This document shows positions 1-64,000 of a DNA stretch of 64,000 nt, piece after piece. The stretch spans positions 6,985-70,984 of the forward strand of contig NZ_JNYE01000023.1 in NCBI RefSeq assembly GCF_000717185.1, written 5' to 3'. The position numbers and the translations under genes were made by a program. How positions within the stretch are numbered: the first letter of the stretch is position 1; every line of letters begins with the position of its first letter. Origin of the DNA: Kitasatospora phosalacinea (lineage in GTDB: Bacteria; Actinomycetota; Actinomycetes; Streptomycetales; Streptomycetaceae). Below the pieces are notes generated by a model. It was given only the letters and a program-made list of their open reading frames with translations. It was not told where the DNA came from and searched no databases.

Positions 1-213
1 GGACGCGACCGACAGCCACGCGGCAGCGGTCTCCCACCGGCCCCGGCCGGTGGCGGCCCGTTCGACGTGCAGCAGGGCGATGCCGGGTGCGCCGTGGGCG
101 AGGGACTGGCGCCAGGACGGGTGTGCCGTCCAGGTGCTGGGCAGGGCGGCTGGGTCGGCGAGCAGCTCGGCGATCCGGTCCGACAGGTGCAGCGCGGGGT
201 GCGGGGTGTTCAC
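1..213 (-). CDS. LanC-like lanthionine cyclase, N-terminal fragment (runs off the window)
   Basis: Only the first 71 codons are in the window. They include QSLAHGAPGIALLHVERA, which matches the first helices of LanC-type cyclases; these zinc enzymes close thioether rings on dehydrated precursor peptides in the cytosol. The zinc-binding Cys/His residues lie in the missing part, so activity cannot be judged. The GTG start overlaps the TGA of the upstream LanB gene (GTGA), so the two are translationally coupled and probably made in matched amounts. Family assignment rests on this motif plus position after a LanB gene and a precursor peptide. Confidence 0.8.
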   Translation of the reverse strand, partial: MNTPHPALHLSDRIAELLADPAALPSTWTAHPSWRQSLAHGAPGIALLHVERAATGRGRWETAAAWLSVAS

Positions 214-3119
214 CGGTCACCGTCCCGGGACAGGCGGGCGAGGGCGGTGGCGCGGGCCAAGTAGAGGACGATCGCCTCGTCGTCGAAGTCGATGCGGTGG
301 GCGCGGACGTAGGAGCAGTGCAGCAGCGAGCCGAGGACGTCGTCGGTCCGGACGCCGTGGGTGTGCGGGCCGGGGAAGTGGCGGCGGTAGGCGTCCAGGG
401 CCCGGTGCCGGGCCGTCCAGGCGTCGGCGACCGCGGTGCCACCGGGTTCGGCCCGCAGGGCGGCGAAGTCTTCGGCGGGGTCGGCCAGGCGCACTGCTTC
501 GGTGAACACCGGCCGGGGGACGGAAGTCGGCGCCGTGGCGGCGATGGCGACGGCGTGGGCCGCGAGCAGCGCGTGCCGACCGGGCCGTACGGGGGTGGAG
601 AGGTGGGCGAGGGCGGCGGCGGAGTCGGCGCGGAACACCTCCTCGGCGGCGTCCCACGCCGTCCCGTCGCCCCAACGGCCCTTCTCCCGGTAGGAGGTGG
701 GGTACTCGATCTCGGACAGCAGCCCGGCCTTGTGCAGTTCGGCGGCCCAGGTGCTGACGACGGCCGCGGTGGGGCCGAACGCGGTTGGGTCGGGGAGGGC
801 GATGCGCAGGCGGAGCTGCTGGCGCGGGTTACGGAAGCGGACGAACCACCACTTCGGCTGCCCGAGCCGCGCCAGCAGCTCCGGCAGGTGCCGGACCAGG
901 ACGGTGTCCTGGCGCTCCACGTCCCCGTACAGAGCGGCGAGCAGTACGCGGGAGGTGCCAGGGGCGTCGCCGTGGCCGCGCCGCAGTCGGCGGGCGCTGG
1001 TGGGCCGGGGCAAGGCGGGCCACAGGGTGGGGCGCCGGGTGGCGGTGACGGGGAAGACGATCTCGTGGGCGCGGCCGCTCGTCCAGCCGAGGTCGGCCGG
1101 TTCCGGGGCCTCCACCAGGACGGCGTGCGGCGCGGCGCGCAGGTGCTCGCGCAGCAGGACGCGGTGGGACGGGTGGCGTAGGTCGAGCGGCAGCCCCTGG
1201 CTGTCGGCGGCGAGCGTCGCGTAGCGGGGTGCGCGGTGGCGCTCGGCCCAGGCGGTGAACGCCTGGTCCCACTGCTGGTGAGGCGAGTTGGCAGGCGGGA
1301 GTTCGGCCGCGATGATCCGCCAGGTGGCCGGGGACAGGACGATCCGGCCGCAGCGCAGCCGTGGCAGGAACGGCAGGGCGGCGAGGGCGCCCCAGGAGAA
1401 GCGGGTGGTCTGCGCGGTGTGGGCGCGGGAGAGTTCGGTGACCAGCCGGGCCAGTGGCGGGGTGTGGGTGCGCAGGTTCAGCGCGTGGGTGGCGGCTGCT
1501 TCGATCCGCACGCCCCGCTCGGGGGCGGCCAGGTACATGCGGCGGCCGTCGCAGCCCACCGCCAGGTCCTCCGGGCCCAGGACGCCCTCGGCGGGTGCGC
1601 GATACTCGCCGAGGCTGATCACCAACTGCCCGGTGGCGGGGCTGCGGGCGACGTGCCCGGTCGCCGGATCCAGCGGCGGGAAGGAGAGTTGCGCGCTGAC
1701 GGTGTCCTCGTCCGCCGTCGGCAGGGTGACCAGGAGTTGGAGGAAGGCGTTCCGGTGCGCGGGTTCGAGCAGGTGCAGGAACCGGCCCACCGACACGCCT
1801 GCCGACCGCGAGACGGAGGTGACCTCCAGCCGGTACTCGCCCCGGTCGAGCGCCCGCGGGCTCTGGGCGTGCAGCCGGGCCAGGACCTCCAGGTGCGGCG
1901 GGAACCGGGTCTCGCCCTCGGGCGTGCCCAGGGCGTCGAGCGCCCGCTCGTCCAGCAGCACCTCCCGCTCGCCCGCCAGCGCTGCACGCTGCGCCAAGGC
2001 GGCGAGCGCCTCGTCGCGGGCGTCGAACCGCGCCCGCTCGGTCGGCCGGGCACCCGGGTAGCCGTCCGGCCAGCCGATGCCGCTGTCGGCCACCACGTCC
2101 AGCAGCGGCACCAGCGCGCCGCGCCCGTAGCGCTCGTAGAACCGCTGGTGGTAGGCGCGCCAGGCCGCCGCGCCCTTCGGGAGCGGGCTCAGGCGGGCGA
2201 GCAGTTCCGCCGCCCGGGCCGCGTCCTCGGCCACTCGCGTCGGCAGGACGAGGCCGGCGTCCAGCCGCAGGTCCACCGCTCCTGCGGCGTCGGAGACTTC
2301 GGGTACCTGACCGACGCCCGCCCGCTCCAGGGCCCGCAGCAGGTGGGCGTGCGGGTCCGTCTCGGTCGCCGGGGCGCGCAGCGAACTGACCAAGGCCCCC
2401 TGGAGGAGCAGTTCGCGGAGGAGGCCGGTGACCTGGCCGACGGACGCGGTCGGGAACTCGGCGGCGGTCTTGTCCACCAGCTCACCGAAGCGCAGCGGCT
2501 GGCGGGCGGTGGCCAGCGCGAAGGCCACCGGCCCGGTGCGGCGCAGCGTGGCCTCGGCCGGTACGGCGCGGCCGTCCGGCCCGGGCAGGCTGCGGTGCGG
2601 GACGACGAGGCGGTCCCCGCAGACCTGGACGGTGTTGTTCGCCACCACCTCCAGCCGGGCCAACACCTCCGGACGCCGCTCCAGGCGGTCGATCGCTTCG
2701 GCGAGCCCGGCAGCAGGCACCCGGGCGCTCCTCCGATCGCTCGTGCCCCAGTCGGCGCGGGCCGCGCCGCCGACGGCTGCGGCCTGCACACCGGCGAACA
2801 GCCCGAACGGCGTCGGACGCCCCTGGGCCCGCAGGACGTACCGGGCGGTGGACAGCGCCGCACGCCGCACCCGGTCGGCCGCGGGCCGCTCGGCGGCCAG
2901 CAGGTCGGCGACGCTGCGGGCGAGCGCCGGACTGGCCAGTTCGACGGCCTCGGCCAACCGCCCGTCCGCCCATACCTCGCGCAGCCAGCGCTCCTGCTCA
3001 CCGCTCGAACCACCGCTCCCCGCGGTGAGGTCCGGCAGGGCGTGCGCCGGCAGATCGGGCCGGGCGACGGCACGCACGAGCGCCACGGCGGCGGCGCGGT
3101 AGGGCGGGGAGAGGGGCAC
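210..3119 (-). CDS. Lantibiotic dehydratase (LanB), full length with SpaB-type C-terminal domain
   Basis: A 969-residue protein, the usual size for a class I lanthipeptide dehydratase. The N-terminal part carries RPTPFGLFAGVQ, a hallmark of the tRNA-Glu-dependent glutamylation domain. The last third carries KWWFVRFRNPRQQLRLRI and EIEYPTSYREKGRWG, typical of the elimination (SpaB_C, thiopeptide-type) domain. It should dehydrate Ser/Thr of the precursor encoded immediately upstream (3201-3359). I chose GTG at 3119 because GAGG lies about seven bases before it; an in-frame start 22 codons earlier lacks a ribosome site and would run into the precursor gene's hairpin. The end overlaps lanC. Confidence 0.95.
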   Translation of the reverse strand: MPLSPPYRAAAVALVRAVARPDLPAHALPDLTAGSGGSSGEQERWLREVWADGRLAEAVELASPALARSVADLLAAERPAADRVRRAALSTARYVLRAQGRPTPFGLFAGVQAAAVGGAARADWGTSDRRSARVPAAGLAEAIDRLERRPEVLARLEVVANNTVQVCGDRLVVPHRSLPGPDGRAVPAEATLRRTGPVAFALATARQPLRFGELVDKTAAEFPTASVGQVTGLLRELLLQGALVSSLRAPATETDPHAHLLRALERAGVGQVPEVSDAAGAVDLRLDAGLVLPTRVAEDAARAAELLARLSPLPKGAAAWRAYHQRFYERYGRGALVPLLDVVADSGIGWPDGYPGARPTERARFDARDEALAALAQRAALAGEREVLLDERALDALGTPEGETRFPPHLEVLARLHAQSPRALDRGEYRLEVTSVSRSAGVSVGRFLHLLEPAHRNAFLQLLVTLPTADEDTVSAQLSFPPLDPATGHVARSPATGQLVISLGEYRAPAEGVLGPEDLAVGCDGRRMYLAAPERGVRIEAAATHALNLRTHTPPLARLVTELSRAHTAQTTRFSWGALAALPFLPRLRCGRIVLSPATWRIIAAELPPANSPHQQWDQAFTAWAERHRAPRYATLAADSQGLPLDLRHPSHRVLLREHLRAAPHAVLVEAPEPADLGWTSGRAHEIVFPVTATRRPTLWPALPRPTSARRLRRGHGDAPGTSRVLLAALYGDVERQDTVLVRHLPELLARLGQPKWWFVRFRNPRQQLRLRIALPDPTAFGPTAAVVSTWAAELHKAGLLSEIEYPTSYREKGRWGDGTAWDAAEEVFRADSAAALAHLSTPVRPGRHALLAAHAVAIAATAPTSVPRPVFTEAVRLADPAEDFAALRAEPGGTAVADAWTARHRALDAYRRHFPGPHTHGVRTDDVLGSLLHCSYVRAHRIDFDDEAIVLYLARATALARLSRDGDR

Positions 3120-3155
3120 GGTGACCTCGTTTCGGTGCTGGCGGGGTGGTGCCGC

Positions 3156-3187
3156 CCGTGCGCCGGGGAACTTCCCTCGGCGCACGG
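3156..3187 (-). terminator. Stem-loop between precursor and LanB genes (possible attenuator)
   Basis: A perfect 10-bp inverted repeat (CCGTGCGCCG at 3156-3165, CGGCGCACGG at 3178-3187) encloses a 12-base loop that can itself pair GGAA with TTCC. It lies just after the precursor stop codon and before the LanB ribosome site. Hairpins here are common in lanthipeptide operons and reduce read-through, so that the peptide is made in excess over the enzymes. No T-run follows, so complete termination is not expected. Confidence 0.55.
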
Positions 3188-3200
3188 ACGGCTTCGGGGG

Positions 3201-3359
3201 TCAGTGCAGGCCGGTGGTGCAGGCGCCGCAGGTGCTGCCGCAGCCGTCGTCGGTGAGGACCTGCAGGCTGGCCGCGTCGACGGTCTCGACGACGGTCACG
3301 TCCAGGTCGAACTCGCCGTCGGCCGTTGCCGGGACCTGGGCGGTGATGCTCTGAGCCAT
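3201..3359 (-). CDS. FxLD-type lanthipeptide precursor peptide
   Basis: A 52-residue peptide starting at an ATG six bases after AAGGAGG. The leader contains FDLDVTVVE, which fits the FxLD leader signature of a class I lanthipeptide family of actinobacteria. The C-terminus, DDGCGSTCGACTTGLH, holds three Cys plus Ser and Thr residues suitable for dehydration and thioether ring formation. It sits between a TauD-type dioxygenase gene and LanB/LanC genes on the same strand, as expected for a substrate of these enzymes. Family members often also have a FxLD-system methyltransferase; none is in the window, though the locus continues off its left edge. Ring topology and cleavage site cannot be read from sequence. 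Confidence 0.88.
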   Translation of the reverse strand: MAQSITAQVPATADGEFDLDVTVVETVDAASLQVLTDDGCGSTCGACTTGLH

Positions 3360-3439
3360 CGGGCTCCTCCTTCGGATCTCCCTTGCGGGACCTGGCGTCG
3401 GCGCGCGGAGTGCGCACCGCATCACCAGGAGCTTGTGGT

Positions 3440-3457
3440 CGGGGCCGCTGGGCCCCG
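3440..3457 (-). terminator. Small hairpin after the dioxygenase gene
   Basis: CGGGGCC and GGCCCCG form a perfect 7-bp stem around GCTG, located between the dioxygenase stop codon and the precursor ribosome site. It may pause or process the transcript before the precursor gene. A short GC-rich stem is weak evidence in DNA of this composition. Confidence 0.3.
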
Positions 3458-3464
3458 GGGCGGG

Positions 3465-4250
3465 TCAGGCCGCGGAGGACGACGGTGCGGCGAAGCCCGG
3501 TTCGAGCTCCAGCCACCCGGCCGCGGCACCCAGGGCCCGCAGCATCAGCCGCTCGCCCGTGAAGGCGCTGCGGCCGTGCAGGACGCGGTGGTTGTCGACG
3601 AGCAGGGCCTGCCCGGGCCGCAGCCGGACGGTGACGGCGTTGCGCCGCACGGCCTCCCGCAGCGCGGGCAGGTGCGGCACGGCGTCGGGCGAGAACCGGG
3701 CGAGGGCGTCCTCGCGGTGCCTGAGGTGCCAGCGGCCGTCACCGAGCGGCTCCAGGACCGGGCCGAACCGGCCGTCGACACCGCCGAAGTACGCCGCCCG
3801 GGGTGCACTCAGGGCGGCGAGAACCTCGGAGCCCAACCGCAGGACGTCCCCGAGCACCCGACGTCCGTCGACCAGGATGCTGCTTCCGCCGACCGCCCCC
3901 TCCTGCTGGCAGGCCAGCAGGAGCAGCCGGGGCGGGTCCTGCGCCTGCGTGCAGTCCGTGTGCGGAGCCAAGGCGCCCCTGCCCAGACCCGCGAAGGTCG
4001 ACCGCCCCGCGATCGAGGCCCCCAGGTCGCGCAGTGCGGTCAGACCGTCCGGGCCGCTGTCACGGTGCCGCAGGACCGGGTCCATCAGCAGTTCGGCGAC
4101 CGCCCGTACGCCGTCCCTCCCGTGGAGGCCGTCCAGCAACACCGCGCCGTGCTCGCGCAGCCGTTCGGACACGGCCCGCACCTCGTGGGCGCCGCCGGGG
4201 GTCACGAGGGCGAACGGGGTGAGGCCGTTCACGGAAGCGTTCGATGACAT
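3465..4250 (-). CDS. TauD/TfdA-type Fe(II)/2-oxoglutarate dioxygenase of the lanthipeptide locus
   Basis: A 261-residue cupin-fold oxygenase. The iron ligands are visible as H97-T-D99 (APHTDCTQ) and H225 in NHRVLHGR, the usual H-x-D...H facial triad, and arginines downstream could bind 2-oxoglutarate. It is first in the operon dioxygenase-precursor-LanB-LanC, so it may hydroxylate or desaturate the peptide; that role is inferred from position. ATG 4250 is preserved by AGGGGA six bases upstream; an in-frame start 25 codons earlier would fall inside the shared promoter region. Homologues act on free amino acids or peptides, so the substrate remains open. Confidence 0.85.
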   Translation of the reverse strand: MSSNASVNGLTPFALVTPGGAHEVRAVSERLREHGAVLLDGLHGRDGVRAVAELLMDPVLRHRDSGPDGLTALRDLGASIAGRSTFAGLGRGALAPHTDCTQAQDPPRLLLLACQQEGAVGGSSILVDGRRVLGDVLRLGSEVLAALSAPRAAYFGGVDGRFGPVLEPLGDGRWHLRHREDALARFSPDAVPHLPALREAVRRNAVTVRLRPGQALLVDNHRVLHGRSAFTGERLMLRALGAAAGWLELEPGFAAPSSSAA

Positions 4251-4318
4251 GCGAATCCCCTGAGCGGACAGGCGAGATGGGTGACGACCACTGTCACGGC
4301 CCGTACGCTGCACGTAAA

Positions 4319-4333
4319 GTGACAAACTGTCAC
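4319..4333. promoter_or_regulatory. Palindrome in the divergent promoter region (candidate operator)
   Basis: GTGACA-AAC-TGTCAC is a perfect 6-bp inverted repeat with a 3-base spacer, between the leftward lanthipeptide operon (start 4250) and the rightward NUDIX gene (start 4424). A second overlapping repeat, TCAC-ACA-GTGA (4330-4340), and another TGTCAC at 4292 suggest a clustered binding site. The neighbouring XRE-TPR protein is a possible ligand; this is inference. Confidence 0.5.
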
Positions 4334-4423
4334 ACAGTGATCATGGGTTTTCCGGGCTCCGCGCCCTGGTCGAGCTGTTAGCGTCGAAGCGCCCGTGCCC
4401 GACCGATCAGCGTGGAAGAAGGC

Positions 4424-4861
4424 ATGACCGCCCCTCCCCAGCAGCCGTACGTTCCTGCCCGGTTCCCGATCTCCGTCAAGGGCGTCGTCGTCGACGGCCG
4501 CGGCCGCGTGCTGCTGCTGAAGAACGAGCGCGAGGAGTGGGAGCTGCCCGGCGGCAAGCTCGAAGGCACCGAGACCCCCGTCGAGCGCGTCGAGACCGAG
4601 ATCCGCGAGGAGTGCGGCCTGCACGCCACCGCCGACGAGTTGCTGGACGTGTGGATGTACGAGCCGCTGCCCGGGCGGCAGGTCTTCATCGTCACCTACG
4701 GCTGCACCCTCGCCGCCGACGACCGCGACCGCGCACCGGTCGTCAGCCACGAGCACAAGGAAGCCGGACGCTTCCACCGCGACGAAGTCGACGCCCTCAC
4801 CATGCCCCGGGGCTACAAGGAATCCGTCGCCCGCTGGTACCAGCGCCTCGACCGGGCGTGA
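4424..4861 (+). CDS. NUDIX hydrolase
   Basis: A 145-residue protein with a near-complete Nudix box: G-K-L-E-G-T-E, seven residues, then T-E-I-R-E-E-C-G-L. The canonical arginine of the R-E-U-x-E-E motif is threonine here, while the metal-binding glutamates remain. Such enzymes hydrolyse nucleoside diphosphates linked to other moieties; the substrate cannot be predicted. ATG 4424 follows GGAAGAAGG; a GTG four codons earlier is a possible alternative. It lies four bases ahead of an XRE-TPR regulator and is probably co-transcribed with it, diverging from the lanthipeptide operon. Confidence 0.88.
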   Translation: MTAPPQQPYVPARFPISVKGVVVDGRGRVLLLKNEREEWELPGGKLEGTETPVERVETEIREECGLHATADELLDVWMYEPLPGRQVFIVTYGCTLAADDRDRAPVVSHEHKEAGRFHRDEVDALTMPRGYKESVARWYQRLDRA

Positions 4862-4864
4862 CCG

Positions 4865-6022
4865 GTGCCCCCGCCGCAGCCCGGCCTGCTCACCGACGGG
4901 ATCCGCTGGCACTGGACGACGCCCAGGGCCCAGAGCGCCCTGCGCCGCCGAAGCCTCCCGGAGATCCTCCAGCTCTACTGCGAGATCAACGACCTGACGC
5001 AGCAGGACCTCGCCGACCTGCTCGGCTACTCCCGCAGCTACATCTCCCGCATCCGGACCGGATCGCGGACCATCACCGACACCCGCTCGCTGCTCGCCCT
5101 CGCCGAGCGCCTCGGCCTGCCGCCGCACTGCCTCGGCGTCGCCGACGAAGCCGACGGAGACCACCGCCTCGTGATCCAGCTCGCCGAGAGCGTCCTGCGC
5201 CTGGCCGAGATCGCCCGCCGGTCCGGCCAGGCCACCACCGCGGTCGCCGAACTCTGGCCGCTGGTAGCCCGGTTGGAAGCCCGCGTCGCCGACGGCCACA
5301 CCGACCTCGACGTCCTGCGCCTGCTCGCCCGGGCCCGCACCAGCCTCGGCGTCGCCCTCGGCCACGTCCTGCCCGAGGAGCGCCTCGCCGCCGCTGCCCG
5401 CTGGACCGGCAAGGGACTCACCGTCGCCCGCCGCCTCGACGACCCCACGCTGCACGCCCACGCCCTGCGCCACCACGGCAACGAACTGCGCAAGTCCGGC
5501 CTGCACACCCGCGCCCTCGACCGCCTGCACCAGGCCCGCGACCTCGCCCCCACGCCCGCCGCCCGAGCCGAAGCCGTCGTCCTGCTGGCCCGCGCCGCCG
5601 GAACGGCCGGCCGAACGGCGGCCTTCGACGACGCCGTCGAAGAGGGGCAGCGGCTGCTCGACGAAACCGCGCCCACCCCGCTCTTCTCCGCCTTCACCCT
5701 CCACGAGGTCCGCCTGCGCGGACTGCTCGGCACCTCCCGCGTCCACGTCGCCGCCGACCTGCTCGACCACGCCCCGAACCCGGGCCTGAACGCCAGCACC
5801 CAGTGGCGGATCATCTCCGCGATCACCGCGGGCCAGGTCCTGCTGCGCCGCGGCGACCGGGCGGGCGCACGGGAACAGCTCCACGCCGCCGTCGACGGAG
5901 CCTCCGCCCACCGGCTGCCGCACCAGCTCCAGCGGATCCTGCGCGCCAGCACGACCCTTCCCGACGTCCGGGACAGCGCCGAAGCCTCCCTGCGCGAGCT
6001 GCGGGCCGCCATAGCGGCCTGA
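4865..6022 (+). CDS. XRE-family regulator with C-terminal TPR-like repeats
   Basis: A 385-residue protein. Residues about 35-90 form a helix-turn-helix (DLTQQDLADLLGYSRSYISR, then TGSRTITD), and the remaining 290 residues are helical repeats rich in Ala, Leu and Arg that resemble tetratricopeptide repeats. This layout is frequent in actinobacterial regulators near RiPP and other secondary-metabolite loci. It starts with GTG four bases after the NUDIX stop. It may regulate the divergent lanthipeptide operon through the palindrome at 4319, but no direct evidence exists in the sequence. Confidence 0.8.
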   Translation: MPPPQPGLLTDGIRWHWTTPRAQSALRRRSLPEILQLYCEINDLTQQDLADLLGYSRSYISRIRTGSRTITDTRSLLALAERLGLPPHCLGVADEADGDHRLVIQLAESVLRLAEIARRSGQATTAVAELWPLVARLEARVADGHTDLDVLRLLARARTSLGVALGHVLPEERLAAAARWTGKGLTVARRLDDPTLHAHALRHHGNELRKSGLHTRALDRLHQARDLAPTPAARAEAVVLLARAAGTAGRTAAFDDAVEEGQRLLDETAPTPLFSAFTLHEVRLRGLLGTSRVHVAADLLDHAPNPGLNASTQWRIISAITAGQVLLRRGDRAGAREQLHAAVDGASAHRLPHQLQRILRASTTLPDVRDSAEASLRELRAAIAA

Positions 6023-6258
6023 GCGGCCGGGGCCGTGGTGCGAGTGGTCGTTCCGGTGGGCGCGGTCCGTGTCGGCGCTCTCGCAGGCGTCCGCGCCGAG
6101 CAGCCGTGCGACGGGCAGGCCCGTCGAGCGGGGCAACGACAGCGGCGACGGGACCGTCAACGGTACCGGCGGGTCGGACAGGTCGAGCACGGGTCTCTGC
6201 CTCTCGGGCTGGGTGGTGAGCCGGCTCCGGTCCGGTGGTGTGCCAGGCCGGAAGGGGG

Positions 6259-8169
6259 TCAGACGGCTATGTCGGCGAGGACGGGCACCTCCGGCGCGGC
6301 GTGCCTCTCCGCGGCGTCCAGCGCCAGGAGGGCGTTGACGACGGCCTCGGCGGTCATGCCCTGCGGGAAGTTGCCGAGGTGGCGCCGGTCGACGGGGTCG
6401 TACTCCTCGGCGAGCAGGCCGAGATCGTTGCGGACGCCCAGCAGCGCGTCGATGCTCGCGCGGGCCCCGTCGACGTCCCCGGTGAGCGCCCGGGCGGTGG
6501 CGAGCCAAGCCGTGCAGGGCAGGAAGGTGCCCTCCCGGCCGGGCAGGCCGTCGATGTTCACCGCAGTGTCGCGGGTGGGGTAGCGCCCCACCAGGCCGAG
6601 CGGGCCGCCGCCGAGCTCGCGGGCGACCGCCTGCACGGTGCCGGTGGCGAGGGGGTCCGCGGGGTCAAGGAGCCCGGTGGTGACGGCGTGCAGGACGGAG
6701 GCGTCCAGGTCCTGGCCGCCGTACACCTGGGTGAGGGTGATGCGTTGCGAGTCGGCGCCAGCTGCGCGCACCGTGATCCGCACGTACGCGGCCAGGGCCT
6801 CCAGCCGCTCCGCGGTCTCCGGGTGGATGCCGTAGCGGCGCAGCAGGAGGACGGCGCGGTCGAGGGCCACCCAGCACCAGGTCTGGGAGGAGGTGTAGTG
6901 CTGCGGCTCGCCGCGGCTCTCCCACATGCCGCTGTCCCGCTGCTGCCACGTCTGCTCGACCTGGAGGGCGAGTTGGAGCGCGTACTCGACCACCTCGGTG
7001 CCGCCGGGCAGGCCGTGCAGCTCCATCTGCCAGAACGCGTTGAGGAGTTCGCCGGGGACGTCGAGCTGGAGCTGGCCGTCGGCGCCGTTGCCGACGCGGA
7101 CGGGGCGGGCGACGCCGAGGTGGCCGGGGAGGTGGCCGAGGATCCGTTCGGCGGTGTCGGTCGAACCGTCGAGCCGGTAGAGCGGGCGCAGGGCCCGGGG
7201 GTCGGTGTGGGTGAGGACCCATTCGCGCCAGGCGAGGGCCTCCTCGACGAACCCGCAGTGCAGGAAGGCGCGGACGTACCAGGCGGTGTCGCGCGGCCAG
7301 AAGAAGCGGTAGTCCCAGGTTCTCCAGTCGGTGGTGCCGGGCAGGTGCTGGGACGGGACGTGCAGGAGGCGCTCGGGCAAGCTGGTGGTGGGGGCGGCGA
7401 CGAACGCCCCGGTCGCGACGTCCTGCATGGCCTTGAGGGTGACCAGGGAGCGCAGTACGGCGTCCCGGTACGGGCCGCTGTAGGTGCAGGCGCTCGCCCA
7501 ACCCTCCCACCAGGCCAGCGTGGTGGCGAGTTCGCGGCCGGTCGGCGGGGCGGGCACGGGCTCGCCGGTGGCGGACCAGGTCAAGGCGAACACCCGCTGC
7601 TCGCCCGCCCTGAGGGTGGCCTCGGCGTACTGGACGTCGAAGAGGGTGGAGTGGGCGGGTCCGTCGAGCCAGTAGGTGTCGGCCCCGTCGACGAGTTGGG
7701 TGCGCGGGGTGCCGTGGGTGACCTGACGGGCGGTGGGGGTGTTCGCGCCGTAGCCGGGCCGGACGGCCGTCTCGGAGGCGACGGTGACGACGCCCTCGGT
7801 GCAGGTGGCGACGCGTATCAACTGGGCCGGCGCGTAGCCGGTGGCGTCGGGCGCGACGAGGAAGTCGGTGACGGTCAGCGTTCCGCCGGGAGCGTGCCAG
7901 GTCTGCTCCAGCACCGTGCTGGTGCCGAGGTAGCTTCGCAGGTCCGCGGGCGGCGGCGTGGCGCCGGGCGAAGCGGGGCCGACCCGCCAGAAACCGTGGC
8001 TCTCGGGGTCGGTGCTGAGCAGGGAGGTGAACACGGCGGGCGAGTCGAAGCCGGGCAGGCAGAGCCAGTCGATCGTGCCGTCGGGAGTGCTCAAGGCAGC
8101 GGTGCGGCAGTTGCCGAGGAGCGCGTGGTCCTCGATCAGGTTCCGGGTGTCGGTAGTACGGGTGGGCAT
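6259..8169 (-). CDS. Glycoside hydrolase family 15 protein (glucoamylase/trehalase-like)
   Basis: A 636-residue soluble protein without a signal peptide. Landmarks are the N-terminal LLGNCRTAALSTPDGTIDWL, RTWDYRFFWPRDTAW, SGMWESRGEPQHYTSSQTW with a probable catalytic Glu, and LLAEEYDPVDRRHLGNFPQG. These match the GH15 fold (an N-terminal beta domain plus an alpha/alpha barrel) that inverts alpha-glucosidic bonds in trehalose or malto-oligosaccharides. A Lys usual after the HYTSS stretch is Gln here, a possible mark of altered specificity. It is the last gene of the minus-strand operon after the MurC-like gene, 82 bases away; ATG has AGGA seven bases upstream. Confidence 0.9.
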   Translation of the reverse strand: MPTRTTDTRNLIEDHALLGNCRTAALSTPDGTIDWLCLPGFDSPAVFTSLLSTDPESHGFWRVGPASPGATPPPADLRSYLGTSTVLEQTWHAPGGTLTVTDFLVAPDATGYAPAQLIRVATCTEGVVTVASETAVRPGYGANTPTARQVTHGTPRTQLVDGADTYWLDGPAHSTLFDVQYAEATLRAGEQRVFALTWSATGEPVPAPPTGRELATTLAWWEGWASACTYSGPYRDAVLRSLVTLKAMQDVATGAFVAAPTTSLPERLLHVPSQHLPGTTDWRTWDYRFFWPRDTAWYVRAFLHCGFVEEALAWREWVLTHTDPRALRPLYRLDGSTDTAERILGHLPGHLGVARPVRVGNGADGQLQLDVPGELLNAFWQMELHGLPGGTEVVEYALQLALQVEQTWQQRDSGMWESRGEPQHYTSSQTWCWVALDRAVLLLRRYGIHPETAERLEALAAYVRITVRAAGADSQRITLTQVYGGQDLDASVLHAVTTGLLDPADPLATGTVQAVARELGGGPLGLVGRYPTRDTAVNIDGLPGREGTFLPCTAWLATARALTGDVDGARASIDALLGVRNDLGLLAEEYDPVDRRHLGNFPQGMTAEAVVNALLALDAAERHAAPEVPVLADIAV

Positions 8170-8251
8170 GAACGGGTCCTGACGTGGAGAGTGGACAGGG
8201 ACGGGACGGGGAGCTCGGTGGCCACGGGACCGTTTGTCGGGTGAGGGGCGG

Positions 8252-9754
8252 TCAGCGGGTGGCTTCGAGGAGGGCGAGCAGGCGCTCGGCGACGGCGGGC
8301 GCCCGGTGGGTTCCGATGATCAGGACCACGTCGCCGTCCTTCGCGTGACCGAAGGCGATCTCCTCGGGGGCCTGCGTGCACGGGCCGGTACGGACGGTGT
8401 GCACCCGTTCGGCGGGCAGGCCCTCGCGGGTTGCCTCGGTGAGCGCCTCCAACGGATCGGCGATGCCGAGCGTCGGCAGCCCGCAGACCACCGGCATCAG
8501 CACGGCGCGGTGGCAGCGGGCGAGCGCCGCGCCCAGGGAGCGGGCCTGGGCGCGGGTGCGGACGTAGCCGTCCGGTTCCAGCACCGCGATCACCTTTCCC
8601 CGGCCGACGAGCTCACCCGCGGCCTGGAGGTCGCGGGCGACCTCGGCGACGTGGCGGGCCCGGGAGCGTACGACCCTGACGCCGCCCCGGGTGCCGAGGT
8701 GCTGCATCGACCCCTCGACGCCGTCGAACCGGGACGCACGCTGGGCGACGGCGTCCGGGTCCTCTCCCAGGACGAGGGCGGTGCCGATCGTGCAGACCGT
8801 CATCACCGCGTGGTGCAGCCCGATCGCGGGCACCACCGACCGGAACCGGCGGTTGCCGTGCCGCAGTTCCGCCCAGTAGCCCCCGCTGCCGACCGCCTCC
8901 AGCTCGATGATCCGCACACCGCAGCGGGAGGACGGGCCGACGGTGACCACCTCCGGGCCCGGCCGGTCGGCCAGCCGCTCGCGCAGCAGCACCAGAGGCT
9001 TGTTCCACCAGGAGAGGTCCGGGACGACGACGGTACCCGCGGTGCGGGCCTGGTGCTCGGCCGCGACCAGCGCGGTCGGCAGGTCCTCGTGGTGCGGGTG
9101 ATTGGGGTCGACGGCAGTGACCAGCATCGCGGCGGGAGCCAGCGCTCGACGGGCGACGGCACCGGGCGACAGGCGGATCGGGGAGGTGGGGACCGTCTCG
9201 TGGGTGGCGGTGTCGGGCGAGAGGTCGACGACCAGGCGCGCGGCACCGTAGTGCCCGGCCGACTTGCCGAGCGCAGGGGTGTTGAGGATCCAGCCGGTGC
9301 GGCCGTCGTCGAGGAGGTGCGCGAGAACGGCCGCGGCCGTCGCGTTGCTGTGGCTGCCCCACACCGCCGCCAGCCCGTTGCCGCCGCCGAACCCGACACC
9401 GGTCAGTGCCAGGGCGTGGGTACGGGCGAGCACCGGGACGCGGTGCTCGACAGCCGCGTCCAGCTCGGGGTGCGGGCCGACGACTGCCCGCGACCACACC
9501 ATCGCGCTCAACTCGCTGATCTCCTGCGGTGCCAGGCCCTCCGTCACACTCACCCCGGCCGCGCGGAGCCGGTTCGCTACCGGCCCGTGTACCTCGTCGT
9601 GACGGGTGCTGCCGCTGACCCGAGCGCCGCGTGCGGCCAGGTGCAGGGCCAGGCCCTCCATACCCGGGTCGGTGACGTCGATCAGGTGCACCGTCGACAG
9701 GACGGGGAGAAGACCGACAGGGACGGTGGGGGTGGGGGTGACGGCGGTGGCCAT
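8252..9754 (-). CDS. MurC-like Mur ligase homologue with degenerate ATP-binding loop
   Basis: A 500-residue protein. The N-terminus, VHLIDVTDPGMEGLALHLAA followed by RGARVSGS, matches the UDP-MurNAc-binding domain of MurC. At residues 133-139, however, where Mur ligases have G-T-H-G-K-T-T, it reads G-S-H-S-N-A-T, lacking the phosphate-binding Lys. The rest has the length of a Mur ligase central and C-terminal domain. Peptidoglycan synthesis is therefore unlikely; an atypical ligase or a binding protein is more plausible. Its operon partners are a glutamine-synthetase-like enzyme and an amino-acid permease. ATG 9754 has GGAG six bases upstream. Confidence 0.7.
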   Translation of the reverse strand: MATAVTPTPTVPVGLLPVLSTVHLIDVTDPGMEGLALHLAARGARVSGSTRHDEVHGPVANRLRAAGVSVTEGLAPQEISELSAMVWSRAVVGPHPELDAAVEHRVPVLARTHALALTGVGFGGGNGLAAVWGSHSNATAAAVLAHLLDDGRTGWILNTPALGKSAGHYGAARLVVDLSPDTATHETVPTSPIRLSPGAVARRALAPAAMLVTAVDPNHPHHEDLPTALVAAEHQARTAGTVVVPDLSWWNKPLVLLRERLADRPGPEVVTVGPSSRCGVRIIELEAVGSGGYWAELRHGNRRFRSVVPAIGLHHAVMTVCTIGTALVLGEDPDAVAQRASRFDGVEGSMQHLGTRGGVRVVRSRARHVAEVARDLQAAGELVGRGKVIAVLEPDGYVRTRAQARSLGAALARCHRAVLMPVVCGLPTLGIADPLEALTEATREGLPAERVHTVRTGPCTQAPEEIAFGHAKDGDVVLIIGTHRAPAVAERLLALLEATR

Positions 9755-9820
9755 GCTGCTCTCCAACGTGCTGATCCGTGCTGGGAAGGGAGGAAGTGGG
9801 TGGTTCGGCCCGGCCGGGGC

Positions 9821-11179
9821 TCAGGACTGGGCGAAACCGCGGGCGACCTCGGCGGCGCTCACCAGGGGTGCGTGGTGGTCCAGTTCGAGGCGGGCGAGGG
9901 CTGCCAGGTGCGCGATCACCTGCACGCCGAACTGTTCGGCCACCGCCGGGTCCGTCTCGAACTCCCGGACCGCCGAGGCGAGATCGCGTGGCAGGGGCCA
10001 CGCCTTCGCGTCCTGGTAGGAGTCGCCGCGGGCGGGCTCGGGCGGTACCAGGCCGCCCGCGATGCCGTGCCGGATGCCGGCGAGGGCGGCGGCCACCGCG
10101 AGGTACGGGTTGGCGTCCGCGCCCGGCACCCGCACCTCCAGGCGCCGACTGCCGCCGTGGCCGACCACCCGCACCGCGCAGGAGCGGTTGTCCCACCCCC
10201 ACGTCGCCCTCCTCGGAGCGAAGCCATGGTCGCGGGCGAGGCGCCGGTAGGAGTTGACCGTCGGCGCCCACAGCGGGCCGGTCACCGGCAGTACGTCCAG
10301 CAGCCCGGCGACCGCCTGCCGACCTGTCTCGGACAGCAGCTCCTCGCCGCTGCCGAGAGTGAACACGGAGGCACCACCGTCCAGTTGGTGCAGCGACAGG
10401 TGCAGGTGCAGACCCGAGCCGGTGCCGGTGAACGGGGCCGCCATGAACAGCGCGGACATCCCGTGCTGATCGGCCACCGCCTTCGCTGCCATCTTGAGCA
10501 GCAGGTGCTGCTCGCACGCCCGCTCGACCGGCCCGAAGGGAAACGTCACCTCCACCTGTCCCGGCGCGCCCTCCAGCTTCAGCGCCTCGATGGGCAGACC
10601 CGCCTCGGCGAGCATCCGCCGCAGCTCCCGCAGGAAGGCGGCGACGTTGCCCGGCAGGTCGAGCGCGTAGTCCAGGTTGCCGAGCGTCGCCGGGCGCGGG
10701 CGCCACCCCGAGCGCTCGGCGTCCCGCTCACTACCCTCGACCAGCACGAACTCGCACTCCAGCCCGACCATCGGAGTCAGGTCCATCCCGACGAGCCCGG
10801 CCACCTGCCTGGCGAGGATGCCCGCCGGGGATAGGGGGTGCGGCTGGCCGTTCTGCATCGGCGTCGCCCACACCAGGGCGGTGTCCGGCAGCCACGGCAG
10901 ACGTCGCGCCCGTTCCACGTGCCAGTCCAGCTCGATGTCGCCGAACCCGGACTCCCACGACCACGTCCCGCGCTCGGCGGGCGTCATGCCCAAGTCAGTG
11001 CCCAACAGGTAGCCGCACACCTCGCTGGAGACCGGCTCCCGCTCCAGGCGCGTCCGAAGGGTGCCGGCGTCGAACAGCTTGCCCTTCATCCGGCCCTGCA
11101 CGTCCGCCACCGCGACCACCACCGAGTCGACGCCGCCACCGTCGATCAGGTCCACCAGCGAGCCCTCCGGCGTGCTCAC
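9821..11179 (-). CDS. Glutamine synthetase family protein (gamma-glutamyl-amine ligase type)
   Basis: A 452-residue protein of the GS fold. Recognisable elements are DVQGRMKGK near the N-terminus, the glutamate-binding stretch GLECEFVLVE, a metal/nucleotide-site stretch GTGSGLHLHLSL and the C-terminal EVRVPGADANPYLA. The pattern fits the type I-like branch that in actinobacteria ligates glutamate to polyamines or other amines rather than to ammonia. The GTG start overlaps the permease TGA (GTGA), so uptake and ligation are coupled. Substrate identity is inferred only from family and neighbours. Confidence 0.88.
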   Translation of the reverse strand: MSTPEGSLVDLIDGGGVDSVVVAVADVQGRMKGKLFDAGTLRTRLEREPVSSEVCGYLLGTDLGMTPAERGTWSWESGFGDIELDWHVERARRLPWLPDTALVWATPMQNGQPHPLSPAGILARQVAGLVGMDLTPMVGLECEFVLVEGSERDAERSGWRPRPATLGNLDYALDLPGNVAAFLRELRRMLAEAGLPIEALKLEGAPGQVEVTFPFGPVERACEQHLLLKMAAKAVADQHGMSALFMAAPFTGTGSGLHLHLSLHQLDGGASVFTLGSGEELLSETGRQAVAGLLDVLPVTGPLWAPTVNSYRRLARDHGFAPRRATWGWDNRSCAVRVVGHGGSRRLEVRVPGADANPYLAVAAALAGIRHGIAGGLVPPEPARGDSYQDAKAWPLPRDLASAVREFETDPAVAEQFGVQVIAHLAALARLELDHHAPLVSAAEVARGFAQS

Positions 11180-12684
11180 ACGACCTCCTCGGACAACTCG
11201 ACCAGCTCGGCCGACTGCTGCACGGGCGGCGCGTAGTCGTACCGGCCCCGCAGTCGCCACCACAGCGCGGCCAGCGCCAACGCGACCAGCAGCGCCACGG
11301 GGGCGTAGTTGAAGGTGGAGACGTTCACCGGGTAGGACTGCGGCAGGCACACCAGCACCGTCACCAGCGCCACCCAGCCCACCGCGACCCAGCCCACCAG
11401 CCGCCCCCGGCGGCCCAGGTTCCACGGGCCGGGCCGGAACGGGCTGCCCTTGCGAAGGCGCAGGTAGACCGGCACCGCGTACGCTGGCGTCATCCCCACC
11501 ACGTTGATCGCGGTGACCGCCCCGTAGGCGACCGGCGACCACAGCGATGGCAGCGCCAGGACGAACGCCGCCACCACCGACAGCCACACCTCCGCCACCG
11601 GCGTACCGGTGCGCTCGGAGACCCGGCTCCACAGCCCGGATCCGGGCAGTCCCCCGTCCCGCGCGAACGCGAACACCATCCGGGAACTGGCCGCGGTCTC
11701 CGCGTTGCCGCAGAACAACTGCGCCACGATCACCACCAGCAGCAGCGCCTTCGCCCCGGTCGGGCCGAGCGCGTCGAGGAGGATCTGCGCGGGTGGCACG
11801 CCCGTCGGGGAGTTGAGGACGGCGTCGTAGTCGCCGATGGCGAGCAGCAGGCCGGCGAGCAGCACCGCGCCCGCGATCCAGGACACCCAGATCGAGCGCA
11901 CGATCCCCCGGGGTGCTGCCACCGACGCCCGCGTGGTCTCCTCCGACATGTGCGCGGACGCGTCGTAGCCGGAGAAGGTGTACTGCGCCAGCAGCAGGCC
12001 GAGCGCGCTGACGTAGACGGGGTTGCTCCAGCCGGTGTTGTTGACGAAGTGCGTCATCAGCCAGCCGGTGCTGCGGTGCTGGTCCGGCACCACGGCCAGC
12101 GCCCCGACGATCAGCGCCACGCCGCCAATGTGCCACCAGACCGAGACCGAGTTGAGCACCGACACCAGCCGCACGCCGCGCAGGTTCAACCCCGCGTGCA
12201 GCAGCAGGACCACCGTGAAGATGCCGAGCAGGCCCAGCGCCGTCGGCTCGTAGCCGAACTGCATGTTCAACAGCGCGCCGACGAAGCTGGCGGCGCCGTA
12301 GTCGATGCCGCAGATCCCGCCGATCAGGCCGAGGAGGTTGAGCCAGCCGACCAGGAAACCCCAGCGGGGGCCGCCGAGGGCGTGCGCCATGTAGAACAGC
12401 GCGCCGGACGTCGGGTAGGCAGAGGTGACTTCGGCCAGCGCGGCGCCGACGAACAACACCATCGCACCGACGCCGATCCAGCCCCAGAACATCACCGCGG
12501 GACCGCCGGCGTTCATCCCGAACGCGAACATCGTCATGCAGCCGGACAGGATGCTGATGACGGAGAAGGAGCTGGCGAAGTTGCCGAACTCGCCCATCCG
12601 GCGGTTCAGTCTGGGTTCGTAGCCGAGTTGCCGCAGGTGCTCCTCGTCGCTCGTGGGCGGCGGTGCGGCGTGGGCAGGGGACAT
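11176..12684 (-). CDS. APC-superfamily amino-acid/amine permease
   Basis: A 502-residue membrane protein with about 12 hydrophobic segments. Early motifs are ASSFSVISILSGCMT and an EVTSAYPTSGALFYMA segment, typical of GABA/choline/polyamine-type APC permeases; SGYDASAHMSEET in the middle is another family hallmark. It sits in the cytoplasmic membrane and should import an amine or amino acid for the overlapping glutamine-synthetase-like enzyme. ATG 12684 is preferred because GGAGG lies nine bases upstream; a TTG directly after the ribosome site (12693) is less likely. Confidence 0.9.
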   Translation of the reverse strand: MSPAHAAPPPTSDEEHLRQLGYEPRLNRRMGEFGNFASSFSVISILSGCMTMFAFGMNAGGPAVMFWGWIGVGAMVLFVGAALAEVTSAYPTSGALFYMAHALGGPRWGFLVGWLNLLGLIGGICGIDYGAASFVGALLNMQFGYEPTALGLLGIFTVVLLLHAGLNLRGVRLVSVLNSVSVWWHIGGVALIVGALAVVPDQHRSTGWLMTHFVNNTGWSNPVYVSALGLLLAQYTFSGYDASAHMSEETTRASVAAPRGIVRSIWVSWIAGAVLLAGLLLAIGDYDAVLNSPTGVPPAQILLDALGPTGAKALLLVVIVAQLFCGNAETAASSRMVFAFARDGGLPGSGLWSRVSERTGTPVAEVWLSVVAAFVLALPSLWSPVAYGAVTAINVVGMTPAYAVPVYLRLRKGSPFRPGPWNLGRRGRLVGWVAVGWVALVTVLVCLPQSYPVNVSTFNYAPVALLVALALAALWWRLRGRYDYAPPVQQSAELVELSEEVV

Positions 12685-12742
12685 CGGGGACAACCTCCGT
12701 ACGGAGAGAAGAAGGAAACGGAAGAGGGAGCAGGAGGGAGGT

Positions 12743-13711
12743 TCAGGCGAATGCCGTCGCGCGGCCCGCGAACGCCTGCTGCCGGGCGGTCAGCAGCAGT
12801 TCCTCGCCCTGCGCGGGCGAGTCCGCGACGTGGGACCAGGGCACCCGGGACGCGAACTGCCCGAGGGCTTCGAACACCCTGACGGCCGCGCCCATCTGCG
12901 CCGCCGCCCACAGGGCGTGCGCGAGGTGGCTGAGGTCCGCCACCGGCCACGACCCCGGCTCCGCCACCGACCAGCTCTCGTAGGCGCGCTGGGTGTGGGA
13001 GAGGTACGGCTCCCGCCGCCACTGCCCGCGCGTCACCGCGTCCCGGACCGACGTGCTCCGGTACTGGTCGACGGCCGCGTACAGGTGAAGGGCCACCAGC
13101 GGCGAACCGGACGGTGCCCGCGTCGCCACGGTGTGCACGAAGTCGAGAGCGGCAGCACGACTGCGCCGTCGCCAGTACCGGTACACCCGGTGGTGCGCCT
13201 CCCGGCTCCCGGGGTCGCGGCGCAGCGCCCCGTCGAGCAGCTCCCACGGGCCGGGCGGCAGCATCGGGTCGCCCGACCGCACCCGGTGCTCGGGCCGGGC
13301 CTGGCCGCGGTCCAGCTCGGCCAGGGCGAGCAGGCACACCCACGGAACCGGATCGGAGGGGTCTTCCGCGGCTGCGGCCCAGCACGCCTCGCGGGCTTCC
13401 TGCTCCAGCTGCCCGGCCTCCCGCTTCGCCTCCTTGGCGGCGAGCAGGGCGTGCTCGACCAACACCCGCATCCGCAGGACGCCGAGGCCCGAGGCCGCCG
13501 GATTCTCACGGGCCCACGCAGTGAGCACCGTCGACCGGGCGGCAGCCAGCGCCAGCACCTGCGTCCGGGACACCCACGAGCCCGACGGCCGCTCCGTCCT
13601 CGCCAGCAGCCGCTCCGCCGACAGCCACCGCCCGGCCAGCAGGTCGTCCACCGCCGTGCGGAGCGGTCCGTCGAACCCGGCCGGGTGGTACAGCAGTCGA
13701 GAAGCGAGCAC
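12743..13711 (-). CDS. Hypothetical helical protein heading the permease operon
   Basis: I do not recognise the family. The 322 residues are mostly alpha-helical, with paired helices such as LRTAVDDLLAGRWLSAERLL and LSHLAHALWAAAQMGAAVRV that suggest TPR-like packing; no membrane segment or signal peptide is evident. GTG at 13711 has GGAGG eight bases upstream. It is the first gene of the leftward operon, 58 bases before the permease, and starts opposite the XRE-TPR gene at 13969, so it may be controlled by that regulator. Confidence 0.7.
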   Translation of the reverse strand: MLASRLLYHPAGFDGPLRTAVDDLLAGRWLSAERLLARTERPSGSWVSRTQVLALAAARSTVLTAWARENPAASGLGVLRMRVLVEHALLAAKEAKREAGQLEQEAREACWAAAAEDPSDPVPWVCLLALAELDRGQARPEHRVRSGDPMLPPGPWELLDGALRRDPGSREAHHRVYRYWRRRSRAAALDFVHTVATRAPSGSPLVALHLYAAVDQYRSTSVRDAVTRGQWRREPYLSHTQRAYESWSVAEPGSWPVADLSHLAHALWAAAQMGAAVRVFEALGQFASRVPWSHVADSPAQGEELLLTARQQAFAGRATAFA

Positions 13712-13891
13712 GGTAATCGCCTCCAGAATTTCATGCTCATGACATAGATGGGCTCGATTCGATTCCCGGAGGTCGACGCCCGCGGCTGAAACTGGCGGGC
13801 ACCCGCCTGCCCCGCCTACCGCGGACTTGCCCGGAACCGGGTGTGAGTACAGAGAATCAGCCGCGAACTGGCCTTGAACAGGTCAGACTTG

Positions 13892-13924
13892 GGGACATCC
13901 GTGGGACACCGCTGGGACATCGCA
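13892..13924 (+). promoter_or_regulatory. Three tandem 11-bp repeats, GGGACA-type (candidate operator)
   Basis: GGGACATCCGT, GGGACACCGCT and GGGACATCGCA follow each other without gaps at 13892, 13903 and 13914. The 11-base period places each GGGACA on nearly the same face of the helix. They lie in the 257-base divergent region, 45 bases before the start of an XRE-TPR regulator, so autoregulation or control of the permease operon is plausible. Confidence 0.6.
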
Positions 13925-13968
13925 GCGTTGAGCTGCGGTTCTTCGGGAGTGAGTCTGGGAGTTCGCCG

Positions 13969-15207
13969 ATGAATGACCCCTCGCCGCTGGCGGCGCGACG
14001 CAGGATGATCGGCTACGCCCAGCAGGACGCCGCCAGGGAAGCCGGGGTCGACCGCCGGACCTGGGGACGCTGGGAGCGGGGCGAGGCCACCCCCTACGCC
14101 TACCAACTGCCCCGTCTCGCAGCCGTCCTGAAGATCAGCGTCGAGGAACTCGACGTCCTCCTCAGCCGGGCGTCCGGCAGCGACCCGCGTCCCGCTCCGA
14201 CGCCTGCGGCACCTTCGCTGGACGACCTCGATACCGCGGTCGCCGACTGGGCCGGGCTGTCACCGACCACCGAACCCGTACGGGCCCTGTGGATCACGGA
14301 ACAGGACCTGGCGATGGCCGGTCAGGCGCTCGCCACGTTCCGGCAGTTCGACCACACCTACGGCGCCCGGCAGAACGCCGGGCAGGTCGCCGACTACATC
14401 GAGCGGCAACTCCACGAGCTCCAGCAGCGTCCGGCGGCGAGTTCCGAGATCGCGCACCAGAGGGCCCTGCTGACGGCCGAGTTCTGCGAGCTGGCGGGCT
14501 ACCAGGCCGTCGACAACGGTGAGCCGGAGAAGGCCCGGACGTACTACCGGCGTGCCCTGCACCTGACCTCGGTGGCCGGCGACCGGCCCTACGGGGCCTA
14601 CCTGACGGCGGTCAACCTGGGCCACCTGGCGTTGCACTGCGGGCAGCCCGAGACGGCATTGCGTTGGGCCTCGGCGGCCAGGTCCGCGGCGGGCACTGCC
14701 GCGAGCCCGCTCACCAGGGCCGCGATCGCAGCGGTGGTCGCCCGGGCCAACGCGCGCCTCCAACGGGAGGACGAGGCGACCAAGTTGATCCTGGAGGCCG
14801 AGAAGCTGCTCGACCGCGGCGACGCGGACGAACCCGCCTGGATCCGCTACTTCACCCACCCGTACCTCGCGGACGAGGCGGCCCACTGCCTCCACGACCT
14901 CGGCAGGCCACCGGCCGCGCGCGGCCAACTGGTGGACGCCCTGCACGGGGTGGGCCCGGACCGGGTGCGGCGGCGCGCGATCGACGCGGCCCTGCTCGCC
15001 ACCACCTGGGTCGCCTCGGGCGACCTCGACCAGGCGTGCGCGGCGGGCACCGAAGCCGTCGAGTACGCCGCGCGCACCGGGTCGGGCCGCTGCGTCGCCC
15101 GCGTCACCGACGTACTGGACGCGCTCCGGCCGCACGCCGACCACCCCGCGGTGCACGAACTCCTGGAGTTCACCGAAGCGGTCCTGCCCGCCGCGCTCAC
15201 CGGGTGA
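13969..15207 (+). CDS. XRE-family regulator with TPR-like C-terminus
   Basis: A 412-residue protein. The helix-turn-helix is near the N-terminus (MIGYAQQDAAREAGVDRRTW, then WERGEATP), followed by a linker and about 300 residues of helical pairs such as ALTSV-type TPR arrays (RTYYRRALHLTSVAGD). It resembles the regulator at 4865 in layout but not closely in sequence. ATG 13969 has GGGAG seven bases upstream; an in-frame ATG 42 codons earlier would include the 11-bp repeats and is rejected. It diverges from the permease operon and its last codons overlap the convergent peptidase gene. Confidence 0.82.
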   Translation: MNDPSPLAARRRMIGYAQQDAAREAGVDRRTWGRWERGEATPYAYQLPRLAAVLKISVEELDVLLSRASGSDPRPAPTPAAPSLDDLDTAVADWAGLSPTTEPVRALWITEQDLAMAGQALATFRQFDHTYGARQNAGQVADYIERQLHELQQRPAASSEIAHQRALLTAEFCELAGYQAVDNGEPEKARTYYRRALHLTSVAGDRPYGAYLTAVNLGHLALHCGQPETALRWASAARSAAGTAASPLTRAAIAAVVARANARLQREDEATKLILEAEKLLDRGDADEPAWIRYFTHPYLADEAAHCLHDLGRPPAARGQLVDALHGVGPDRVRRRAIDAALLATTWVASGDLDQACAAGTEAVEYAARTGSGRCVARVTDVLDALRPHADHPAVHELLEFTEAVLPAALTG

Positions 15208-16972
15208 GGGTGGGCACCACCGTTCCGTAGAACCGGAGTTCGGCGGCCAGCGCGGCGGCCCGGTGCCGGGGATCGGACAGGTAGTGGTCGCCGCCGTCCA
15301 GCAGCAGCGTCTCGCCGGCGCCGCGCCCGGCGAGGGCGGCACCGAACTCCATGGCGTCCTCGGCGGAGGTGATGGTGTCGTCCGAACCGTGGACCACGAG
15401 CACCGGGCACCGCACCCGCTCCGGGCGAACCGCACCGGCAGGGCCCCGCAGGGCAGCGGCGTGCGGCTGCTGCCACGCCGGTACGGACCGCTCCCACCGC
15501 TCCGGGGCGATGATCGCCGACACGGCGGTCGCGGCGACGAACGGGCCCGGGCGGCAGGCGGATCGGAGCGCCGTGTACCCGCCGGCGCTCGCTCCGCTGA
15601 TGAAGACCGCATCGGCCCGGGCGGTCCCCCGCACGACGAGCTGCTCGGCGACGGCCGTGCAGTCGTCCACATCCAACTCGCCCCAGCGGCGGTCCAGTTG
15701 CTTCCGGAACGACCTGCCGCGGCCGGTGCTCCCGCGGTAGAGGGGTTCCGCGACCGCGAAGCCGTGGCTGACGAAGTACTGCACCGACCAGTCCAGCCGG
15801 AGGGGCACCCCGTCGGTGGGGCCCGGGTGCGCGCGGACCAGGGTCGGCACCGGCCCTGTGGCACGGGGCAGGTGGAGCAGATAGCGCACCTCGGCCCCGG
15901 CCACCAGGACGGACTCCACCGAGGGCGGAAGCGGGTGCCAGGGCTCCGGCGTCGGCGCCGGGGGAGCGGCCGGGAAGGGGACGGCATCGGAGCGGCCGTC
16001 GAGGTCGCACGCCCGGAGCGCCGGAGCGCTCGTCGGCGTCGACCCGATGACGACCACGCTGCTGTCCAGCACGGCCACGTACGGCTTCACCGAGCTGAGG
16101 TCGGTCCCGATGCGCCGTCGTCGGCCGTCACCGCCCACCACGAGCAGCTCGCTGCTGATGCCGTCCGTGACCGTCAGGACGGCCTCACCGGAAGGCAGCA
16201 GCGCGTAGGACCGGTAGCCGCCCTCCCACGGAGCCGGCGCACAGTCGGCGTCGAGGGGAGCCACGGCTTCGACCTCGCCGGTGTCGGCGAGGCGGTAGAG
16301 GTTCCACCACCCCGTACGGTCCGACAGGAAGTGCAGCTGACCGTCCGGCCCCCACGTCGGCTGCACCACGGACTCGGTGGCCCCGCCCGCGACCGGGAGC
16401 GGAGGATGTCCGGCACCTGTCTGCGCGAGCATCAGCCGGGTGCCGTCCCACGGCATCCGGTCGCGGTCCCACTCCAGGAAGGCCAGCCGGTCGCCCGCCG
16501 CACGCGGATGCCCCAGGAAGCCGGAAGAACCGACGAGCACCTCCACCCGGCCGTCCTCGGCGACGGCGACGATCTCGTCCCGCTCGGCGTTGCCGCGGAC
16601 GGCGAGCAGCCGCCCGTCCGGCCCCGGCGTCAGGTCGCCGTACGCCCAACCGTCGCCCTCCAGCAGCACGACGGGATCGCTACCGAGTGGTTGGAGGAGG
16701 ACCGCGTCTCCCGGCCCGAGGAACCAGACCGCTCCGTCGGCGACGGCGAAGCTGCCGCCCCCGTAGGCGTGGAGCGAGCCGCCCACTGCCAGGCTGGGCG
16801 GCGTGACCGGGGCTGCAGGACCGGCCGGTGGGGACCGGACGAGCCGCTTCGTGCCGCCGCGATCCGGATCGGACTCCAGCCACCAGAGGAAACCGTCGGC
16901 CGCCACCAGCTCATCGCGGGCAACCGTGGCCCGAGCCGCGGCTTCGGGCAGTATCCCGCCGTCCTCGATCAT
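15197..16972 (-). CDS. S9-family prolyl oligopeptidase-like serine peptidase
   Basis: A 591-residue protein with an N-terminal beta-propeller-like half (repeats such as PTWGPDGQLHFLSDRTGWWN) and a C-terminal alpha/beta-hydrolase. The nucleophile is S462 in GASAGGY, the acid is probably D532 in HGSDDTI and the base H563 in GGDHYL, so the catalytic triad is complete. No signal peptide is seen, consistent with a cytosolic oligopeptidase or acylaminoacyl peptidase. ATG 16972 is chosen; no start is supported further upstream. It converges on, and overlaps by 11 bases, the XRE-TPR regulator. Confidence 0.88.
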   Translation of the reverse strand: MIEDGGILPEAAARATVARDELVAADGFLWWLESDPDRGGTKRLVRSPPAGPAAPVTPPSLAVGGSLHAYGGGSFAVADGAVWFLGPGDAVLLQPLGSDPVVLLEGDGWAYGDLTPGPDGRLLAVRGNAERDEIVAVAEDGRVEVLVGSSGFLGHPRAAGDRLAFLEWDRDRMPWDGTRLMLAQTGAGHPPLPVAGGATESVVQPTWGPDGQLHFLSDRTGWWNLYRLADTGEVEAVAPLDADCAPAPWEGGYRSYALLPSGEAVLTVTDGISSELLVVGGDGRRRRIGTDLSSVKPYVAVLDSSVVVIGSTPTSAPALRACDLDGRSDAVPFPAAPPAPTPEPWHPLPPSVESVLVAGAEVRYLLHLPRATGPVPTLVRAHPGPTDGVPLRLDWSVQYFVSHGFAVAEPLYRGSTGRGRSFRKQLDRRWGELDVDDCTAVAEQLVVRGTARADAVFISGASAGGYTALRSACRPGPFVAATAVSAIIAPERWERSVPAWQQPHAAALRGPAGAVRPERVRCPVLVVHGSDDTITSAEDAMEFGAALAGRGAGETLLLDGGDHYLSDPRHRAAALAAELRFYGTVVPTLTR

Positions 16973-17102
16973 GCCGTCCTGGTCCTCCCGGCCACCGTCC
17001 CTGGCAGCTCGTAGGCTACCCGCAGGGCGGCCCCGGTCGGTCAAGGCCGTGGTTCTGCGGTCGAGTTCGCACACGTCGTCGGTACCGAGCCGGATCAGCG
17101 GC

Positions 17103-17720
17103 TCAGCGCAGCAGTGCGAAGACCAGGGCCGCGACGCCGCCGAGGGCGGTGCCGGCCAGGATCTGCGCGAGGGTGTGGGCCTTGAGGACGGTGCGGGACC
17201 AGCCGATCGCCGCGGCACCCAGCGCGGTGAGCAGCATCCACGGGCCGAGGGCGAGCACGAGGATCATGACGGTGCCGCCCGCGACGCTGTTGTGGATCGA
17301 GATCTGCCAGCCGACGGTGACCAGGAGGGTGGAGACCAGCCCGACGAGCATGGCGACGACCAGCGCGGAGACGTCGGCGGGGGCGCCGAGGGTGTAGAGC
17401 AGGGTGATGCCGGTGGCGACCGAGACCAGGCTGAGGGCCATGGGCAGGATGCGCTGGCGGCGGACGCGGATGTGCTTGTCGGTGAGGCCGCCGCGCTTCA
17501 CGCCGAGCAGGACGATGCCGATCGGGATGACGCCGCAGAAGAGCGCGGCCAGCAGCCCCCAGCCGAGGCCGGACCAGGAACTGGTGCTGTGCCAGCCGAT
17601 CAGCAGCAGGAGCGCGACGACCAGGTTGGCCGGAGCGAGGACGTCCGTGATGATCCGTGCGGCCTTCTGACGGGGCGTGCTGTCGGCGAAGGCGGGCGGG
17701 GTGGGCGGTTGGAACGTCAC
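17103..17720 (-). CDS. PAP2-like membrane protein with altered active site
   Basis: A 205-residue protein with about six membrane segments. The C-terminal SRTVLKAHTLAQILAG matches the PAP2 motif S-R-x5-H-x3-D except that the final Asp is Gln, and the central motif reads HNSVAGG instead of PSGH. It could be a lipid phosphatase relative with reduced or changed activity. It overlaps the MAB_1171c-type gene (ATGA) and is the last member of the cassette XRE, ImmA/IrrE, MAB_1171c, PAP2-like. Confidence 0.7.
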   Translation of the reverse strand: MTFQPPTPPAFADSTPRQKAARIITDVLAPANLVVALLLLIGWHSTSSWSGLGWGLLAALFCGVIPIGIVLLGVKRGGLTDKHIRVRRQRILPMALSLVSVATGITLLYTLGAPADVSALVVAMLVGLVSTLLVTVGWQISIHNSVAGGTVMILVLALGPWMLLTALGAAAIGWSRTVLKAHTLAQILAGTALGGVAALVFALLR

Positions 17721-18928
17721 GGGGTGGCTCCGGCGGGGGAGGTCAGGCGCGCGAGGTGCGCGCGGGCGAAGGCGGTGGCGAGGTCGGAGAAGTAGACGTT
17801 TGACAGGGTGAGGAGGAGGTCGGCCTCGGTGTCGAGGTCGGCCCCGGAGTGTACGGGTGCTTCGAGGTGCCCGGTTCGGGCGTGCCCGGAGACCTGGGCT
17901 TCCCGGGCGGCGCGCAGCCAGCAGGCTTCGGCCGCGGCGGTGGCCGAGATGCCGGTGAGCCCGGCCTCCTCCACGTGGTCGGCCGCGCGCAGCCGCATCG
18001 GGACGGTGGCGGCGCCGTTCAGCACGAGGATCGCGTCACGGATCTCGATCGTCCGCCGGTAGAGCCGGTCGCGGACACCGCGCGGGTCGAGCGCATCCGC
18101 GAGCGGGTGCCGTGCCGCGCCGTAGCGGATCTGCGGGACGGCGTCGCTCAGGTGCGCCCAGAGCGGGTACAGCCGGACGAGGCGGTAGTGCTGCCGGCCG
18201 GCCCGGACGGCCACCGGGACCATCGGCATGGTGCTGCCCGCGGAGATCAGCAGCAGCGGGACGAGCGCCAGGAGGCGGTTCAGCAGCTGCTCCGTCCCGG
18301 CCGACAGCGGGTGGAGCCCGAGGCGGCCGACCACGAGCATCGAGGCCCGGTGGACGGTGTACGCGATGCCGATGCCGGTGCCGAGGCAAATCAGTCGCAG
18401 CCCGCGGCGCAGCGAGTCCGGGCCCGGTCGGCGCGACCACTGCCAGGAGAGCCGGGACGCCGTGAACATCGCCCAGCCGAAGTACGTGGTCCACAGCAGG
18501 GTGTAGGCCAGGAGCCACGGGTCTTCGGGGTAGGCCGTCAGCGGATCGACCGCCTCCTGCGGGCGGTCGGTCCGGAAGAACAGGACCACCATGGCGGCGA
18601 GGGTGACCAGGGGCACCACCGTGCCGGGGCGCAGCCGTCCTCGCCGTGCCGCGGGAGCGGAACTGGCTGCCGCACGCGAGAGGAAGACGAGGACGCAGGC
18701 GGCGGCCGAGACTGCGGAAGCATGCTTGAGCAGCGCCGCGAAGCCGTGCACGCCGATCGCTCCGTCGAGCCACAGGACCGCCGGGTCGTTGGCGAAGCAC
18801 ATTTCCACGGCAAGGACGAAGAAGGCCGCCCAGAGGACCCTTTTCTCCTTGTGTCGGAATGCTCCGGGAGCCCTCCACACCGCTATCGCCCACAGAATTG
18901 CACAGACGCTCAGATTGATGACGCGCAT
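17717..18928 (-). CDS. MAB_1171c-type multi-pass membrane protein
   Basis: A 403-residue protein. Its first 230 residues form about seven hydrophobic helices starting at the extreme N-terminus, followed by a cytosolic helical domain of about 170 residues. The layout, together with an XRE protein and an ImmA/IrrE protease immediately upstream, matches the family annotated as MAB_1171c putative transporters. No substrate is known. ATG 18928 begins five bases after the protease stop, and the end overlaps the PAP2-like start, so the three genes form one unit. Confidence 0.72.
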   Translation of the reverse strand: MRVINLSVCAILWAIAVWRAPGAFRHKEKRVLWAAFFVLAVEMCFANDPAVLWLDGAIGVHGFAALLKHASAVSAAACVLVFLSRAAASSAPAARRGRLRPGTVVPLVTLAAMVVLFFRTDRPQEAVDPLTAYPEDPWLLAYTLLWTTYFGWAMFTASRLSWQWSRRPGPDSLRRGLRLICLGTGIGIAYTVHRASMLVVGRLGLHPLSAGTEQLLNRLLALVPLLLISAGSTMPMVPVAVRAGRQHYRLVRLYPLWAHLSDAVPQIRYGAARHPLADALDPRGVRDRLYRRTIEIRDAILVLNGAATVPMRLRAADHVEEAGLTGISATAAAEACWLRAAREAQVSGHARTGHLEAPVHSGADLDTEADLLLTLSNVYFSDLATAFARAHLARLTSPAGATP

Positions 18929-18933
18929 ACCGG

Positions 18934-19506
18934 CTACTCGATCAGGGCGGACAGGAGGTGCACCGCGAGCGGGTCGACCGGTCTGTCGGCCTTTTCGGCC
19001 GTTTGATGAATCCGCCGTGCGAGCAGACCGGCCAGCCCTTCGGCTGCCTGCTCGTCCTCGTGCGTGTAGCTGGTCCGGCCGAGGAGGCTGACGATCCGGT
19101 TCATCGGGAAACCGGCCCACTCCTTGACGCTCAGTACCTCGCCGACACTGCGGCGCGGGCCGTCCTGCGCAGGGGGCTGGGCATGCACCTCGGTCGGAAG
19201 GCAGGAGTGGCCCAGCAGCATGTGGCACAGCTCGTGAAGGATGATGTGGTCGCGGTGCAAGGGGCTGGTCGCGCTCTCCACGAAGATGTGGTCGGAATTC
19301 TCCATGGCGATCCAAGCTCCGCAGGGAGCGGAGTTCGCTGCCCCCTCGTGCTCGATGGCGTGGATGTGTATCCTGCGGCCGCGCTTCTCCGCAATGCTGT
19401 CGCACAACTTCTCAATGGTGAACGGGGAAGGTATTTCCAGACTTTCCGCGACGGCGGAGTGATCGTTGAACCCGCCCACCTGGCTTCTCCTGCGCCAGCT
19501 TCGCAT
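18934..19506 (-). CDS. ImmA/IrrE-family zinc metalloprotease
   Basis: A protein of 181-190 residues whose centre carries the zinc-protease signature H-E-L-C-H (HRDHIILHELCHMLLGH), a typical ImmA/IrrE placement. Relatives cleave XRE-type repressors to induce mobile elements or stress genes; an XRE repressor is encoded 240 bases upstream. A GTG at 19479 has the better ribosome site (GGAG, seven bases) than the ATG at 19506. The next gene follows after five bases. Its substrate being that repressor is an inference from gene order. Confidence 0.8.
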   Translation of the reverse strand: MRSWRRRSQVGGFNDHSAVAESLEIPSPFTIEKLCDSIAEKRGRRIHIHAIEHEGAANSAPCGAWIAMENSDHIFVESATSPLHRDHIILHELCHMLLGHSCLPTEVHAQPPAQDGPRRSVGEVLSVKEWAGFPMNRIVSLLGRTSYTHEDEQAAEGLAGLLARRIHQTAEKADRPVDPLAVHLLSALIE

Positions 19507-19669
19507 GACCCTTGTCCGTTCCAGTGATTTCCTCGTGCCCCAGGGGGATCAAAGCATATGCGCACGAACGGACTGCATTGCTGCCGAGATTCTCGGAGGG
19601 TTCCCGTTCGCTGCGGAGCGTAATCCTGAACTCGCCGCAGGGCGGGAACTGCGGAGGTTTCGTCACGTT

Positions 19670-19690
19670 CGGACTACGCTCGGTAGTGCG
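19670..19690. promoter_or_regulatory. Operator half-sites upstream of the metalloprotease gene
   Basis: CGGACT (19670-19675) and AGTGCG (19685-19690) are the same half-sites found in the operator array at 20227-20337, but separated by nine bases rather than two. They lie in the intergenic region ahead of the metalloprotease gene. They may be a weaker or variant repressor site. Confidence 0.3.
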
Positions 19691-19747
19691 GCGCGTTATC
19701 GGAAATTTATCTGAGTGGGATTTAGATGATCACCGATGGTGTCGGGC

Positions 19748-20197
19748 TCAGCCGGTCGAGCCGCTGTCCAGTCCTTCTGCGGCTCGGGCGATCTCGACCA
19801 TGCGGGCGATGGTCGACAGGCTCTCGACCGACAGTCCGGATGCCCGGAAGGCAAGGTTGGCCGCAGGGCCATCCTTGATCATCTTTTCTACGTCCTCGGG
19901 CGCGGCCGGCGTGGTTGCGGCGGGCGCCTCCTCGGGTTCGTCGTCCCCCAGGAGGAAGCTGGGGCGCACGCCGAAGCCGCCCTTGGCGAGGGCCCACAGG
20001 GTGTTGGCCGTCGGGTTCGTCTTGCCGCCGACGCGGAGCTTCTGGATCAGGCTCGCGCTGACCGCGGTCCCGCCGTTGGCCTCCGCCCAGGCGGCCGTCC
20101 TGTCCGCGATCTCCTTGTTGGTGAACTCGCGGCCCTCGCTCGGGTGGCGGTGCGCCGCGAAGAGGTCGTTGAGTCTCGACTGGACGGTGGCGGTCAT
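19748..20197 (-). CDS. XRE-like repressor
   Basis: A 149-residue protein. Residues about 20-75 form an extended helix-turn-helix (FTNKEIADRTAAWAEANGG, SASLIQKLRVG, NPTANTLWALAKG), followed by an acidic linker and a C-terminal helix that could dimerise. ATG 20197 has GGAG seven bases upstream. Its promoter region contains four near-identical palindromic sites (20227-20337) shared with the rightward mobilisation genes, the arrangement of an element repressor that controls itself and the opposite operon. Confidence 0.78.
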   Translation of the reverse strand: MTATVQSRLNDLFAAHRHPSEGREFTNKEIADRTAAWAEANGGTAVSASLIQKLRVGGKTNPTANTLWALAKGGFGVRPSFLLGDDEPEEAPAATTPAAPEDVEKMIKDGPAANLAFRASGLSVESLSTIARMVEIARAAEGLDSGSTG

Positions 20198-20226
20198 GGA
20201 GTGCTCCATCGGTGTGCGGCAATGGA

Positions 20227-20337
20227 CGCACTATAGTCCGCCGACTGCCTGCCATGGCGACCGCATCGCGGACTCTAGTCTCCCGATGGTGCGGACTTTA
20301 GTGTACGTTGATCGCGGTTGTGACGCACCAAAGTCCG
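20227..20337. promoter_or_regulatory. Array of four operator-like palindromes
   Basis: Cores ACTATAGT (20230-20237), ACTCTAGT (20272-20279), ACTTTAGT (20295-20302) and ACCAAAGT (20327-20334) each carry the flank CGGACT on one side, and AGTGCG or a variant on the other, giving the consensus CGGACT-NT-AGTGCG. Core spacing is 42, 23 and 32 bases, close to whole helical turns. The array lies between the leftward repressor (start 20197) and the rightward block starting at 20597, so it is probably the repressor's binding region. Confidence 0.7.
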
Positions 20338-20596
20338 TCGCAGCTGGTCAGGGGAGTAAAAGGGGGTGGATGTGTGACCCCCGCTCGCCCTATGGTCCTG
20401 GTCCTGCCGCGTACAGCGGTCGGCCGAGCCGAGGGGCCGCTGCCCGCATCGGCCGGACATGGGACCGGCGCCCCGGAGCTACCAACTCCTGGACGCCGGA
20501 CGGCACCCCGAAGGGAGCCGACTCACTACCACGCGCTCGGCGGGACTTCTCTGCACGAGACCACCGCGCGCGCTCCTACGAAGCACGGAGTATCGC

Positions 20597-20926
20597 ATGC
20601 GCGTACCCACGACGGAAACCGAGAATGCGTCACCTCGCCTCTCCGATCGGCGCCTTCGGCTGGCCGAGCGACTGGCCGTCATGCTGCCCGGCGTCGCCGC
20701 GGTCCAGGTCGGGCTGGCCGACCCGCGCCGCCAGTGGCCCCACCCCCGGGCGGTGGCGATCGACACGGACGGGCAATGGGTGCCCCTCACCCGAGCCACC
20801 TCCCAGGTCGTCGCGCGTTGGGTGGTCCGCACCTGGCCCGAGGCGGAGTGGGCGGAGCCCCACACTCTCGACCTCGCCACCGGACAACTCACCGCAGGTG
20901 CAGGCGTCCCCGCTCGGGGCCGCTGA
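20597..20926 (+). CDS. Small hypothetical protein, first gene of the mobilisation block
   Basis: A 109-residue protein that I do not recognise. It has an ATG with CGGAG eight bases upstream. Its middle, VQVGLADPRRQWPHPRAVAI then DTDGQWVPLTRATSQVVARW, suggests a small alpha/beta domain; there is no membrane segment or cysteine cluster. It ends one base before the ATG of the replication-initiator-like gene, so both are likely co-transcribed under the operator array at 20227-20337. Confidence 0.6.
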   Translation: MRVPTTETENASPRLSDRRLRLAERLAVMLPGVAAVQVGLADPRRQWPHPRAVAIDTDGQWVPLTRATSQVVARWVVRTWPEAEWAEPHTLDLATGQLTAGAGVPARGR

Positions 20927-20927
20927 T

Positions 20928-21977
20928 ATGGCGCGCATCCGCTCGGTCAAGCCCGAGACCTGGGTGAGCGAGACGCTCGCCGAGGTCTCCATCCCCGCGA
21001 TGGTCACCTTCCTCGGCATGACCAACCACGCCGACGACCACGGCCGCCACCGGGACAACGCCGCGATCGTCTGCGGCCTGGTGTGGCCGCTGCGCGAGGA
21101 GATCACCCGTGCCGACGTCGAGGACCACCTCGAGCAGCTCGCCGCCGCCGGGGCCGTGTGCCGCTACACCGGTTGCGACGGCCGGAAGTACTTCCATTAC
21201 CCGACGTGGCGCAGCCACCAGAAGATCGACAAGCCGTCGCTGTCCCGGCTGCCCGCGTGCCCGCACTGCGAGCCGGAGCGGTGCGGCGTCTGCAAGGGCC
21301 CGTGCATCCAGCGCGCAGCTCTCGCCGAAGCGCCGACCCCCGTCCCCGAGGCGAGCCCGACTGCTCCCCGAGTGTTCGACGAATCCTCGGCGAACCCTCC
21401 CTCCCCCCTCGACCCCCTCTCCGGACCCGTCGCGAAGCCGTCCCCGCAGGGCAGCACCGGCAGCGGCACGACCACCGCCCCGACGGTCGACGAGAAGCAC
21501 AAGGCCGTCGCCACCTCCGGAAAAAGCGCAGGTCAGAAGCCATTCGCCGAAGCCTCCCCGAAGGCTCGCCGAACCGTCGCAGAGCCCTCGACGCCTGGAT
21601 CTAGGATCTTGGATCCTGGATCTTCTTTCCCTACGGGGCGGCAAGCGCCCGAGCCGGAGGCCGTCTCGGCGGGCCAGCTCGTCGGCGAGTACGTCGCCGC
21701 GTGCGAGCGGCGCCCACCGGGCAGCGTGCTCGGCCACCTCGGCAAGACCGTCAAGGGCCTGCTGGCCGAGGGCATCGACGCCGAGCACGTCCGCGCCGGG
21801 CTGCGGCGCTTCGCCGAGATCCAGGGCCACCCCTCCCGGCTGCCGAGCCTGGTCAACGACGCCATGAACGCCCCGGGTGCCGGTTTGGCCCGGCCGGGAT
21901 CCCGCCCTAACCTGCCCGCTCACCAGGCGTGGACCAACCCGGTCGACGCCGCCACCGCCTACGCCGAGGAGCTGTGA
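20928..21977 (+). CDS. Phage/element-type replication initiator-like protein
   Basis: A 349-residue protein. The N-terminus MARIRSVKPETWVSETLAEV followed by FLGMTNHADDHGR is the typical start of phage and element replication proteins with a winged-helix DNA-binding domain. Residues about 100-130 hold a Cys cluster (CPHCEPERCGVCKGPC) that may bind zinc; a Pro/Ser-rich linker leads to a C-terminal helical domain (VKGLLAEGIDAEHVRAGL). The next gene, a DnaC-like ATPase, overlaps it by one base (TGATG), a pairing expected for an origin-binding protein and its helicase loader. Confidence 0.75.
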   Translation: MARIRSVKPETWVSETLAEVSIPAMVTFLGMTNHADDHGRHRDNAAIVCGLVWPLREEITRADVEDHLEQLAAAGAVCRYTGCDGRKYFHYPTWRSHQKIDKPSLSRLPACPHCEPERCGVCKGPCIQRAALAEAPTPVPEASPTAPRVFDESSANPPSPLDPLSGPVAKPSPQGSTGSGTTTAPTVDEKHKAVATSGKSAGQKPFAEASPKARRTVAEPSTPGSRILDPGSSFPTGRQAPEPEAVSAGQLVGEYVAACERRPPGSVLGHLGKTVKGLLAEGIDAEHVRAGLRRFAEIQGHPSRLPSLVNDAMNAPGAGLARPGSRPNLPAHQAWTNPVDAATAYAEEL

Positions 21978-22684
21978 TGCGCACCCACCGCGACCCGCGG
22001 ACCCTCGCCGACGGCCCCTCCGTCCTCGACCGGATGGCCCGGATCCTCGCCGCCCGGGGCATCGACCACGCCCAGGTCGACGCCCTCCCCGACGAGCCGG
22101 AGCCGTTTTCGCCGGAGGCCGAGCTGTCCGCCGGGATGCCGCCCCGCTACCGCGACGCCATCGCCGACCACCCGCTGGTCCTGGCCTGGACCAGGCAGGT
22201 CGCCGCCCAGGCCACCGCCCCCAGCACCGGAGCGCGCCGCCAGGTCACCCGCGGCCCCAGCCTGCTGATGGCCGGAGTCACCGGCGCGGGCAAGACCCAC
22301 CAGGCGTACGGCGCGGTCCGCGTCCTGGTGCGCACCGGCATCGGCGTGCGCTGGCGCGCCACCACCGCCGCCGACCTCTACGCCGAACTCCGCCCCAGCT
22401 CGGACACGGACGCCGAGCGGGTGCTCGCCGCCTACAGCCGGATGCCGCTGCTGATCCTCGACGACCTCGGCGCCGCCAAAACCAGCGAGTTCGTCGAGGA
22501 GCAGACCTACCGGCTCATCAACCGCCGCTACAACCACTGCCTGCCGACCCTGATCACCACCAACCTGGCGATCAAGGACCTGCGCACCTGCCTCGGCGAC
22601 CGCGTCACCTCCCGCCTCGCCGAGATGACCACCCGGGTCGAGTTCGAACCGATCGACCGCAGACGCCCCCAGCGCGCCGCCTGA
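21977..22684 (+). CDS. DnaC/IstB-like AAA+ ATPase (helicase loader type)
   Basis: A 235-residue ATPase with Walker A at residues 100-107 (G-V-T-G-A-G-K-T), Walker B at 158-163 (LLILDD) and a sensor-like ITTNL. This is the DnaC/IstB family, which loads replicative helicases or assists transposases; the neighbouring initiator-like protein favours helicase loading. The ATG overlaps the previous stop (TGATG). Length is normal for the family. Confidence 0.85.
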   Translation: MRTHRDPRTLADGPSVLDRMARILAARGIDHAQVDALPDEPEPFSPEAELSAGMPPRYRDAIADHPLVLAWTRQVAAQATAPSTGARRQVTRGPSLLMAGVTGAGKTHQAYGAVRVLVRTGIGVRWRATTAADLYAELRPSSDTDAERVLAAYSRMPLLILDDLGAAKTSEFVEEQTYRLINRRYNHCLPTLITTNLAIKDLRTCLGDRVTSRLAEMTTRVEFEPIDRRRPQRAA

Positions 22685-22789
22685 ACCGCCCCTCCCGGCC
22701 GCGCCCCCGAGCGCGCCGCCCCCCACCGACCCAGCGCACCCCTCCGCCGACGCCGCCCCGCGCGCGGAGAGCGATCGGAGTACCTCCGC

Positions 22790-23359
22790 ATGAACACCAC
22801 GCCCACCACCGCCGAGCGCTACCGCTCGCTCGGCGACCACACCTGGCAGGACCAGGCCGTCTGCCACCCCAGCGAGTACAACCCCGTCGACCCCGAGGTG
22901 TTCTTCCCCGGGCCGGACGAGGTTGACAAGATCGCCACCGCGCTGTCGTTGTGCAGCCAGTGCCCCGTCCGCCTGGCCTGCCTCGACGCCGCCCTCGAAG
23001 GCGGCGAGACCGACGGCATCCGGGGCGGACTCACCGAGGAGGAGCGCGCGCCCCTGCACAAGAAGATCGCCAAGCGCCTCGACTACGGCCGGGTCAACGC
23101 CGCCCTTGCCGGGCGCGACATCCACCTCACCTCCGCCGAGCGCCACGCCGTCGTCCTCGCCGGATACCGGCACGGCGTCAGCGCCGAACGGATCGCCCAC
23201 CTCCTCAAGGTCACCGAGGACCACGTCCAGAAGCTCTATCGCGAGATCCGCCGCACCATCCGCAACCGCGAACTCCAGCAAGCCGCCCGCACCGGCGGTC
23301 AGCCGGTCGGTGTCGACACCAGCCGCCTGACCCCAGACGACTTCGGGACGGCTGCATGA
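22790..23359 (+). CDS. WhiB-family iron-sulfur transcription factor with extra C-terminal region
   Basis: A 189-residue protein. Four cysteines, C25, C55, C58 and C64, occur in the WhiB spacing and are followed by DGIRGGLTEEER, the WhiB turn motif. These proteins hold a 4Fe-4S cluster and act with sigma factors. Residues about 100-165 form a second, helix-turn-helix-like region (HGVSAERIAHLLKVTEDHVQ) that most WhiB proteins lack. Such plasmid- and phage-borne WhiB proteins often alter host development or element transfer. Its stop overlaps the ATG of the DUF2637 gene. Confidence 0.88.
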   Translation: MNTTPTTAERYRSLGDHTWQDQAVCHPSEYNPVDPEVFFPGPDEVDKIATALSLCSQCPVRLACLDAALEGGETDGIRGGLTEEERAPLHKKIAKRLDYGRVNAALAGRDIHLTSAERHAVVLAGYRHGVSAERIAHLLKVTEDHVQKLYREIRRTIRNRELQQAARTGGQPVGVDTSRLTPDDFGTAA

Positions 23360-24312
23360 GCACCACCACCCCGACCGCCGCCGCGCACGTCACCGGCTGG
23401 GACCGAACCGCCGTCATCGCCCTCGGAGCCACCGGCTTCGCCCTCTCCTACGACTCCCTTCAGCAGATGGCCACCGCCGTCCACGTCCGTGGCCTCCTCA
23501 CCTACCTCTTCCCGTTCATCGTCGACGGCTTCATCGCCTACAGCATTCGCGCGCTGCTGGTAATGCGCGACGCCCCGCTGCGCGCCCGCGCCTACGTGTG
23601 GCTGCTCTTCGGTGCGGCCACCGGTACGAGCCTGTGGGCCAACGCCCTGCATGCGGTCAGGATGAACGAGCAGAGCAGCGCGACCGGCCTGCGGCTGACC
23701 GACACGGTGGTGGCGGTGCTCTCCACCATCGCCCCGCTCGCCTCGGCCGGTGCCGTCCACCTCTACATCCTCCTCGCCCGCGGGCCGGTCAACCCGCCTG
23801 ACCGGGACAGCCCGACCGACCGTCCGGCCGTGCCGGACGATACCGCGGACAGTGCGCCGGTAGCCGCCGGTGACCGCGAAGCCGCTCGGCAGGCCGTCCT
23901 TCCGGTCAGCGGCCTACCGGCCGAGGTCGCTCCGGTGACCGGCTCGCCGGTCAGCCCGGTCACCGCGCTGCCGATGGCGGTGACCGGGGCCGTTGACCTG
24001 GGGGGTCAGCCGGTCAGCGGTGGGCCGGTCACTGGCCGTCCGGCCGAGGTCGTCCCGGTGACCGGCTCACCGGTCAGTCCGGTCACCGCGCTGCCGGTCA
24101 CTGACCGGGTGGCTGACCGGGACACCGAGGAACTGCTGGAGATCGCCAGGCAGGCGGTCGCGGAAGCGGACAACAAGCTGACCCGCGCCGTGGTCGCCAC
24201 CGCGATCCGCGGTCAGCAGATCCCGCTGTCCAGCGACACCCTGACCCAGCTGATGGCCCAGCTCCGCGAACAGCAGCGCAAGAACCAGCTCGCCGACGCC
24301 GACCGGAACTGA
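23356..24312 (+). CDS. DUF2637 membrane protein
   Basis: A 318-residue protein. The first 145 residues hold four hydrophobic helices, including LFPFIVDGFIAYSIRALLVM, as in DUF2637 proteins common on Streptomyces plasmids and integrative elements, where they are linked to spread or stability. The next 120 residues are a low-complexity Val/Thr/Pro linker with a 41-residue internal duplication, and the last 65 form a coiled helix (TQLMAQLREQQRKNQLADAD). It overlaps WhiB by four bases (ATGA). Confidence 0.82.
   Translation: MSTTTPTAAAHVTGWDRTAVIALGATGFALSYDSLQQMATAVHVRGLLTYLFPFIVDGFIAYSIRALLVMRDAPLRARAYVWLLFGAATGTSLWANALHAVRMNEQSSATGLRLTDTVVAVLSTIAPLASAGAVHLYILLARGPVNPPDRDSPTDRPAVPDDTADSAPVAAGDREAARQAVLPVSGLPAEVAPVTGSPVSPVTALPMAVTGAVDLGGQPVSGGPVTGRPAEVVPVTGSPVSPVTALPVTDRVADRDTEELLEIARQAVAEADNKLTRAVVATAIRGQQIPLSSDTLTQLMAQLREQQRKNQLADADRN
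23920..24105 (+). repeat. Imperfect tandem duplication within the DUF2637 gene (period 123 bp)
   Basis: Segments beginning at 23923 and 24046 carry almost the same sequence (starting GAGGTC and ending GCGCTGCCG) 123 bases apart, equal to 41 codons. The encoded linker repeats the PVTGSPVSPVTALP peptide. The length is in frame, so it extends the linker without breaking the protein. Confidence 0.7.
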
Positions 24313-24398
24313 CCGGAACCGACCGGCCGGGGCTGACCGAGGAGGTCACCCCGGCCGGTCACCCACCCGCCACCGCACCACCGAAGTGGAGCACCGTC

Positions 24399-24623
24399 AT
24401 GCGCACCACCCCCGCCACCTGGACCGAGGCGGACGCCTGGCTGACCGTCCTGCACCAGCGCGGCCACCTCCACCGCGCCGAAGCCGGCACCGACAGCGCC
24501 TGGACCGTCCAACGAGGCCGGCACGCCCGGCCCTGGACCCTCCACCACCCGGTCCTCGCCCTCGACTGGATCGAGGACCTCGTCCGCGACATCGAGCAGC
24601 GCGACACGGAGACGCGCCGATGA
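24399..24623 (+). CDS. Small hypothetical protein upstream of MobC
   Basis: A 74-residue protein with an ATG preceded by GGAG at eight bases. It is rich in Trp, His and Arg (TWTEADAWLTVLHQRGHLHR; WTLHHPVLALDWIEDLV) and lacks recognisable motifs. The stop overlaps the MobC-like start (ATGA), so it may act in mobilisation; a function cannot be assigned. Confidence 0.6.
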   Translation: MRTTPATWTEADAWLTVLHQRGHLHRAEAGTDSAWTVQRGRHARPWTLHHPVLALDWIEDLVRDIEQRDTETRR

Positions 24624-25285
24624 CCGACACCGACCCGGAGCCGACCACCCCGCGAGCGGCCGGTGACCCCGATCAGGCTCCTGGCGGAGCAAGTTGTCGC
24701 CTACGACGGTCCTACGGCCCGTCGCACGCACTTTCCCCCGCCCAGGAGGGCGGGGGAGGCCCGGTTGGTCCCCGAGCGAGGGCGCTCGGGGACCAACCGG
24801 GCGAGCAGCACCAGGGGGCGCTGCTCGAAGGAGAAGCTCCCGACCCGCCCGCCGTCCGCGACCGCCAGCAGCCGAGCGCCCCGCCGTTTCCCGAGCGCAA
24901 GCCGCGCCGCCGCAGCCGCGACCCCCGCGAACGCACGCACAAGACGACTACGCGCCTGTCCGACAGCGAGAAAGCTGAGATCACCGCCGCCGCCGCACAG
25001 CGCGCCGTTACCGTCGCCCGCTTCCTCGCCGCCTCCGCCCTCGCCGTCGCCCGCGGCTCGACCACCGTGCACAGCAACGACCAGCTCGACGCCGCCATCG
25101 ACGAGCTGGCCGCCCTGCGCACCGCCCTCGCCCGGATCGGCAACAACGTCAACCAGATCGCGCACTACTTCAACGCGGGCGGCCAGCCCCGCGATGGCGA
25201 ACTCGCTTATGCGACAGCCGCCTTGATCCGAACCCTGGCCCGCATCGACGATGTGGCCGACGCCTTGGTGAAGAAGCGGCTCTGA
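24620..25285 (+). CDS. MobC-like relaxosome accessory protein
   Basis: A 221-residue protein. Residues about 105-220 contain TTRLSDSEKAEITAAAAQRA and ARIGNNVNQIAHYFN, the ribbon-helix-helix-like core and GxNxNQIA motif of MobC proteins that bind oriT and open the nic site. The first 100 residues are low complexity, and the DNA there carries two perfect inverted repeats, so part of this segment may serve mainly as oriT. The stop overlaps the relaxase start (TGATG), linking the two functions. Confidence 0.85.
   Translation: MTDTDPEPTTPRAAGDPDQAPGGASCRLRRSYGPSHALSPAQEGGGGPVGPRARALGDQPGEQHQGALLEGEAPDPPAVRDRQQPSAPPFPERKPRRRSRDPRERTHKTTTRLSDSEKAEITAAAAQRAVTVARFLAASALAVARGSTTVHSNDQLDAAIDELAALRTALARIGNNVNQIAHYFNAGGQPRDGELAYATAALIRTLARIDDVADALVKKRL
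24735..24801. other. Two adjacent perfect inverted repeats, candidate oriT
   Basis: CCCCCGCCC-AGGA-GGGCGGGGG (24735-24756) is directly followed by a 19-bp perfect repeat at 24760-24778 and 24783-24801 around the loop AGGG. Both lie inside the 5' part of the MobC-like gene, less than 560 bases before the relaxase gene. Relaxase binding sites are typically inverted repeats near mobC, so this is a candidate origin of transfer; a nic sequence cannot be identified. A transcription terminator is unlikely within a coupled operon. Confidence 0.5.
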
Positions 25286-27051
25286 TGATCCCCAAGATCC
25301 GGCGCGGCTCGCGCACCCACGGCCTGCTCGCCTACCTCTACGGCCCCGGGAAACGCGACGAGCACACCGACCCCCATCTCGTCGGCAGTTGGGACGGCTT
25401 CGCCCCGGACCCCGGCCGAGACGCCGATGCCGACCCGAAGATCACCATGACCCGCCTCGTGGCGGCCCTCGACCTGCGGGTCAAGCAGGCCGGCACCGCC
25501 GCCCCGGCCCAGCACGTCTGGCACTGCTCGGTGCGCACCGACCCCGGCGACCGCACCCTGACCGACGCGGAATGGAACACCGTCGCCCGCCGCCTGGTCC
25601 ACGCCGTCAACCTCGCCCCCGAAGACGACCCGGACGGATGCCGCTGGGTCGCCGTCCGCCACGCCGAAGACCACATCCACATCCTGGCCACCATGGTCCG
25701 AGGCGACCTCCGCAGGCCCCGGATGAACTACGACTTCAAGAAGGCCCAGGCCGAATGCCGCCGCATCGAGAAGGAGATGGGACTGCGCCAGCTCAAGCCA
25801 GGCGACGGCACCGCCGCCGCCAACCCCACCAGCGCCGAACGCTTCAAGGCCGAGCGCACCGGCCGCACCGAGACCCCGCGCGACAGCCTGCGCGAAGCCG
25901 TGCGCCAAGCCGTCGCCGGAGCCGCGGACGAGGCCGAGTTCTTCGGCCGGCTGCGCGAGGCCGGCCTGCGGGTGAAGCTGCGCCACGCCCCCTCCGGTGA
26001 CGTCCTCGGCTACAACGTCGCCCTGCCCGGCGACCGCAACCGCGACCGCGAGCCTGTCTGGTTCGCCGGGTCCACCCTCGCCCCCGACCTCTCCCTGCCG
26101 CGGATCCGCCGCCGCCTGACCGACAGCCCCACCGACACTGCACCTCCCCGCCCCGGCACGTCCCGCACCGACCGGTCCGGGCCCGCCCGCACCCGCCGGG
26201 ACGCCGCTGGCATTGCCGAACGCGTCACCGCGGTCCTGGACGAAGACGGTGGTGAAGCCGCCGCCCAGCTTGTCGGTGCCGGTGAACTCCTTGACGCGCT
26301 CGCCCAGACCTCCCCGGCCGCCACCCGGGCCGAACTGCGTGATGCCGCCCGCGCGTTCGAGCGCGCCACCCGCTCCCACGTCCGTGCGGAGAACGCCGAT
26401 ATCCGGGCCCTGCGCTCGGCCGCCCGCGGAATAGTCCACGCCGGAACGGCGCTGGGACGAGGAGAGGACGGCGGCGCCACCGCCATGGTCCTGTCCACCC
26501 TCGTCCTGCTCACCCTGGCCGCCGCCCGCTGGCACTCCGCCCGCGGCCACGCCCAGCAGGCAGCAGCCTCCCGCCAGGCGGCCGAGCACCTGCGCGCCGC
26601 CTACCGGCAAGCCGCCGCGACCCCGCTGCGGGCGATGCGCGAGAGGGCCCAGGCGCTGCCCGAACCCGAACGCCGCCGCCACGAAGCCACCATCCGGGCC
26701 GCCCTCGGCGAACCGGCCACCCGCACCGGCCACCAGGCCGGCACCGCCGAGCGGTTCGACGCCCTGGCCGCCACCCTCGCCGAAGCCGAGAAGGCCGGCC
26801 ACGACCCCAAGGCCCTCCTCGAAGAAGCCGTCGACCGCCGCGAACTGGAGAGCGCCCGCAACACGGACGCCGTGCTGATCTGGCGCATCCGCCGCCTCGC
26901 CGACCTGCCCGCCCTCCCCAACGGCACCGGCAAGCCGAAGGCCGGCACCACCCCGACCAAGCACGCACCCGGCCGCCCGGCCACCCGCACCGCAACTCCA
27001 GCACCCGCCCGTCCGGTCGCCGACCCCCGCCGTCCAGCACCCCGACGCTGA
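25285..27051 (+). CDS. MOBP-type relaxase/mobilisation nuclease
   Basis: A 588-residue protein. The N-terminal relaxase domain contains Y17/Y19 (candidate nucleophiles) and the metal site H126-x3-H130-x-H132 (RHAEDHIHIL), so the catalytic site appears intact. It would nick oriT and lead the strand into a recipient. The C-terminal half is Ala/Arg-rich and helical, with one possible membrane segment near residue 400, and ends PADPRRPAPRR-like (ARPVADPRRPAPRR). Two shorter homologues without these histidines are encoded at 57185-59063. Confidence 0.9.
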   Translation: MIPKIRRGSRTHGLLAYLYGPGKRDEHTDPHLVGSWDGFAPDPGRDADADPKITMTRLVAALDLRVKQAGTAAPAQHVWHCSVRTDPGDRTLTDAEWNTVARRLVHAVNLAPEDDPDGCRWVAVRHAEDHIHILATMVRGDLRRPRMNYDFKKAQAECRRIEKEMGLRQLKPGDGTAAANPTSAERFKAERTGRTETPRDSLREAVRQAVAGAADEAEFFGRLREAGLRVKLRHAPSGDVLGYNVALPGDRNRDREPVWFAGSTLAPDLSLPRIRRRLTDSPTDTAPPRPGTSRTDRSGPARTRRDAAGIAERVTAVLDEDGGEAAAQLVGAGELLDALAQTSPAATRAELRDAARAFERATRSHVRAENADIRALRSAARGIVHAGTALGRGEDGGATAMVLSTLVLLTLAAARWHSARGHAQQAAASRQAAEHLRAAYRQAAATPLRAMRERAQALPEPERRRHEATIRAALGEPATRTGHQAGTAERFDALAATLAEAEKAGHDPKALLEEAVDRRELESARNTDAVLIWRIRRLADLPALPNGTGKPKAGTTPTKHAPGRPATRTATPAPARPVADPRRPAPRR

Positions 27052-27127
27052 CCGGCATCCGAAACCCCTCGACACCCACTCCCAGCAGGTGTCACCCAAG
27101 AACCCGCACCGCACGAACGGAGAGCCC

Positions 27128-27520
27128 GTGCCCAGAGACACCGAAGACCCCACCACCCCGACCGCGCACGCCACACAGCCGACGGCCAGCGACCCGCTGC
27201 TGCGGCTGGAGCACGAGACAGCCCCGCCCAGCGGGCCGGAAACCACCCGCGGCCTGCAGTGCCCCCGCGCACTGGACCTGCGCGGCATGCCGGTCTACTG
27301 CACCAAGTGCCGGGCCCAGCGCGACTGGCTGCTGACCAACTACCGCCAGCACGTATGGATCCACTGCCGCTGCGGGCACAAGTGGCTGGAGCCCGAGATC
27401 ACCCGTGCCGACTTCGACACGATGATCACCGACCCGAACTGGACGCACTACCCGACCGTCCGCGAAGGCGAGATCGCACTCGGGTTCGACGGCTCCTTTG
27501 CCGGGATCTACCTGGAGTAA
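27128..27520 (+). CDS. Small zinc-ribbon-like hypothetical protein
   Basis: A 130-residue protein starting at GTG with GGAG five bases upstream. The centre holds YCTKCRAQRDWL and WIHCRCGHKW, two Cys pairs that could bind one zinc ion, followed by an acidic tail. It comes 76 bases after the relaxase in the same direction. Its function is unknown. Confidence 0.65.
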   Translation: MPRDTEDPTTPTAHATQPTASDPLLRLEHETAPPSGPETTRGLQCPRALDLRGMPVYCTKCRAQRDWLLTNYRQHVWIHCRCGHKWLEPEITRADFDTMITDPNWTHYPTVREGEIALGFDGSFAGIYLE

Positions 27521-27529
27521 TGCGCGGAA

Positions 27530-27674
27530 TTGCATCAGATGCAACATCCGGCATGCGCTGCGCATGGTCGTGAGCTGCGACTTTACCGGGGGATCGGCTG
27601 AGGCTGGTCCCCCGGTCGGCGTTCCTGCTTAGCCGGGCGTAACCGATGCAACGATGTTGCGTTAGATGCAACAT
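27530..27674. promoter_or_regulatory. GATGCAACAT repeats upstream of the recombinase trio
   Basis: TTGCAT-CAG-ATGCAA (27530-27544) is a perfect palindrome. GATGCAACAT occurs at 27538 and 27665, and GATGCAAC next to the inverted GATGTTGC at 27645-27660. The last copy covers the recombinase start codon. They could be recombinase core or arm sites, or an operator for the XRE protein encoded second in the operon. Confidence 0.6.
27586..27615 (+). terminator. Hairpin between mobilisation block and recombinase trio
   Basis: CCGGGGGA (27586-27593) and TCCCCCGG (27608-27615) form a perfect 8-bp stem with a 14-base loop, 65 bases after the preceding stop codon. It may end the mobilisation transcript; no T-run follows, as is common in actinobacteria. 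Confidence 0.4.
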
Positions 27675-28797
27675 GGACAGGGTGCTGGACCTGCCGGGAG
27701 CGGCCCATCTGGTGCTGGCCTCCGGGGTTGCCTATCTCGATCCGGAGCCGGCCGCCTTCGAGGCGATGTTGGAGGGCTGGGCGCTGCAGCAGCGGGCCCG
27801 GTTTCTGGATGTTGAGCAGACGATCGCGCCGAGGCTGCGGTTGGTTCGGCGGTTCGCGGAGTTCACCAACGAATATCCGTGGCAGTGGACGCCGTTGGAG
27901 GCGGAGGCGTTCATCGACAGCCTTCGGTCGCGCCGCCAGGGTCTGGCGGTGTCGACGGGGCGGAGCTACCAGGACGCGCTGCGGCTGTTCTGCGGCTACG
28001 CGACCGATGGCCGGTACGGGTGGCCGGCGCGGTGCCTGGATCTCTTCGGGACCGTGCCGGCGCAGATCCTGCACGAGTGGAACACCGTCAGGCACACCAG
28101 CGATTACGAGGGCAGTCCTCGGCGCCGTCCGCTGACCTACGACGAGGTGCAGGCGCTGTTCGATGCGGCGGACGGCCGGGTGGAGGAGATCCGGGCCCGT
28201 CGGCGCAAGGGGGCGCTCGCGGCGCTGCGGGACGCGGTCGCGTTGAAGACGGTGTATGCCTTCGGGCTGCGGCGCCAGGAGACGTGCTGCCTGGATCTTC
28301 CGGACCTTCGGCGCAACCCGAAAGCCCCGCAGTACAGGCGCTTGGGCGCACTGTTCGTGCGTTACGGGAAGGCGTCCCGTGGCGGGCCGCCGAAACGCCG
28401 CACGGTGCTGACCGTCCCGGAGTTCGACTGGATCGTGGAGGTACTGGAGTACTACCTGCAGGAGGTGCGGCCCGCGTTCGCACCGGGCAAGCATCCGGCG
28501 CTGTGGATGACCGAGCGGGTGGGCCGGCTCTCCCTGCGGCGCCTTGACGAGGCGTTCGAGACGGCCCAGCGCCTGGCCGGGCTGCCGGAGGAGTTGGACC
28601 TGCACTGCCTGCGGCACTCCTACGTCACACACCTGGTGGAGTTCGACTATCCGGAGCGTTTCGTGCAGGAGCAGGTGGGCCACGCGTACGCTTCCACGAC
28701 CGCGATCTACACGGGCGTGTCCGACGACTACCGCACTCGTTTGGTGCAGCGTGCCCTCAAGGCGCGGCACGCCGGGTTGTGGGAGGTGGGTACGTGA
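27673..28797 (+). CDS. Tyrosine recombinase/integrase
   Basis: A 374-residue protein with a complete catalytic set: Arg in GLRRQETCCLDL, Lys in YGKASRGG, H-x-x-R in LHCLRHSYVTHL, His in GHAYASTT and nucleophile Tyr in TAIYTGVS. The N-terminal 110 residues form a core-binding domain. ATG 27673 overlaps one of the GATGCAACAT repeats; another ATG nine codons earlier is possible. The stop overlaps the next gene (GTGA). It could integrate the element or act in a transposon-like module with its two partners. Confidence 0.9.
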   Translation: MDRVLDLPGAAHLVLASGVAYLDPEPAAFEAMLEGWALQQRARFLDVEQTIAPRLRLVRRFAEFTNEYPWQWTPLEAEAFIDSLRSRRQGLAVSTGRSYQDALRLFCGYATDGRYGWPARCLDLFGTVPAQILHEWNTVRHTSDYEGSPRRRPLTYDEVQALFDAADGRVEEIRARRRKGALAALRDAVALKTVYAFGLRRQETCCLDLPDLRRNPKAPQYRRLGALFVRYGKASRGGPPKRRTVLTVPEFDWIVEVLEYYLQEVRPAFAPGKHPALWMTERVGRLSLRRLDEAFETAQRLAGLPEELDLHCLRHSYVTHLVEFDYPERFVQEQVGHAYASTTAIYTGVSDDYRTRLVQRALKARHAGLWEVGT

Positions 28798-29129
28798 TCA
28801 GGAAAATGGGCTTCCGTTGGCACTTGCGGCAGTTGATGGCCCAGCGGGACATGTTCCAGACCGCGGACCTGGTGCCGAAGCTGGCCGAGCGCGGAGTTCA
28901 CCTCTCCCGTGAGCAGGTGTTCCGCCTGGTCACCCAGCCGCCGCAGCGGCTGTCGATGGACACCCTGGCCGCGCTGTGCGACATCCTGGGCTGCGGGGTC
29001 CAGGACCTGATCGAGGTGGTCATCGTCGACGAGCAGGTCCGCAAGACCGGCACCGGCGGCGGAGCGGACCCGGCAGCCCCGGCGCCGATGGCACGGCGGA
29101 CCACGATCCGCCGCCCCGGCCAGACGTGA
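28794..29129 (+). CDS. Small XRE-family protein of the recombinase operon
   Basis: A 111-residue protein with a compact helix-turn-helix (LRQLMAQRDMFQTADLVPKL, then SREQVFRLVTQPPQRLSMDT, LAALCDILGCGVQDLI), the Cro/C1 arrangement with a short Ala/Pro/Thr tail. GTG start and stop both overlap neighbouring genes (GTGA), so it is made in fixed proportion to the recombinase. It may regulate the operon through the GATGCAACAT sites or act as a recombination directionality factor. Confidence 0.78.
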   Translation: MIRKMGFRWHLRQLMAQRDMFQTADLVPKLAERGVHLSREQVFRLVTQPPQRLSMDTLAALCDILGCGVQDLIEVVIVDEQVRKTGTGGGADPAAPAPMARRTTIRRPGQT

Positions 29130-31285
29130 ACGGCACCGAGGCCCGCCAGGAGGTGCTGCAACTCGTCAGCGCCGCACTCCACTTGCTCGACGAACAGGTG
29201 GTGGCACAGGCGGTGGCCGGCGCGGTGGCGCCGCGCACCGGCCGCTCCACCCTCGCCTACCTCAAGGAGCACCGCGACTGGCTCACCGCCGGCGACCCGC
29301 GGCTGCCGAGGACGGTGCTGCGGCTGCTGGCCGAACTCCGCGCCGCCGGCGCCGCCGAGGCCGTGGTGCCCGGATGCGCGGACTGCTCCAGGCCCAGGGC
29401 ACTGACCGGCCGCCGTGAGGACGGCTCCCGGATCTGCCGCTCCTGCGCATCCACCCGCTCCAGCGAGACCTGCCAGCGCTGCGGCCGCCTGCGCCGGGTC
29501 GCCGCCCGCCAGGCGGACGCGACCGCCCTGTGCGACACCTGCTACCAACGCCCCACCACACCCTGCTCGGGCTGCGGACAGGACCGCCCCGTCAAAGCCC
29601 ACACGGCCAACGGCCCAGTATGTAAAGGCTGTTACAGCCGCAGTCCGCGCACCTGCGGCGGCTGCCACCAGGAGCGCCAGATCGCCATCAAGGCCAGCGC
29701 CTCCCACCCGGACCTGTGCGCCGGCTGCTACAACGGCCCCCGAAGGCCGTGCTCGCGCTGCGGCAAGACCCGAACCTGCCGAGGGGTACGCACCGGCACC
29801 TACCTGTGCCTGTCGTGCGCCCCGCGCCCCCAGGCCGCCTGCGCCCGATGCGGCAAGGTCCGCGACGTGAAGACCCGCTGGCCCATCGGCCCGGTCTGCA
29901 GCTCCTGCTACGGCTTCATCCGCCGCCACCCCACACCCTGCCCAGCCTGCGGCGACCGCCAGCCCATGATCGGCACCACCCCGGACGGATCACCACGGTG
30001 CGGCCCCTGCAGCGGAGTTGACCGCCGCTACGCCTGCCCGCGCTGCGGCGGACCCGACAGCCCCGGCCGGCCCGGCGAGTGCGCCCGGTGCCGAAGTGCC
30101 GACGAACTGCGCCGCCACTTCGGCACTGGCCCCCTCCTCGCCCCGCTGATCGCCGGCCTCGAAGCCAGCGAGCGCCCCGACAACGTCCTCCACTGGCTCC
30201 AGCGCCCCGACAGCTCCGCCACCCTCCTCCGCCAACTGCTCGCCAGCGGACACCAACCCACTCACGAACTCCTCGATGCCTTCCCCCGACGAACCGCTGC
30301 CGTCCACCTGCGCCAACTCCTCGTCACCCACCAGATCCTGCCTGAGCGCGACGAACGCCTCGCCCGCACCGAAACCTGGATGCACCGCCTCCTCGCCGAC
30401 GCCTCCCCCGAACACCGCCACCTGCTGCAGCCCTACACCACCTGGCTGATCCTGCGCCGCCTACGTCACCGCGCCGACACCCACGGCCTCACCGACTCCA
30501 GCGTCACCTATGCCCGCGAACAGGCCCGCTGCGCACTCGCCTTCCTGCGCTGGCTCGACGAGCAATCCCTCACCCTCGACCGGGCCGCCCAGCACGACGT
30601 CGACCGCTGGCTCACCGGCGGGGCGACCACCCGTCGGCGGCTGCGCGACTTCCTGCGCTGGAGCGCGCGCCACAAGCTCAGCGGAGACCTCCGCGTTCCC
30701 GCGATGCCCAACAGCCAGGCGGTCGCCTTCCTCGACGAGGACCTCCAAGTGGAGCTGCTCCACAGGTGCGTCCACGACCAGGGCCTGCCCGACGACGTGC
30801 GCGCCGCCGGCGCGCTGCTGCTGCTCTTCGGTGCCAAGCTGACCCGCATCGCCCGACTGCCCATGCGGGACTTCACCCAGGACGGGGACCAGGCGTTCGT
30901 CACCTTCGGCGGCCAGCCGGCTCCATTGCCGCCGGCCGTCGCCCGACTGCTGACCACCCAAGCGGCCACCCGTCCCCGTCACCTGACCCGGCATCACGCC
31001 GAGGCTTTGTCCCGGCAGTGGCTGTTCCCAGGTGCACTGCCCGGCCGCCCAGTCAGCGCCCACCGGCTCGGTGAGCGGCTCGTCGCCCATGGCATCGGGG
31101 TCCGGGCGGCCCGCAACACCGCTGTCCTCGCCCTCGCCCAGGACCTCCCGGCGCCGGTGATCAGCGAACTGCTGGACCTGCACATCAACACGGCAGTCCA
31201 CTGGGGCAAGCGCGGTGGCCGCGACTGGACCAGCTATCTCGAAGCCCGCCGAGGCGAAGCGCCGACGGTGACCTTCACATCATGA
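29126..31285 (+). CDS. Multi-zinc-finger protein with degenerate tyrosine-recombinase-like C-terminus
   Basis: A 719-residue protein. Residues about 85-330 contain around ten C-x2-C pairs (for example CRSCASTRSSETCQRC, CSRCGKTRTC, CPRCGG) forming zinc ribbons. The C-terminal 270 residues follow the tyrosine-recombinase layout: LFGAKLTRIARLPMRDF (box I Arg), GVRAARNTAVLAL (box II; first His is Arg) and LDLHINTAVHWGKRG, where the catalytic Tyr position is Trp. It is probably catalytically inactive and may bind DNA or target the active partner. It overlaps the XRE gene by four bases. I know no named family for the fusion. Confidence 0.75.
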   Translation: MNGTEARQEVLQLVSAALHLLDEQVVAQAVAGAVAPRTGRSTLAYLKEHRDWLTAGDPRLPRTVLRLLAELRAAGAAEAVVPGCADCSRPRALTGRREDGSRICRSCASTRSSETCQRCGRLRRVAARQADATALCDTCYQRPTTPCSGCGQDRPVKAHTANGPVCKGCYSRSPRTCGGCHQERQIAIKASASHPDLCAGCYNGPRRPCSRCGKTRTCRGVRTGTYLCLSCAPRPQAACARCGKVRDVKTRWPIGPVCSSCYGFIRRHPTPCPACGDRQPMIGTTPDGSPRCGPCSGVDRRYACPRCGGPDSPGRPGECARCRSADELRRHFGTGPLLAPLIAGLEASERPDNVLHWLQRPDSSATLLRQLLASGHQPTHELLDAFPRRTAAVHLRQLLVTHQILPERDERLARTETWMHRLLADASPEHRHLLQPYTTWLILRRLRHRADTHGLTDSSVTYAREQARCALAFLRWLDEQSLTLDRAAQHDVDRWLTGGATTRRRLRDFLRWSARHKLSGDLRVPAMPNSQAVAFLDEDLQVELLHRCVHDQGLPDDVRAAGALLLLFGAKLTRIARLPMRDFTQDGDQAFVTFGGQPAPLPPAVARLLTTQAATRPRHLTRHHAEALSRQWLFPGALPGRPVSAHRLGERLVAHGIGVRAARNTAVLALAQDLPAPVISELLDLHINTAVHWGKRGGRDWTSYLEARRGEAPTVTFTS

Positions 31286-31294
31286 GGGACGCTG

Positions 31295-31326
31295 GCGCTG
31301 AGCTGAGCTCGCCGCGATGTCAGCGC
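31295..31326 (+). terminator. Hairpin after the recombinase trio
   Basis: GCGCTGA (31295-31301) and TCAGCGC (31320-31326) pair perfectly around an 18-base loop, starting ten bases after the stop codon. It may terminate the rightward transcript against the convergent EF-hand gene. Confidence 0.4.
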
Positions 31327-31351
31327 AGAGCACGGTGCGCGGCTACGCGCT

Positions 31352-31897
31352 TCAGGTTGCGGGGCCGAGGAGGTGGTTGCCGGGGGCGTCGGGGTCCGTG
31401 CTGAGGTAGAACTCGACGATCGCGGCCCGGTACTCGGCGAAGCTGATCACTCCGTCGCCGTCGCGGTCCACGAGGCGGAACGCGGCGGTGGAGACCTCCC
31501 GTTCGACGCCGAGGGTGTCGTAGAGGCGGACGTACTCCTCCAGGCTCAGGACACCGTCCTGGTCGGTGTCGACGGCGTTCATGACCGCGTCCGCGATCGT
31601 CATGACCGCCGGCTCGAAGTGCGCCTCGGTGGTGACGTTGTCCTCCATGACGGTGATGAACTCGTCCCGGGACACCTGCCCGTCAGCGTCGGTGTCGGCG
31701 TGCTCCAGCAGCAGCTGCCACCACTGGTCGAAAGCGGTGTGGATGGCGCGGATGTTGGTGTGGTCGTCCTTTCGGGCGGCGCGGGAGAACACGCCCGCGG
31801 TGGCCGCGAAGTCCAACTGGGTGAGCTGCCCGTCCTGGTCCTGGTCGAACCAGTCGAACATGCTGGAGAACTTCCGGCTCTTCACGGCACTCGTCAT
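31352..31897 (-). CDS. Four-EF-hand calcium-binding protein
   Basis: A 181-residue cytosolic protein with four EF-hands: D18-Q-D-Q-D-G (loop ending Asp29), D68-T-D-A-D-G (E79), D110-T-D-Q-D-G (E121) and D144-R-D-G-D-G (E155). It resembles actinobacterial calerythrin-type calcium buffers or sensors. ATG 31897 has GAGGAAG about eight bases upstream. It stands alone between the recombinase trio and the acidic small gene; a link to the mobile element is not evident. Confidence 0.9.
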   Translation of the reverse strand: MTSAVKSRKFSSMFDWFDQDQDGQLTQLDFAATAGVFSRAARKDDHTNIRAIHTAFDQWWQLLLEHADTDADGQVSRDEFITVMEDNVTTEAHFEPAVMTIADAVMNAVDTDQDGVLSLEEYVRLYDTLGVEREVSTAAFRLVDRDGDGVISFAEYRAAIVEFYLSTDPDAPGNHLLGPAT

Positions 31898-32292
31898 GGG
31901 ACGTCTTCCTCGGATCAAGGCCGCCCTGCTCACGGGGCGGCGGTGATCGCGACGCTAGAGGCCCCGCCGCCGGCGGACCCGCCGAACAGCACCGGTGCCA
32001 TCCCGACGAGTGACGCTCGGAACACATGTCGGGGACGAGGGGTCCCGCCGGCGGCGTGGAGCGGGGGCCGGCTGTGGGCCTGCTTCCCCCACGCGGCGGC
32101 CCCGGCCCGGCCTACCGGCCGCCGTGGGCACTGCGGCGAGCCCGGCGACGGGTCGTCCCGCCCGGCCCGGCACAACCAGCCGCTCGCGGCGCGGGTTTGG
32201 CTCGTCGGTAAGCAGCGGAACTTGATCGGCCCGTACCCGCCAGTGGGCGGGTGCGGGCCGTGCCCGGAGCGGCTCCGGGTCAGTCGACAGGA
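31898..32292. other. Intergenic region without a recognised gene
   Basis: About 395 bases, GC-rich, holding the promoter region of the EF-hand gene. Open frames here lack ribosome sites and have no recognisable product. I see no tRNA or clear hairpin. Confidence 0.4.
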
Positions 32293-32400
32293 CTACGCCT
32301 CGTCCTCTTCCTCGTCTGCTTCCGGAGCTTCTGCTACATCCTCGAAGTCGGCGAGGCCGATGCCCGCGTCCATGATGTCGCTGGACCTATCGTCAGACAT
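32293..32400 (-). CDS. Small acidic peptide (35 residues)
   Basis: MSDDRSSDIMDAGIGLADFE is followed by 15 residues that are mostly Asp, Glu and Ala, ending DEEEDEA. The ATG has a strong ribosome site (AGGAG, six bases). There is no Cys and no membrane segment. It could be a RiPP leader-like remnant, an antitoxin or a phase-separating acidic peptide; sequence does not decide. No modification enzyme lies next to it. Confidence 0.5.
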   Translation of the reverse strand: MSDDRSSDIMDAGIGLADFEDVAEAPEADEEEDEA

Positions 32401-32667
32401 GGTCATCTCCTCTTCTGGCCGGCTCATTGCCGACTCGCAGGGGATCTTCCCATGACGAACCGTCAGCACGCCGTCACTCTCAACAGATCAGCCCTGGCCT
32501 GCGCGACGGGGGTCCCGGTGAGCGTTTCGCGAGAGCGGACCGGGGCGAATCAGACACAGTTCGGGCCTCTCCCGAAACTCGCACATCTGATCAGTCGCAG
32601 GAGCCCGTCGGGGTGAGATCCGACCAAGCCCCCTCGATGGCGGAGGGTCGAATGCCATGATCACTCC

Positions 32668-33489
32668 ATGACACTGAGGAATCACAAGACTACCCAGAGT
32701 GCCAGGTGGCGGGGGATGCATTCCGCATGCCTCACCCTCACCTCGGCCCTGCTGCTGACCTTCGCGACGGCGCCCGGGGCGCATGCCATCGTCGGAGGCA
32801 AGGACGCCAGCATCAGGGACTTCCCCTTCATGCTGAGCCTGCGGCTCCACAACCAGTACTTCTGTGGCGCGACCCTGATCAAACCCGGCTGGGCAGTGAC
32901 CGCAGCCCACTGTGTAGGGGACGGCCTCGGCGGCCGTGGACTGAGTATCTACGCCGGGTCGTCCTCCACCACCCACGACGGCAAGTCATTTAGCGCATCG
33001 AAGATCGTGCAGGCCCCGGCATATAACCCCGGAACCATGGACTCCGACATCGCCCTGATCAAGCTGAACGGTGCAGTGAGCGGGCTTCGTCCGGCGGACC
33101 TGCCTGCCGCCGGCGCCACAGTTCCCGCAGGAACCGTCGCGGACATCGCGGGCTGGGGAGTCCTCCAGGAAGGCGGCTCTGCCCCCGCGCGCTTGCAGTA
33201 CGCGCAGGTCACTGTCCTGGACCACAGCACCTGCAAGAAGGCATACCCCGGCGACATCACCGACCAGATGCTCTGTGCGGCTGACCCCAAGGGGCACATG
33301 GACGCCTGCAATGGGGACAGCGGCGGCCCGCTCCTCCAAGACAACACCCTGGTCGGAGTCATTTCCTGGGGCCTCGGCTGCGCATCGCCTGGCAAACCCG
33401 GCGTCTACACGGACGTCGCCAAGTTCAGGACCTGGATCGATACGACCATCACCGCCACCGACACCGCCCCGGCGCAGCCGGGCCTGTAA
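32668..33489 (+). CDS. Secreted trypsin-like serine protease (S1)
   Basis: A 273-residue preproprotein. A signal peptide (positive Arg-Trp-Arg, then CLTLTSALLLTFATAPGAHA) is followed directly by IVGG at 41, so the mature enzyme would start with the activated N-terminus without a long propeptide. The catalytic triad is H81 (TAAHC), D127 (DSDIALI) and S218 (GDSGGP); D212 six residues earlier predicts cleavage after Arg or Lys. Three Cys pairs are plausible. The start at 32668 gives a positively charged n-region; ATG 32716 would lose it. Confidence 0.92.
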   Translation: MTLRNHKTTQSARWRGMHSACLTLTSALLLTFATAPGAHAIVGGKDASIRDFPFMLSLRLHNQYFCGATLIKPGWAVTAAHCVGDGLGGRGLSIYAGSSSTTHDGKSFSASKIVQAPAYNPGTMDSDIALIKLNGAVSGLRPADLPAAGATVPAGTVADIAGWGVLQEGGSAPARLQYAQVTVLDHSTCKKAYPGDITDQMLCAADPKGHMDACNGDSGGPLLQDNTLVGVISWGLGCASPGKPGVYTDVAKFRTWIDTTITATDTAPAQPGL

Positions 33490-34267
33490 GGCCATCGAGG
33501 CAGGGCTCGAATCCGGACGGCTGATCGGCGGTGCCAAGCACTCGCGCCCGGTACCGGCCACCAGACCACGCAGAAGTCGTCACCTGCACTGCCGCCCGCC
33601 CAGACCGCCAAAGGTCTGGGCCGGCAGCAGCATCGAACCCCGATCAGGCCGCGATCCTGCGCATCGTCGTCGCTCGGACCAGTGCGTCCTGGCTCGCCGG
33701 TCGGCCGCGCCTGGACGACGCCGCGCCGGCCCAGCAGAACGTCGCCGAACACGTCAGCACGATGCTCGCCGAGCGCCGCCAGCTCACGGCCAAGGCGGTC
33801 CAGCCCGGGCAGCCGCACACGGAGGAGCGCCGCCAACCGACCCTCGCCGAGCCGGCCGCCTGGCCGAGCGCCAGGCCCACCGCGACCAGCTCCGGCAGCG
33901 CGGCGGACAGCCCATCCGCACCGCGCGGACCACGCCGAACCGCCAGGTCGAGCCCGGCGACCACCGCCAAGCCCCGGCTCATTGCCGGACCGGGCAGCAG
34001 ATGGTCCAGCCGTGCCCGCAGCAGATCCGGCAGGATCAGCACGGACCGCGTCTTCGCTGAATCCTGCCGACCGCTCCTGAACGGCCCGCAGGATTCAGCG
34101 GCGCGGGGTGAAGCACGGCTTCGAAGCGGCTTGCGCGGGCGGACGGCGGCACCACTGTCGAGAGGTGAGCCGGTTGTGCCTCGGGCTTCGCGGCTCCTGC
34201 AGGGTTCGAGTCGAGCAGAGGAATACCGCACTCCCGGAATAAGTACTCTCCGCCGGTATAGGAGCAC
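33490..34267. other. Gene-poor region with possible decayed coding sequence
   Basis: About 780 bases. Around 33655-33860 the plus strand shows strong third-position G/C and a helical translation (NVAEHVSTMLAERRQL), but it has no start with a ribosome site and coding character breaks off by a frame change near 33850. It may be the remnant of a regulatory or element gene. A GTTCGAGTC near 34210 resembles a tRNA T-loop but no cloverleaf can be drawn. Confidence 0.35.
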
Positions 34268-34310
34268 AGCGAAGAGGGGCACCACCGATTCGGTGGTGCC
34301 CCTCTTCGCT
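34268..34310 (-). terminator. Long perfect hairpin ending the minus-strand block
   Basis: A 21-base perfect inverted repeat (34268-34288 and 34290-34310, AGCGAAGAGG...CCTCTTCGCT) separated by one base lies ten bases beyond the last stop codon of the leftward gene series. This is by far the strongest terminator-like structure in the window and fits the end of a long polycistronic region. It could work in both directions. Confidence 0.75.
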
Positions 34311-34319
34311 GTCGGATGA

Positions 34320-34676
34320 TCAGTTCCTGTCGCTCGGCGGTCCTCCCGCCTGGGGGAGGCTGTCGCTTCGGGAGAGCCGGTGGAGGCTGAGCCGGACGGG
34401 GGCCGGGCGAAGGCCGAGGCTGGCGGCCAGGGTGTGCTCGTCGAGGGTTGGGTCCTGCCGCAGTCGGTGGAGGACGAGCTGGTCGGTGCGGGTTTCAGCG
34501 GTCCGGGCGGCGCGGTACGCGGCGAGGGCGGCTGCGCCGAGGACGACCAGGCCGACGGCGTAGCCCGCGTAGGAGTGGGAGAGGGCTGCGCCGATCGCGG
34601 TGGCGGCACCGAGTGCGGCAAGGAGGCCGAAGCCGGCCGTGGTGAGGGGCCGGGGGTCGGTGGACTGGTCGGGCAT
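34320..34676 (-). CDS. Small membrane protein with winged-helix-like C-terminus
   Basis: A 118-residue protein. Two hydrophobic helices (TTAGFGLLAALGAATAIGAA and YAVGLVVLGAAALAAYRAA) precede a helical region (LRQDPTLDEHTLAASLGL, RPAPVRLSLHRLSRS) that looks like a winged helix. The gene at 36995 has the same architecture. Such proteins may sense at the membrane and bind DNA. It is the last gene before the 34268 hairpin. Confidence 0.6.
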   Translation of the reverse strand: MPDQSTDPRPLTTAGFGLLAALGAATAIGAALSHSYAGYAVGLVVLGAAALAAYRAARTAETRTDQLVLHRLRQDPTLDEHTLAASLGLRPAPVRLSLHRLSRSDSLPQAGGPPSDRN

Positions 34677-34713
34677 GGTGGTGAAGCGGTCCTTCCTGGC
34701 CGGGCGGCGGGCT

Positions 34714-34944
34714 TCAGCTGCTGGGGCCCGGCTTGGGCAGTTTTCCCCGGAAGTCGCAGCCGGGGCACTCGTCCTCGCCCTGGATGTGCCCCTCGTACCA
34801 GCCGTGGACGGCTGCGTGCAGGATCGCCTCCTCGATGCTCGCCTCGCCGGAGTGTACGGACTCGACGGCGTTGTGGACGATGACGCGCAGTACGGCGGAG
34901 TCCGGCGGCGGGAACGGCGGGGAAGGCATCGGAGAGGTGCTCAT
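34714..34944 (-). CDS. Small hypothetical protein with C-x2-C motif
   Basis: A 76-residue protein with ATG start, a helical centre (VLRVIVHNAVESVHSGEASI) and a C-terminal DECPGCDFRGKL. One Cys pair is too little for a full zinc site, so it might dimerise around a metal. It belongs to the leftward series; function is unknown. Confidence 0.55.
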   Translation of the reverse strand: MSTSPMPSPPFPPPDSAVLRVIVHNAVESVHSGEASIEEAILHAAVHGWYEGHIQGEDECPGCDFRGKLPKPGPSS

Positions 34945-34970
34945 GAGGGCAGAGCGTAGGGCGTGGAGGG

Positions 34971-35204
34971 TCAGGCGGTGGGCGGTTCGGTGGCGGGGCG
35001 GGCGGCGAGGTCGCTGCGGTAGCCCTGGCCGCGGGGCTTCCAGTTGGTGAAGGTGGAGGGCTTCCAGCGCGGGCGGTCGGGGATGCTCTCGTCGTCGGGG
35101 GCGGGCAGGGCGCCTCGGCTCTTGCGGCTGCGGGTGGCGCCGACGCTGATGCCCAGGTGCGCGGCGACCTCGGCGTAGCCCCAGAGCTGCTGGTCGTCGG
35201 CCAT
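34971..35204 (-). CDS. AlpA/excisionase-like helix-turn-helix protein
   Basis: A 77-residue basic protein with LWGYAEVAAHLGISVGATRS, the MerR-like helix-turn-helix used by excisionases and AlpA regulators, followed by a basic wing with Trp-Lys-Pro motifs. The ribosome site is strong (GAGGAGG, six bases). It could be the directionality factor for an integrase or a local regulator. Confidence 0.68.
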   Translation of the reverse strand: MADDQQLWGYAEVAAHLGISVGATRSRKSRGALPAPDDESIPDRPRWKPSTFTNWKPRGQGYRSDLAARPATEPPTA

Positions 35205-35326
35205 GGTGTTCCTCCTCGGTGGTCCGCTCACGAGGGTACGCGGGGCGGAAGGGGTGGGCGTGCGTCGAGGCCGCCCCTGCCGGTGGGCAGGGGCGGCCTC
35301 GTGTCGTGCGCGAGTGCGGGCGCCGG

Positions 35327-35905
35327 TTACAGGTCGAGGCAGTCGCACCGCTGGGCGTCGATGGGGTGGCCCTGGCACTGGTGGGGGAGGTCGGCCCAGT
35401 CGTCCCAGGGGGCCGGGAGGCAGTCGACGCCACCGGCGGTCAAGGTGGTGTCCAGGTGCTCCCGGAGCTGGCGGACGGGGTGGGTCGGGGCGAGGGTGTT
35501 CACGGCGTCGGTGAGGGCGGTGTGCGTGGCGTCGGTGCCCATCTCGTCGAGGTCCTGGTCGTGGTCGAGGTGAGGGCCGGGTTCGGGGAGGCCGAGGGCG
35601 AGGTTGAGGGCGGTGGTGGCGAGGGCCAGGGCGGAGCACAGGCCGGTGACCTCGTGGAGGGTGGGGCGGACGAGGTGGGGCCAGGTGTCGGGGGCGGCGT
35701 GCCAGGAGGCGAGGTGGACCTCGGTGGTGGCGAGGCCGAGGTGGGCGGTGACGTCCCAGCCCGAGCGGGTGGCGGGCTCCCAGCGCAGGCTGATGCGGCC
35801 GAGGGGGAGGCGGGGGGCGTCGGCGGGCAGCCACAGGACGCCGATCGGGCGGCCGGGGTCGGAGGGGGCGCTGCGGACGAGGGCGCCGCGGACTGCGGCG
35901 GGCAT
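35327..35905 (-). CDS. Hypothetical protein, possible non-canonical upstream start
   Basis: A 192-residue protein without recognised family. It has a beta-rich first half (IGVLWLPADAPRLPLGRISL) and a helical second half, ending in DAQRCDCLDL. ATG 35905 has no ribosome site, whereas 18 codons upstream an in-frame ATC (35959-35957) sits six bases after AAGGAG. Initiation at ATC would be unusual, so the true start is uncertain. Confidence 0.6.
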   Translation of the reverse strand: MPAAVRGALVRSAPSDPGRPIGVLWLPADAPRLPLGRISLRWEPATRSGWDVTAHLGLATTEVHLASWHAAPDTWPHLVRPTLHEVTGLCSALALATTALNLALGLPEPGPHLDHDQDLDEMGTDATHTALTDAVNTLAPTHPVRQLREHLDTTLTAGGVDCLPAPWDDWADLPHQCQGHPIDAQRCDCLDL

Positions 35906-35991
35906 CGGGCGCAGGGCGAGGCTGTCGAGCGGTTGGGCGGCGGGGTGGTGGGAGTTGATGCGGTTCTCCTTGTTCGGGTCGGCGGGGGTGG

Positions 35992-36204
35992 TCAGGCCCA
36001 GGCGAGGTGTTCGGTGACGGCGGGCGGGAGGTAGTGGTCCTGGCCGTCCTCGCCGATGTAGGCGATGCCGTCGTGGACGACGACGTCGGTGCTGACGAAG
36101 TGGGCGTAGGGCCAGTCGGGGTTGACGGCGAGGCGGACGCGCAGGTGCGGGTCGAGGCCCTGGAGCGCGGCGATGAGCTGTTCGACGGTCAGGTAGTGGG
36201 GCAC
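35992..36204 (-). CDS. Small hypothetical protein
   Basis: A 70-residue protein starting at GTG, five bases after GGAGG. It reads YLTVEQLIAALQGLDPHLRV followed by a beta-rich part (VSTDVVVHDGIAYIG). It resembles short plasmid-borne proteins with no assigned role. It is in the leftward series, 86 bases before the 35327-35905 gene. Confidence 0.6.
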   Translation of the reverse strand: MPHYLTVEQLIAALQGLDPHLRVRLAVNPDWPYAHFVSTDVVVHDGIAYIGEDGQDHYLPPAVTEHLAWA

Positions 36205-36250
36205 GGGAACCTCCGGGTAGGGGCGAGGGGAGAAGGGGCGGGCGTCGGGT

Positions 36251-36526
36251 TCAGCGCATGCTGAAGGGGAGTGCGTCGCGCACCAGCGGGCCCGGCGCGG
36301 TGGCGGATGCCCGGTGGGTGGCGAGGTGCCGTCTGCGGGAGTCGTTGACGTAGCCCTTGCCGGTGCCCCTGAACTCCCAGGTGCCGCAGGTGCAGACGGC
36401 CTGGGAGTAGGAGCGGCCGGGGCAGTCGGGGTGCAGGGGCTTGCCGGTGACGGCGTGCTTGTGCTCGGGCGGGCAGGGGGTGCCGTCGGCGTGGTGGTTG
36501 GTCAGCGGGGCGCGGTAGGCGGTCAT
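36251..36526 (-). CDS. Small Cys/His-containing hypothetical protein
   Basis: A 91-residue protein. CPPEHKHAVTGKPLHPDCPG and QAVCTCGTWEF give four cysteines plus histidines, suggestive of a zinc-binding fold. The ATG overlaps the stop of the upstream gene (ATGA). No function can be assigned. Confidence 0.6.
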   Translation of the reverse strand: MTAYRAPLTNHHADGTPCPPEHKHAVTGKPLHPDCPGRSYSQAVCTCGTWEFRGTGKGYVNDSRRRHLATHRASATAPGPLVRDALPFSMR

Positions 36527-36936
36527 CGGGTGCCGTTCGGTCGAGGGAAGAGGCGCAGGCGGGGGAGGACGAGGACGGGCTCGTCGACCGGCCAGGGGTC
36601 GCAGGCGTCCCACGGCCAGCCGGTGGTGAGGACGACGGTCCCGTTCGGGCCCCGGACCTCGGGGAGTTCGCACACCCCGCAGCCGCAGGCCCGGTTGAAG
36701 GCGGTGGGCTCGGCCGGGTAGGGGCCGGAGGCGAGGAAGCCGCTGCGGGGCATCCGGCCCGGGCGTTGCGGATCGAAGGCGGAGACGACCAGGTCGCCGG
36801 GGCGGACCTCGGCGGCCCGGACGATCCGCAGCAGCGGGTTGGCCAGCACGCGGCGGCTGGCGCGGTGCTCGGTGGAAGCGGTGACGATGACCGGGTGGAA
36901 GGCGGCGTCGTGGAAGTGGTGGGCGTTCGTGGGCAT
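36523..36936 (-). CDS. Hypothetical beta-rich protein
   Basis: A 137-residue protein. A motif ACGCGVCELPEV near the middle has three clustered Cys. The rest alternates hydrophobic strands (DEPVLVLPRLRLFP; GTVVLTTGWPW). It overlaps the following gene by four bases. I do not recognise it. Confidence 0.6.
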   Translation of the reverse strand: MPTNAHHFHDAAFHPVIVTASTEHRASRRVLANPLLRIVRAAEVRPGDLVVSAFDPQRPGRMPRSGFLASGPYPAEPTAFNRACGCGVCELPEVRGPNGTVVLTTGWPWDACDPWPVDEPVLVLPRLRLFPRPNGTR

Positions 36937-36994
36937 CTCCTTGCCGGGTGGTGGGCCCCGGGCCGGACGGCCCGGGGCGGAGCAGCAGGGCGGG

Positions 36995-37354
36995 TCAGTC
37001 GGCCAGCCGGTAGGAGCGCATCGGCAGGGACTCGCCCTCGTACTCGCGCACGACGATGCCGTCGGCGGTCAGGCGGGCCAGGGACTTGGCGACCACGGAG
37101 TCGGGCAGGTCCAGCGCGTTGCCGATCTGGCGCAGGCGGGCGCCGTCGGGCTGCTTGGCGAGGTGGGCGACGACCTTCCGGTCACGGCGCAGGCCCTGCG
37201 CGTGGACGTCGTCGGCAGCGAGCAGCAAGCCGCTGGAGGCGACGCAGATGCTGAGTCCGAGGACGGTGGGGTTGTGGGTGGTGAAGGCGTTGAACAGGCC
37301 GATGGCGAGGATGCCCGGGCTGGGGATGCGGTTCGGGTCGATGGAGATCTTCAC
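36995..37354 (-). CDS. Membrane-anchored winged-helix-like protein
   Basis: A 119-residue protein with two short hydrophobic stretches (PGILAIGLFNAFTTHN; TVLGLSICVASSGLLLAADD) and a C-terminal winged helix (VVAHLAKQPDGARLRQIGNA, LPDSVVAKSLARLTADGIVV). Its architecture matches the gene at 34320. Together they may act as local membrane-bound regulators of the element. Confidence 0.62.
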   Translation of the reverse strand: MKISIDPNRIPSPGILAIGLFNAFTTHNPTVLGLSICVASSGLLLAADDVHAQGLRRDRKVVAHLAKQPDGARLRQIGNALDLPDSVVAKSLARLTADGIVVREYEGESLPMRSYRLAD

Positions 37355-37472
37355 GGGGTCCTCTCGGCGGGCCGGTCCGGGCCCTGGCTGACGATGACGG
37401 GAAGGAGGGAGGAGGGCAGGCCGGGCCGGGTGCCCGGGATCGGCCGGGCACCCGGGGGCGGGTGAGTAGGGC

Positions 37473-37883
37473 TCAGGAAGCGAGGACGAAGCCGGTGTCG
37501 GCGTGGCGGGCGGCGGCCCAGCGGGCGAGGGCGTCGGCGAGGGCGGTGCAGTCGTCCGCGAAGGAGAGGGTGCCGTCGCCGAGGTAGACCTCGGTCACGT
37601 CGTCCTCGTCGGCGTCGTAGGGCGAGGACGGTGCGGCGTAGAAGCAGGCGAGCCAGGCGCCGTGGTCGGCGGCGTCGTGGGCGATCTGCCCGTCGTCGGC
37701 GACCAGGACCTCCCCGTTGGGGAGCGCGAGGGACAGGGCGAAGCAGCCGCCGCCGGTGTGGACGGGGACGAAGGGCAGGCCGCGCTCGCGCAGCGCCTGA
37801 TAGGCGGCGCGCCCGGCGATCGGGGCCTCGCCCTCGGGCAGGGGGTCGGTGAGGGCGGACTCGATGGTGCGGGTGAAGGGCAA
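37473..37883 (-). CDS. Hypothetical protein
   Basis: A 136-residue acidic protein. Strands VPVHTGGGCFALSLALPNGE and VLVADDGQIAHDAADH are followed by a helix ending ADTGFVLAS. No family recognised and no membrane segment. It is part of the leftward series, about 45 bases before its neighbour's stop. Confidence 0.58.
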   Translation of the reverse strand: MPFTRTIESALTDPLPEGEAPIAGRAAYQALRERGLPFVPVHTGGGCFALSLALPNGEVLVADDGQIAHDAADHGAWLACFYAAPSSPYDADEDDVTEVYLGDGTLSFADDCTALADALARWAAARHADTGFVLAS

Positions 37884-37928
37884 AGGGGCTTCTCCTCGGG
37901 GTAGTCGGGCGGGTGTTCGCCCGGTCGG

Positions 37929-38330
37929 TCAGCGGGTGGAGGCGGTGATGAGGGCGGCGAGGAACCCGGCGACGGCCTCGGAGGGGGTGTGCAGGCCGAA
38001 CTCCTGGGTCCAGGGCTCGGCGTGGGCGGGGCGGACCTGGAGGCGCCAGAGGATGCCGCGTGCCCAGGCGTCCGGGTCTTCGGGCAGCCAGCCGACGTAG
38101 AGCCGTCCGTCCGGGCTGGTGCAGTGGACGTTGGCCTCCGGGGTGTCGACGACCGGCCAGCCGAGGCCGACCAGGAGCGCGAGTACGGGGCCCGCGCAGT
38201 GGTCGCTGGAGAGCCAGGAGCGGTCCTCGGGACCGGGGGCGATGGGAGCGGGGAGGTTCGGGGTGGAGATGCTCAGGGGGTTCGATCCCTTCGTTGACCT
38301 GCGGTTTCGGCGACATGAGTACTTTGACAT
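37929..38330 (-). CDS. DUF317-like protein
   Basis: A protein of up to 133 residues. GLGWPVVDTPEANVHCTSPD and GRLYVGWLPEDPDAWARGIL resemble the strands of DUF317 proteins, which are abundant on Streptomyces elements. The start is unsure: ATG 38330 lacks a ribosome site, and the homologous region begins about 25 residues later. It is shorter than the four DUF317 proteins at 39475-42851 and lacks their C-terminal tail. Confidence 0.6.
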   Translation of the reverse strand: MSKYSCRRNRRSTKGSNPLSISTPNLPAPIAPGPEDRSWLSSDHCAGPVLALLVGLGWPVVDTPEANVHCTSPDGRLYVGWLPEDPDAWARGILWRLQVRPAHAEPWTQEFGLHTPSEAVAGFLAALITASTR

Positions 38331-38471
38331 GCGGTGTGCCGATGTACGTAGTCGTTTCCGGGACCAGTTCGGTTCGCCGTCGGCGGATCAGTGGGAATCA
38401 ACCGGCTTCGGGCGGTGCTGAAGAAGGGTTACGGCGCGGGGCCGTACACGGGCCCGACGGGGGGAGCAGCA

Positions 38472-38735
38472 GTGGAGTTCGGCAGAGGGCGCGACATGGC
38501 AGCGCTGGAGCGCAAGCTCCGCAGCGCGGGCAGGCCGTGGACGATGGGCGACGTCGTCATGATCAGCGACGGGCAGTGGGCCGTGCCCACGACGAGCGGG
38601 GCCGAGCGCACGCAGGAGGACGTGGTGCGCGAGCGCCTGCAGGACGGTCGGCGGGTGGAGCTGACGCTGGAGGAGCTGGCCCGCGCGGTGGGCGCCGCCG
38701 ACCCCGGCACCCACCGCGACCAGGACGAGGACTGA
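38472..38735 (+). CDS. Small hypothetical protein, only plus-strand gene of the block
   Basis: An 87-residue protein starting at GTG, six bases after GGGAG. It reads MAALERKLRSAGRPWTMGDV, then VVMISDGQWAVPTTSG, and has an acidic C-terminus. It breaks the leftward series and may have its own promoter in 38336-38471. No family is recognised. Confidence 0.55.
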   Translation: MEFGRGRDMAALERKLRSAGRPWTMGDVVMISDGQWAVPTTSGAERTQEDVVRERLQDGRRVELTLEELARAVGAADPGTHRDQDED

Positions 38736-38745
38736 CCGCCCCGCC

Positions 38746-39225
38746 CTACCGGCGGTTCGTCGCCCCCAGCACGGGGGCAGCGGGCACCGGCGGGGCGGGC
38801 CGGTCGGCCGCCAGGCCCAGCGGCCGGGAGGGCGCGGTGCGGGCGGTGGCGGCCCGGACCCGCTCGGCGGCCAGGTCGTCGGCGGCGAGTGTGTGCCTGC
38901 GGGCGGTGGCGAGGGTGCGGATCGCTTTCAGGGCGGTGCTGGCCTCGGCGTAGGCGGTTCGCAGGGAGCCCGCGGTGTCCGTGATGCGGTCGAGTTCGTA
39001 GAAGGCGGGCACACGGCCGGGCCGGGTGAGTGCGTGCAGGCGGCTCTGGAGCACGACGGCGGAGTTGTCGAGCACCGTAAGGTGCTCCCGGGTGCGCATC
39101 GCGGCACGGAGCAGGGGGTCTTCCACGGGCTCGCGCGCTGCGGCTTGCTCCAGTTCGGTGATCGGTTGGCCCCAGGCTTTCTCGATCATCGCGTCGGCGT
39201 GGTCGAGGGCGGTCGCGTCGGACAC
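38746..39225 (-). CDS. Helical protein with the shared C-terminal tail
   Basis: A 159-residue protein starting at GTG, five bases after GGAGG. A long helical body (ELEQAAAREPVEDPLLRAAM; TAYAEASTALKAIRTLATAR) leads to a tail beginning RAATARTAPSRP and ending VLGATNRR. The tail follows the pattern found in at least 18 proteins of this region. Function is unknown. Confidence 0.62.
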   Translation of the reverse strand: MSDATALDHADAMIEKAWGQPITELEQAAAREPVEDPLLRAAMRTREHLTVLDNSAVVLQSRLHALTRPGRVPAFYELDRITDTAGSLRTAYAEASTALKAIRTLATARRHTLAADDLAAERVRAATARTAPSRPLGLAADRPAPPVPAAPVLGATNRR

Positions 39226-39247
39226 GGTGTCCTCCAAGGAGGGGTGG

Positions 39248-39478
39248 TCAGCGGGGGCGGGCGGCGGCCTGCTGCTGGGCGTAGAGCTGGACGGCGTGGT
39301 CGAGGGTGGTGGCACCCAGCTTCCGGCGGGCGCGCTCAGCGCGGCGGCGTACGGTCGCGGCGCGGGTGCCCAGCCGCAGGGCGAGGCCGGCGACGGTGTA
39401 GCCCTGCGTGAGGTAGCGCAGGAGGGTGGTCTCGCCGGGGCTGAGGGGCTGGCCGCGCAAGGGCTCGGGGTTGCTCAA
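39248..39478 (-). CDS. Stand-alone LuxR/GerE-type helix-turn-helix
   Basis: A 76-residue protein with LSPGETTLLRYLTQGYTVAG followed by LALRLGTRAATVRRRAERAR, a full LuxR-type DNA-binding domain without any receiver domain. The TTG start overlaps the stop of the DUF317 gene upstream (TTGA). It is a likely regulator within the element. Confidence 0.7.
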   Translation of the reverse strand: MSNPEPLRGQPLSPGETTLLRYLTQGYTVAGLALRLGTRAATVRRRAERARRKLGATTLDHAVQLYAQQQAAARPR

Positions 39479-40320
39479 GACAGGCTCCTTCGGGGAGTCG
39501 GGGCGGCGCTCGCCCCGAAGGGGGCGGGCGCCGGGGCCGGTGGTGTCCGGCAGGAGGAAGGCGTGGAGGGCGAGCGGGAGGTGGCCGCGCTGATGCGCGC
39601 GACCTCCCGCGGGCTGGGCACGATCGGCGTTGCGGTGGCGGCGGCGGGCAGGCGTTCCAGGTCGATGCGCCGCATGGGCCGCCGGACCGGGACAGGGTCG
39701 GTGACGGCGGCGGTGAGCGACTGCAGCAGGTGGTCGGGCAGGTGGGAGGAAGCGGTGGCGCACCAGCAGGATCGCCTCGTGCCGACCTCGACCAGCAGGC
39801 GTTGGGTGTGGCCGGCCATCTCGTCGGAGTGCCGCAGCAGCCTGTCCTGGAAGTGGAACCGGACGAGGCGGTCGGGCGACCGGTAGCTCAGGAACGGCGT
39901 CGAGGGGTCCAACGTCCAGCCCTGGGAGAGGAGTTCGAGGGCTGTCTCGGCCCCGTTGCTTCGGCTGCCGCCCAGGTAGGCGTCGGGGCCCTGGTCGTAG
40001 GCGTCGGCGAGCGCGGTGGTGAAGTCGGCGACGACCTCGGGCGGGGTGCTGTGGTCGAAGGTGACCAGCCACTCGGGCGGCGCGAACGCGTCCGGCCCGG
40101 CGCTGATCTTCCACCACATCGGGCCGTCGGCCCAGGGCAGGTACGCAAGGCGGGCGGTGAGGTCCGGCGCGGTGACGAAGAAGTTCTGGTCGGCGTCGTG
40201 GCTCCGGGCCCAGCCGACGTCCAGCAGCGCCTGAACGGCTTGGGACTCGTCCGCATCGCCGTTGGCCAGGTAGCGGGGCGCGATTCGGTACTCGCGGGGT
40301 TCTTCACGGGGGTTGGGCAC
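39475..40320 (-). CDS. DUF317 protein with shared C-terminal tail (copy A)
   Basis: A 281-residue protein. It begins EYRIAPRYLANGDADES and carries two DUF317-like units, the second at SQGWTLDPSTPFLSYRSPDR. The tail starts REVARISAATSRSPSTP and ends APTPRRSLS. GTG 40320 has AAGGA six bases upstream. It is a paralogue of the next two genes upstream; DUF317 has no known biochemical role. Confidence 0.75.
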   Translation of the reverse strand: MPNPREEPREYRIAPRYLANGDADESQAVQALLDVGWARSHDADQNFFVTAPDLTARLAYLPWADGPMWWKISAGPDAFAPPEWLVTFDHSTPPEVVADFTTALADAYDQGPDAYLGGSRSNGAETALELLSQGWTLDPSTPFLSYRSPDRLVRFHFQDRLLRHSDEMAGHTQRLLVEVGTRRSCWCATASSHLPDHLLQSLTAAVTDPVPVRRPMRRIDLERLPAAATATPIVPSPREVARISAATSRSPSTPSSCRTPPAPAPAPFGASAAPTPRRSLS

Positions 40321-40339
40321 GGCAGGTCCTTGCAGCAGG

Positions 40340-41173
40340 TCAGCGGGTGCGGTCGGAGGGTGCGGGCTTCGGGGAGGCCGTCGCCCGGGGAGCGGTGGTG
40401 CCAGGAGGTGCGGAGCCGCCCGTCCTCGGCGCGGTGGCGGTGCGGGCGGTTACCGCCTTCATCCGGGCGGCCTCCCGCGTGCTCGGCGCCGCCAGGGTCG
40501 TGACCGCCTGGGCCGGAAGCCGCGCGAGTTCGGAGGGCCGCAGGCGACGCTGCACGGGTGCTGGGCTGGTGACCGCGGCGGTGAGCGTCTCCAGGAACCA
40601 GGCGGGGGTCGCCGAGCAAGCGGTGGCGTACCAGCAGCGCCCGGGCAGGCCGACCACGAACGTGAACCGCTCCAGCTGCCGGTCCGCCTCCTCGCCGTGC
40701 CCCAGGCGTCCGATCTGCTGCTGCAGCGTGACGAGCCCGTCGGGCGAGCGGTAGACGTTCTCCCACCGCGTGGTCTCCAGACGCCAGCCGTTTGCGAGGA
40801 GGCGCTCGGCGGGGTCGAAGCCATCGGCGGGGCCGTGCATCACCGAACTGGGCGCTGCGGCGAGGGCGGTGGTCAGCTCGGTGACGATCTCGGGGGCGGC
40901 GGCGAGTTCGAGGGTCACCTCCCAGGCGGGCGGCGCGAAGACGTCACGATGGGCGGTGAGCATCCACAGGCCGCAGTAGTCCCCTTCGGGCAGGTAGCCG
41001 AGACGGGCGGTGAAGTCGGGGGAGACGGCGAAGAAGTTCCCCGACTCCTCGCGGCTCAGGTACCAGCCGGCGTCCGACAACGGCCGGACGGCCGCGGAGG
41101 CGTCCGCGTCGGCATTCGCCAGGTAGCGGGGCGCGACCTGGTACTCACGGTGCTCTTCACGGGAGTTGGGCAC
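40340..41173 (-). CDS. DUF317 protein with shared C-terminal tail (copy B)
   Basis: A 277-residue paralogue of copies A and C: EYQVAPRYLANADADAS at the N-terminus, SPDFTARLGYLPEGDYCGLW and a second unit at LANGWRLETTRWENVYRSPD. The tail begins REAARMKAVTARTATAP and ends KPAPSDRTR. Sequence between copies differs enough to suggest old duplication rather than recent. Confidence 0.75.
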   Translation of the reverse strand: MPNSREEHREYQVAPRYLANADADASAAVRPLSDAGWYLSREESGNFFAVSPDFTARLGYLPEGDYCGLWMLTAHRDVFAPPAWEVTLELAAAPEIVTELTTALAAAPSSVMHGPADGFDPAERLLANGWRLETTRWENVYRSPDGLVTLQQQIGRLGHGEEADRQLERFTFVVGLPGRCWYATACSATPAWFLETLTAAVTSPAPVQRRLRPSELARLPAQAVTTLAAPSTREAARMKAVTARTATAPRTGGSAPPGTTAPRATASPKPAPSDRTR

Positions 41174-41192
41174 AGCACGTCCTCGTTGTGGA

Positions 41193-42059
41193 TCAGCGGG
41201 CGCGGCCGGAGGGCGCGGGCTTCGGGAGCGCGACCGGCCGGGTCGCGGTGGTGTAGGCGAGCACGGAGCCGCCCGCTCGCGGCGCGGGTGCGGTGCGCGG
41301 GACGGAGAGGGAGCGGGAGGTTGCCGCCTTCATCCGGGCGACCTCCAGCGGGCTTGGTGCCACCGGGGTTGCGGTGGCCTGGGCCGGGAGCCTGGCGAGT
41401 TCGGAGCGCCGCAGGTAGCGCTGGACAGGGGCGGGGTTGGTGATCGAGGTGGTGAGGGTGTCCAGGAACCGGTCGGGGAAGTCCGAGGTGGCGGTGGCGT
41501 ACCACTGGTGTCCCGGAGGGCCGACCACGAACGTCCAGCGCTCCCGGTCGCCGGTCATCTCGTCGTTGTGCCCCAGGTGTCCGAGGCGCCGGTGCAGCGT
41601 GATGAGCCTGTCAGGTGACTGGAAGGCAGCCAGCGGGGGTTTGGCTTTCTGCTGCCAGCCGTGCTCGTCGAGGAGGCGGCCGGTGAGGCCGAAGCCGCCG
41701 GTGGGGCCGTGGACCACGGATGCGGGCGAGGCGGAGTGGGCGGCGGCGAGGGCGGTGGTCAGCTCGGCGACGATCTCGGGAGGGGCGGCGAGGTCGACGA
41801 GCATCTGCCAGGTGGCCGGGGCGAAGACGTCGTCGTGGGCAGCGATCATCCACAGGTCGCCGCGGTTGCCCTCGGGCAGGTAGCCGACGCGGACGGTGAA
41901 GTCGGGGGCGGTGACGTAGGTGTTGCCCAGCTCGTCGTGGCTCAGGGTCCAGCCCGCATCCAGCAGGGGGACCAGCGCGGCGTCGCCGGTGTAGGTGGGG
42001 TTGGCGAGGAAGCGGGGAGCGACCAGGTAGTCGCGCCCGTGGTCGGTGGGGTTCGGCAT
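41193..42059 (-). CDS. DUF317 protein with shared C-terminal tail (copy C)
   Basis: A 288-residue paralogue: DYLVAPRFLANPTYTGDA, APDFTVRVGYLPEGNRGDLW and a C-terminal unit with WTFVVGPPGHQWYATATSDF. The tail begins LEVARMKAATSRSLSVP and ends KPAPSGRAR, nearly the same last residues as copy B. Nothing suggests an enzyme active site. Confidence 0.75.
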   Translation of the reverse strand: MPNPTDHGRDYLVAPRFLANPTYTGDAALVPLLDAGWTLSHDELGNTYVTAPDFTVRVGYLPEGNRGDLWMIAAHDDVFAPATWQMLVDLAAPPEIVAELTTALAAAHSASPASVVHGPTGGFGLTGRLLDEHGWQQKAKPPLAAFQSPDRLITLHRRLGHLGHNDEMTGDRERWTFVVGPPGHQWYATATSDFPDRFLDTLTTSITNPAPVQRYLRRSELARLPAQATATPVAPSPLEVARMKAATSRSLSVPRTAPAPRAGGSVLAYTTATRPVALPKPAPSGRAR

Positions 42060-42074
42060 GGTGGGAGTCCAGGG

Positions 42075-42851
42075 TTAGCGGCGCCGCGGGGCGGGCGCGG
42101 GCCGGGACGGCGGAAGAAGGCGGGGCCGACCCGCCTCCGTGGGAACGGGCGGGCTGGTCGAGCGGACGGACGGTCGTCGCAGCACCGTCACCCGGGCCAG
42201 GTGGCGGGCCGGGATCCCGTCGGCGCGCCGGAGGGCGGGCCCCGGGTCGCTGAAGGCCGCAGCCGCCTGGGTGAGCGGGTGGAACGGCACGCCGATCGTG
42301 AACTCTGCACACCAGGAGGGCTGTTGCGGGCTCCCGGCGAGCATGCTCCACGTCGGCGGGACCAGGCGGGCGACCTCGTCGTCGTACGGCTGGTGGCCCA
42401 GGCGGTGCCGGTAGAGGGCCCAGCCGTCCGGGGCGAGCTGGTCGTGGAAGCCCCGGGGAGAGCGGTCGCAGGGGCGCCAGCCGCGGTCGGCCAGGACCGA
42501 GGCTGGAGTGCCGACCCGGTGGAGGTAGTACTGGGTGTGCAGGTCCTCGGCGAGCGTGGTGGTGAAGGCGGCGACGACCTCGGCGGGTGTACCGGAGCTG
42601 AAGGAGGCCCGCCACAGGGGTTCGACGCCGAGCTGGTGGCGGCCGTGGACGGTCCAGGCGGCGGGGGAGCCGACGCCGCCGTCCACGGTGAGTACCGCTG
42701 TTCGGCACGGGCTGGTGAAGCGGGTTCCATCCGCGGGAGCAGGAGCGGGGGTCCAGCCGTGGACCGCGGTCAGCGGGCTGGTGACCAGTCGGCGGTCGCC
42801 GGGCCCGGCCAGGCGCAGCGGCTGGACGAGAACAGGGGCGGTGGAGGGCAC
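42075..42851 (-). CDS. Divergent DUF317 protein with Pro/Arg tail (copy D)
   Basis: A 258-residue protein, more distant than copies A-C but with the same plan: SPLTAVHGWTPAPAPADG, WRASFSSGTPAEVVAAFTTT and PSWCAEFTIGVPFHPLTQAA. The tail (RPSVRSTSPPVP to APAPRRR) fits the common pattern loosely. GTG start, GAGGA seven bases upstream. Confidence 0.68.
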   Translation of the reverse strand: MPSTAPVLVQPLRLAGPGDRRLVTSPLTAVHGWTPAPAPADGTRFTSPCRTAVLTVDGGVGSPAAWTVHGRHQLGVEPLWRASFSSGTPAEVVAAFTTTLAEDLHTQYYLHRVGTPASVLADRGWRPCDRSPRGFHDQLAPDGWALYRHRLGHQPYDDEVARLVPPTWSMLAGSPQQPSWCAEFTIGVPFHPLTQAAAAFSDPGPALRRADGIPARHLARVTVLRRPSVRSTSPPVPTEAGRPRLLPPSRPAPAPRRR

Positions 42852-42969
42852 CGGGAGTTCCTCGTCGAGTTCGGCGGCGGCCGGGCCCGCGCAGCGGGCA
42901 CCGCGGTGCCCGGGCAGCGCGCGGACCCGGCGGCCCGGCGGTGGGCGGGTCTGCGGCGGGGCACGGCGC

Positions 42970-43779
42970 TCACCTCCCGCGGGCCGGGTGGGAAGCGGCA
43001 GTGACGGCGTACGGCACCTGGGGCTGGGGCTGCGGGGCGTGGCTGAACAGCGAGGGCGGCACCGGGCTTCGGCGCAGCGCCGCCGCGGTGCGCGCGCCCT
43101 GCACTCCTTCGGCCGGGGCGGTGAGGGAGCGGACCTTGGCGGCCGGAGCGTGGGCGGGGCCGTTGGCGGTGTGCCGGTCGTGCCACTGCTGGAGGGCGGC
43201 GTAGACCGGTCCGAGGGCCTGGCCCGCTTCGGTCAGGGCGTACGGGCCGTGGTGTCGGCTGCCGGTCGAGACCACCAGGCCGTCGGCCTGGAGCCGGGCG
43301 AGGCGGGGCGTGATCAGCTGCCGGTAGACGCCGGACTCCGCGGCGATCCGGCTGAAGTGCATGCTGCCGCCCTCGGCCAGCAGTTGGACGATCCGGGTGG
43401 TCTCCAGCGGCTGCAGGCGCTGCAGCGCGTCCTCGATGCGGCCGGGCCGCCCCAGCATGGTCGGGGAGATGTGCTCCGACGACCACTGGGCCAGGGACCG
43501 GTAGACGGGGCCGAGGGTGAGCGCCTGCTCGCTCAGGCGGTACGGGGCGCGCTTGTCGAAGGCGTCGTCGCGGACCACCAGGCCGTCCTGGCGCATGGCG
43601 GACAGCCGCTTGCTGGCGTAGGACTCGCTGAGCGCCGGGACGTAGTCGGCGACCTCGCGCACCTGCAGCGTCGGGCCGTACCTGGCGATGGCGCGGACGA
43701 TGTCGGTGGTCCAGTTCGGCGCGAGCCGGCGCAGGGCGGCTTCGACGGCCTGCGGGTCGGCGGGGGGAGTGATGGGCAT
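42970..43779 (-). CDS. Tandem HxlR-type winged-helix regulator with shared tail
   Basis: A 269-residue protein with two HxlR-like domains in tandem: residues about 20-110 (NWTTDIVRAIARYGPTLQVR ... LSAMRQDGLVV) and 115-205 (LETTRIVQLLAEGGSMHFSR ... LARLQADGLVVSTGSRHHGP). HxlR proteins normally carry one domain and dimerise, so this is a fused dimer. The tail starts TAAALRRSPVPP and ends SHPARGR. It may regulate the element. Confidence 0.78.
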   Translation of the reverse strand: MPITPPADPQAVEAALRRLAPNWTTDIVRAIARYGPTLQVREVADYVPALSESYASKRLSAMRQDGLVVRDDAFDKRAPYRLSEQALTLGPVYRSLAQWSSEHISPTMLGRPGRIEDALQRLQPLETTRIVQLLAEGGSMHFSRIAAESGVYRQLITPRLARLQADGLVVSTGSRHHGPYALTEAGQALGPVYAALQQWHDRHTANGPAHAPAAKVRSLTAPAEGVQGARTAAALRRSPVPPSLFSHAPQPQPQVPYAVTAASHPARGR

Positions 43780-43949
43780 GATCGGTACTCCGGTTCAACG
43801 GCTGGGAGAGGAGAAGCGAAGGGGCGGGAGAGGTGAGCCGCGACCGGGGCGGGCTCCGTAGGCACGGCGGCAAGGGAGTCGAGGTCGTCGGTGCCGAGCC
43901 GTCCGTGGATGAGGCGGTCTCCGGGGCTGGCCAGCGGACGGTGGGGGGT

Positions 43950-44609
43950 TTACTGGGTCGTCTCCAGGCGGGAGAGGAGGGAGCGGACCAGGGTGGGGAG
44001 GCTGCCGGGGCCCTCGCCGATCCGGACCTCGCTGGCGGCTTCCTCGACGATGTACTGCGCGTCCTCGATCAGGCCGCTGCTGATCTCCATGCAGGCGTCG
44101 GTGATCGCGGCGGCGGCCCGCAGCGCGCCGACGAGGACGTCGACGTAGGCGTCGGGCTCCATCCCGGCTGCGTCGGCGGCGGTGCGGATCGCGGCCGTCT
44201 CCGCGTCGTTGAAGCAGTGGTCGAAGCCCTCCTCTTCGGCGGGGGCGGGCACGGGGTGCTCCCCGGGCTCCAGCGCGGGGAGCCCGGCGCGGGTGCAGAT
44301 CGCGTCGACCGACGTGGTCAGCTCGGTCAGCGACTCGGTCAGCCAGCCCAGCGCGGAGGCGTAGGAGGCCAGGGCGAACAGGCCCACGGGGGTGGTCGGC
44401 AGCGGCTCGTCGAGCAGGTCCTCCAGGCGTTCGTTCAGCTCGCCGACCACGCGGGGTCCGGCGGACAGCGGCCCGAGGAGCGGGGTGAGGTAGGAGCGGC
44501 TGGCCGGGGTGTCGTACTCGGCGACCAGGATTCCGGCGATCGCCTGGGCGGCGTCGGTGAGCCAGCCGGCGAGGTCGCAGCGGCTGGGCAGGGCATCGGT
44601 GGTCATCAT
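43950..44609 (-). CDS. Hypothetical helical protein
   Basis: A 219-residue acidic helical protein (AALGWLTESLTELTTSVDAI; VLVGALRAAAAITDACMEIS) without membrane segments. It overlaps the RelE-like gene upstream (ATGA), so it could be its antitoxin or immunity partner, though it is longer than typical antitoxins and follows rather than precedes it. It lacks the shared tail. Confidence 0.58.
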   Translation of the reverse strand: MMTTDALPSRCDLAGWLTDAAQAIAGILVAEYDTPASRSYLTPLLGPLSAGPRVVGELNERLEDLLDEPLPTTPVGLFALASYASALGWLTESLTELTTSVDAICTRAGLPALEPGEHPVPAPAEEEGFDHCFNDAETAAIRTAADAAGMEPDAYVDVLVGALRAAAAITDACMEISSGLIEDAQYIVEEAASEVRIGEGPGSLPTLVRSLLSRLETTQ

Positions 44610-45127
44610 CGGGCCTTTCGGGGAGCGTCAGTGGCGGAGAAGCCGGGCGAGGCGGAGGTGTAGGCGATGCCGCCCTGGCGGCGGGCGTGCGCGGTGCGGG
44701 GGGAGCGGGCGCGGGCGGCTTGGACGCGGGCTTCCTGGGCTTCCCGGACGCGGGCTGCCAGCTCCGGGTCCGCGTCGGGTGCAGGGGTGTTGAGCCCGGT
44801 GCGGCCCAGCCGCTTCTGGGCGGCGTTGTAGACCGCGTACTCGTGCCGGGCCCCGGCGGCGACGAGGTAGACCTCGCGGGAGTGCTTGGAGGCGGGCGGT
44901 GCGTCGCGGAACTGCACCACCAGGCGGTGGCTGGCCCAGTCGCCGCCCGCCCCGAGGACGATCTTGTGGCAGCCCTCCAGCCGCTCGCTGAGCCGGGTGG
45001 CGACCCGCTCGCCGTGGACCAGGTCCTGCAGGTGCAGCAGGGCCTGGTCCCGGATGGGCTCGGGCAGTCGGCGCAGGTCGGCGATGGCGTCGGGGTGTGC
45101 GGCGAAGGCGAACTTGGCGCGGCTCAC
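44606..45127 (-). CDS. RelE/ParE-like protein with shared C-terminal tail
   Basis: A 173-residue protein. Residues 1-105 follow the RelE/ParE fold: FAAHPDAIADLRRLPEPIRD, GCHKIVLGAGGDWASHRLVV and YLVAAGARHEYAVYNAA. The remaining 65 residues are an appended tail (VQAARARSPRTA ... DAPRKAR). RelE toxins cut mRNA at the ribosome; the basic residues needed for this cannot be verified. It overlaps genes on both sides. Confidence 0.65.
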   Translation of the reverse strand: MSRAKFAFAAHPDAIADLRRLPEPIRDQALLHLQDLVHGERVATRLSERLEGCHKIVLGAGGDWASHRLVVQFRDAPPASKHSREVYLVAAGARHEYAVYNAAQKRLGRTGLNTPAPDADPELAARVREAQEARVQAARARSPRTAHARRQGGIAYTSASPGFSATDAPRKAR

Positions 45128-45867
45128 AGCGACCTCCCGGAGGACTGCGGGGAGTTGACGGGAACAGCGGGCGTGCTCGGAGCAGCGCCGGCCTGGGGGA
45201 GCGAGGTGGTGGTGCGGGAGAGTGCGGCGCCGGTCCGCAGAGCCTCCGCGTCCAGGCGGTACTCGGGCGCCTCGGGCAGGGGGGTGGAGCGGTCCTCCAA
45301 CCAGGCGTCGACGGCGGTCCAGTCAGCGAACGCCCCCTCGCGCACCGTGTAGGTGTACTGGTCCGGCTGGAGCGACTCGAGGAACAGCCGGACGGGCAGC
45401 TCCTTGTCCTGGCGGTCGACGGCGATGCTCCAGCCCTCGACGTCGCCTCCGTCGATGACCCGGCGCTCGACGACGGCAAGCCGCTCGCCGGAGTGCCGGA
45501 TGCGGTCCTCGACCCGGACGGTCAGCTCGTCGGCGGGCTTGGGGACGTCGGCGATCGGCGCGAGCGCCTCCGCCGGGCAGCCGCGGTTGATCAGCCACCT
45601 CTGGGCGAACGCGAAGGTGGCGTGCCCGGAGCCGTGCAGGCTGAACGTCCCCTGCCCGCTGTCGCGCACGACGTCGAAGGAGAAGAGGTTGGGCGTGTCG
45701 GGGGCATCCCAGGTGGCCGAGGGGTCGAAGGCGACGATGAAGCTGCGCTCGCCCACGTCGTGCTGGGAGATCGTCTGGTACCTGCAGATCCAGGTGCGGT
45801 CGTAGCCGGTGGCGCTCTGCTCGTCGGCAGCGACCAGGCCGTCGAGCCGGAAGTCGGTGTCCTTCAC
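45124..45867 (-). CDS. Hypothetical protein with shared C-terminal tail
   Basis: A 247-residue beta-rich protein (TWICRYQTISQHDVGERSFI; GTFSLHGSGHATFAFAQRWL) whose fold I do not recognise. The tail starts RTGAALSRTTTSLP and ends SSGRSL. GTG start and stop overlap neighbours (GTGA, and the ATG of the RelE-like gene), so it is part of the coupled run DUF4913, this gene, RelE-like, helical protein. Confidence 0.62.
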   Translation of the reverse strand: MKDTDFRLDGLVAADEQSATGYDRTWICRYQTISQHDVGERSFIVAFDPSATWDAPDTPNLFSFDVVRDSGQGTFSLHGSGHATFAFAQRWLINRGCPAEALAPIADVPKPADELTVRVEDRIRHSGERLAVVERRVIDGGDVEGWSIAVDRQDKELPVRLFLESLQPDQYTYTVREGAFADWTAVDAWLEDRSTPLPEAPEYRLDAEALRTGAALSRTTTSLPQAGAAPSTPAVPVNSPQSSGRSL

Positions 45868-46445
45868 GCCGCGGCTCCCAGCTGGTCGGGCGTGGCCAGC
45901 ACGCGGTGGCTGGGCCGGGACGGACTGGTGGTGCACGCGGCGAACGGCCCGTCGGGAGAGCGGAGTTGGGCCAGGGCGTGGTCGAGGTGGTCGCGGTGCC
46001 ACGTCGAGGGCCCGATGAGGCCGGCCTCCGCGTCGGTGAGCTGCTGCCAGGCCAGCCAGAGCCCGTGGAGGCGGGCGACGGCCTCCGGGTGCTCGTACCA
46101 GCGCGCGCACCAGGGCCGGGTGGAGCCGATCTCGCGCCCGTAGACGGGCAGCAGCACGTGGGTGATCCAGTTGCCCAGGGCGGCCAGTTCGGCGGCGTAC
46201 TCCGCGCCGCCCATGGCCAGGATGAACACCGAGGTCGGGCCGTCGGCCTCAGCCTCGTCGGTGGATTCGGCCTCCGGTTCCTCGGCGCCGCCCGGGTCGG
46301 GGTCGCCGCCGAGGCGGTCGAGCAGGACGCCGTGCTGGCGGACCTCGGCGATGGTGCGCGCCAGCGTGCTGGCGAGGTCGTCGAGGTCCTCGTCGGCGAT
46401 ACGGATCGGTTCGGGCCCGGGGGAGCCCGCGGACGGGTCGGACAT
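45864..46445 (-). CDS. DUF4913 protein
   Basis: A 193-residue protein. ITHVLLPVYGREIGSTRPWC, ARLHGLWLAWQQLTDAEAGL and LAQLRSPDGPFAAC are the conserved stretches of DUF4913, a family on actinobacterial conjugative plasmids near type IV secretion genes. An acidic N-terminus of about 70 residues precedes the domain. It supports a conjugative-element origin for the block. ATG 46445 lies 96 bases after an intergenic repeat. Confidence 0.82.
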   Translation of the reverse strand: MSDPSAGSPGPEPIRIADEDLDDLASTLARTIAEVRQHGVLLDRLGGDPDPGGAEEPEAESTDEAEADGPTSVFILAMGGAEYAAELAALGNWITHVLLPVYGREIGSTRPWCARWYEHPEAVARLHGLWLAWQQLTDAEAGLIGPSTWHRDHLDHALAQLRSPDGPFAACTTSPSRPSHRVLATPDQLGAAA

Positions 46446-46540
46446 GGCACATCCAGGGAGGTAGGACGAACGGGGGCGGTGGACGGCGCGGGTCTTATCG
46501 GGCGGTTCACGGACGGGCTCCTGACGTGCGGGTGAGAAGA

Positions 46541-46587
46541 GGATCCGCGGATCCGGCGGCTTGGTCGGGCCGCGGGTCCGTGCTAGA
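46541..46587 (-). repeat. Intergenic repeat, copy 1 (GGATCC/CCGGCC type)
   Basis: Contains the 14-bp palindrome GGATCCGCGGATCC, then TTGGTCGGGCCG and GCTAGAGG. Copies occur at 48589, 58479 and 61998, each 50-100 bases upstream of a minus-strand start. Confidence 0.55.
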
Positions 46588-47281
46588 GGAGGGGCCGGTA
46601 GCGGATGAGCTGGCAGCCGAGGACGAGGGCGTCGGCGAGGGTGGCGGCGAGGGGGTAGCCGGTGGCGGCGAGCCGGTCGGGGTGGTGCAGGCCGCCGCTG
46701 TGGAGCACGCCGAGCGCGCCGTTGGCGTAGGCGGCGTCCGCGTCGTCGGCCGAGTCGCCGAGCAGCAGCACCCGGTGCTCCCGTCCGGTCAGGCCGAGGG
46801 CGTCCAGGTGCGCGGCCAGCGGGCCTGCCTTGGTGCCGCCGGAGGGCCCGGTGCGACCGTCGATCCGGGTGAAGAAGTGCCCGATCCCGGCCTCGGCGAC
46901 CTCACGCTGCAGGGTCCCGTGCGGGCACAGCGACAGCAGCGACTGGGTATGACCGGCCTCCTGAACCAGCGTCAGCAGTTCGACGGCGCGGCCGTGGAGC
47001 CACACGGGCTGCGCACGCAGGTGGGCCAGGAAGGCCGCGTCGCTGGACTTCCACTCCTGTTCGGTGATCTCGCGGCCGAGCAGGCGGGCGTAGAGGGCCG
47101 AGAGCGGCATGACGCGCTCGGCCCGGTAGGTTTCCCGGTCGACGGGCGTGCCGCCGAGGGCGGGCAGCGTCGCGTTCAGCGCGGCGACGTGGTCGTCGAG
47201 GTCATCCTTGAGGGTTCCGTTCCAGTCCCAGACAACGTGCATGGGAGTGAAGGGAGTTGAATCTTCAGGGGTGATGTTCAC
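46583..47281 (-). CDS. HAD-superfamily phosphatase
   Basis: A 232-residue protein with nucleophile motif DWNGTLKDD, a Thr/Ser motif region (SLLSLCP), Lys in GGTKAGP and acidic motif GDSADDADAA, the four HAD motifs in order. It resembles phosphoglycolate-phosphatase-like hydrolases. GTG 47281 is used; ATG 47242 would leave only a few residues before the nucleophile. Its link to the element is unclear; it may be cargo with the adjacent MFS transporter. Confidence 0.82.
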   Translation of the reverse strand: MNITPEDSTPFTPMHVVWDWNGTLKDDLDDHVAALNATLPALGGTPVDRETYRAERVMPLSALYARLLGREITEQEWKSSDAAFLAHLRAQPVWLHGRAVELLTLVQEAGHTQSLLSLCPHGTLQREVAEAGIGHFFTRIDGRTGPSGGTKAGPLAAHLDALGLTGREHRVLLLGDSADDADAAYANGALGVLHSGGLHHPDRLAATGYPLAATLADALVLGCQLIRYRPLL

Positions 47282-47304
47282 GGTGGTTCTTTCGCAGAGA
47301 GGTG

Positions 47305-48510
47305 TCAGGCGGGCAGGAGGTGGTGGAAGCGCCGCAGCAGCCACAGGGCGCCAGCCGCTCCGGCGAGCGGCACCAGGGCGGCGGGCAGCGGCCCGGCCGC
47401 GACGGCGAGGGAGGCCAGGCCGGTGCCGGCGGCCTGGCCGATACCGATGCAGGCGACGAGCCAGGCGGACGCCTGCGTCGAGGTGTCCTCGGGCGCGAGG
47501 CGCTCGACGGTCAAGAACGCGGCGGCCAGCAGCGGGGCGAGGAAGCTGCCGGGCAGGAGCACCCCGAGCAGCGCGACGGCCGGCACCGGGTCGGACAGCA
47601 GCGCCGTCCACCCGGCGGCGAAGCCGGTCGCGGCGGCCACCAGGTGCCGGGCCGGAGGGCCGGGCCAGGCCCGGCGGCCGTAGGCCAGGCCGCCGAGCAC
47701 GCTGCCCAGCGACAGGGCCGCGGGCATCACCCCGGCCAGCCATCCGGCGTGGTGCCGATCACCCAGGGACAGGGCGAAAACGTTCACCGCGCCGAGCGCC
47801 ACACCGGTTCCCGTGAGCGCCGCGAACAGCACCCGAAGGCCCGGCGCCCGGAGCGGGCCCGCCCAGTGCCCGCCCCCGGCCGGGGCGCTCGGCGTCCACC
47901 GGGCACAGGGCGGGGAGGTGGCGACCAGGGCGGAGCCGAGCAGGCCCAGCGCCGCGGTCGCCACCAGCGCGGCGAGCGCTCCGGCCCCGGTCGCGATACC
48001 GGCGGCCAGCAGCGGGCCGGCCACGAACACCAGGCCCTGGCTGCTGCTGTCCAGCACCAGCGCGGTGCGGCGCGGAGCGGCGTCGGGAAGGACGCGGGGC
48101 CACAGCGCCCGCAGGCACGCCGTCAGCGGCGGGGTCGCCAACCCGGCGACCAGCACGGCCAGCGCGGCGAGCACCGGGTGGCGTACCGGGCCGGTGGCGG
48201 GCAGCAGCAGGAACGCCGTGCTCGCCACCAGGGTGGAAACGAACAGGACGGCGCGCTGGCCTCGGTGGTCGACCAGGCGGCCCAGCAGCGGCTGGCCGAT
48301 CGCGGCTGCCAGGCCGTACAGCGCGCCGAGCAGCCCGGCCAGCGGGAGCGGGCCGTGCTCGGCCCGCACCAGCAGCAGGATCGCGATGGGCGCCATGCCG
48401 GTGGGCAGGCGGCCGATCAGGGTGCCGCCGAGCAGGCGGGCGACGTGCGGCGAGCCCAGGGCGGCACGGAAGGTGCTGTCCTGGGCCCGCACGGCGGGGG
48501 TGGCGCTCAA
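47305..48510 (-). CDS. Major facilitator superfamily transporter
   Basis: A 401-residue protein with about 12 hydrophobic segments and GRLVDHRGQR, the MFS loop 2-3 motif. Probably a drug or metabolite exporter in the cytoplasmic membrane. The TTG start has AAGGA nine bases upstream. It is followed after 24 bases by the HAD phosphatase. Confidence 0.85.
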   Translation of the reverse strand: MSATPAVRAQDSTFRAALGSPHVARLLGGTLIGRLPTGMAPIAILLLVRAEHGPLPLAGLLGALYGLAAAIGQPLLGRLVDHRGQRAVLFVSTLVASTAFLLLPATGPVRHPVLAALAVLVAGLATPPLTACLRALWPRVLPDAAPRRTALVLDSSSQGLVFVAGPLLAAGIATGAGALAALVATAALGLLGSALVATSPPCARWTPSAPAGGGHWAGPLRAPGLRVLFAALTGTGVALGAVNVFALSLGDRHHAGWLAGVMPAALSLGSVLGGLAYGRRAWPGPPARHLVAAATGFAAGWTALLSDPVPAVALLGVLLPGSFLAPLLAAAFLTVERLAPEDTSTQASAWLVACIGIGQAAGTGLASLAVAAGPLPAALVPLAGAAGALWLLRRFHHLLPA

Positions 48511-48588
48511 GAGCGGAGGTCCTTCGGTCGTGCGCGCCGGGGCAGCGCGCGGGCCCGGCAGCCGGTTCGTGCGGCTGCCGGGCAGAAG

Positions 48589-48640
48589 GGTCCGGAGAAC
48601 GCGGGGTTTGGTCCGGCCGGGGAAAGCGGGGTAGAAGCCG
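48589..48640 (-). repeat. Intergenic repeat, copy 2
   Basis: Contains TCCGGAGAACGCGG, TTTGGTCCGGCCGGGGAAAG and GGTAGAAG; the most diverged copy. It lies between the methyltransferase pseudogene and the MFS gene. Confidence 0.5.
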
Positions 48641-49742
48641 CTACCGGATCCGGCACCGCGGGCAGCGGCCGAGCGGCGGTGCCAGCAACTCCAGCGCCCG
48701 GGCGGCCTGTTGGGGAACGACGCCGTTGCCGAGCGCGGTGAGCTGGGCGGGTCGGCCGAGGCCGGGGGTGGCGGTCACCCAGCCCGTGTCCAGGCCCTGC
48801 ATCCACTCCACGAACTCCGGGCGGAGTCGGCCGCCCTCGTCGGTCGGCGGCGGCGCCGGGCGGGTGAGCGTCTCCCACCGGGCGACGGCGGCGGAGTACT
48901 GCCCCCACCGTCCGCGGTCGGCTCCGAGGACGGGTTCGACCAGAGCGGCAGGACCACCGCCGACAGCGGCGGGCGCCAGCCCTTGCCCGACCGCCGACCC
49001 GGAGTGCTGGTGTCGCTCGCCCGCGGCGTCGGCAGCAGCCACTCCACCTCGTCCGCGAGGTTCGGGCCGTGCCCGCCGCTCTTGCGCTTCGCCGGGTGCT
49101 GGCTGCCGCCGTTCTTGCCGATGTTGCTGGTGGGCGTCTTCAGTACCGTGGCCGGCGGCCCAGGCGGCGAGGAAGACCCGGGAGCGGTGGTGGGGCGCTC
49201 CGACGTCGGAGGCGCGAAGAACGAGCCACCGCGCGTCGTACCGCAGGTCGGCCAGGGTGCCGAGTACGGCGCCAAGTGCCCGCACAGGAGGGAGGGTTGG
49301 GTCGTCTCCCAGACACCACGGGCAGGGTTCCAGGTCGCCAGCGGAACCCGGGGAGGTGAGGAGTCCTCGTACATTCTCGACCACCAGGAGACAGGGGTTG
49401 AGGGCCTCGACCGCGCGCGCCACGTGCAGCCAGAGCCCGGATCGGGTCTGCGAGTTGAGGCCGATGCGTCGGCCCGCGACCGAGACGTCTTTGACAGGGG
49501 AAACCGGCCGTGAGGACACCCACCCGCGGGATGCCCGACCAGTCGACCGCCGTGATGTCGCCCAGGTTCGGCACGCCGGGCCAGTGCCTGGCCAGGATCG
49601 CGGACGGCGCGGGCTCGACCTCGGCGTGCCAGGCGACCTCGCCGCCGAGCGCCGCCATCACGCCCAGGTCGAGCCCGCCGTACCCGCTGCACAGCGAGCC
49701 GATCAGCGGCCCGGGCCGCGACGGCGGCCGGAGGGCCGTCAC
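48641..49742 (-). pseudogene. Cytosine-C5 DNA methyltransferase (Dcm-like), frameshifted
   Basis: Homology to C5 methyltransferases is continuous but spread over frames: SLCSGYGGLDLGVMAALGGE and VGVLTAGFPCQ (GTG start 49742), then DVSVAGRRIGL and VVENVRGLL (ENV motif), then TPTSNIGKNGGSQHP, and finally RWGQYSAAVARWETL and PAQLTALGNGVVPQQ. The first shift is one extra A in CAAAGAC directly after F-P-C-Q; two more occur near 49140 and 48910. The gene is either decayed or affected by sequencing indels. Start overlaps the next gene upstream (GTGA). Confidence 0.8.
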
Positions 49743-50404
49743 CGCCGCCACCGAGAGGGGGCAGGAATCGCGCCGGGCGCGGCCGGGGCGGGTGGCTGAG
49801 AATCGGTAGCTGCGGCAGGGGTGGTGGTCGAGCGGGTGAGCGCCGCCGTTCGGCGCGCAGTGTTCGGGTCCTGCTGAACTCCGCTGGCCGAGGCGAGGTC
49901 CTCGGCCGTGGCAGGGCCGGGCAGGGGGTGTCCGCTGGTCAGCGCGTCGAAGCTCGACTGCATCGTGACGATGGCGCGGTCGACGGCGGCATCGGCCTCG
50001 GAGAGGAAGTGGTCGACGCCGGTACGGACCTGCTCCTCGACCGCGGGGGCGGTGTCGGGTGCCCGCACCCGCGTGTCGGCGAGCGCGGCCGTGAGGTCGG
50101 CTGCCTCGGTGAAGGCTCGGCTGGCCTGCGCCAGGTCGTTGGCAGCGGCAGTCCAGGCCCGGGCGAGGAAGACGGTAGGGGCGTCCTGGCGGGAACTCAG
50201 GGCGTGGAAGCTGGCCTCGCGGAGAGCCTCCCGCAGGGGCCACTCAACCTGTTTCACCGCCTCGGTGAGAGCGGAGACGGAGACCTGACGGCCGTTGCCG
50301 TAGACGGAGTCGAAGGACAGCGGCAGGACGGCCTGCCCATCGGCCAGGCCGTCCGCGGCCGTCTGCAGCGTTTCCGCGTGGTGGCGTACATCTTCGTCGA
50401 GCAT
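49739..50404 (-). CDS. Helical hypothetical protein with shared tail
   Basis: A 221-residue helical protein (VKQVEWPLREALREASFHAL; DHFLSEADAAVDRAIVTMQS). The tail runs from TAALTRSTTTP to IPAPSRWRR. ATG 50404 has GGAG five bases upstream. The protein resembles the two paralogues upstream in length and layout, but not clearly in sequence. Confidence 0.62.
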   Translation of the reverse strand: MLDEDVRHHAETLQTAADGLADGQAVLPLSFDSVYGNGRQVSVSALTEAVKQVEWPLREALREASFHALSSRQDAPTVFLARAWTAAANDLAQASRAFTEAADLTAALADTRVRAPDTAPAVEEQVRTGVDHFLSEADAAVDRAIVTMQSSFDALTSGHPLPGPATAEDLASASGVQQDPNTARRTAALTRSTTTPAAATDSQPPAPAAPGAIPAPSRWRR

Positions 50405-50432
50405 GGTCACTCCATGGAGCTGAAGGGGCGGT

Positions 50433-51008
50433 TCACCGGGTCCGGCCGTGCACGGGCCGGACCGGAGAAGCGGGGAGGGGAGGAGCAGACGCTGGCACCT
50501 TCGCGGGTGCTGTGGGCAGGGAGCGGGTGAGGGCGGCCTGCTGGGACCGGGCCGAGGTGGGCAGGACGTCCGCGGCGGCGTCCCGCAGCACCCGGACACC
50601 GTCCTGGAGGTGCCGGTGCGCCGCTTGGAGGGCCTCGTCGATGCACGTGACGGCGAGGGTGCGCGCGTAGTCGGATCCGGGCAGGCCACTCGGACCGGGC
50701 GGCAACGCGGCCAGGGCGGAGAGCTGCTGGCCGACGGTCCCCAAGGCGGAGACGGTCTGGGCAGCCCGGTTGAGGGCGATGGCGAACGCCTCCGCGGGGA
50801 AGCCCCGCTGCGCTGGCTCGGTGGCCCGGAGCAGGTAGGCGTCGCCCAACGTGGTGATCAGCCCACCCAGTTCGGTGATCTTGCGGCCCACAACGGCAGG
50901 ATCCGGCAGAGCGAACGTATAGGCGGTCAAGGGAAGTTCGAGACGCAGATCGCTGAGCGCCAAGGCAGCGCCGGTCAGGTCGAGCGCGTCGGAGAGCGGG
51001 CTGTTCAC
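50433..51008 (-). CDS. Helical protein with shared tail, paralogue 1
   Basis: A 191-residue protein. VGRKITELGGLITTLGDAYL followed by LRATEPAQRGFPAEAFAIAL parallels VGRQVVGLGRVVAELGDEYL and FRAAESAPQQ in the next gene. The tail runs from QAALTRSLPTAP to VHGRTR. GTG start overlaps the paralogue's stop (GTGA). No function known. Confidence 0.65.
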   Translation of the reverse strand: MNSPLSDALDLTGAALALSDLRLELPLTAYTFALPDPAVVGRKITELGGLITTLGDAYLLRATEPAQRGFPAEAFAIALNRAAQTVSALGTVGQQLSALAALPPGPSGLPGSDYARTLAVTCIDEALQAAHRHLQDGVRVLRDAAADVLPTSARSQQAALTRSLPTAPAKVPASAPPLPASPVRPVHGRTR

Positions 51009-51712
51009 GGCATCCCCCGACGGGGAGCAGAGGAGACGGGGGGAACAGGCACTGCCACAGCATCCGAAGAGGCAGCCGGGGAGGTGGACGGCTGTACGGA
51101 GCTGGGCGACAGCGCGGCACCCACCCGGGCCGCCGGCGAGAAGCGGTCCGGCAGGTCGGCAGCCCTCTCGTCGGCGGCGCGGTCGGGCGGCGGCGGTTTC
51201 GGAGCCGTCGCGTGCGCGGAGCGGGTGTACGCGCCCTGGCGCAGTCCCACCAGGGCGGGGGCGCTCGTCTCGGCGCACGCCCGCAGCACCCGGGCGGCGT
51301 CGGCGAGGTCGTCGCGAGCCGTCTCGACGGCGTACTCGGCGGTTCCGTAGGCGAGTGTGCGGGCTTCCTTGTGGCGGGGTTCGTCGTGCATGTTCGCCGT
51401 GCGGGCGATGAAGGCGAGCTGCTGGGCGACGGCGCCGAGCGCGGAGGCGGCCTGGGCGACGCTGCCGCTGGCGCTGGCGAACGCCTCGGCGGCCAGCACT
51501 GTGTACTGCTGCGGCGCCGACTCCGCCGCCCGGAACAGGTACTCGTCGCCCAGCTCGGCCACTACCCTGCCGAGGCCGACGACCTGGCGTCCCACCTCGA
51601 CGGGCTTCGGCAGGACGAACGGGCTGCCGCCTGCGGGCAGCTTGGCACGCTTGTCGTCGATCAGTTCCGCCACGGCGCGCAGCGCCGAAGCTTCGGAACG
51701 GGGACTCTTCAC
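51005..51712 (-). CDS. Helical protein with shared tail, paralogue 2
   Basis: A 235-residue protein, paralogue of the previous entry through its first 150 residues (AEAFASASGSVAQAASALGA). The tail is longer and contains two motif copies (QGAYTRSAHATAP and GAALSPSSVQP) before ending PRRGMP. GTG start overlaps the DnaB-N-like gene (GTGA). Confidence 0.65.
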   Translation of the reverse strand: MKSPRSEASALRAVAELIDDKRAKLPAGGSPFVLPKPVEVGRQVVGLGRVVAELGDEYLFRAAESAPQQYTVLAAEAFASASGSVAQAASALGAVAQQLAFIARTANMHDEPRHKEARTLAYGTAEYAVETARDDLADAARVLRACAETSAPALVGLRQGAYTRSAHATAPKPPPPDRAADERAADLPDRFSPAARVGAALSPSSVQPSTSPAASSDAVAVPVPPVSSAPRRGMP

Positions 51713-52899
51713 TGGGCACTCCGAAGGGGAACAGAGGAGGGGCGTCGGTGCGTCGCGGCACCGGTTCGGGCGGAGGGGGCGGCTGTTGGTGCTGTCGCGG
51801 AAGCGTGCTGCGGCGGGGTGCTGCGCGACAGCGCCGCGCTGACCCGGGCCGCCGGGACGCCCGCCGCTGAGGCAGTGGCGGCGACGGGGGAGGGGTGGCC
51901 GTTGGCGGTGCGCCAGCGGGCGCGGACCTCCTCCAGCGGACCGAGGGCGTGCAGGGCCTGGCCGACCAACTGCCCGGGGGCCAGGCGCTCGTCGGCGGCC
52001 AGCACGGTGATCTGCCGGGCGCTCTCGGCAGCGGTGCGGGTGAGCGAGGTGCGCAGCACCTGCTCGCCGAGCCACTCGGCCGACCCGGCGACCAGGTGCG
52101 CGTCCAGGATCGGGGTGAGCTGCTCCTCGGTGAGGGTGCCGTCGGTGAGCAGCCCGCGCCGTTGGACCTCCCACTGTGCGGTGACGGGGTCGATCGGCTC
52201 GCCGCGGTGGTGGAGAGCGCCGAGGCAGCGGTAGAGCCGGCCGTGGCCGGGGTCGGCGAAGTCGCCGGGCCGCAGCCAGTCGAAGACCTCCGCGACCGCC
52301 CCGTCCTGGTGCACCAGCAAGGCGAGCAGGAACTGCTCGTCCGCCTGCACGTCCTCGGACAGCTCGGCGGCGGGAGCGGTGGCCGGGACGGTGGCGGGCT
52401 TGTGGGCGCGGGGCGGGGTGCCCCAGCGCCCGGCGAGGTCGGCGAGGACCCCGGCCAGGGCGTCGGCCTGGTGGCCGGTGCCCTTCACCTCGCCCACGAC
52501 CAGGCCCTCCTCGGCGACGGCGAGCAGGCGTTCGGCGTGCTCGGCGACGGTGCGGCGGATCGATCCCTCCAGGACGATCCGCCCGTACAGCGGGGCGTGG
52601 CTGGGGCGCGGGCAGGCGGCGATGAGGGTGTGCAGGTAGGAGGGGTCGAGTCCGCGGGTGCGCTCACCGGCCAGGGCGAGGGTGTCGGTCAGCCACTCCA
52701 GCGGCACCTCGCCCTCGTCGCCCTCGGCGGCGAAACCGGGGTGGCCGGCATCGCGCAGCTCGCGCAGCGCGGAGAGCAGGACCCGGTGGGCGGGGCGGTG
52801 GAAGTCGCGCGGCTCCAGCCAGTCCAGGCGGCCCAGTTGGCGGGGGTCGAGCAGGACGGCGCCGAGCAGCGCCTGCTCGCCCGCGAGCAGCGGGTCCAT
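51709..52899 (-). CDS. Tandem DnaB-N-like protein without helicase domain, shared tail
   Basis: A 396-residue protein with two units resembling the N-terminal domain of DnaB helicase: GEQALLGAVLLDPRQLGRLD (residues about 7-100) and DEQFLLALLVHQDGAVAEVF (about 190-290). No Walker motifs follow, so it cannot unwind DNA; it might bind primase or a helicase as a decoy or adaptor. The tail begins VSAALSRSTPPQ and ends SVPLRSAQ. The ATG overlaps the previous stop (TGATG). Confidence 0.72.
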   Translation of the reverse strand: MDPLLAGEQALLGAVLLDPRQLGRLDWLEPRDFHRPAHRVLLSALRELRDAGHPGFAAEGDEGEVPLEWLTDTLALAGERTRGLDPSYLHTLIAACPRPSHAPLYGRIVLEGSIRRTVAEHAERLLAVAEEGLVVGEVKGTGHQADALAGVLADLAGRWGTPPRAHKPATVPATAPAAELSEDVQADEQFLLALLVHQDGAVAEVFDWLRPGDFADPGHGRLYRCLGALHHRGEPIDPVTAQWEVQRRGLLTDGTLTEEQLTPILDAHLVAGSAEWLGEQVLRTSLTRTAAESARQITVLAADERLAPGQLVGQALHALGPLEEVRARWRTANGHPSPVAATASAAGVPAARVSAALSRSTPPQHASATAPTAAPSARTGAATHRRPSSVPLRSAQ

Positions 52900-53111
52900 C
52901 ACGACCACCACCGGCGGCGCTCGGGGGCGAGTGCGGCGATCTCGCGTTCGGCGGCGGCCCGGGCGGCGGCGAAGCGGTCCAGCTCGCCCGTGAACGTCGG
53001 GTCGGTGGCCAGCAGCGACCCGCTGCCGCTGACCAGCCACCAGTGGCCGCCGCGCCGGACGACCGGGGCGCCGACCAGGGGTTCGTCCCGGGAGGAAGAA
53101 GAGGGGGTCAT
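52899..53111 (-). CDS. Small hypothetical protein
   Basis: A 70-residue protein with VRRGGHWWLVSGSGSLLATD and a C-terminal helix ending APERRRWWS. It is coupled to the DnaB-N-like gene through a TGATG overlap. No family is recognised. Confidence 0.58.
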   Translation of the reverse strand: MTPSSSSRDEPLVGAPVVRRGGHWWLVSGSGSLLATDPTFTGELDRFAAARAAAEREIAALAPERRRWWS

Positions 53112-53140
53112 CGGGTAACTCCGTTGTGTAGGAAGGCTGA

Positions 53141-54076
53141 TCAGGCGGTGAGGGCGAAGCGGTCGGCGGCGACCGGGGTGCCCGAGCGGCAGGCCCAGGG
53201 CGAGCAGCCGTCCGCGTCACCGGCCTCCAACTCGGCATCGGCGATGGCGTCGAAGACGTCCGTCTGGCGCCCGGCCCACTCGTGCGCGGTGACCCGGTCG
53301 ATCGGCGCCTGGTCCAGCGGGCGGCGGCTGCGGTGCAGGTACGCCTGGCCGAGCAGCGGGGTGCCCCCCGCGGTCGCCCGGGCGTTGCCGCCGCGGATCG
53401 CACGGTCGAAGGCGACGACGTCCTCCCACTCCGCCGGTGAGGTGTCGCGCAGTGCCCGCCACTGGGCGTTGCCGTGGTACGGACACCCCAGGCAGCTCGA
53501 CTTCGGGGTCGACTCGAAGCCGCGCGAGCGCAGCAGCCGCAGGCAGTCCGCCCTGGTGAGGCCCTGCTCCAGCAGCGGGAAGCGGTTCTTCATGTAGGCG
53601 ACGTCGGCGTCCTTGGCGCGGTGCACCTCGTCCACCGAGATGCCGATCCACTGCTCGACGAACACCCCGCGCGGCACCCGCTGCGGGTAGGGGAAACCGA
53701 GGAGTTCGCGGACCTTCTCCTTGATCGGCCGGATTTTATACTGACCAGTACATTGCCTGCGTGACATGCCGTCGCCGCCGTCGGCGTTGAGGATGTGCAG
53801 CGGCATCGACGCGAAGCGCTTGCCGGGATCGAGCGCGTCGGCGCGGATGTTGCCCGAGGACACCCGCAGGATCGGGATTCCGGCCGGGGCAGCGACCTCA
53901 CGCTCGATGCGGTCCAGGTGGGCGTAGACTGAGCGGGGCTCCCAGCCGGTGTCCGCGAAGATCGCGTAATCCAGGCCGGGCAGGTGGCCCTCGGCGGCTA
54001 GGAGCAGCAGCACACTGCTCTGGGCCCCGGCGCCGAGCGAAAGAACCCGCAGCGTGGGGAGGGTAGTTGTGGTCAT
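53141..54076 (-). CDS. PAPS-reductase-like (adenine nucleotide alpha hydrolase) protein
   Basis: A 311-residue protein. The N-terminus LSLGAGAQSSVLLLLAAEG is the PP-loop of PAPS reductases, followed by YAIFADTGWEPRSVYAHLD; later SRRQCTGQYKIRPIKEK and SSCLGCPYHGNAQWRALRD give a Cys set that may hold an iron-sulfur cluster. Phage and plasmid versions are common; roles in nucleic-acid modification are suspected, not shown here. The codons around 53730-53765 are unusually AT-rich for this DNA. ATG has AAGGA eight bases upstream. Confidence 0.82.
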   Translation of the reverse strand: MTTTTLPTLRVLSLGAGAQSSVLLLLAAEGHLPGLDYAIFADTGWEPRSVYAHLDRIEREVAAPAGIPILRVSSGNIRADALDPGKRFASMPLHILNADGGDGMSRRQCTGQYKIRPIKEKVRELLGFPYPQRVPRGVFVEQWIGISVDEVHRAKDADVAYMKNRFPLLEQGLTRADCLRLLRSRGFESTPKSSCLGCPYHGNAQWRALRDTSPAEWEDVVAFDRAIRGGNARATAGGTPLLGQAYLHRSRRPLDQAPIDRVTAHEWAGRQTDVFDAIADAELEAGDADGCSPWACRSGTPVAADRFALTA

Positions 54077-54186
54077 GGGGCAGGTCCTTGGAGGGGCGGG
54101 TGCCTGTGGCGGGGCACCCGGGGAAGAAGAGGAGAGGGGGCGGCGCCGGTCGGGAGGTCTCGATCGGCGCCGCCGGGCAGGGGCGG

Positions 54187-55449
54187 TCAGGCCGAGAGGG
54201 TGAAGCCGTCGTGGCTCTTGGCGAGGGCGCGCGCGGTGATGGCCTTGGTGGCGCGGGCGGAGGCCGGGCCGATCTCCTTGGCGGAGTGCTCCTTGTACCA
54301 GGGCTTGAGGTTCAGCATCGCCACCCGCATCCCGGTGGCGAACAGCAGCACCTTGCCTTTGGGCAGCGCCCGGATCTGGTCCGGCGGCAGGATCCGCTCG
54401 GTGCGCATCGATACCGAAGTCGACTTCCCGCCGTCGGAGTTGGAGACGGAGACGGTCTGCACGTCGTGCTCGCCGATCTGCCGCGACAGCTTGTCCGCGA
54501 AGTCCGCGTCGTCGATCCCGCTTCCGACGATCTTCACGGTCGCGGCGGACCACAGGGCGTCCATCCCGGCCTCGCCCCAGCAGCGCTGGCCCTGCCGGTA
54601 GGACTGCAGGATCGTGATCGGGATGACCCCGCGCGAGCCCAGATGCGAGTACAGGTCGGGGAGATCGGAGATCCGGCACACGTTCGCGGCCTCGTCCAGG
54701 ACGCACAGCGCGGGCGGGTCGAGCCGTCCGCCGCTGCGCTCGGCGACGATGACGGCGGAGCGCATGACCGCGTCGGCCGCCGCCGCGATGATCGCCGAGG
54801 CGGAGCCGCCGCCGTCCTTGCTGAGCAGGAACAGCGTGTCGCGGGAGGACGCGAAGGCGAACGGCTTGAACTCCGGCAGGCCCTCGGTGGGGGTGACCCA
54901 CGCGGCGATCTCCGGGTCCAGCAGGCAGCTCGCGTACTGGCGCGCGGTCTCGTAGATGCCGTCGCGGGTCTCGGTGGCGCCGGTGACCGTGCCCTGAAGC
55001 TGGGCGGCCACCGCATGGTGGCCGGCGTCGGCGAGCAGGTCGACGGGGGTGCGGTCGGCCGGGGAGGCGAGCCAGGCCAGCACGTCGGTGATCGGGCGCC
55101 GGTGGCTCGCGGCAGCCAGGAACAGCGCGCCGAGGGTGTTGGCGGCGGCGGTGCTCCAGAAGTCGGAGCCGCTGGACTCGTCCACGGACGCGGTGACGAA
55201 GTGCCCGGCGAGCCGCTTCGCCCCGGCGAGGTCGCGGGCATCGGCCAGGATGTCCCACCACATCTCGCGTGGGTGGTGGGCGATCTGCTGCGGGTCGAGC
55301 GTCCAGACGGTGCCGACCTTCGCCCGCGCGTCGAAGCACGCGGTGAACGCGTCGTTGGCCGCCTTGTTCGACGTGAGCAGGACGGGGCCGGGGGCGGCGA
55401 GGATCGCGGGGATCGCGATGCCGGACGTCTTCCCGGAACGGGGCGCCAT
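54187..55449 (-). CDS. VirD4/TraG-type coupling protein, ATPase part (frameshifted from its N-terminus)
   Basis: A 420-residue segment with Walker A at its very start (MAPRSGKTSG), Walker B LCVLDEAANV and SNKAANDAFTACFDARA, as in conjugative coupling proteins that feed substrates to a type IV secretion channel. The reading frame stays open upstream to about 55560 with matching residues (DRGILVGTLTPGK), and the membrane part follows in another frame (55538-55969). Removing one A from the AAAA run near 55550 would join both. The intact protein would have about 590 residues. Confidence 0.85.
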   Translation of the reverse strand: MAPRSGKTSGIAIPAILAAPGPVLLTSNKAANDAFTACFDARAKVGTVWTLDPQQIAHHPREMWWDILADARDLAGAKRLAGHFVTASVDESSGSDFWSTAAANTLGALFLAAASHRRPITDVLAWLASPADRTPVDLLADAGHHAVAAQLQGTVTGATETRDGIYETARQYASCLLDPEIAAWVTPTEGLPEFKPFAFASSRDTLFLLSKDGGGSASAIIAAAADAVMRSAVIVAERSGGRLDPPALCVLDEAANVCRISDLPDLYSHLGSRGVIPITILQSYRQGQRCWGEAGMDALWSAATVKIVGSGIDDADFADKLSRQIGEHDVQTVSVSNSDGGKSTSVSMRTERILPPDQIRALPKGKVLLFATGMRVAMLNLKPWYKEHSAKEIGPASARATKAITARALAKSHDGFTLSA

Positions 55450-55537
55450 GATGGCGACGAGGACGTCCTCCCAGGAGGCGCGGACCTCGGCCTTGCCGGG
55501 GGTCAGGGTGCCGACCAGGATACCCCGGTCGTTGGGC

Positions 55538-55969
55538 TCAACCTCTTTTGCACTCCCGGTCGTTCAGGCTCGGGCGCAGGTCGCGTGCCTTGGCGGTCAC
55601 TTCCTTGTCCAGCAGCGGCGCCAGGTCGGCCTTGCGGGCGAGGCCGGTCTTCGAGTCGCCGCGGTGGCGCGTCCACAGCACCAGGGCGGTGGTGGCGAGG
55701 GTAGCGGTGAGCAGGCCGGGCACGATGCGGGCGCCGACCAGCAGCGCGGTGGAGCCGAGGTGCGGCCACAGGGCGTCTGGGTGCAGCAGGGCGTCGGTGG
55801 CGCTGAAGCGGGCCCACGGGCCGCTGTCGGCAAGGGCGTTGGCGGCGTTGCCGGTCAGCCAGGCCAGGGAGCCGAAGGCGAGGGCGGCGCCGAGGACGCC
55901 GAAGAGGAGGTAGAGGAGCGCGTCGGTGCCGGTGGTGGTCGACGGCGCGCTGGTGCGGGGGGAGGGCAA
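55538..55969 (-). CDS. N-terminal membrane part of the coupling protein (truncated by frameshift)
   Basis: A 143-residue segment with two membrane helices (LLYLLFGVLGAALAFGSLAW; ARIVPGLLTATLATTALVLW) and a basic stretch KTGLARKADLAPLLDKEVTA, the typical N-terminus of VirD4/TraG proteins. It ends in ECKRG and a TGA, where homology continues one frame over. The TTG start has GGAA six bases upstream. Possible explanations are mutation, a sequencing indel or programmed frameshifting at TGC-AAA-AGA. Confidence 0.75.
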   Translation of the reverse strand: MPSPRTSAPSTTTGTDALLYLLFGVLGAALAFGSLAWLTGNAANALADSGPWARFSATDALLHPDALWPHLGSTALLVGARIVPGLLTATLATTALVLWTRHRGDSKTGLARKADLAPLLDKEVTAKARDLRPSLNDRECKRG

Positions 55970-56060
55970 GGCGGTTCCAGGTGGGTGCGAGCGGGCGGGG
56001 GCGGGGCGCGCTCGGCTCTCGAACGGATCATGGCGTTGCTCTCTTGCAGAGGAGGGGAGT

Positions 56061-56465
56061 TCAGCGGGTTCGGCCGTTGGGGCGGGGTGCGGTCGGCGGG
56101 ATGGGGGCGGGTGCCGGACTGGGAGCGGTCCTGGCAGAGGGGGAGGTGAGGCGGGCTGCGGTGGTGCGCTGCCGGTCGGCTACGTCGGTGTTGTTGCCGA
56201 CGTAGCCGACAACCAGGTCGGGCTCGATGGCGACCCGGTATCCGGCGGCGTCGAGCAGACCGGCCGCGCCGGACGCGGCGAGCCGCTGGTCAGGGTCGGA
56301 CTGTTCCGGCGGGAGGTGGTAGGAGGCAGGGTCGGTCGGGGCGGTGAAGCCGAACCGGCGCAGGATCCGGTCGATGAGCCCAGGGGTGGGGGTGCGGCAG
56401 TCGGCCCGGACGAGCCCGTTGCTGCTGCGGTAGATCTCGACGTCAGTGCCGTAGGTATCGGCCAA
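56061..56465 (-). CDS. Small protein with the 55-residue repeat domain and shared tail
   Basis: A 134-residue protein with TTG start. ILRRFGFTAPTDPASYHLPP and LLDAAGYRVAIEPDLV match the unrecognised domain found in four more genes (57185, 59658, 60392, 60878). The tail (AARLTSPSARTAP) ends PNGRTR. It precedes the coupling protein in transcription order. Confidence 0.6.
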   Translation of the reverse strand: MADTYGTDVEIYRSSNGLVRADCRTPTPGLIDRILRRFGFTAPTDPASYHLPPEQSDPDQRLAASGAAGLLDAAGYRVAIEPDLVVGYVGNNTDVADRQRTTAARLTSPSARTAPSPAPAPIPPTAPRPNGRTR

Positions 56466-56500
56466 GTTGCTTTGAGGATCGCGAGCTGGTGATGGGTGGG

Positions 56501-57160
56501 TCAGCGGCGGTGGCTGGCGGCCGGGGTTGCGCCAGGCGGTCCGGCCGGGGGCGCTCCGGGGTCGGCTCCGGGGCTCGCGGTACGGCGGGCGGCGGCGCGG
56601 GGCGAGGGGGAGACGGCGGCCTGCTGCCGCATTGTCTCGGCGTCACAGGGGCCGTGGCCCATGACGTCGTGCAGCAGTTCCCGGGTCCGCTTGACCTGGA
56701 CCATGTCGTGGTGGCGGGGGTCGCTGGTTTCGGCCGGCATCTCGGCGATGTCGCCGACGACGGCCTCCAGCTCCTCTTGGGCGTAGACCAGCATCGAGTG
56801 CACGGAGGCTAGGCGCGTCCACAGGTCGAAGGCCGCCACGTAGGGGTCCGGATAGTCGAAGTCGAGCCGGGCTCGGGCCCAGTCGGCGCTGGCGGCTACC
56901 AGCTCGGTCAGCTGCGGCAGCGGGCCGACCAGGGCACCGGTCGTCTCCTCGACGATCGCGGCGACCTCGCCCGGGTCCGCTGTCACCTCCAGTCGTGCGA
57001 TCATGCCGGGCAGCGAGTACGGGTCGGCCGCGGGGGGTGGGAAGTATCGGACCTGCAGGGGCGGTTCGGCCTGCGGGCCGTGGGCGAGGGCGATGTTGTG
57101 GCGCATCGCGGCACCGACCGCCTCGCCGATCGACGAGTAGTGCTCAGGCACCGCACCCAC
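56501..57160 (-). CDS. Helical protein with shared C-terminal tail
   Basis: A 219-residue protein, mostly helical (FDLWTRLASVHSMLVYAQEE; VVGDIAEMPAETSDPRHHDM). The tail begins QQAAVSPSPRAA and ends PAASHRR. It resembles the helical proteins at 49739-51712 in layout. No family is recognised. Confidence 0.6.
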   Translation of the reverse strand: MGAVPEHYSSIGEAVGAAMRHNIALAHGPQAEPPLQVRYFPPPAADPYSLPGMIARLEVTADPGEVAAIVEETTGALVGPLPQLTELVAASADWARARLDFDYPDPYVAAFDLWTRLASVHSMLVYAQEELEAVVGDIAEMPAETSDPRHHDMVQVKRTRELLHDVMGHGPCDAETMRQQAAVSPSPRAAARRTASPGADPGAPPAGPPGATPAASHRR

Positions 57161-57184
57161 CCCCGGCCACGGTGAAAGCGCCGG

Positions 57185-58429
57185 TCACCGGGTGCGTCCC
57201 GTCTGCCGGGGCACGACCGCCTGCGGGGGTACGGCAGAAAGCGGCGCGGAGGCGGCCGTCCCTCGGGCGGTGACGGCGGGGGAGGCGGCGCGGGCGGCGT
57301 CGGCGGTGGCAGAACGGGTATCGAAAGCTTCGCGGGACTGGGCGTACTGGATTTCGTCGACCAGCCCGGCCAGCTCGCTCTGGGCGGTGGAGACGAAGTC
57401 GGCTGCGACCCCGAGACGGTCGGAGAGGGCGTACTGCTCGGGGTCGAGGTCGGTGGCCTGCTCGGAGGCGGCCTCCAACATGTCGTGGACGCGGTCCAGG
57501 ATCCCGCTGTCGGGGTCGAGGACCTGGTCGAGCGCCTCGGCGAGTTCGCCGAAGCTGGCGGCGCCGCGGATCTGGTCGGTGACCTGGAGGAGCTGCTCGT
57601 CGGCGGAGAGCTGGTGCCGGTCGGCGGGCCTGCCGGGAAGCGCGGTGTCGAGCCGGGGGTCGAGGTCGACGTCGTAGCGGGCGGCGCGCAGCATCTCGGC
57701 GGCGTGGGTGGCGACGGCGGCGCGGTCGGCCGGGGCGGTGGTGGTGGGCAGCCGGTAGCGGCGGCCGTACCAGTCGCCCTTCTCGGCGAAGCCGGCGTGC
57801 TTGAGCAGGGCGGCTGCGAGGTCGTCGCTGGCGCCCTTGGCGACGACGGCGCCGCTGGGTTCGAGGCCGATGGCGATCGGTGGGGTAGGCATGCGGTAGT
57901 CCTTGGCGGTGGTGACGGAGGGGGCGGTGCGCGCCAGGTGGCCGAGGTCGGCGGCGATGCGGTGGCACTCGGCCTGGGCGTGGAAGGCGTCCCGGTAGGT
58001 GCTGTGGGTGGAGCCGTCCTCGCGGACGACGGTGGCGACGATGTGCACCGAGCGGTCGAGGTTGCGGATCGCCGCCCACCGGCAGCCGTCCGGGTCGCCC
58101 GCGGGGGCGATCCCGGTGACGGCGACCAGGCGCCGGGCGACGTCCGCCCACTGGGTGTCGGTCAGATCGGGGTGGCGTGGGTCGGACCTGACCGAGCACA
58201 GCCACACCGGCCGCGCGGGGGCCCGGGCGCCGATCCTGGCGGCCGGGGCGTCCAGCACGCCGCTGCCCAGGACCTCCCGCGGGTCGCCGAACAGCGGTAG
58301 CTGCTGGTGGGAGTTGCGGTAGTCTGCCCCGATCAGCCGGGGCCGCAGCCGAAACCGCGGAGCGTCGTGCCCGTACAGGACGGGGATCAGTGCGGCCGTG
58401 TTGGTGGCGCGCTGCAGGTGGGCGATCAC
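57185..58429 (-). CDS. Relaxase-like protein without catalytic histidines, with repeat domain and shared tail
   Basis: A 414-residue protein. Residues about 60-170 match the relaxase at 25285 (VWLCSVRSDPRHPDLTDTQW; PDGCRWAAIRNLDRSVHIVA), but the H-x3-H-x-H site is N-x3-S-x-H, so nicking is unlikely. Next comes the 55-residue repeat domain (LLKHAGFAEKGDWYGRRYRL ... YDVDLDPRLD), a helical region and the tail (ARAASPAVTARG to RQTGRTR). GTG 58429 follows AGAGGGG. Confidence 0.72.
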   Translation of the reverse strand: MIAHLQRATNTAALIPVLYGHDAPRFRLRPRLIGADYRNSHQQLPLFGDPREVLGSGVLDAPAARIGARAPARPVWLCSVRSDPRHPDLTDTQWADVARRLVAVTGIAPAGDPDGCRWAAIRNLDRSVHIVATVVREDGSTHSTYRDAFHAQAECHRIAADLGHLARTAPSVTTAKDYRMPTPPIAIGLEPSGAVVAKGASDDLAAALLKHAGFAEKGDWYGRRYRLPTTTAPADRAAVATHAAEMLRAARYDVDLDPRLDTALPGRPADRHQLSADEQLLQVTDQIRGAASFGELAEALDQVLDPDSGILDRVHDMLEAASEQATDLDPEQYALSDRLGVAADFVSTAQSELAGLVDEIQYAQSREAFDTRSATADAARAASPAVTARGTAASAPLSAVPPQAVVPRQTGRTR

Positions 58430-58478
58430 GACGGTCCCCTCTCGGGCGGCGTGCCCGGCGATCGGGCTGAGGAGGGAA

Positions 58479-58530
58479 GGATCCGCGGATCCGGCGGTTT
58501 GGCCGGGCCGCCGGACGGTGGTAGTGGCCG
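58479..58530 (-). repeat. Intergenic repeat, copy 3
   Basis: Contains GGATCCGCGGATCC, then GGCGGTTTGGCCGGGCCG and GGTGGTAG; closest to copy 1. It lies 50 bases upstream of the 57185-58429 gene start. Confidence 0.55.
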
Positions 58531-58550
58531 GTGGCGGCGGACCGGGTGCC

Positions 58551-59063
58551 TCAGCGGACCGAGGCGGCGCGGGCCCGGCTGAACTTCTCGCAGGCGAAGC
58601 GGGCGAAGACCTCGTCGTTGTGCAGCCGGGCCCAGCGTCCGTCCTGGCGGACGACGGTGGCGACGATGTCGATACGGTCCTCCGCGGTCTGCAGGGCCGC
58701 CCACCGGCACGCGGTGCTGTCGCCGGCCGGATCGATGCCGGTGGCGTCCAGGACATCCAGGGCCAGGTCGTACCAGTCGTCCTCGGTGAGCGCGGTCGAC
58801 GGGGAGCTGCGGATCGAGCAGTGCCAGGTCAGCCGCTTGGAGGGGGTGTGGCCGGTTCGGGGCCGGCGCAGCGCCAGCGGCTCGTCCAGCAGCGCCGCCA
58901 GGCACGCCATGTCGTGCTCCTCCTCAGCGGGCGCACCAGGCGACCACGTGTCGAGCAGGAGCGGCTCGAAGCCCGGGTCGTCGCTGAGTGTGAACAGCGC
59001 GTTCAACAGCTCCAGGGTGCTCTCGGTACGCCGGACGGTGCAGTGCAGAACGGGAGCGGGCAT
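58551..59063 (-). CDS. Short relaxase-like protein lacking the metal site
   Basis: A 170-residue protein. LTWHCSIRSSPSTALTEDDW and CRWAALQTAEDRIDIVATVV align with VWHCSVRTDP and CRWVAVRHAEDHIHILATMV of the relaxase at 25285; all three metal histidines are replaced (Q, R, D). It lacks the shared tail. It may be a non-catalytic DNA-binding relaxosome subunit. Confidence 0.7.
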   Translation of the reverse strand: MPAPVLHCTVRRTESTLELLNALFTLSDDPGFEPLLLDTWSPGAPAEEEHDMACLAALLDEPLALRRPRTGHTPSKRLTWHCSIRSSPSTALTEDDWYDLALDVLDATGIDPAGDSTACRWAALQTAEDRIDIVATVVRQDGRWARLHNDEVFARFACEKFSRARAASVR

Positions 59064-59128
59064 GGTGGTGTTCTCCGAATCGCTTGCAGGGAAAGGACAG
59101 TTGGGCTGTGGGGCCCGTGTCGGCCGGG

Positions 59129-59626
59129 TCAGACGAAGGGGTTCTCGGTGGGGCGGTCGGCGACGGTGGCGGCCTCCAGCAGCTCTTGGAGGTCGCCGGG
59201 CTCGGAGGAGCGCTGGTCGATCCACCAGCCGGCGCGGGTCACGGTGCGGGCCTGCTCCTCGACCCGCTCCCAGTCGGCCTCGGCCATATCGCCCTCCAGG
59301 ACGAGGGCGGTGTAGGCGGCGGCGAGCAGCTGGTGGCGACAGCGCACGCCCCAGGCGGTGCCCCGCTCGGTGCCCTCCAGCGGCGGCATCCGGTACCGCT
59401 CGGACCAGGCGTCGGACTCCGCCTGCTCCTCGGCGCGCTTGGCCGCCAGCCACGCGGCCTTGTCGGCCTCGTCGCCCTCCTTCGCCGCGCGCCAGCACTC
59501 GGTGCACTCCTGCCGGGCCAGCCAGTCGGCGTACCCGGCGCGCCGGTCGGCCGGGCGGTCGCCGAGGTTGCGCTCGCTCTCGTGCCCGCACGAGTGGGTG
59601 ATCGTCCAGACCTTCTTCACGGCCAT
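59129..59626 (-). CDS. Hypothetical protein with N-terminal zinc-like motif
   Basis: A 165-residue protein. The N-terminus TITHSCGHESE and RQECTECWRAA supply C-x-H and C-x2-C, which may bind zinc, followed by a highly charged helix (DKAAWLAAKRAEEQAESDAW). AAGGAG is well placed before ATG. No shared tail; function unknown. Confidence 0.62.
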   Translation of the reverse strand: MAVKKVWTITHSCGHESERNLGDRPADRRAGYADWLARQECTECWRAAKEGDEADKAAWLAAKRAEEQAESDAWSERYRMPPLEGTERGTAWGVRCRHQLLAAAYTALVLEGDMAEADWERVEEQARTVTRAGWWIDQRSSEPGDLQELLEAATVADRPTENPFV

Positions 59627-59657
59627 GACGGTTGCTCCTTGCTTCAGGGGATGGGGT

Positions 59658-60359
59658 TCAGCGGCTGCGGACGCCGGAGGGCACCGCGGGCGGCAGCGGG
59701 GCGGACACACCGGTCTTCGCCTCGGCGGCCGACGGGGCGGTCGTTGCCGGGGCACCAGGGGACACCTCAACCCGCTTGCGGGTGCCGGTGCCGGTGCCGG
59801 GCGGGCGGATGGCCGCGGCGAGGGCGTAGTCGACGGCGACGGTGTACCGGCCTTGTCGCAGCGGCTCGGTGAGCGCGGCGATGGCGTCGATGCCGGCCTC
59901 GTGCTGGCGGGTGGGGGCGAGGTAGATGTCGAGGGCTGGCACGTGGTGCCAGCCGGCCCGGGTGAGGAACGGCGCGGGGGTGATCGGCAGGCCGTCGCTG
60001 ACGGCGGCGACGATTCCCAGGTCGGGGTGCTTGCCGAACGCGACGTCCGGCTCGTCGGGGCTGGGCCGCCAGGTGGTGCCGGGCACGTCGAACGCGGGCT
60101 CGGTGCCGACGCGGTGGCCCATCGTGCGCAGCGCCCGCACCGCCGCACGGGCGCGCTCTTGGCCGTTGTGCTCGGGGTCGGTGAGGGTGAAGAAGCCGGA
60201 GCGGGCCGGGTCGGGCTCGAAGCCGAGCGCGGGCAGGATCGCGTCGGCGACCGGCTGCGGAAGCAGGCCGGAGGCGGCATAGACGTCGGGGCGCTGGTGG
60301 TTGCGCCAGATCAGGAGGGCGGGGGCTTGCTCGTCGGTGGTGGTGGCCGGTGTGGACAC
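59658..60359 (-). CDS. Hypothetical protein with repeat domain and Arg-ending tail
   Basis: A 233-residue protein. ILPALGFEPDPARSGFFTLT and AVRALRTMGHRVGTEPAFD represent the 55-residue domain; a related half occurs again near FLTRAGWHHVPALDIYLAPT. The Pro/Ala tail ends AVPSGVRSR. GTG 60359 has GGAG eight bases upstream. Confidence 0.62.
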   Translation of the reverse strand: MSTPATTTDEQAPALLIWRNHQRPDVYAASGLLPQPVADAILPALGFEPDPARSGFFTLTDPEHNGQERARAAVRALRTMGHRVGTEPAFDVPGTTWRPSPDEPDVAFGKHPDLGIVAAVSDGLPITPAPFLTRAGWHHVPALDIYLAPTRQHEAGIDAIAALTEPLRQGRYTVAVDYALAAAIRPPGTGTGTRKRVEVSPGAPATTAPSAAEAKTGVSAPLPPAVPSGVRSR

Positions 60360-60391
60360 AGCGGATCTCCTCGAAACCGGGTGGTGGGTGG

Positions 60392-60856
60392 TCAGCGGGT
60401 GCGGGCGAACGCGGCACGGGGGTCGGCCGCCCCGGGCGGTGGGCTGGGCGGGGCCGCGGCGGTAGCGGGGCCCCGCCGGGCCGCAGGGCTCCTGAGCAGG
60501 GCAGCTTCGTCGGTGCGGAACCCGCGAGCGGTGGTGGCGGCAGGGGTGCGGTGGGCGGCGACCTGCCGGGGGAGTCCGACCTGCGGCTCGGAGTGGGCGT
60601 CCAGGGAGAGGTCGCTGTGGACGGCGTAGCCCGCGCCGTTCAGGACCTTGACCGCCCAGCGCAGGCGGTCCGGGGCGTCGCGGTGCTGCTCGGTGAACGC
60701 GTACAGGTGGGGGTGGTCGGCGATGCGCTGGAACTCCAGCCGCTCCAGCATCCAGGCCGCTGCCGCTGCCGCGGACCGGGTGGGCAGGGCGGCGACGACG
60801 CCGTGGTCGGGGTGGTGGCCGAGGACGACCTCGGGCTGCGGTGCAGGGGTGGGCAT
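60392..60856 (-). CDS. Hypothetical protein with repeat domain and shared tail
   Basis: A 154-residue protein consisting of little more than the 55-residue domain (MLERLEFQRIADHPHLYAFT, AVKVLNGAGYAVHSDLSLD) and the tail (EAALLRSPAARRGP to AAFARTR). It is the simplest example of the domain-plus-tail architecture and a good query for homology searches. Confidence 0.62.
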   Translation of the reverse strand: MPTPAPQPEVVLGHHPDHGVVAALPTRSAAAAAAWMLERLEFQRIADHPHLYAFTEQHRDAPDRLRWAVKVLNGAGYAVHSDLSLDAHSEPQVGLPRQVAAHRTPAATTARGFRTDEAALLRSPAARRGPATAAAPPSPPPGAADPRAAFARTR

Positions 60857-60877
60857 GGCGGGCTTTCCGTACGGGGG

Positions 60878-61942
60878 TCAGCGGACGCGGCCGGAGGGGC
60901 GGCCGGTGGCCGGGGGCTGGGCGGCGAGCAGGGCTTCGGCGGGGTGCCCGGTGAGGGTGCGTTCGGACGCCGGGGAGGAGGCGAGGGCGGCGGCCACCCG
61001 CAGGTCGTGCCCGCTCGCCGCCGACCGGGCCGCGGCCTGGGGGTGCGCGGCGTGCCGGTCCGCGAGATCCCCCCGCAGAGCCCGGATCTCCCGGACGTAG
61101 CGGTCGGTCAGGTCGGCGACCTCGCGCAGGCGGGCGGCGTAGTGCGGATCGGAGGCGGTCGCGTTCAGCCCCTCCCACCAGGTGACGGTCTGGTGCAGGG
61201 CGTCGACGGCCTGGTCCAGCACGCCGTCGCCGGGGGCGGTGAGCACGCTGAGCGCGGCCACCACGTCCTCGGTGTGGCCGGCCTTCGCGATGTCCTCGCC
61301 GAGGCGGTCGAGCGGGCGGGACGGAAGGGCGGTCCCTGCCGCGGCCCGGTCGGTCAGGTCCGTGGGGCAGTCGACGCCGAAGCCCTCGGCCCGCAGGTAG
61401 TCGGCTGCCCGGGTCACGGCCGTCCGCCGCTCGTCCGGGTCGAGCATCGCGGCCGGGAGCCGGTGGCAGGCGACACCGTTCTGGGAGGTGGGGACGAAGC
61501 CCGCGCGGTGCAGCAGCGACTCGGCCCGCAGGGTCCGGGCCCGGACCTCCTGCTCGGAGGGGACGCCGCGCTGGTCGAGGTGCTCGTTGAGGCAGGCCAG
61601 CAGCGGCTCTGGGTTGGTGCCGTGCTGGTGGTCGAGCTGCCCCGGCTGGCTGTCGTACAGGGGTGCGGGCTCGCCGCCGAGCTCAAGCCACTCCGCGAAC
61701 CAGCCGTTCTGCGGGCCGCTCCATCCGGGCTCCTGGTAGTCGGCGTACTGGGGGCCGGCGAGCAGGAAACTGCCGTCCGGCAGCTGGGCGTCGATGTAGT
61801 CGCCGGTTTCGAAGTCGATGGTGTACTCGACGCCCCGGGCCGCCAGGAGAGTGGTGACCGGTGTGAACTCGTTGTTCGGAGGAGTTCGGCGGGTGTGAGC
61901 AGTGACCCCGAAGCCGGACTTGGAGAACGTGACGGGCTGCAT
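60878..61942 (-). CDS. Hypothetical protein with repeat domain and shared tail
   Basis: A 354-residue protein. An N-terminal region of about 120 residues (VEYTIDFETGDYIDAQLPDG) is followed by the 55-residue domain (LLHRAGFVPTSQNGVACHRL, AADYLRAEGFGVDCPTDL), helices and the tail (VAAALASSPASER to GRPSGRVR). ATG is preceded by TAGGAG. Confidence 0.62.
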   Translation of the reverse strand: MQPVTFSKSGFGVTAHTRRTPPNNEFTPVTTLLAARGVEYTIDFETGDYIDAQLPDGSFLLAGPQYADYQEPGWSGPQNGWFAEWLELGGEPAPLYDSQPGQLDHQHGTNPEPLLACLNEHLDQRGVPSEQEVRARTLRAESLLHRAGFVPTSQNGVACHRLPAAMLDPDERRTAVTRAADYLRAEGFGVDCPTDLTDRAAAGTALPSRPLDRLGEDIAKAGHTEDVVAALSVLTAPGDGVLDQAVDALHQTVTWWEGLNATASDPHYAARLREVADLTDRYVREIRALRGDLADRHAAHPQAAARSAASGHDLRVAAALASSPASERTLTGHPAEALLAAQPPATGRPSGRVR

Positions 61943-61997
61943 GGCGGTGCTCCTACGACGCTCGCCCCTGCGGGAGCGGGGGCTGGGGTGTCGATGG

Positions 61998-62046
61998 TCC
62001 GGAGGATCCGCGGCTTGGCCCGGCCGGGGAAGCAGTGGTAGAAGGC
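61998..62046 (-). repeat. Intergenic repeat, copy 4
   Basis: Contains GTCCGGAGGATCCGCGG, TTGGCCCGGCCGGGGAAGC and GGTAGAAGGC, combining features of copies 1 and 2. It lies 56 bases upstream of the 60878-61942 gene start. Confidence 0.55.
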
Positions 62047-62050
62047 CGCC

Positions 62051-62563
62051 TCAGCGGGCGGAGCGGCGGTGAGCGGGCCCGGTCACGGCGGGCGGCGGCG
62101 TCTCGGCGGTGCGCGGGGCGAGCGCCTGCGTTCCGCGGAGGGCCGGGGAAGCGGCAGCGGCCGGCGTCCGTGCAGGGCGGCCGGGGGAGCGGCTGACCGC
62201 GGCGGCCAGCCGCTCGCTCCGTCCGGCCAGTTCACCGGCGAGGCCCTCGTGGACGAGGTGCAGTTCCTCGCCGATCTCGGTGATCCGCTCCGCCAGGGCA
62301 TCCAGCTCGGCCCCGTACCGCCGGACGCCGTGCTCCTGGCACCACTGCGCCGCCGTGCTCACGAGTTCGTGCAGGCGGCTGACCGCGCCGAAGTCGCTGC
62401 TCACGAGTTGGTGAAGCGTTTCCGGGAACTCGCCCGGCCCGGCGGCGGCCAGACGCTGGACGGCGTACTCCTGCCCAGCCCTGTCGGTCGGCGGGAGAGA
62501 TGCGGCCGGTGTGCCGGACCGAGGGAGGAACTCCTCGGGTGCCCGATGACCCGGATCGGTCAT
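62051..62563 (-). CDS. Helical protein with shared C-terminal tail
   Basis: A 170-residue protein. Helices LHELVSTAAQWCQEHGVRRY and LDALAERITEIGEELHLVHE suggest a coiled-coil. The tail begins LAAAVSRSPGRPAR and ends GPAHRRSAR. ATG has AAGGAG eight bases upstream. No family recognised. Confidence 0.62.
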   Translation of the reverse strand: MTDPGHRAPEEFLPRSGTPAASLPPTDRAGQEYAVQRLAAAGPGEFPETLHQLVSSDFGAVSRLHELVSTAAQWCQEHGVRRYGAELDALAERITEIGEELHLVHEGLAGELAGRSERLAAAVSRSPGRPARTPAAAASPALRGTQALAPRTAETPPPAVTGPAHRRSAR

Positions 62564-62589
62564 GAGTGGATCTCCTTGGCGGCGTGCGG

Positions 62590-63825
62590 TCAGCGGGTAC
62601 GGCGCGGGGCAGTGGCGGGAGGCGAGGGTGCTGGTGCCGGCTCGGCAGTGAAGCCGGTCCCGCGGCGCTCGGTGCGGGCCACGGCTGCCTCGACCTGCTT
62701 GTCGCGGCTCGGTACGGGGCGGCCGATCCGTCGGGTGACGTCCTGGGCCAGCACGGCCAGCGACATGCCCGGGACCCACGCCGAGCGCGACCACGCCTCG
62801 CTGTTGCGCTGGTCCTGGGCCCACGAGCGGATCCGAGTGGTGGCCGGGTCGTCGCTGGCCGTGCGGGTCGTGAGGGGGGCCCACCGGGTGCGGACCTCTC
62901 GGATGCCGGCGAGCGCGTCCTCGGCGTGGTGGAGCCGGCGCAGCTGGGGGCCGATGACAGGGTCGAGGCGGTCCTCGGCGGTGGTCACCGTCCGGATCCC
63001 GGCGAGGATGTGGGGGCCTTGGTCCGCCAGGACGTCGAGATGCTGCCAGGCGGCATGGTCGCGGGCCGCCGCGGACTCGAAGACCTCGGGTTCCCCGAAG
63101 CGCTGGGTGTTCGCCGGCAGGACGTACGCGACGCTCAGGTCGTCCAGGGAGACGAGCGCGTCTTCCACGGCGGCGGTTCGCGCGTACCAGGCGGCCCGCT
63201 GGTAGGCGGGAACGAAGCGCTCCGTGACCTCGGCCGCCAACACGGAGGGCTCGGTGTCGGCGGAGAACTCCACCGGGTCCGGCGGCCTCGGCGACCAGAG
63301 ATACCGGTTCTCCGGCGCGTCGTCGGGAAGCATCGAGCGCAGGAAGACCCGCCCGTCGGGGTGCGGCTGGACGACCAGCAGGCGCTCACCGCCGGGACCG
63401 GCGAGGGCGAAGGCGCTGTGCGGCGCGGTGGCGCTGTTCCACAGCGAGGGGTGCCGACCCCACAGCTGGCCCGTCAGGTCGGCGAGGTCCCGCCCCGGGT
63501 TGAGCCGGCAGGGCTGGGCCGACCAGCCGGGCAGGTGCGCGGCCAGCACGGTGGCGAGCGGCGGAAGGGGAGCCGGCGGGCCGGGCTGCTCGGGCAGGAT
63601 GTGGCCGGCCTCGTCGAGGTAGACCTTGGCCTCCCAGTGGTTGGGCAGGGTGCTCCCGCGGTCGCCGGTCGGGCGGAAGACCGCGAAGGAGTCCTGCTGC
63701 GCGCCGCCAGGGACGAGTTCCCAGTGGGGGTGGGTGCGGTCGTTGCCGTCGCGGCGGGTGTCGAGCAGCTGCTCGAAGGCCGCGAAGTCGGCTTCGGTGA
63801 GGTGGGCGTGGTCGAGGAAGGGCAT
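62590..63825 (-). CDS. Hypothetical protein with shared C-terminal tail
   Basis: A 411-residue protein, first of the series in transcription order visible here. The N-terminal half is beta-rich (RLLVVQPHPDGRVFLRSMLP), the C-terminal half helical (DVTRRIGRPVPSRDKQVEAA). The tail starts VEAAVARTERRG and ends TAPRRTR. I do not recognise the fold, and no catalytic motif stands out. Confidence 0.62.
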   Translation of the reverse strand: MPFLDHAHLTEADFAAFEQLLDTRRDGNDRTHPHWELVPGGAQQDSFAVFRPTGDRGSTLPNHWEAKVYLDEAGHILPEQPGPPAPLPPLATVLAAHLPGWSAQPCRLNPGRDLADLTGQLWGRHPSLWNSATAPHSAFALAGPGGERLLVVQPHPDGRVFLRSMLPDDAPENRYLWSPRPPDPVEFSADTEPSVLAAEVTERFVPAYQRAAWYARTAAVEDALVSLDDLSVAYVLPANTQRFGEPEVFESAAARDHAAWQHLDVLADQGPHILAGIRTVTTAEDRLDPVIGPQLRRLHHAEDALAGIREVRTRWAPLTTRTASDDPATTRIRSWAQDQRNSEAWSRSAWVPGMSLAVLAQDVTRRIGRPVPSRDKQVEAAVARTERRGTGFTAEPAPAPSPPATAPRRTR

Positions 63826-64000
63826 GGGTGTTCACGGTTCCTGGAGGACGTTCCGGCGGGTGGCCGGACCACAAATGGCTTTGTCGGACGGGCGGTTGGC
63901 TATGTCCCTAGTCCCGTGAGTTCGACCGGGACTGCAGTGCCGTAGCTGAGCAGCAGGCCAGGTCGATGAGTGTGTTCCGTGCGTGGAGCGAAGTTTGACG

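Follow-up and report, generated by a model that had tools for sequence, protein, structure and literature searches.

A short C-terminal tail, carried by otherwise dissimilar proteins of a conjugative element of Kitasatospora and Streptomyces, suggests a boarding pass that admits conjugation cargo to cell-to-cell protein passage beside the DNA. The tail was studied in 64,000 nucleotides of Kitasatospora phosalacinea (GCF_000717185.1, contig NZ_JNYE01000023.1, positions 6,985 to 70,984 of the forward strand), here called the window. It is bipartite: the motif R-x-x-A-A-x-x-R-[S/T] is followed by ~30 variable residues rich in Pro, Ala, Ser, and Thr, and then by an Arg-rich end. We consider it probable that this tail is a signal by which a coupling protein recruits and translocates protein cargo sent with the DNA.

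An earlier sequence-only reading had proposed that at least 18 proteins share the tail. All 18 named reading frames exist, all on the minus strand; the motif reaches further upstream than first described (an Arg lies at -3), and the reading frames listed for 45124 and 50433 are longer than the genes themselves. A 14-column position-specific scoring matrix (PSSM) was trained on the 12 window tails that strictly match [AVG]A[LTVAS]xR[ST], with a score of at least 8 taken as the threshold. Seventeen of the 18 named proteins reach it, as do 17 of the 70 called genes in the window, which is to say none besides these; 12 of the 17 are, of course, the training set, and five (40340, 44606, 51005, 56061, and 60878) are independent. 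The exception is the protein at 57185..58429 (minus), which scores 3.7 and carries a variant, AARAAS, 31 residues (by eye) ahead of a GRTR end. This protein had been called a dead relaxase; it is indeed related to relaxases, and "dead" reflects catalytic histidines that appear changed by eye alone.

The tagged proteins, all on the minus strand, are described here by motif, gap in residues, and end. The domain names proposed for them held wherever a check was made: DUF317, HxlR, and DnaB-N by Pfam and the RelE fold by structure match. DUF317 is found at 39475..40320 (SPDY; RISAATSRS, 31, RSLS) and 41193..42059 (RMKAATSRS, 38, GRAR; no tblastn match in plasmids for 41193-42059), and the protein at 40340..41173 (RMKAVTART, 32, DRTR) clusters with that family. 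Their DUF317-family neighbor at 42075..42686 (minus) lacks the motif, scores 4.3, and ends in PRRR. The winged-helix (HxlR) regulator lies at 42970..43779 (RTAAALRRS, 31, ARGR), the RelE-fold protein at 44606..45127 (RVQAARARS, 31, RKAR), and a protein that matches the DnaB N-terminal domain twice, and in which no match to a helicase domain was seen, at 51709..52911 (RVSAALSRS, 36, RSAQ). Other tails end the proteins at 38746..39225 (159 amino acids; RVRAATART, 29, TNRR), 45124..45867 (start revised; RTGAALSRT, 28, GRSL), 49739..50404 (RRTAALTRS, 29, RWRR), 50433..50957 (start uncertain; SQQAALTRS, 28, GRTR), 56501..57160 (SPRAAARRT, 25, SHRR), 60392..60856 (TDEAALLRS, 31, ARTR), 62051..62575 (start codon uncertain; RLAAAVSRS, 44, RSAR), and 62590..63825 (QVEAAVART, 26, RRTR). 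Variant motifs occur at 51005..51673 (RVGAALSPS, 31, RGMP), 56061..56465 (RTTAARLTS, 26, GRTR), and 60878..61942 (RVAAALASS, 31, GRVR). PADLOC found no defence family among ten proteins, and Rfam gave no match within the window.

When the model of 44606-45127 was submitted to Foldseek, all seven matches with E<=0.001 were RelE toxins (probability 1.00, best E 5.6e-5). No RelE family appeared among the Pfam matches of 15 members, nor did a profile find a RelE chain among PDB sequences. The protein is predicted to have a RelE-superfamily fold and may be a toxin. An untagged partner gene (43950..44609, minus) overlaps its gene, and the product of this partner is a candidate antitoxin or immunity protein. 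Also untagged is a DUF4913 protein (45864..46445, minus), whose gene overlaps that at 45124.

The motif stands at a narrowly set distance from the C-terminus. This gap is 25-44 residues in the window; for the scoring proteins of 90 loci taken together its median is 30 (5-95%, 25-35), in a search that allowed ~18-58. Scoring members spread over 54 families, clustered on sequences from which the tail had been removed. Tags have a mean net charge of +5.2, with at least +3 in 94% of 319 cases; the last 40 residues of other proteins average +0.6, with at least +3 in 34%. Thus, the tail has the C-terminal position and the clustered positive charge that are general marks of signals for type IV secretion systems (T4SS). 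In 15 sequences of the RelE-fold family, picked for their length and diversity without regard to the tag, R134, A137, A138, R141, S142, K171, and R173 are invariant and the linker is not conserved. Across 11 families, identity averages 0.56 in the N-domain, 0.36 in the linker, and 0.81 at five motif positions; the last value is inflated because only members scoring at least 8 were taken, and the linker value is not. In the one AlphaFold model of the RelE-fold protein, the motif closes a helix and the tail after it is disordered.

A skeptic might hold that a motif has been read into commonplace Pro/Ala/Arg-rich tails such as a GC-rich genome yields, or into the descendants of duplicated genes. 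The linkers are, of course, of low complexity, many of the families are small, and terminal Arg pairs end 105 of 120 relaxases of untagged T4SS plasmids. Against this stand the invariant anchors beside an unconserved linker, the narrow spacing in families clustered without the tag, and the control counts. Tags were found on 168 of 837 proteins of other related elements versus 2 of 416 chromosomal control proteins (Fisher test, p 3e-29, uncorrected for relatedness). Scores of at least 8 were reached by 4 of 517 interior 54-residue windows of element proteins and by 2 of 219 proteins of distant T4SS loci. Among proteins whose last 40 residues are rich in Pro, Ala, Ser, and Thr, 0 of 10 scored in the control and 136 of 272 in other elements, which disposes of the caveat, raised with the original proposal, that random Pro/Ala-rich ends might match equally often. 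In our view, these counts refute the skeptical account, which we find barely credible; together with the charge comparison they rule out composition or chance as the cause of the tail.

Other trivial origins were rejected. Codons and spacing were checked for an artefact of ribosome-binding sites or gene overlap where the genes end; CGN accounts for 210 of 216 terminal Arg codons, and the next gene on the same strand follows within 10 bases in 66 of 268 cases. A property inherent in the DUF317 domain was rejected because five DUF317 proteins outside known element sites are untagged. This test is weak, since of 13 element-linked DUF317 proteins no more than four score; another four end in Arg pairs, and five are short and single-domain. 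Sorting of the encapsulin or sortase-like kind was considered on general grounds and set aside. A genome-wide scan with a tail alignment (A1) scored just 150 of the 361-470 candidates per genome. Its six best matches in genome G041 lie inside the element (next E 0.34), and its best match in G050 is near the element there; in G042, 0 of 6 matches lie inside the element and the best (E 0.01) is elsewhere. In three genomes that lack VirD4, the lowest E values were 0.05-0.97. The scan overlooked the tagged relaxases of G027, and so does not prove that the tag is confined to the element.

The proposed receptor is an untagged VirD4/TraG-type coupling protein at 54187..55449 (minus). Its N-terminal part lies in a separate reading frame (55538..55969, minus), and a single gene encodes the whole in locus L009 and in G042; AlphaFold, run on VirD4 without an alignment, gave no usable model (pLDDT 34.7). 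An untagged PAPS-reductase-like protein (53141..54013, minus) adjoins it, and 59658-60359 has a TY-Chap3 match below the Pfam cut-off (cf. PMC9503650, in part). The element's MobA/VirD2-like relaxase is at 25285..27051 (plus), and a small gene overlapping its start (25067..25285, plus) occupies the position of an annotated MobC in L009. A relaxase match lies 19-33 kb from VirD4 in seven of eight genomes (G000, G041, G020, G050, G001, G035, and G042, where it is 54% identical with one TGA inside), the eighth being G018. Relaxase and coupling protein are linked, as in conjugative elements of the ssDNA, T4SS type. No mating-pair formation genes were found in the window, at whose edge the contig ends; in L009, genes beside the same cargo are annotated as T4SS or mating-pair formation. 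Pfam finds, in G041, NlpC/P60, a DUF6112 protein with a weak TrbC/VirB2 match, an EccE match for the SCO6880-type protein, only a sub-threshold match for the T4SS ATPase, and none for the VirB6-like protein. The window has a tyrosine integrase at 27673-28797, not seen at the equivalent place in G041, and the relatives L009 and L010 lie on plasmids.

The tag had been tied to a VirD4-type conjugation system; the tie is sharp, and holds for one VirD4 clade. Around VirD4 proteins at least 74% identical to that of the window, 413 of 1,839 called proteins are tagged; at 40-74% identity, 4 of 486 are, and the idea of a general feature of VirD4 loci is therefore rejected. By locus (110 of 112 could be binned by VirD4 identity), at least one tag is present in 86 of 91 at 74% or more and in 2 of 19 below. 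Five of 80 named loci have no tag, and none is found on the 32 proteins of the decayed G018 element. By family, clustered without the tail, the tagged share is 89% for DnaB-N, 91% for the RelE fold, 82% for DUF317, 83% for HxlR, and 96% for the 50433-type; it is partial for the 45124-type (64%), 56501-type (54%), 38746-type (36%), and relaxase-related proteins (33%). The tag is absent (0%) from VirD4, the VirB4-like ATPase, and the SCO6880-type, DUF4913, 43950-type, and 59129-type families, and 8% of VirB6-like proteins score.

Two other proteins, DUF6238 and the 59129-type (in the window 59129..59626, minus, untagged and common in tag elements), track the tag nearly as closely as VirD4 does. 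Either of these, or an unseen chaperone, might be the reader, with the tail serving stability, proteolysis, or assembly and having no role in secretion. A comparison with 13 untagged T4SS loci (one of which, L014, had too few gene calls to count) turned up neither gene, and both are present in the G042, G034, and G018 elements. G018, however, has both proteins yet no scoring tag, and neither gene was recognized by eye in six loci that encode tailed relaxases of the mobilizable-element type. We judge this explanation quite improbable.

Relaxases are the archetypal substrates of coupling proteins. Among the 120 best-listed homologues of a relaxase from an apparent mobilizable element, 113 place the motif 25-35 residues before their end; in the control set, 120 relatives of a relaxase that an untagged T4SS plasmid encodes, one does. 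PSSM scores of at least 8 (73 of 120 versus 11 of 120) are softer than the spacing pattern. Of 18 genomes that lack a match to the window's VirD4, four encode relaxases of the mobilizable type, six in all and five of them scoring at least 8. Six tagged-relaxase loci, read by eye over 20 kb, showed no recognizable VirD4 or T4SS gene. In the relaxase of the window element itself there is no strict motif; a diverged AGT-type version stands 30 residues (by eye) before its PRR end. Among 120 listed homologues of that family, the strict motif is at the right spacing in none and at another spacing in seven, and seven score at least 8. A diverged A-[AGNDS]-T version is found at gap 30-32 in 68 of the 120, which form one lineage and in which the occurrence nearest 31 was taken.

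Reading the tail as a tag for recruitment and translocation is thus strengthened by its linkage to a VirD4 clade, its presence on relaxases with no T4SS recognized nearby, and its absence from VirD4, the ATPase, and the SCO6880-type protein. The support is only partial because a single VirD4 clade is involved, the element's own relaxase lacks the strict motif, and some tagged relaxases have no matching VirD4. Recruitment by the coupling protein is well supported, if indirectly; the tail is proposed to bind VirD4 and to direct delivery into recipients. Alternatively, the tail might serve only in the donor, where it would hold regulators, the relaxase, and replication proteins on the coupling protein or relaxosome so as to organize transfer, with the cargo staying behind. 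The relaxase data fit such docking equally well, and several tagged families (HxlR, DnaB-N, relaxase-related) look DNA-related. Docking does not easily accommodate up to 17 tagged proteins per element, among them a RelE-fold protein whose gene overlaps that of an untagged partner. Such a number exceeds what a relaxosome is known to need. Docking without delivery seems unlikely to us.

Under recruitment with translocation, the signal would have two parts, a short motif at a helix end and an Arg-rich C-terminus, with ~30 disordered residues between. The VirD4 of an actinobacterial conjugative T4SS would read the tail on relaxases, whereupon the DNA boards, and would read it also on up to 17 element proteins (RelE-fold, winged-helix, DnaB N-terminal-domain, and DUF317 proteins among them). 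Such cargo, arriving alongside the DNA or in advance of it, would prepare the recipient, take it over, or poison it. Mobilizable elements that are small and seemingly lack their own T4SS may use the relaxase tail to travel on this machine. The full proposal, that in Streptomycetaceae elements a Gram-positive T4SS injects up to 17 proteins (RelE-fold toxins, regulators, and replication-associated proteins among them) under one ~40-residue bipartite tag that mobilizable elements forge, we hold at slightly better than even chances. If this is true, we know of no earlier translocation signal defined by sequence for an actinobacterial T4SS. A tag readable in sequence gives a list of candidate substrates and a fusion test, and it could predict which mobilizable elements ride which conjugation machine.

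C-terminal signals are, of course, known for T4SS substrates. For the VirF-type signals of Agrobacterium, we know of no A-A-x-x-R-S motif or fixed ~30-residue spacer. The likeness lies in a C-terminus that has, there, a consensus Arg motif (PMC10025392, in the part available). The same partial source describes the XVIPCD of Xanthomonas X-T4SS effectors, likewise a common C-terminal module, there needed for VirD4 interaction and translocation (PMC10025392); the tag, with ~40 residues and an Arg-rich end, is unlike the XVIPCD (~120 residues, Gln-rich tail) and does not class as one. The BID domain with a positively charged tail, in Bartonella Beps, VbhT, and alpha-proteobacterial TraA relaxases, is, as proposed for the tag, a bipartite C-terminal T4SS signal; it is common to relaxases and toxins derived from toxin-antitoxin systems, mostly linked to a VirB/VirD4-type T4SS (PMC6509941, PMC5675462, both in part). 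BID is a folded domain of ~100 residues in alpha-proteobacteria, unlike the ~40-residue, mostly disordered (in one model) actinobacterial tag, and no BID match was found in the tagged proteins scanned against Pfam. In linking DNA-transfer enzymes and toxin-like cargo, the tag parallels the relaxase-to-effector path proposed for Bartonella (PMC5675462, in the portion available).

The F-plasmid "conjutome" likewise comprises many proteins sent by conjugation and proposed to aid establishment; it differs in that E. coli chromosomal proteins with varied C-terminal or internal signals are sent, rather than element-encoded proteins with one motif (PMC11288057, in excerpt). The T4SS of the S. suis 89K island is reported to secrete protein (SspA-1) from a Gram-positive cell, there one protease, with no shared tag mentioned in the accessible part of the source (PMC12857230). 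No published description of this tail or an actinobacterial counterpart was found in the part of the literature covered. Streptomyces plasmids of the pNO33 type resemble the window element in a related coupling protein (57% identical in pNO33 type, ~60% over five plasmid loci), an SCO6880-type protein, an NlpC/P60 or C40 peptidase, MobC, and a relaxase. Unlike the window element, these five loci have 0 of 131 called proteins that score; when the regular expression was loosened, two T4SS proteins of L013 matched.

A tail made up of the motif R-x-x-A-A-x-x-R-[S/T], a variable linker and an Arg-rich end is read here as a putative bipartite signal for coupling-protein recruitment and translocation. 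The sequence-only reading had proposed such a translocation tag on at least 18 unrelated proteins near the VirD4 coupling protein (54187..55449, minus strand). When the open reading frames of the window were translated, with genes called heuristically by a simple codon-position model that places start sites approximately, all 18 named C-termini were confirmed. The 12 strictest window tails served to train a PSSM, for which the threshold was a score of at least 8. This threshold is reached by 17 of the 70 window genes, all of them among the 18 and all confined to 38.7-63.8 kb. The remaining protein, 57185, carries a variant tail that is, by eye, in register. The right edge of the window coincides with the end of the contig (C23:6985-70984 of the source genome, G000).

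To describe the tail, the proteins of 90 loci were stripped of it and joined by single linkage into 366 families. In a logo that gives equal weight to each of the 54 families in which any member scores, the frequencies are 0.71 for R(-3), 0.95 and 0.93 for the two alanines, 0.71 for the second R and 0.95 for S/T, with [LTRA] and any residue between the alanines and that R; these are the columns that the PSSM selects, and chance will account for some single matches. At the final position, outside the view of the PSSM, the frequency of Arg is 0.78. The motif stands a median of 30 residues from the C-terminus (5-95% range 25-35, with about 18-58 permitted), and the average net charge of the tag is +5.2. 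Mean identity within 11 families is 0.56 for the N-terminal domain, 0.36 for the linker and 0.81 for the five motif positions, this last figure being inflated by the use of scoring members only. In 15 sequences of the RelE-fold family, chosen regardless of tag, R134, A137, A138, R141, S142, K171 and R173 are invariant and the linker is unconserved. In the AlphaFold model of this family the motif sits where a helix ends (121-141; block pLDDT 75-78), and pLDDT is below 50 across residues 144-173.

The tail is attached to very different domains. Pfam finds DUF317/SPDY, HxlR and, twice, the DnaB N-terminal domain among the tagged proteins, in agreement with the names first given to them. The RelE likeness also suggested was borne out by the fold of 44606-45127: Foldseek gave seven matches at E<=0.001, every one a RelE toxin structure (probability 1.00), although no sequence profile searched recognised this protein as RelE. 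The protein at 57185-58429 is kin to the relaxase N-terminus; its catalytic residues were assessed by eye. The remaining tagged proteins that were scanned gave no Pfam match at E<=0.01, and a subset of them gave none against PHROGs, NCBIfam or PADLOC.

Across the 90 loci, the tagged share is 96% for the 50433 type, 91% for the RelE-fold, 89% for the DnaB-N, 83% for the HxlR and 82% for the DUF317 families. It is intermediate for the 45124 (64%), 62590 (60%), 56501 (54%) and 38746 (36%) types and for the relaxase-related proteins (33%). Among proteins labelled VirB6-like in this analysis 8% score; the coupling protein, DUF4913, the 43950 and 59129 types, the VirB4-like ATPase (also our label) and the SCO6880 type are never tagged. 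The untagged 43950 type follows the RelE-fold gene, overlapping it in 35 of 40 adjacent cases, and 43950-44609 (minus strand) could be an antitoxin or immunity protein of the RelE-fold protein. Also untagged are a PAPS-reductase-like protein beside the coupling protein (53141-54013, minus strand; phrog_424; in 16 of the 90 loci) and a 165-aa Cys/His-containing protein (59129-59626, minus strand), whose family occurs in 55 of the 90 loci and turned up in none of the 13 untagged T4SS loci used for comparison.

Chance gives few such tails. With the same PSSM and threshold, 168 of 837 proteins score in other related elements, against 2 of 416 in chromosomal control stretches of the same genomes and 4 of 517 interior windows of element proteins. 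Where the coupling protein is about 45-50% identical, 2 of 219 proteins score; in five plasmid loci where it is about 60% identical, none of 131 does (one of these, L014, having few genes called). Of the best 80 of 184 loci retrieved by coupling-protein similarity, which come from the genera Streptomyces, Kitasatospora, Actinacidiphila and Streptacidiphilus, 75 contain scoring proteins; over the 80 together, 319 of 1,315 proteins reach the threshold. When loci were binned by coupling-protein identity (110 of 112 could be aligned), 413 of 1,839 proteins scored at 74% identity or more, in 86 of 91 loci, versus 4 of 486 below it, in 2 of 19 loci. The Fisher p of 9e-41 overstates the evidence, because loci, relatives and paralogues lack statistical independence and double retrieval of a few loci is possible. 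A genome-wide scan, in which part of the candidates was scored, found nothing in the element of genome G042. Also on the side against the proposed signal, two untagged proteins, DUF6238 and the 59129 type, follow the tag almost as closely as VirD4.

Relaxases are the archetypal substrates of coupling proteins. Six relaxases share 45-50% identity with the window relaxase. Three score at least 8, the highest (23.6) being that of locus L211, with RTSAALSRS and an RRTR end; the other three have the close variants EAARRRSP or EAARLRSP with Arg-rich ends. Among the best 120 of 2,806 homologues of one of the six, the relaxase of locus L212, [AVGS]AxxR[ST] lies near the end in 115 and at 25-35 residues from the C-terminus in 113, and an R-x-R or RR end is present in 99. 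Among control relaxases, the best 120 of 1,417 relatives of that of an untagged T4SS plasmid, the motif has this spacing in 1, and 105 have Arg-pair ends. The PSSM contrast is weaker in these best-listed sets (73 of 120 versus 11 of 120 score at least 8). Over 20 kb each, the six loci look, by eye, like small mobilizable elements; a gene resembling an integrase or recombinase is present in five, and in none was a gene for a coupling protein or T4SS recognised. Two hold a second scoring protein with an Arg-rich end (L221:12670-14466, minus strand, 18.0; L224:12642-14357, minus strand, 9.3, its start resembling the DnaB N-terminal domain by eye), and a third has one more protein, scoring 10.1, without such an end. 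Thus, the same tail is found on the very protein that a coupling protein must read, in elements apparently free of a T4SS.

Relaxases and protein cargo would then share one common tail, read by the coupling protein. The main rival is that the tail docks proteins without delivering them. The window relaxase itself (25285..27051, plus strand) belongs to a family that argues against a common tail: the strict motif is at the right place in none of its 120 best-listed homologues. A diverged R-P-Q-A-G-T stands at a gap of exactly 31 in 57 of these and of 30-32 in 68, although these counts concern the homologues of one lineage and take the occurrence nearest to 31. Also on this side, 4 of 18 genomes lacking a match to this coupling protein hold mobilizable-type relaxases (six, five of them scoring at least 8), which is consistent with mobile riders but does not prove them.

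The nearest precedent found for a shared recruitment signal is the BID domain with a charged tail, described as common to relaxases and toxin-derived effectors in alpha-proteobacteria (PMC6509941, PMC5675462). The logic is alike; the module is different, and membership of the tail in BID or XVIPCD was rejected on length and make-up. A survey of actinobacterial ICEs states that DNA translocation in Actinobacteria needs a single FtsK/SpoIIIE-like protein and, in its treatment of T4SS-type elements, considers only MOBF relaxases (PMC3218068). In Pfam, the present relaxase family falls under the MobA/VirD2 model. A review of December 2025 presents effector translocation in Gram-positives as an open question (PMC12857230).

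In a plasmid of S. angustmyceticus (L009), the cargo adjoins genes annotated as C40 peptidase, DUF6112, type IV secretion system protein, SCO6880 family, DUF6238 and ATP-binding protein. The same set adjoins it in chromosome G041, where Pfam gives few names: NlpC/P60, DUF6112 with a weak TrbC/VirB2 match, DUF6238, and an EccE match for the SCO6880 type. In 7 of 8 genomes a relaxase of the window lineage is found 19-33 kb away from the coupling protein. In a decayed locus (G018) the relaxase is unlinked, and there are no scoring proteins and two variant tails at protein ends. The window has a tyrosine integrase at 27673-28797; none was seen at the corresponding place in G041.

The coupling protein's N-terminal part (55538-55969, minus strand) and its main open reading frame occupy different frames in the window and in G041, and form a single gene in L009; a frameshift, a programmed shift or a sequencing matter are possible readings. 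Contig C31 of the source genome (loci L042, L008 and L041) carries a second element, whose coupling protein is 76% identical and whose tailed proteins mostly differ. Inside the cargo region, 46583-48510 (minus strand) holds a pair of genes, one HAD-like by eye and the other for an MFS transporter, whose families occur in 13 and 12 loci. Between the relaxase and integrase and the regulators lie, by eye, an EF-hand-like protein (31352-31897, minus strand) and a short trypsin-like fragment (33193-33489, plus strand). A large open reading frame at 210-3359 (minus strand) resembles, again by eye, a LanM-type lanthipeptide synthetase, and the 52-aa gene upstream of it, ending in DDGCGSTCGACTTGLH, looks precursor-like.
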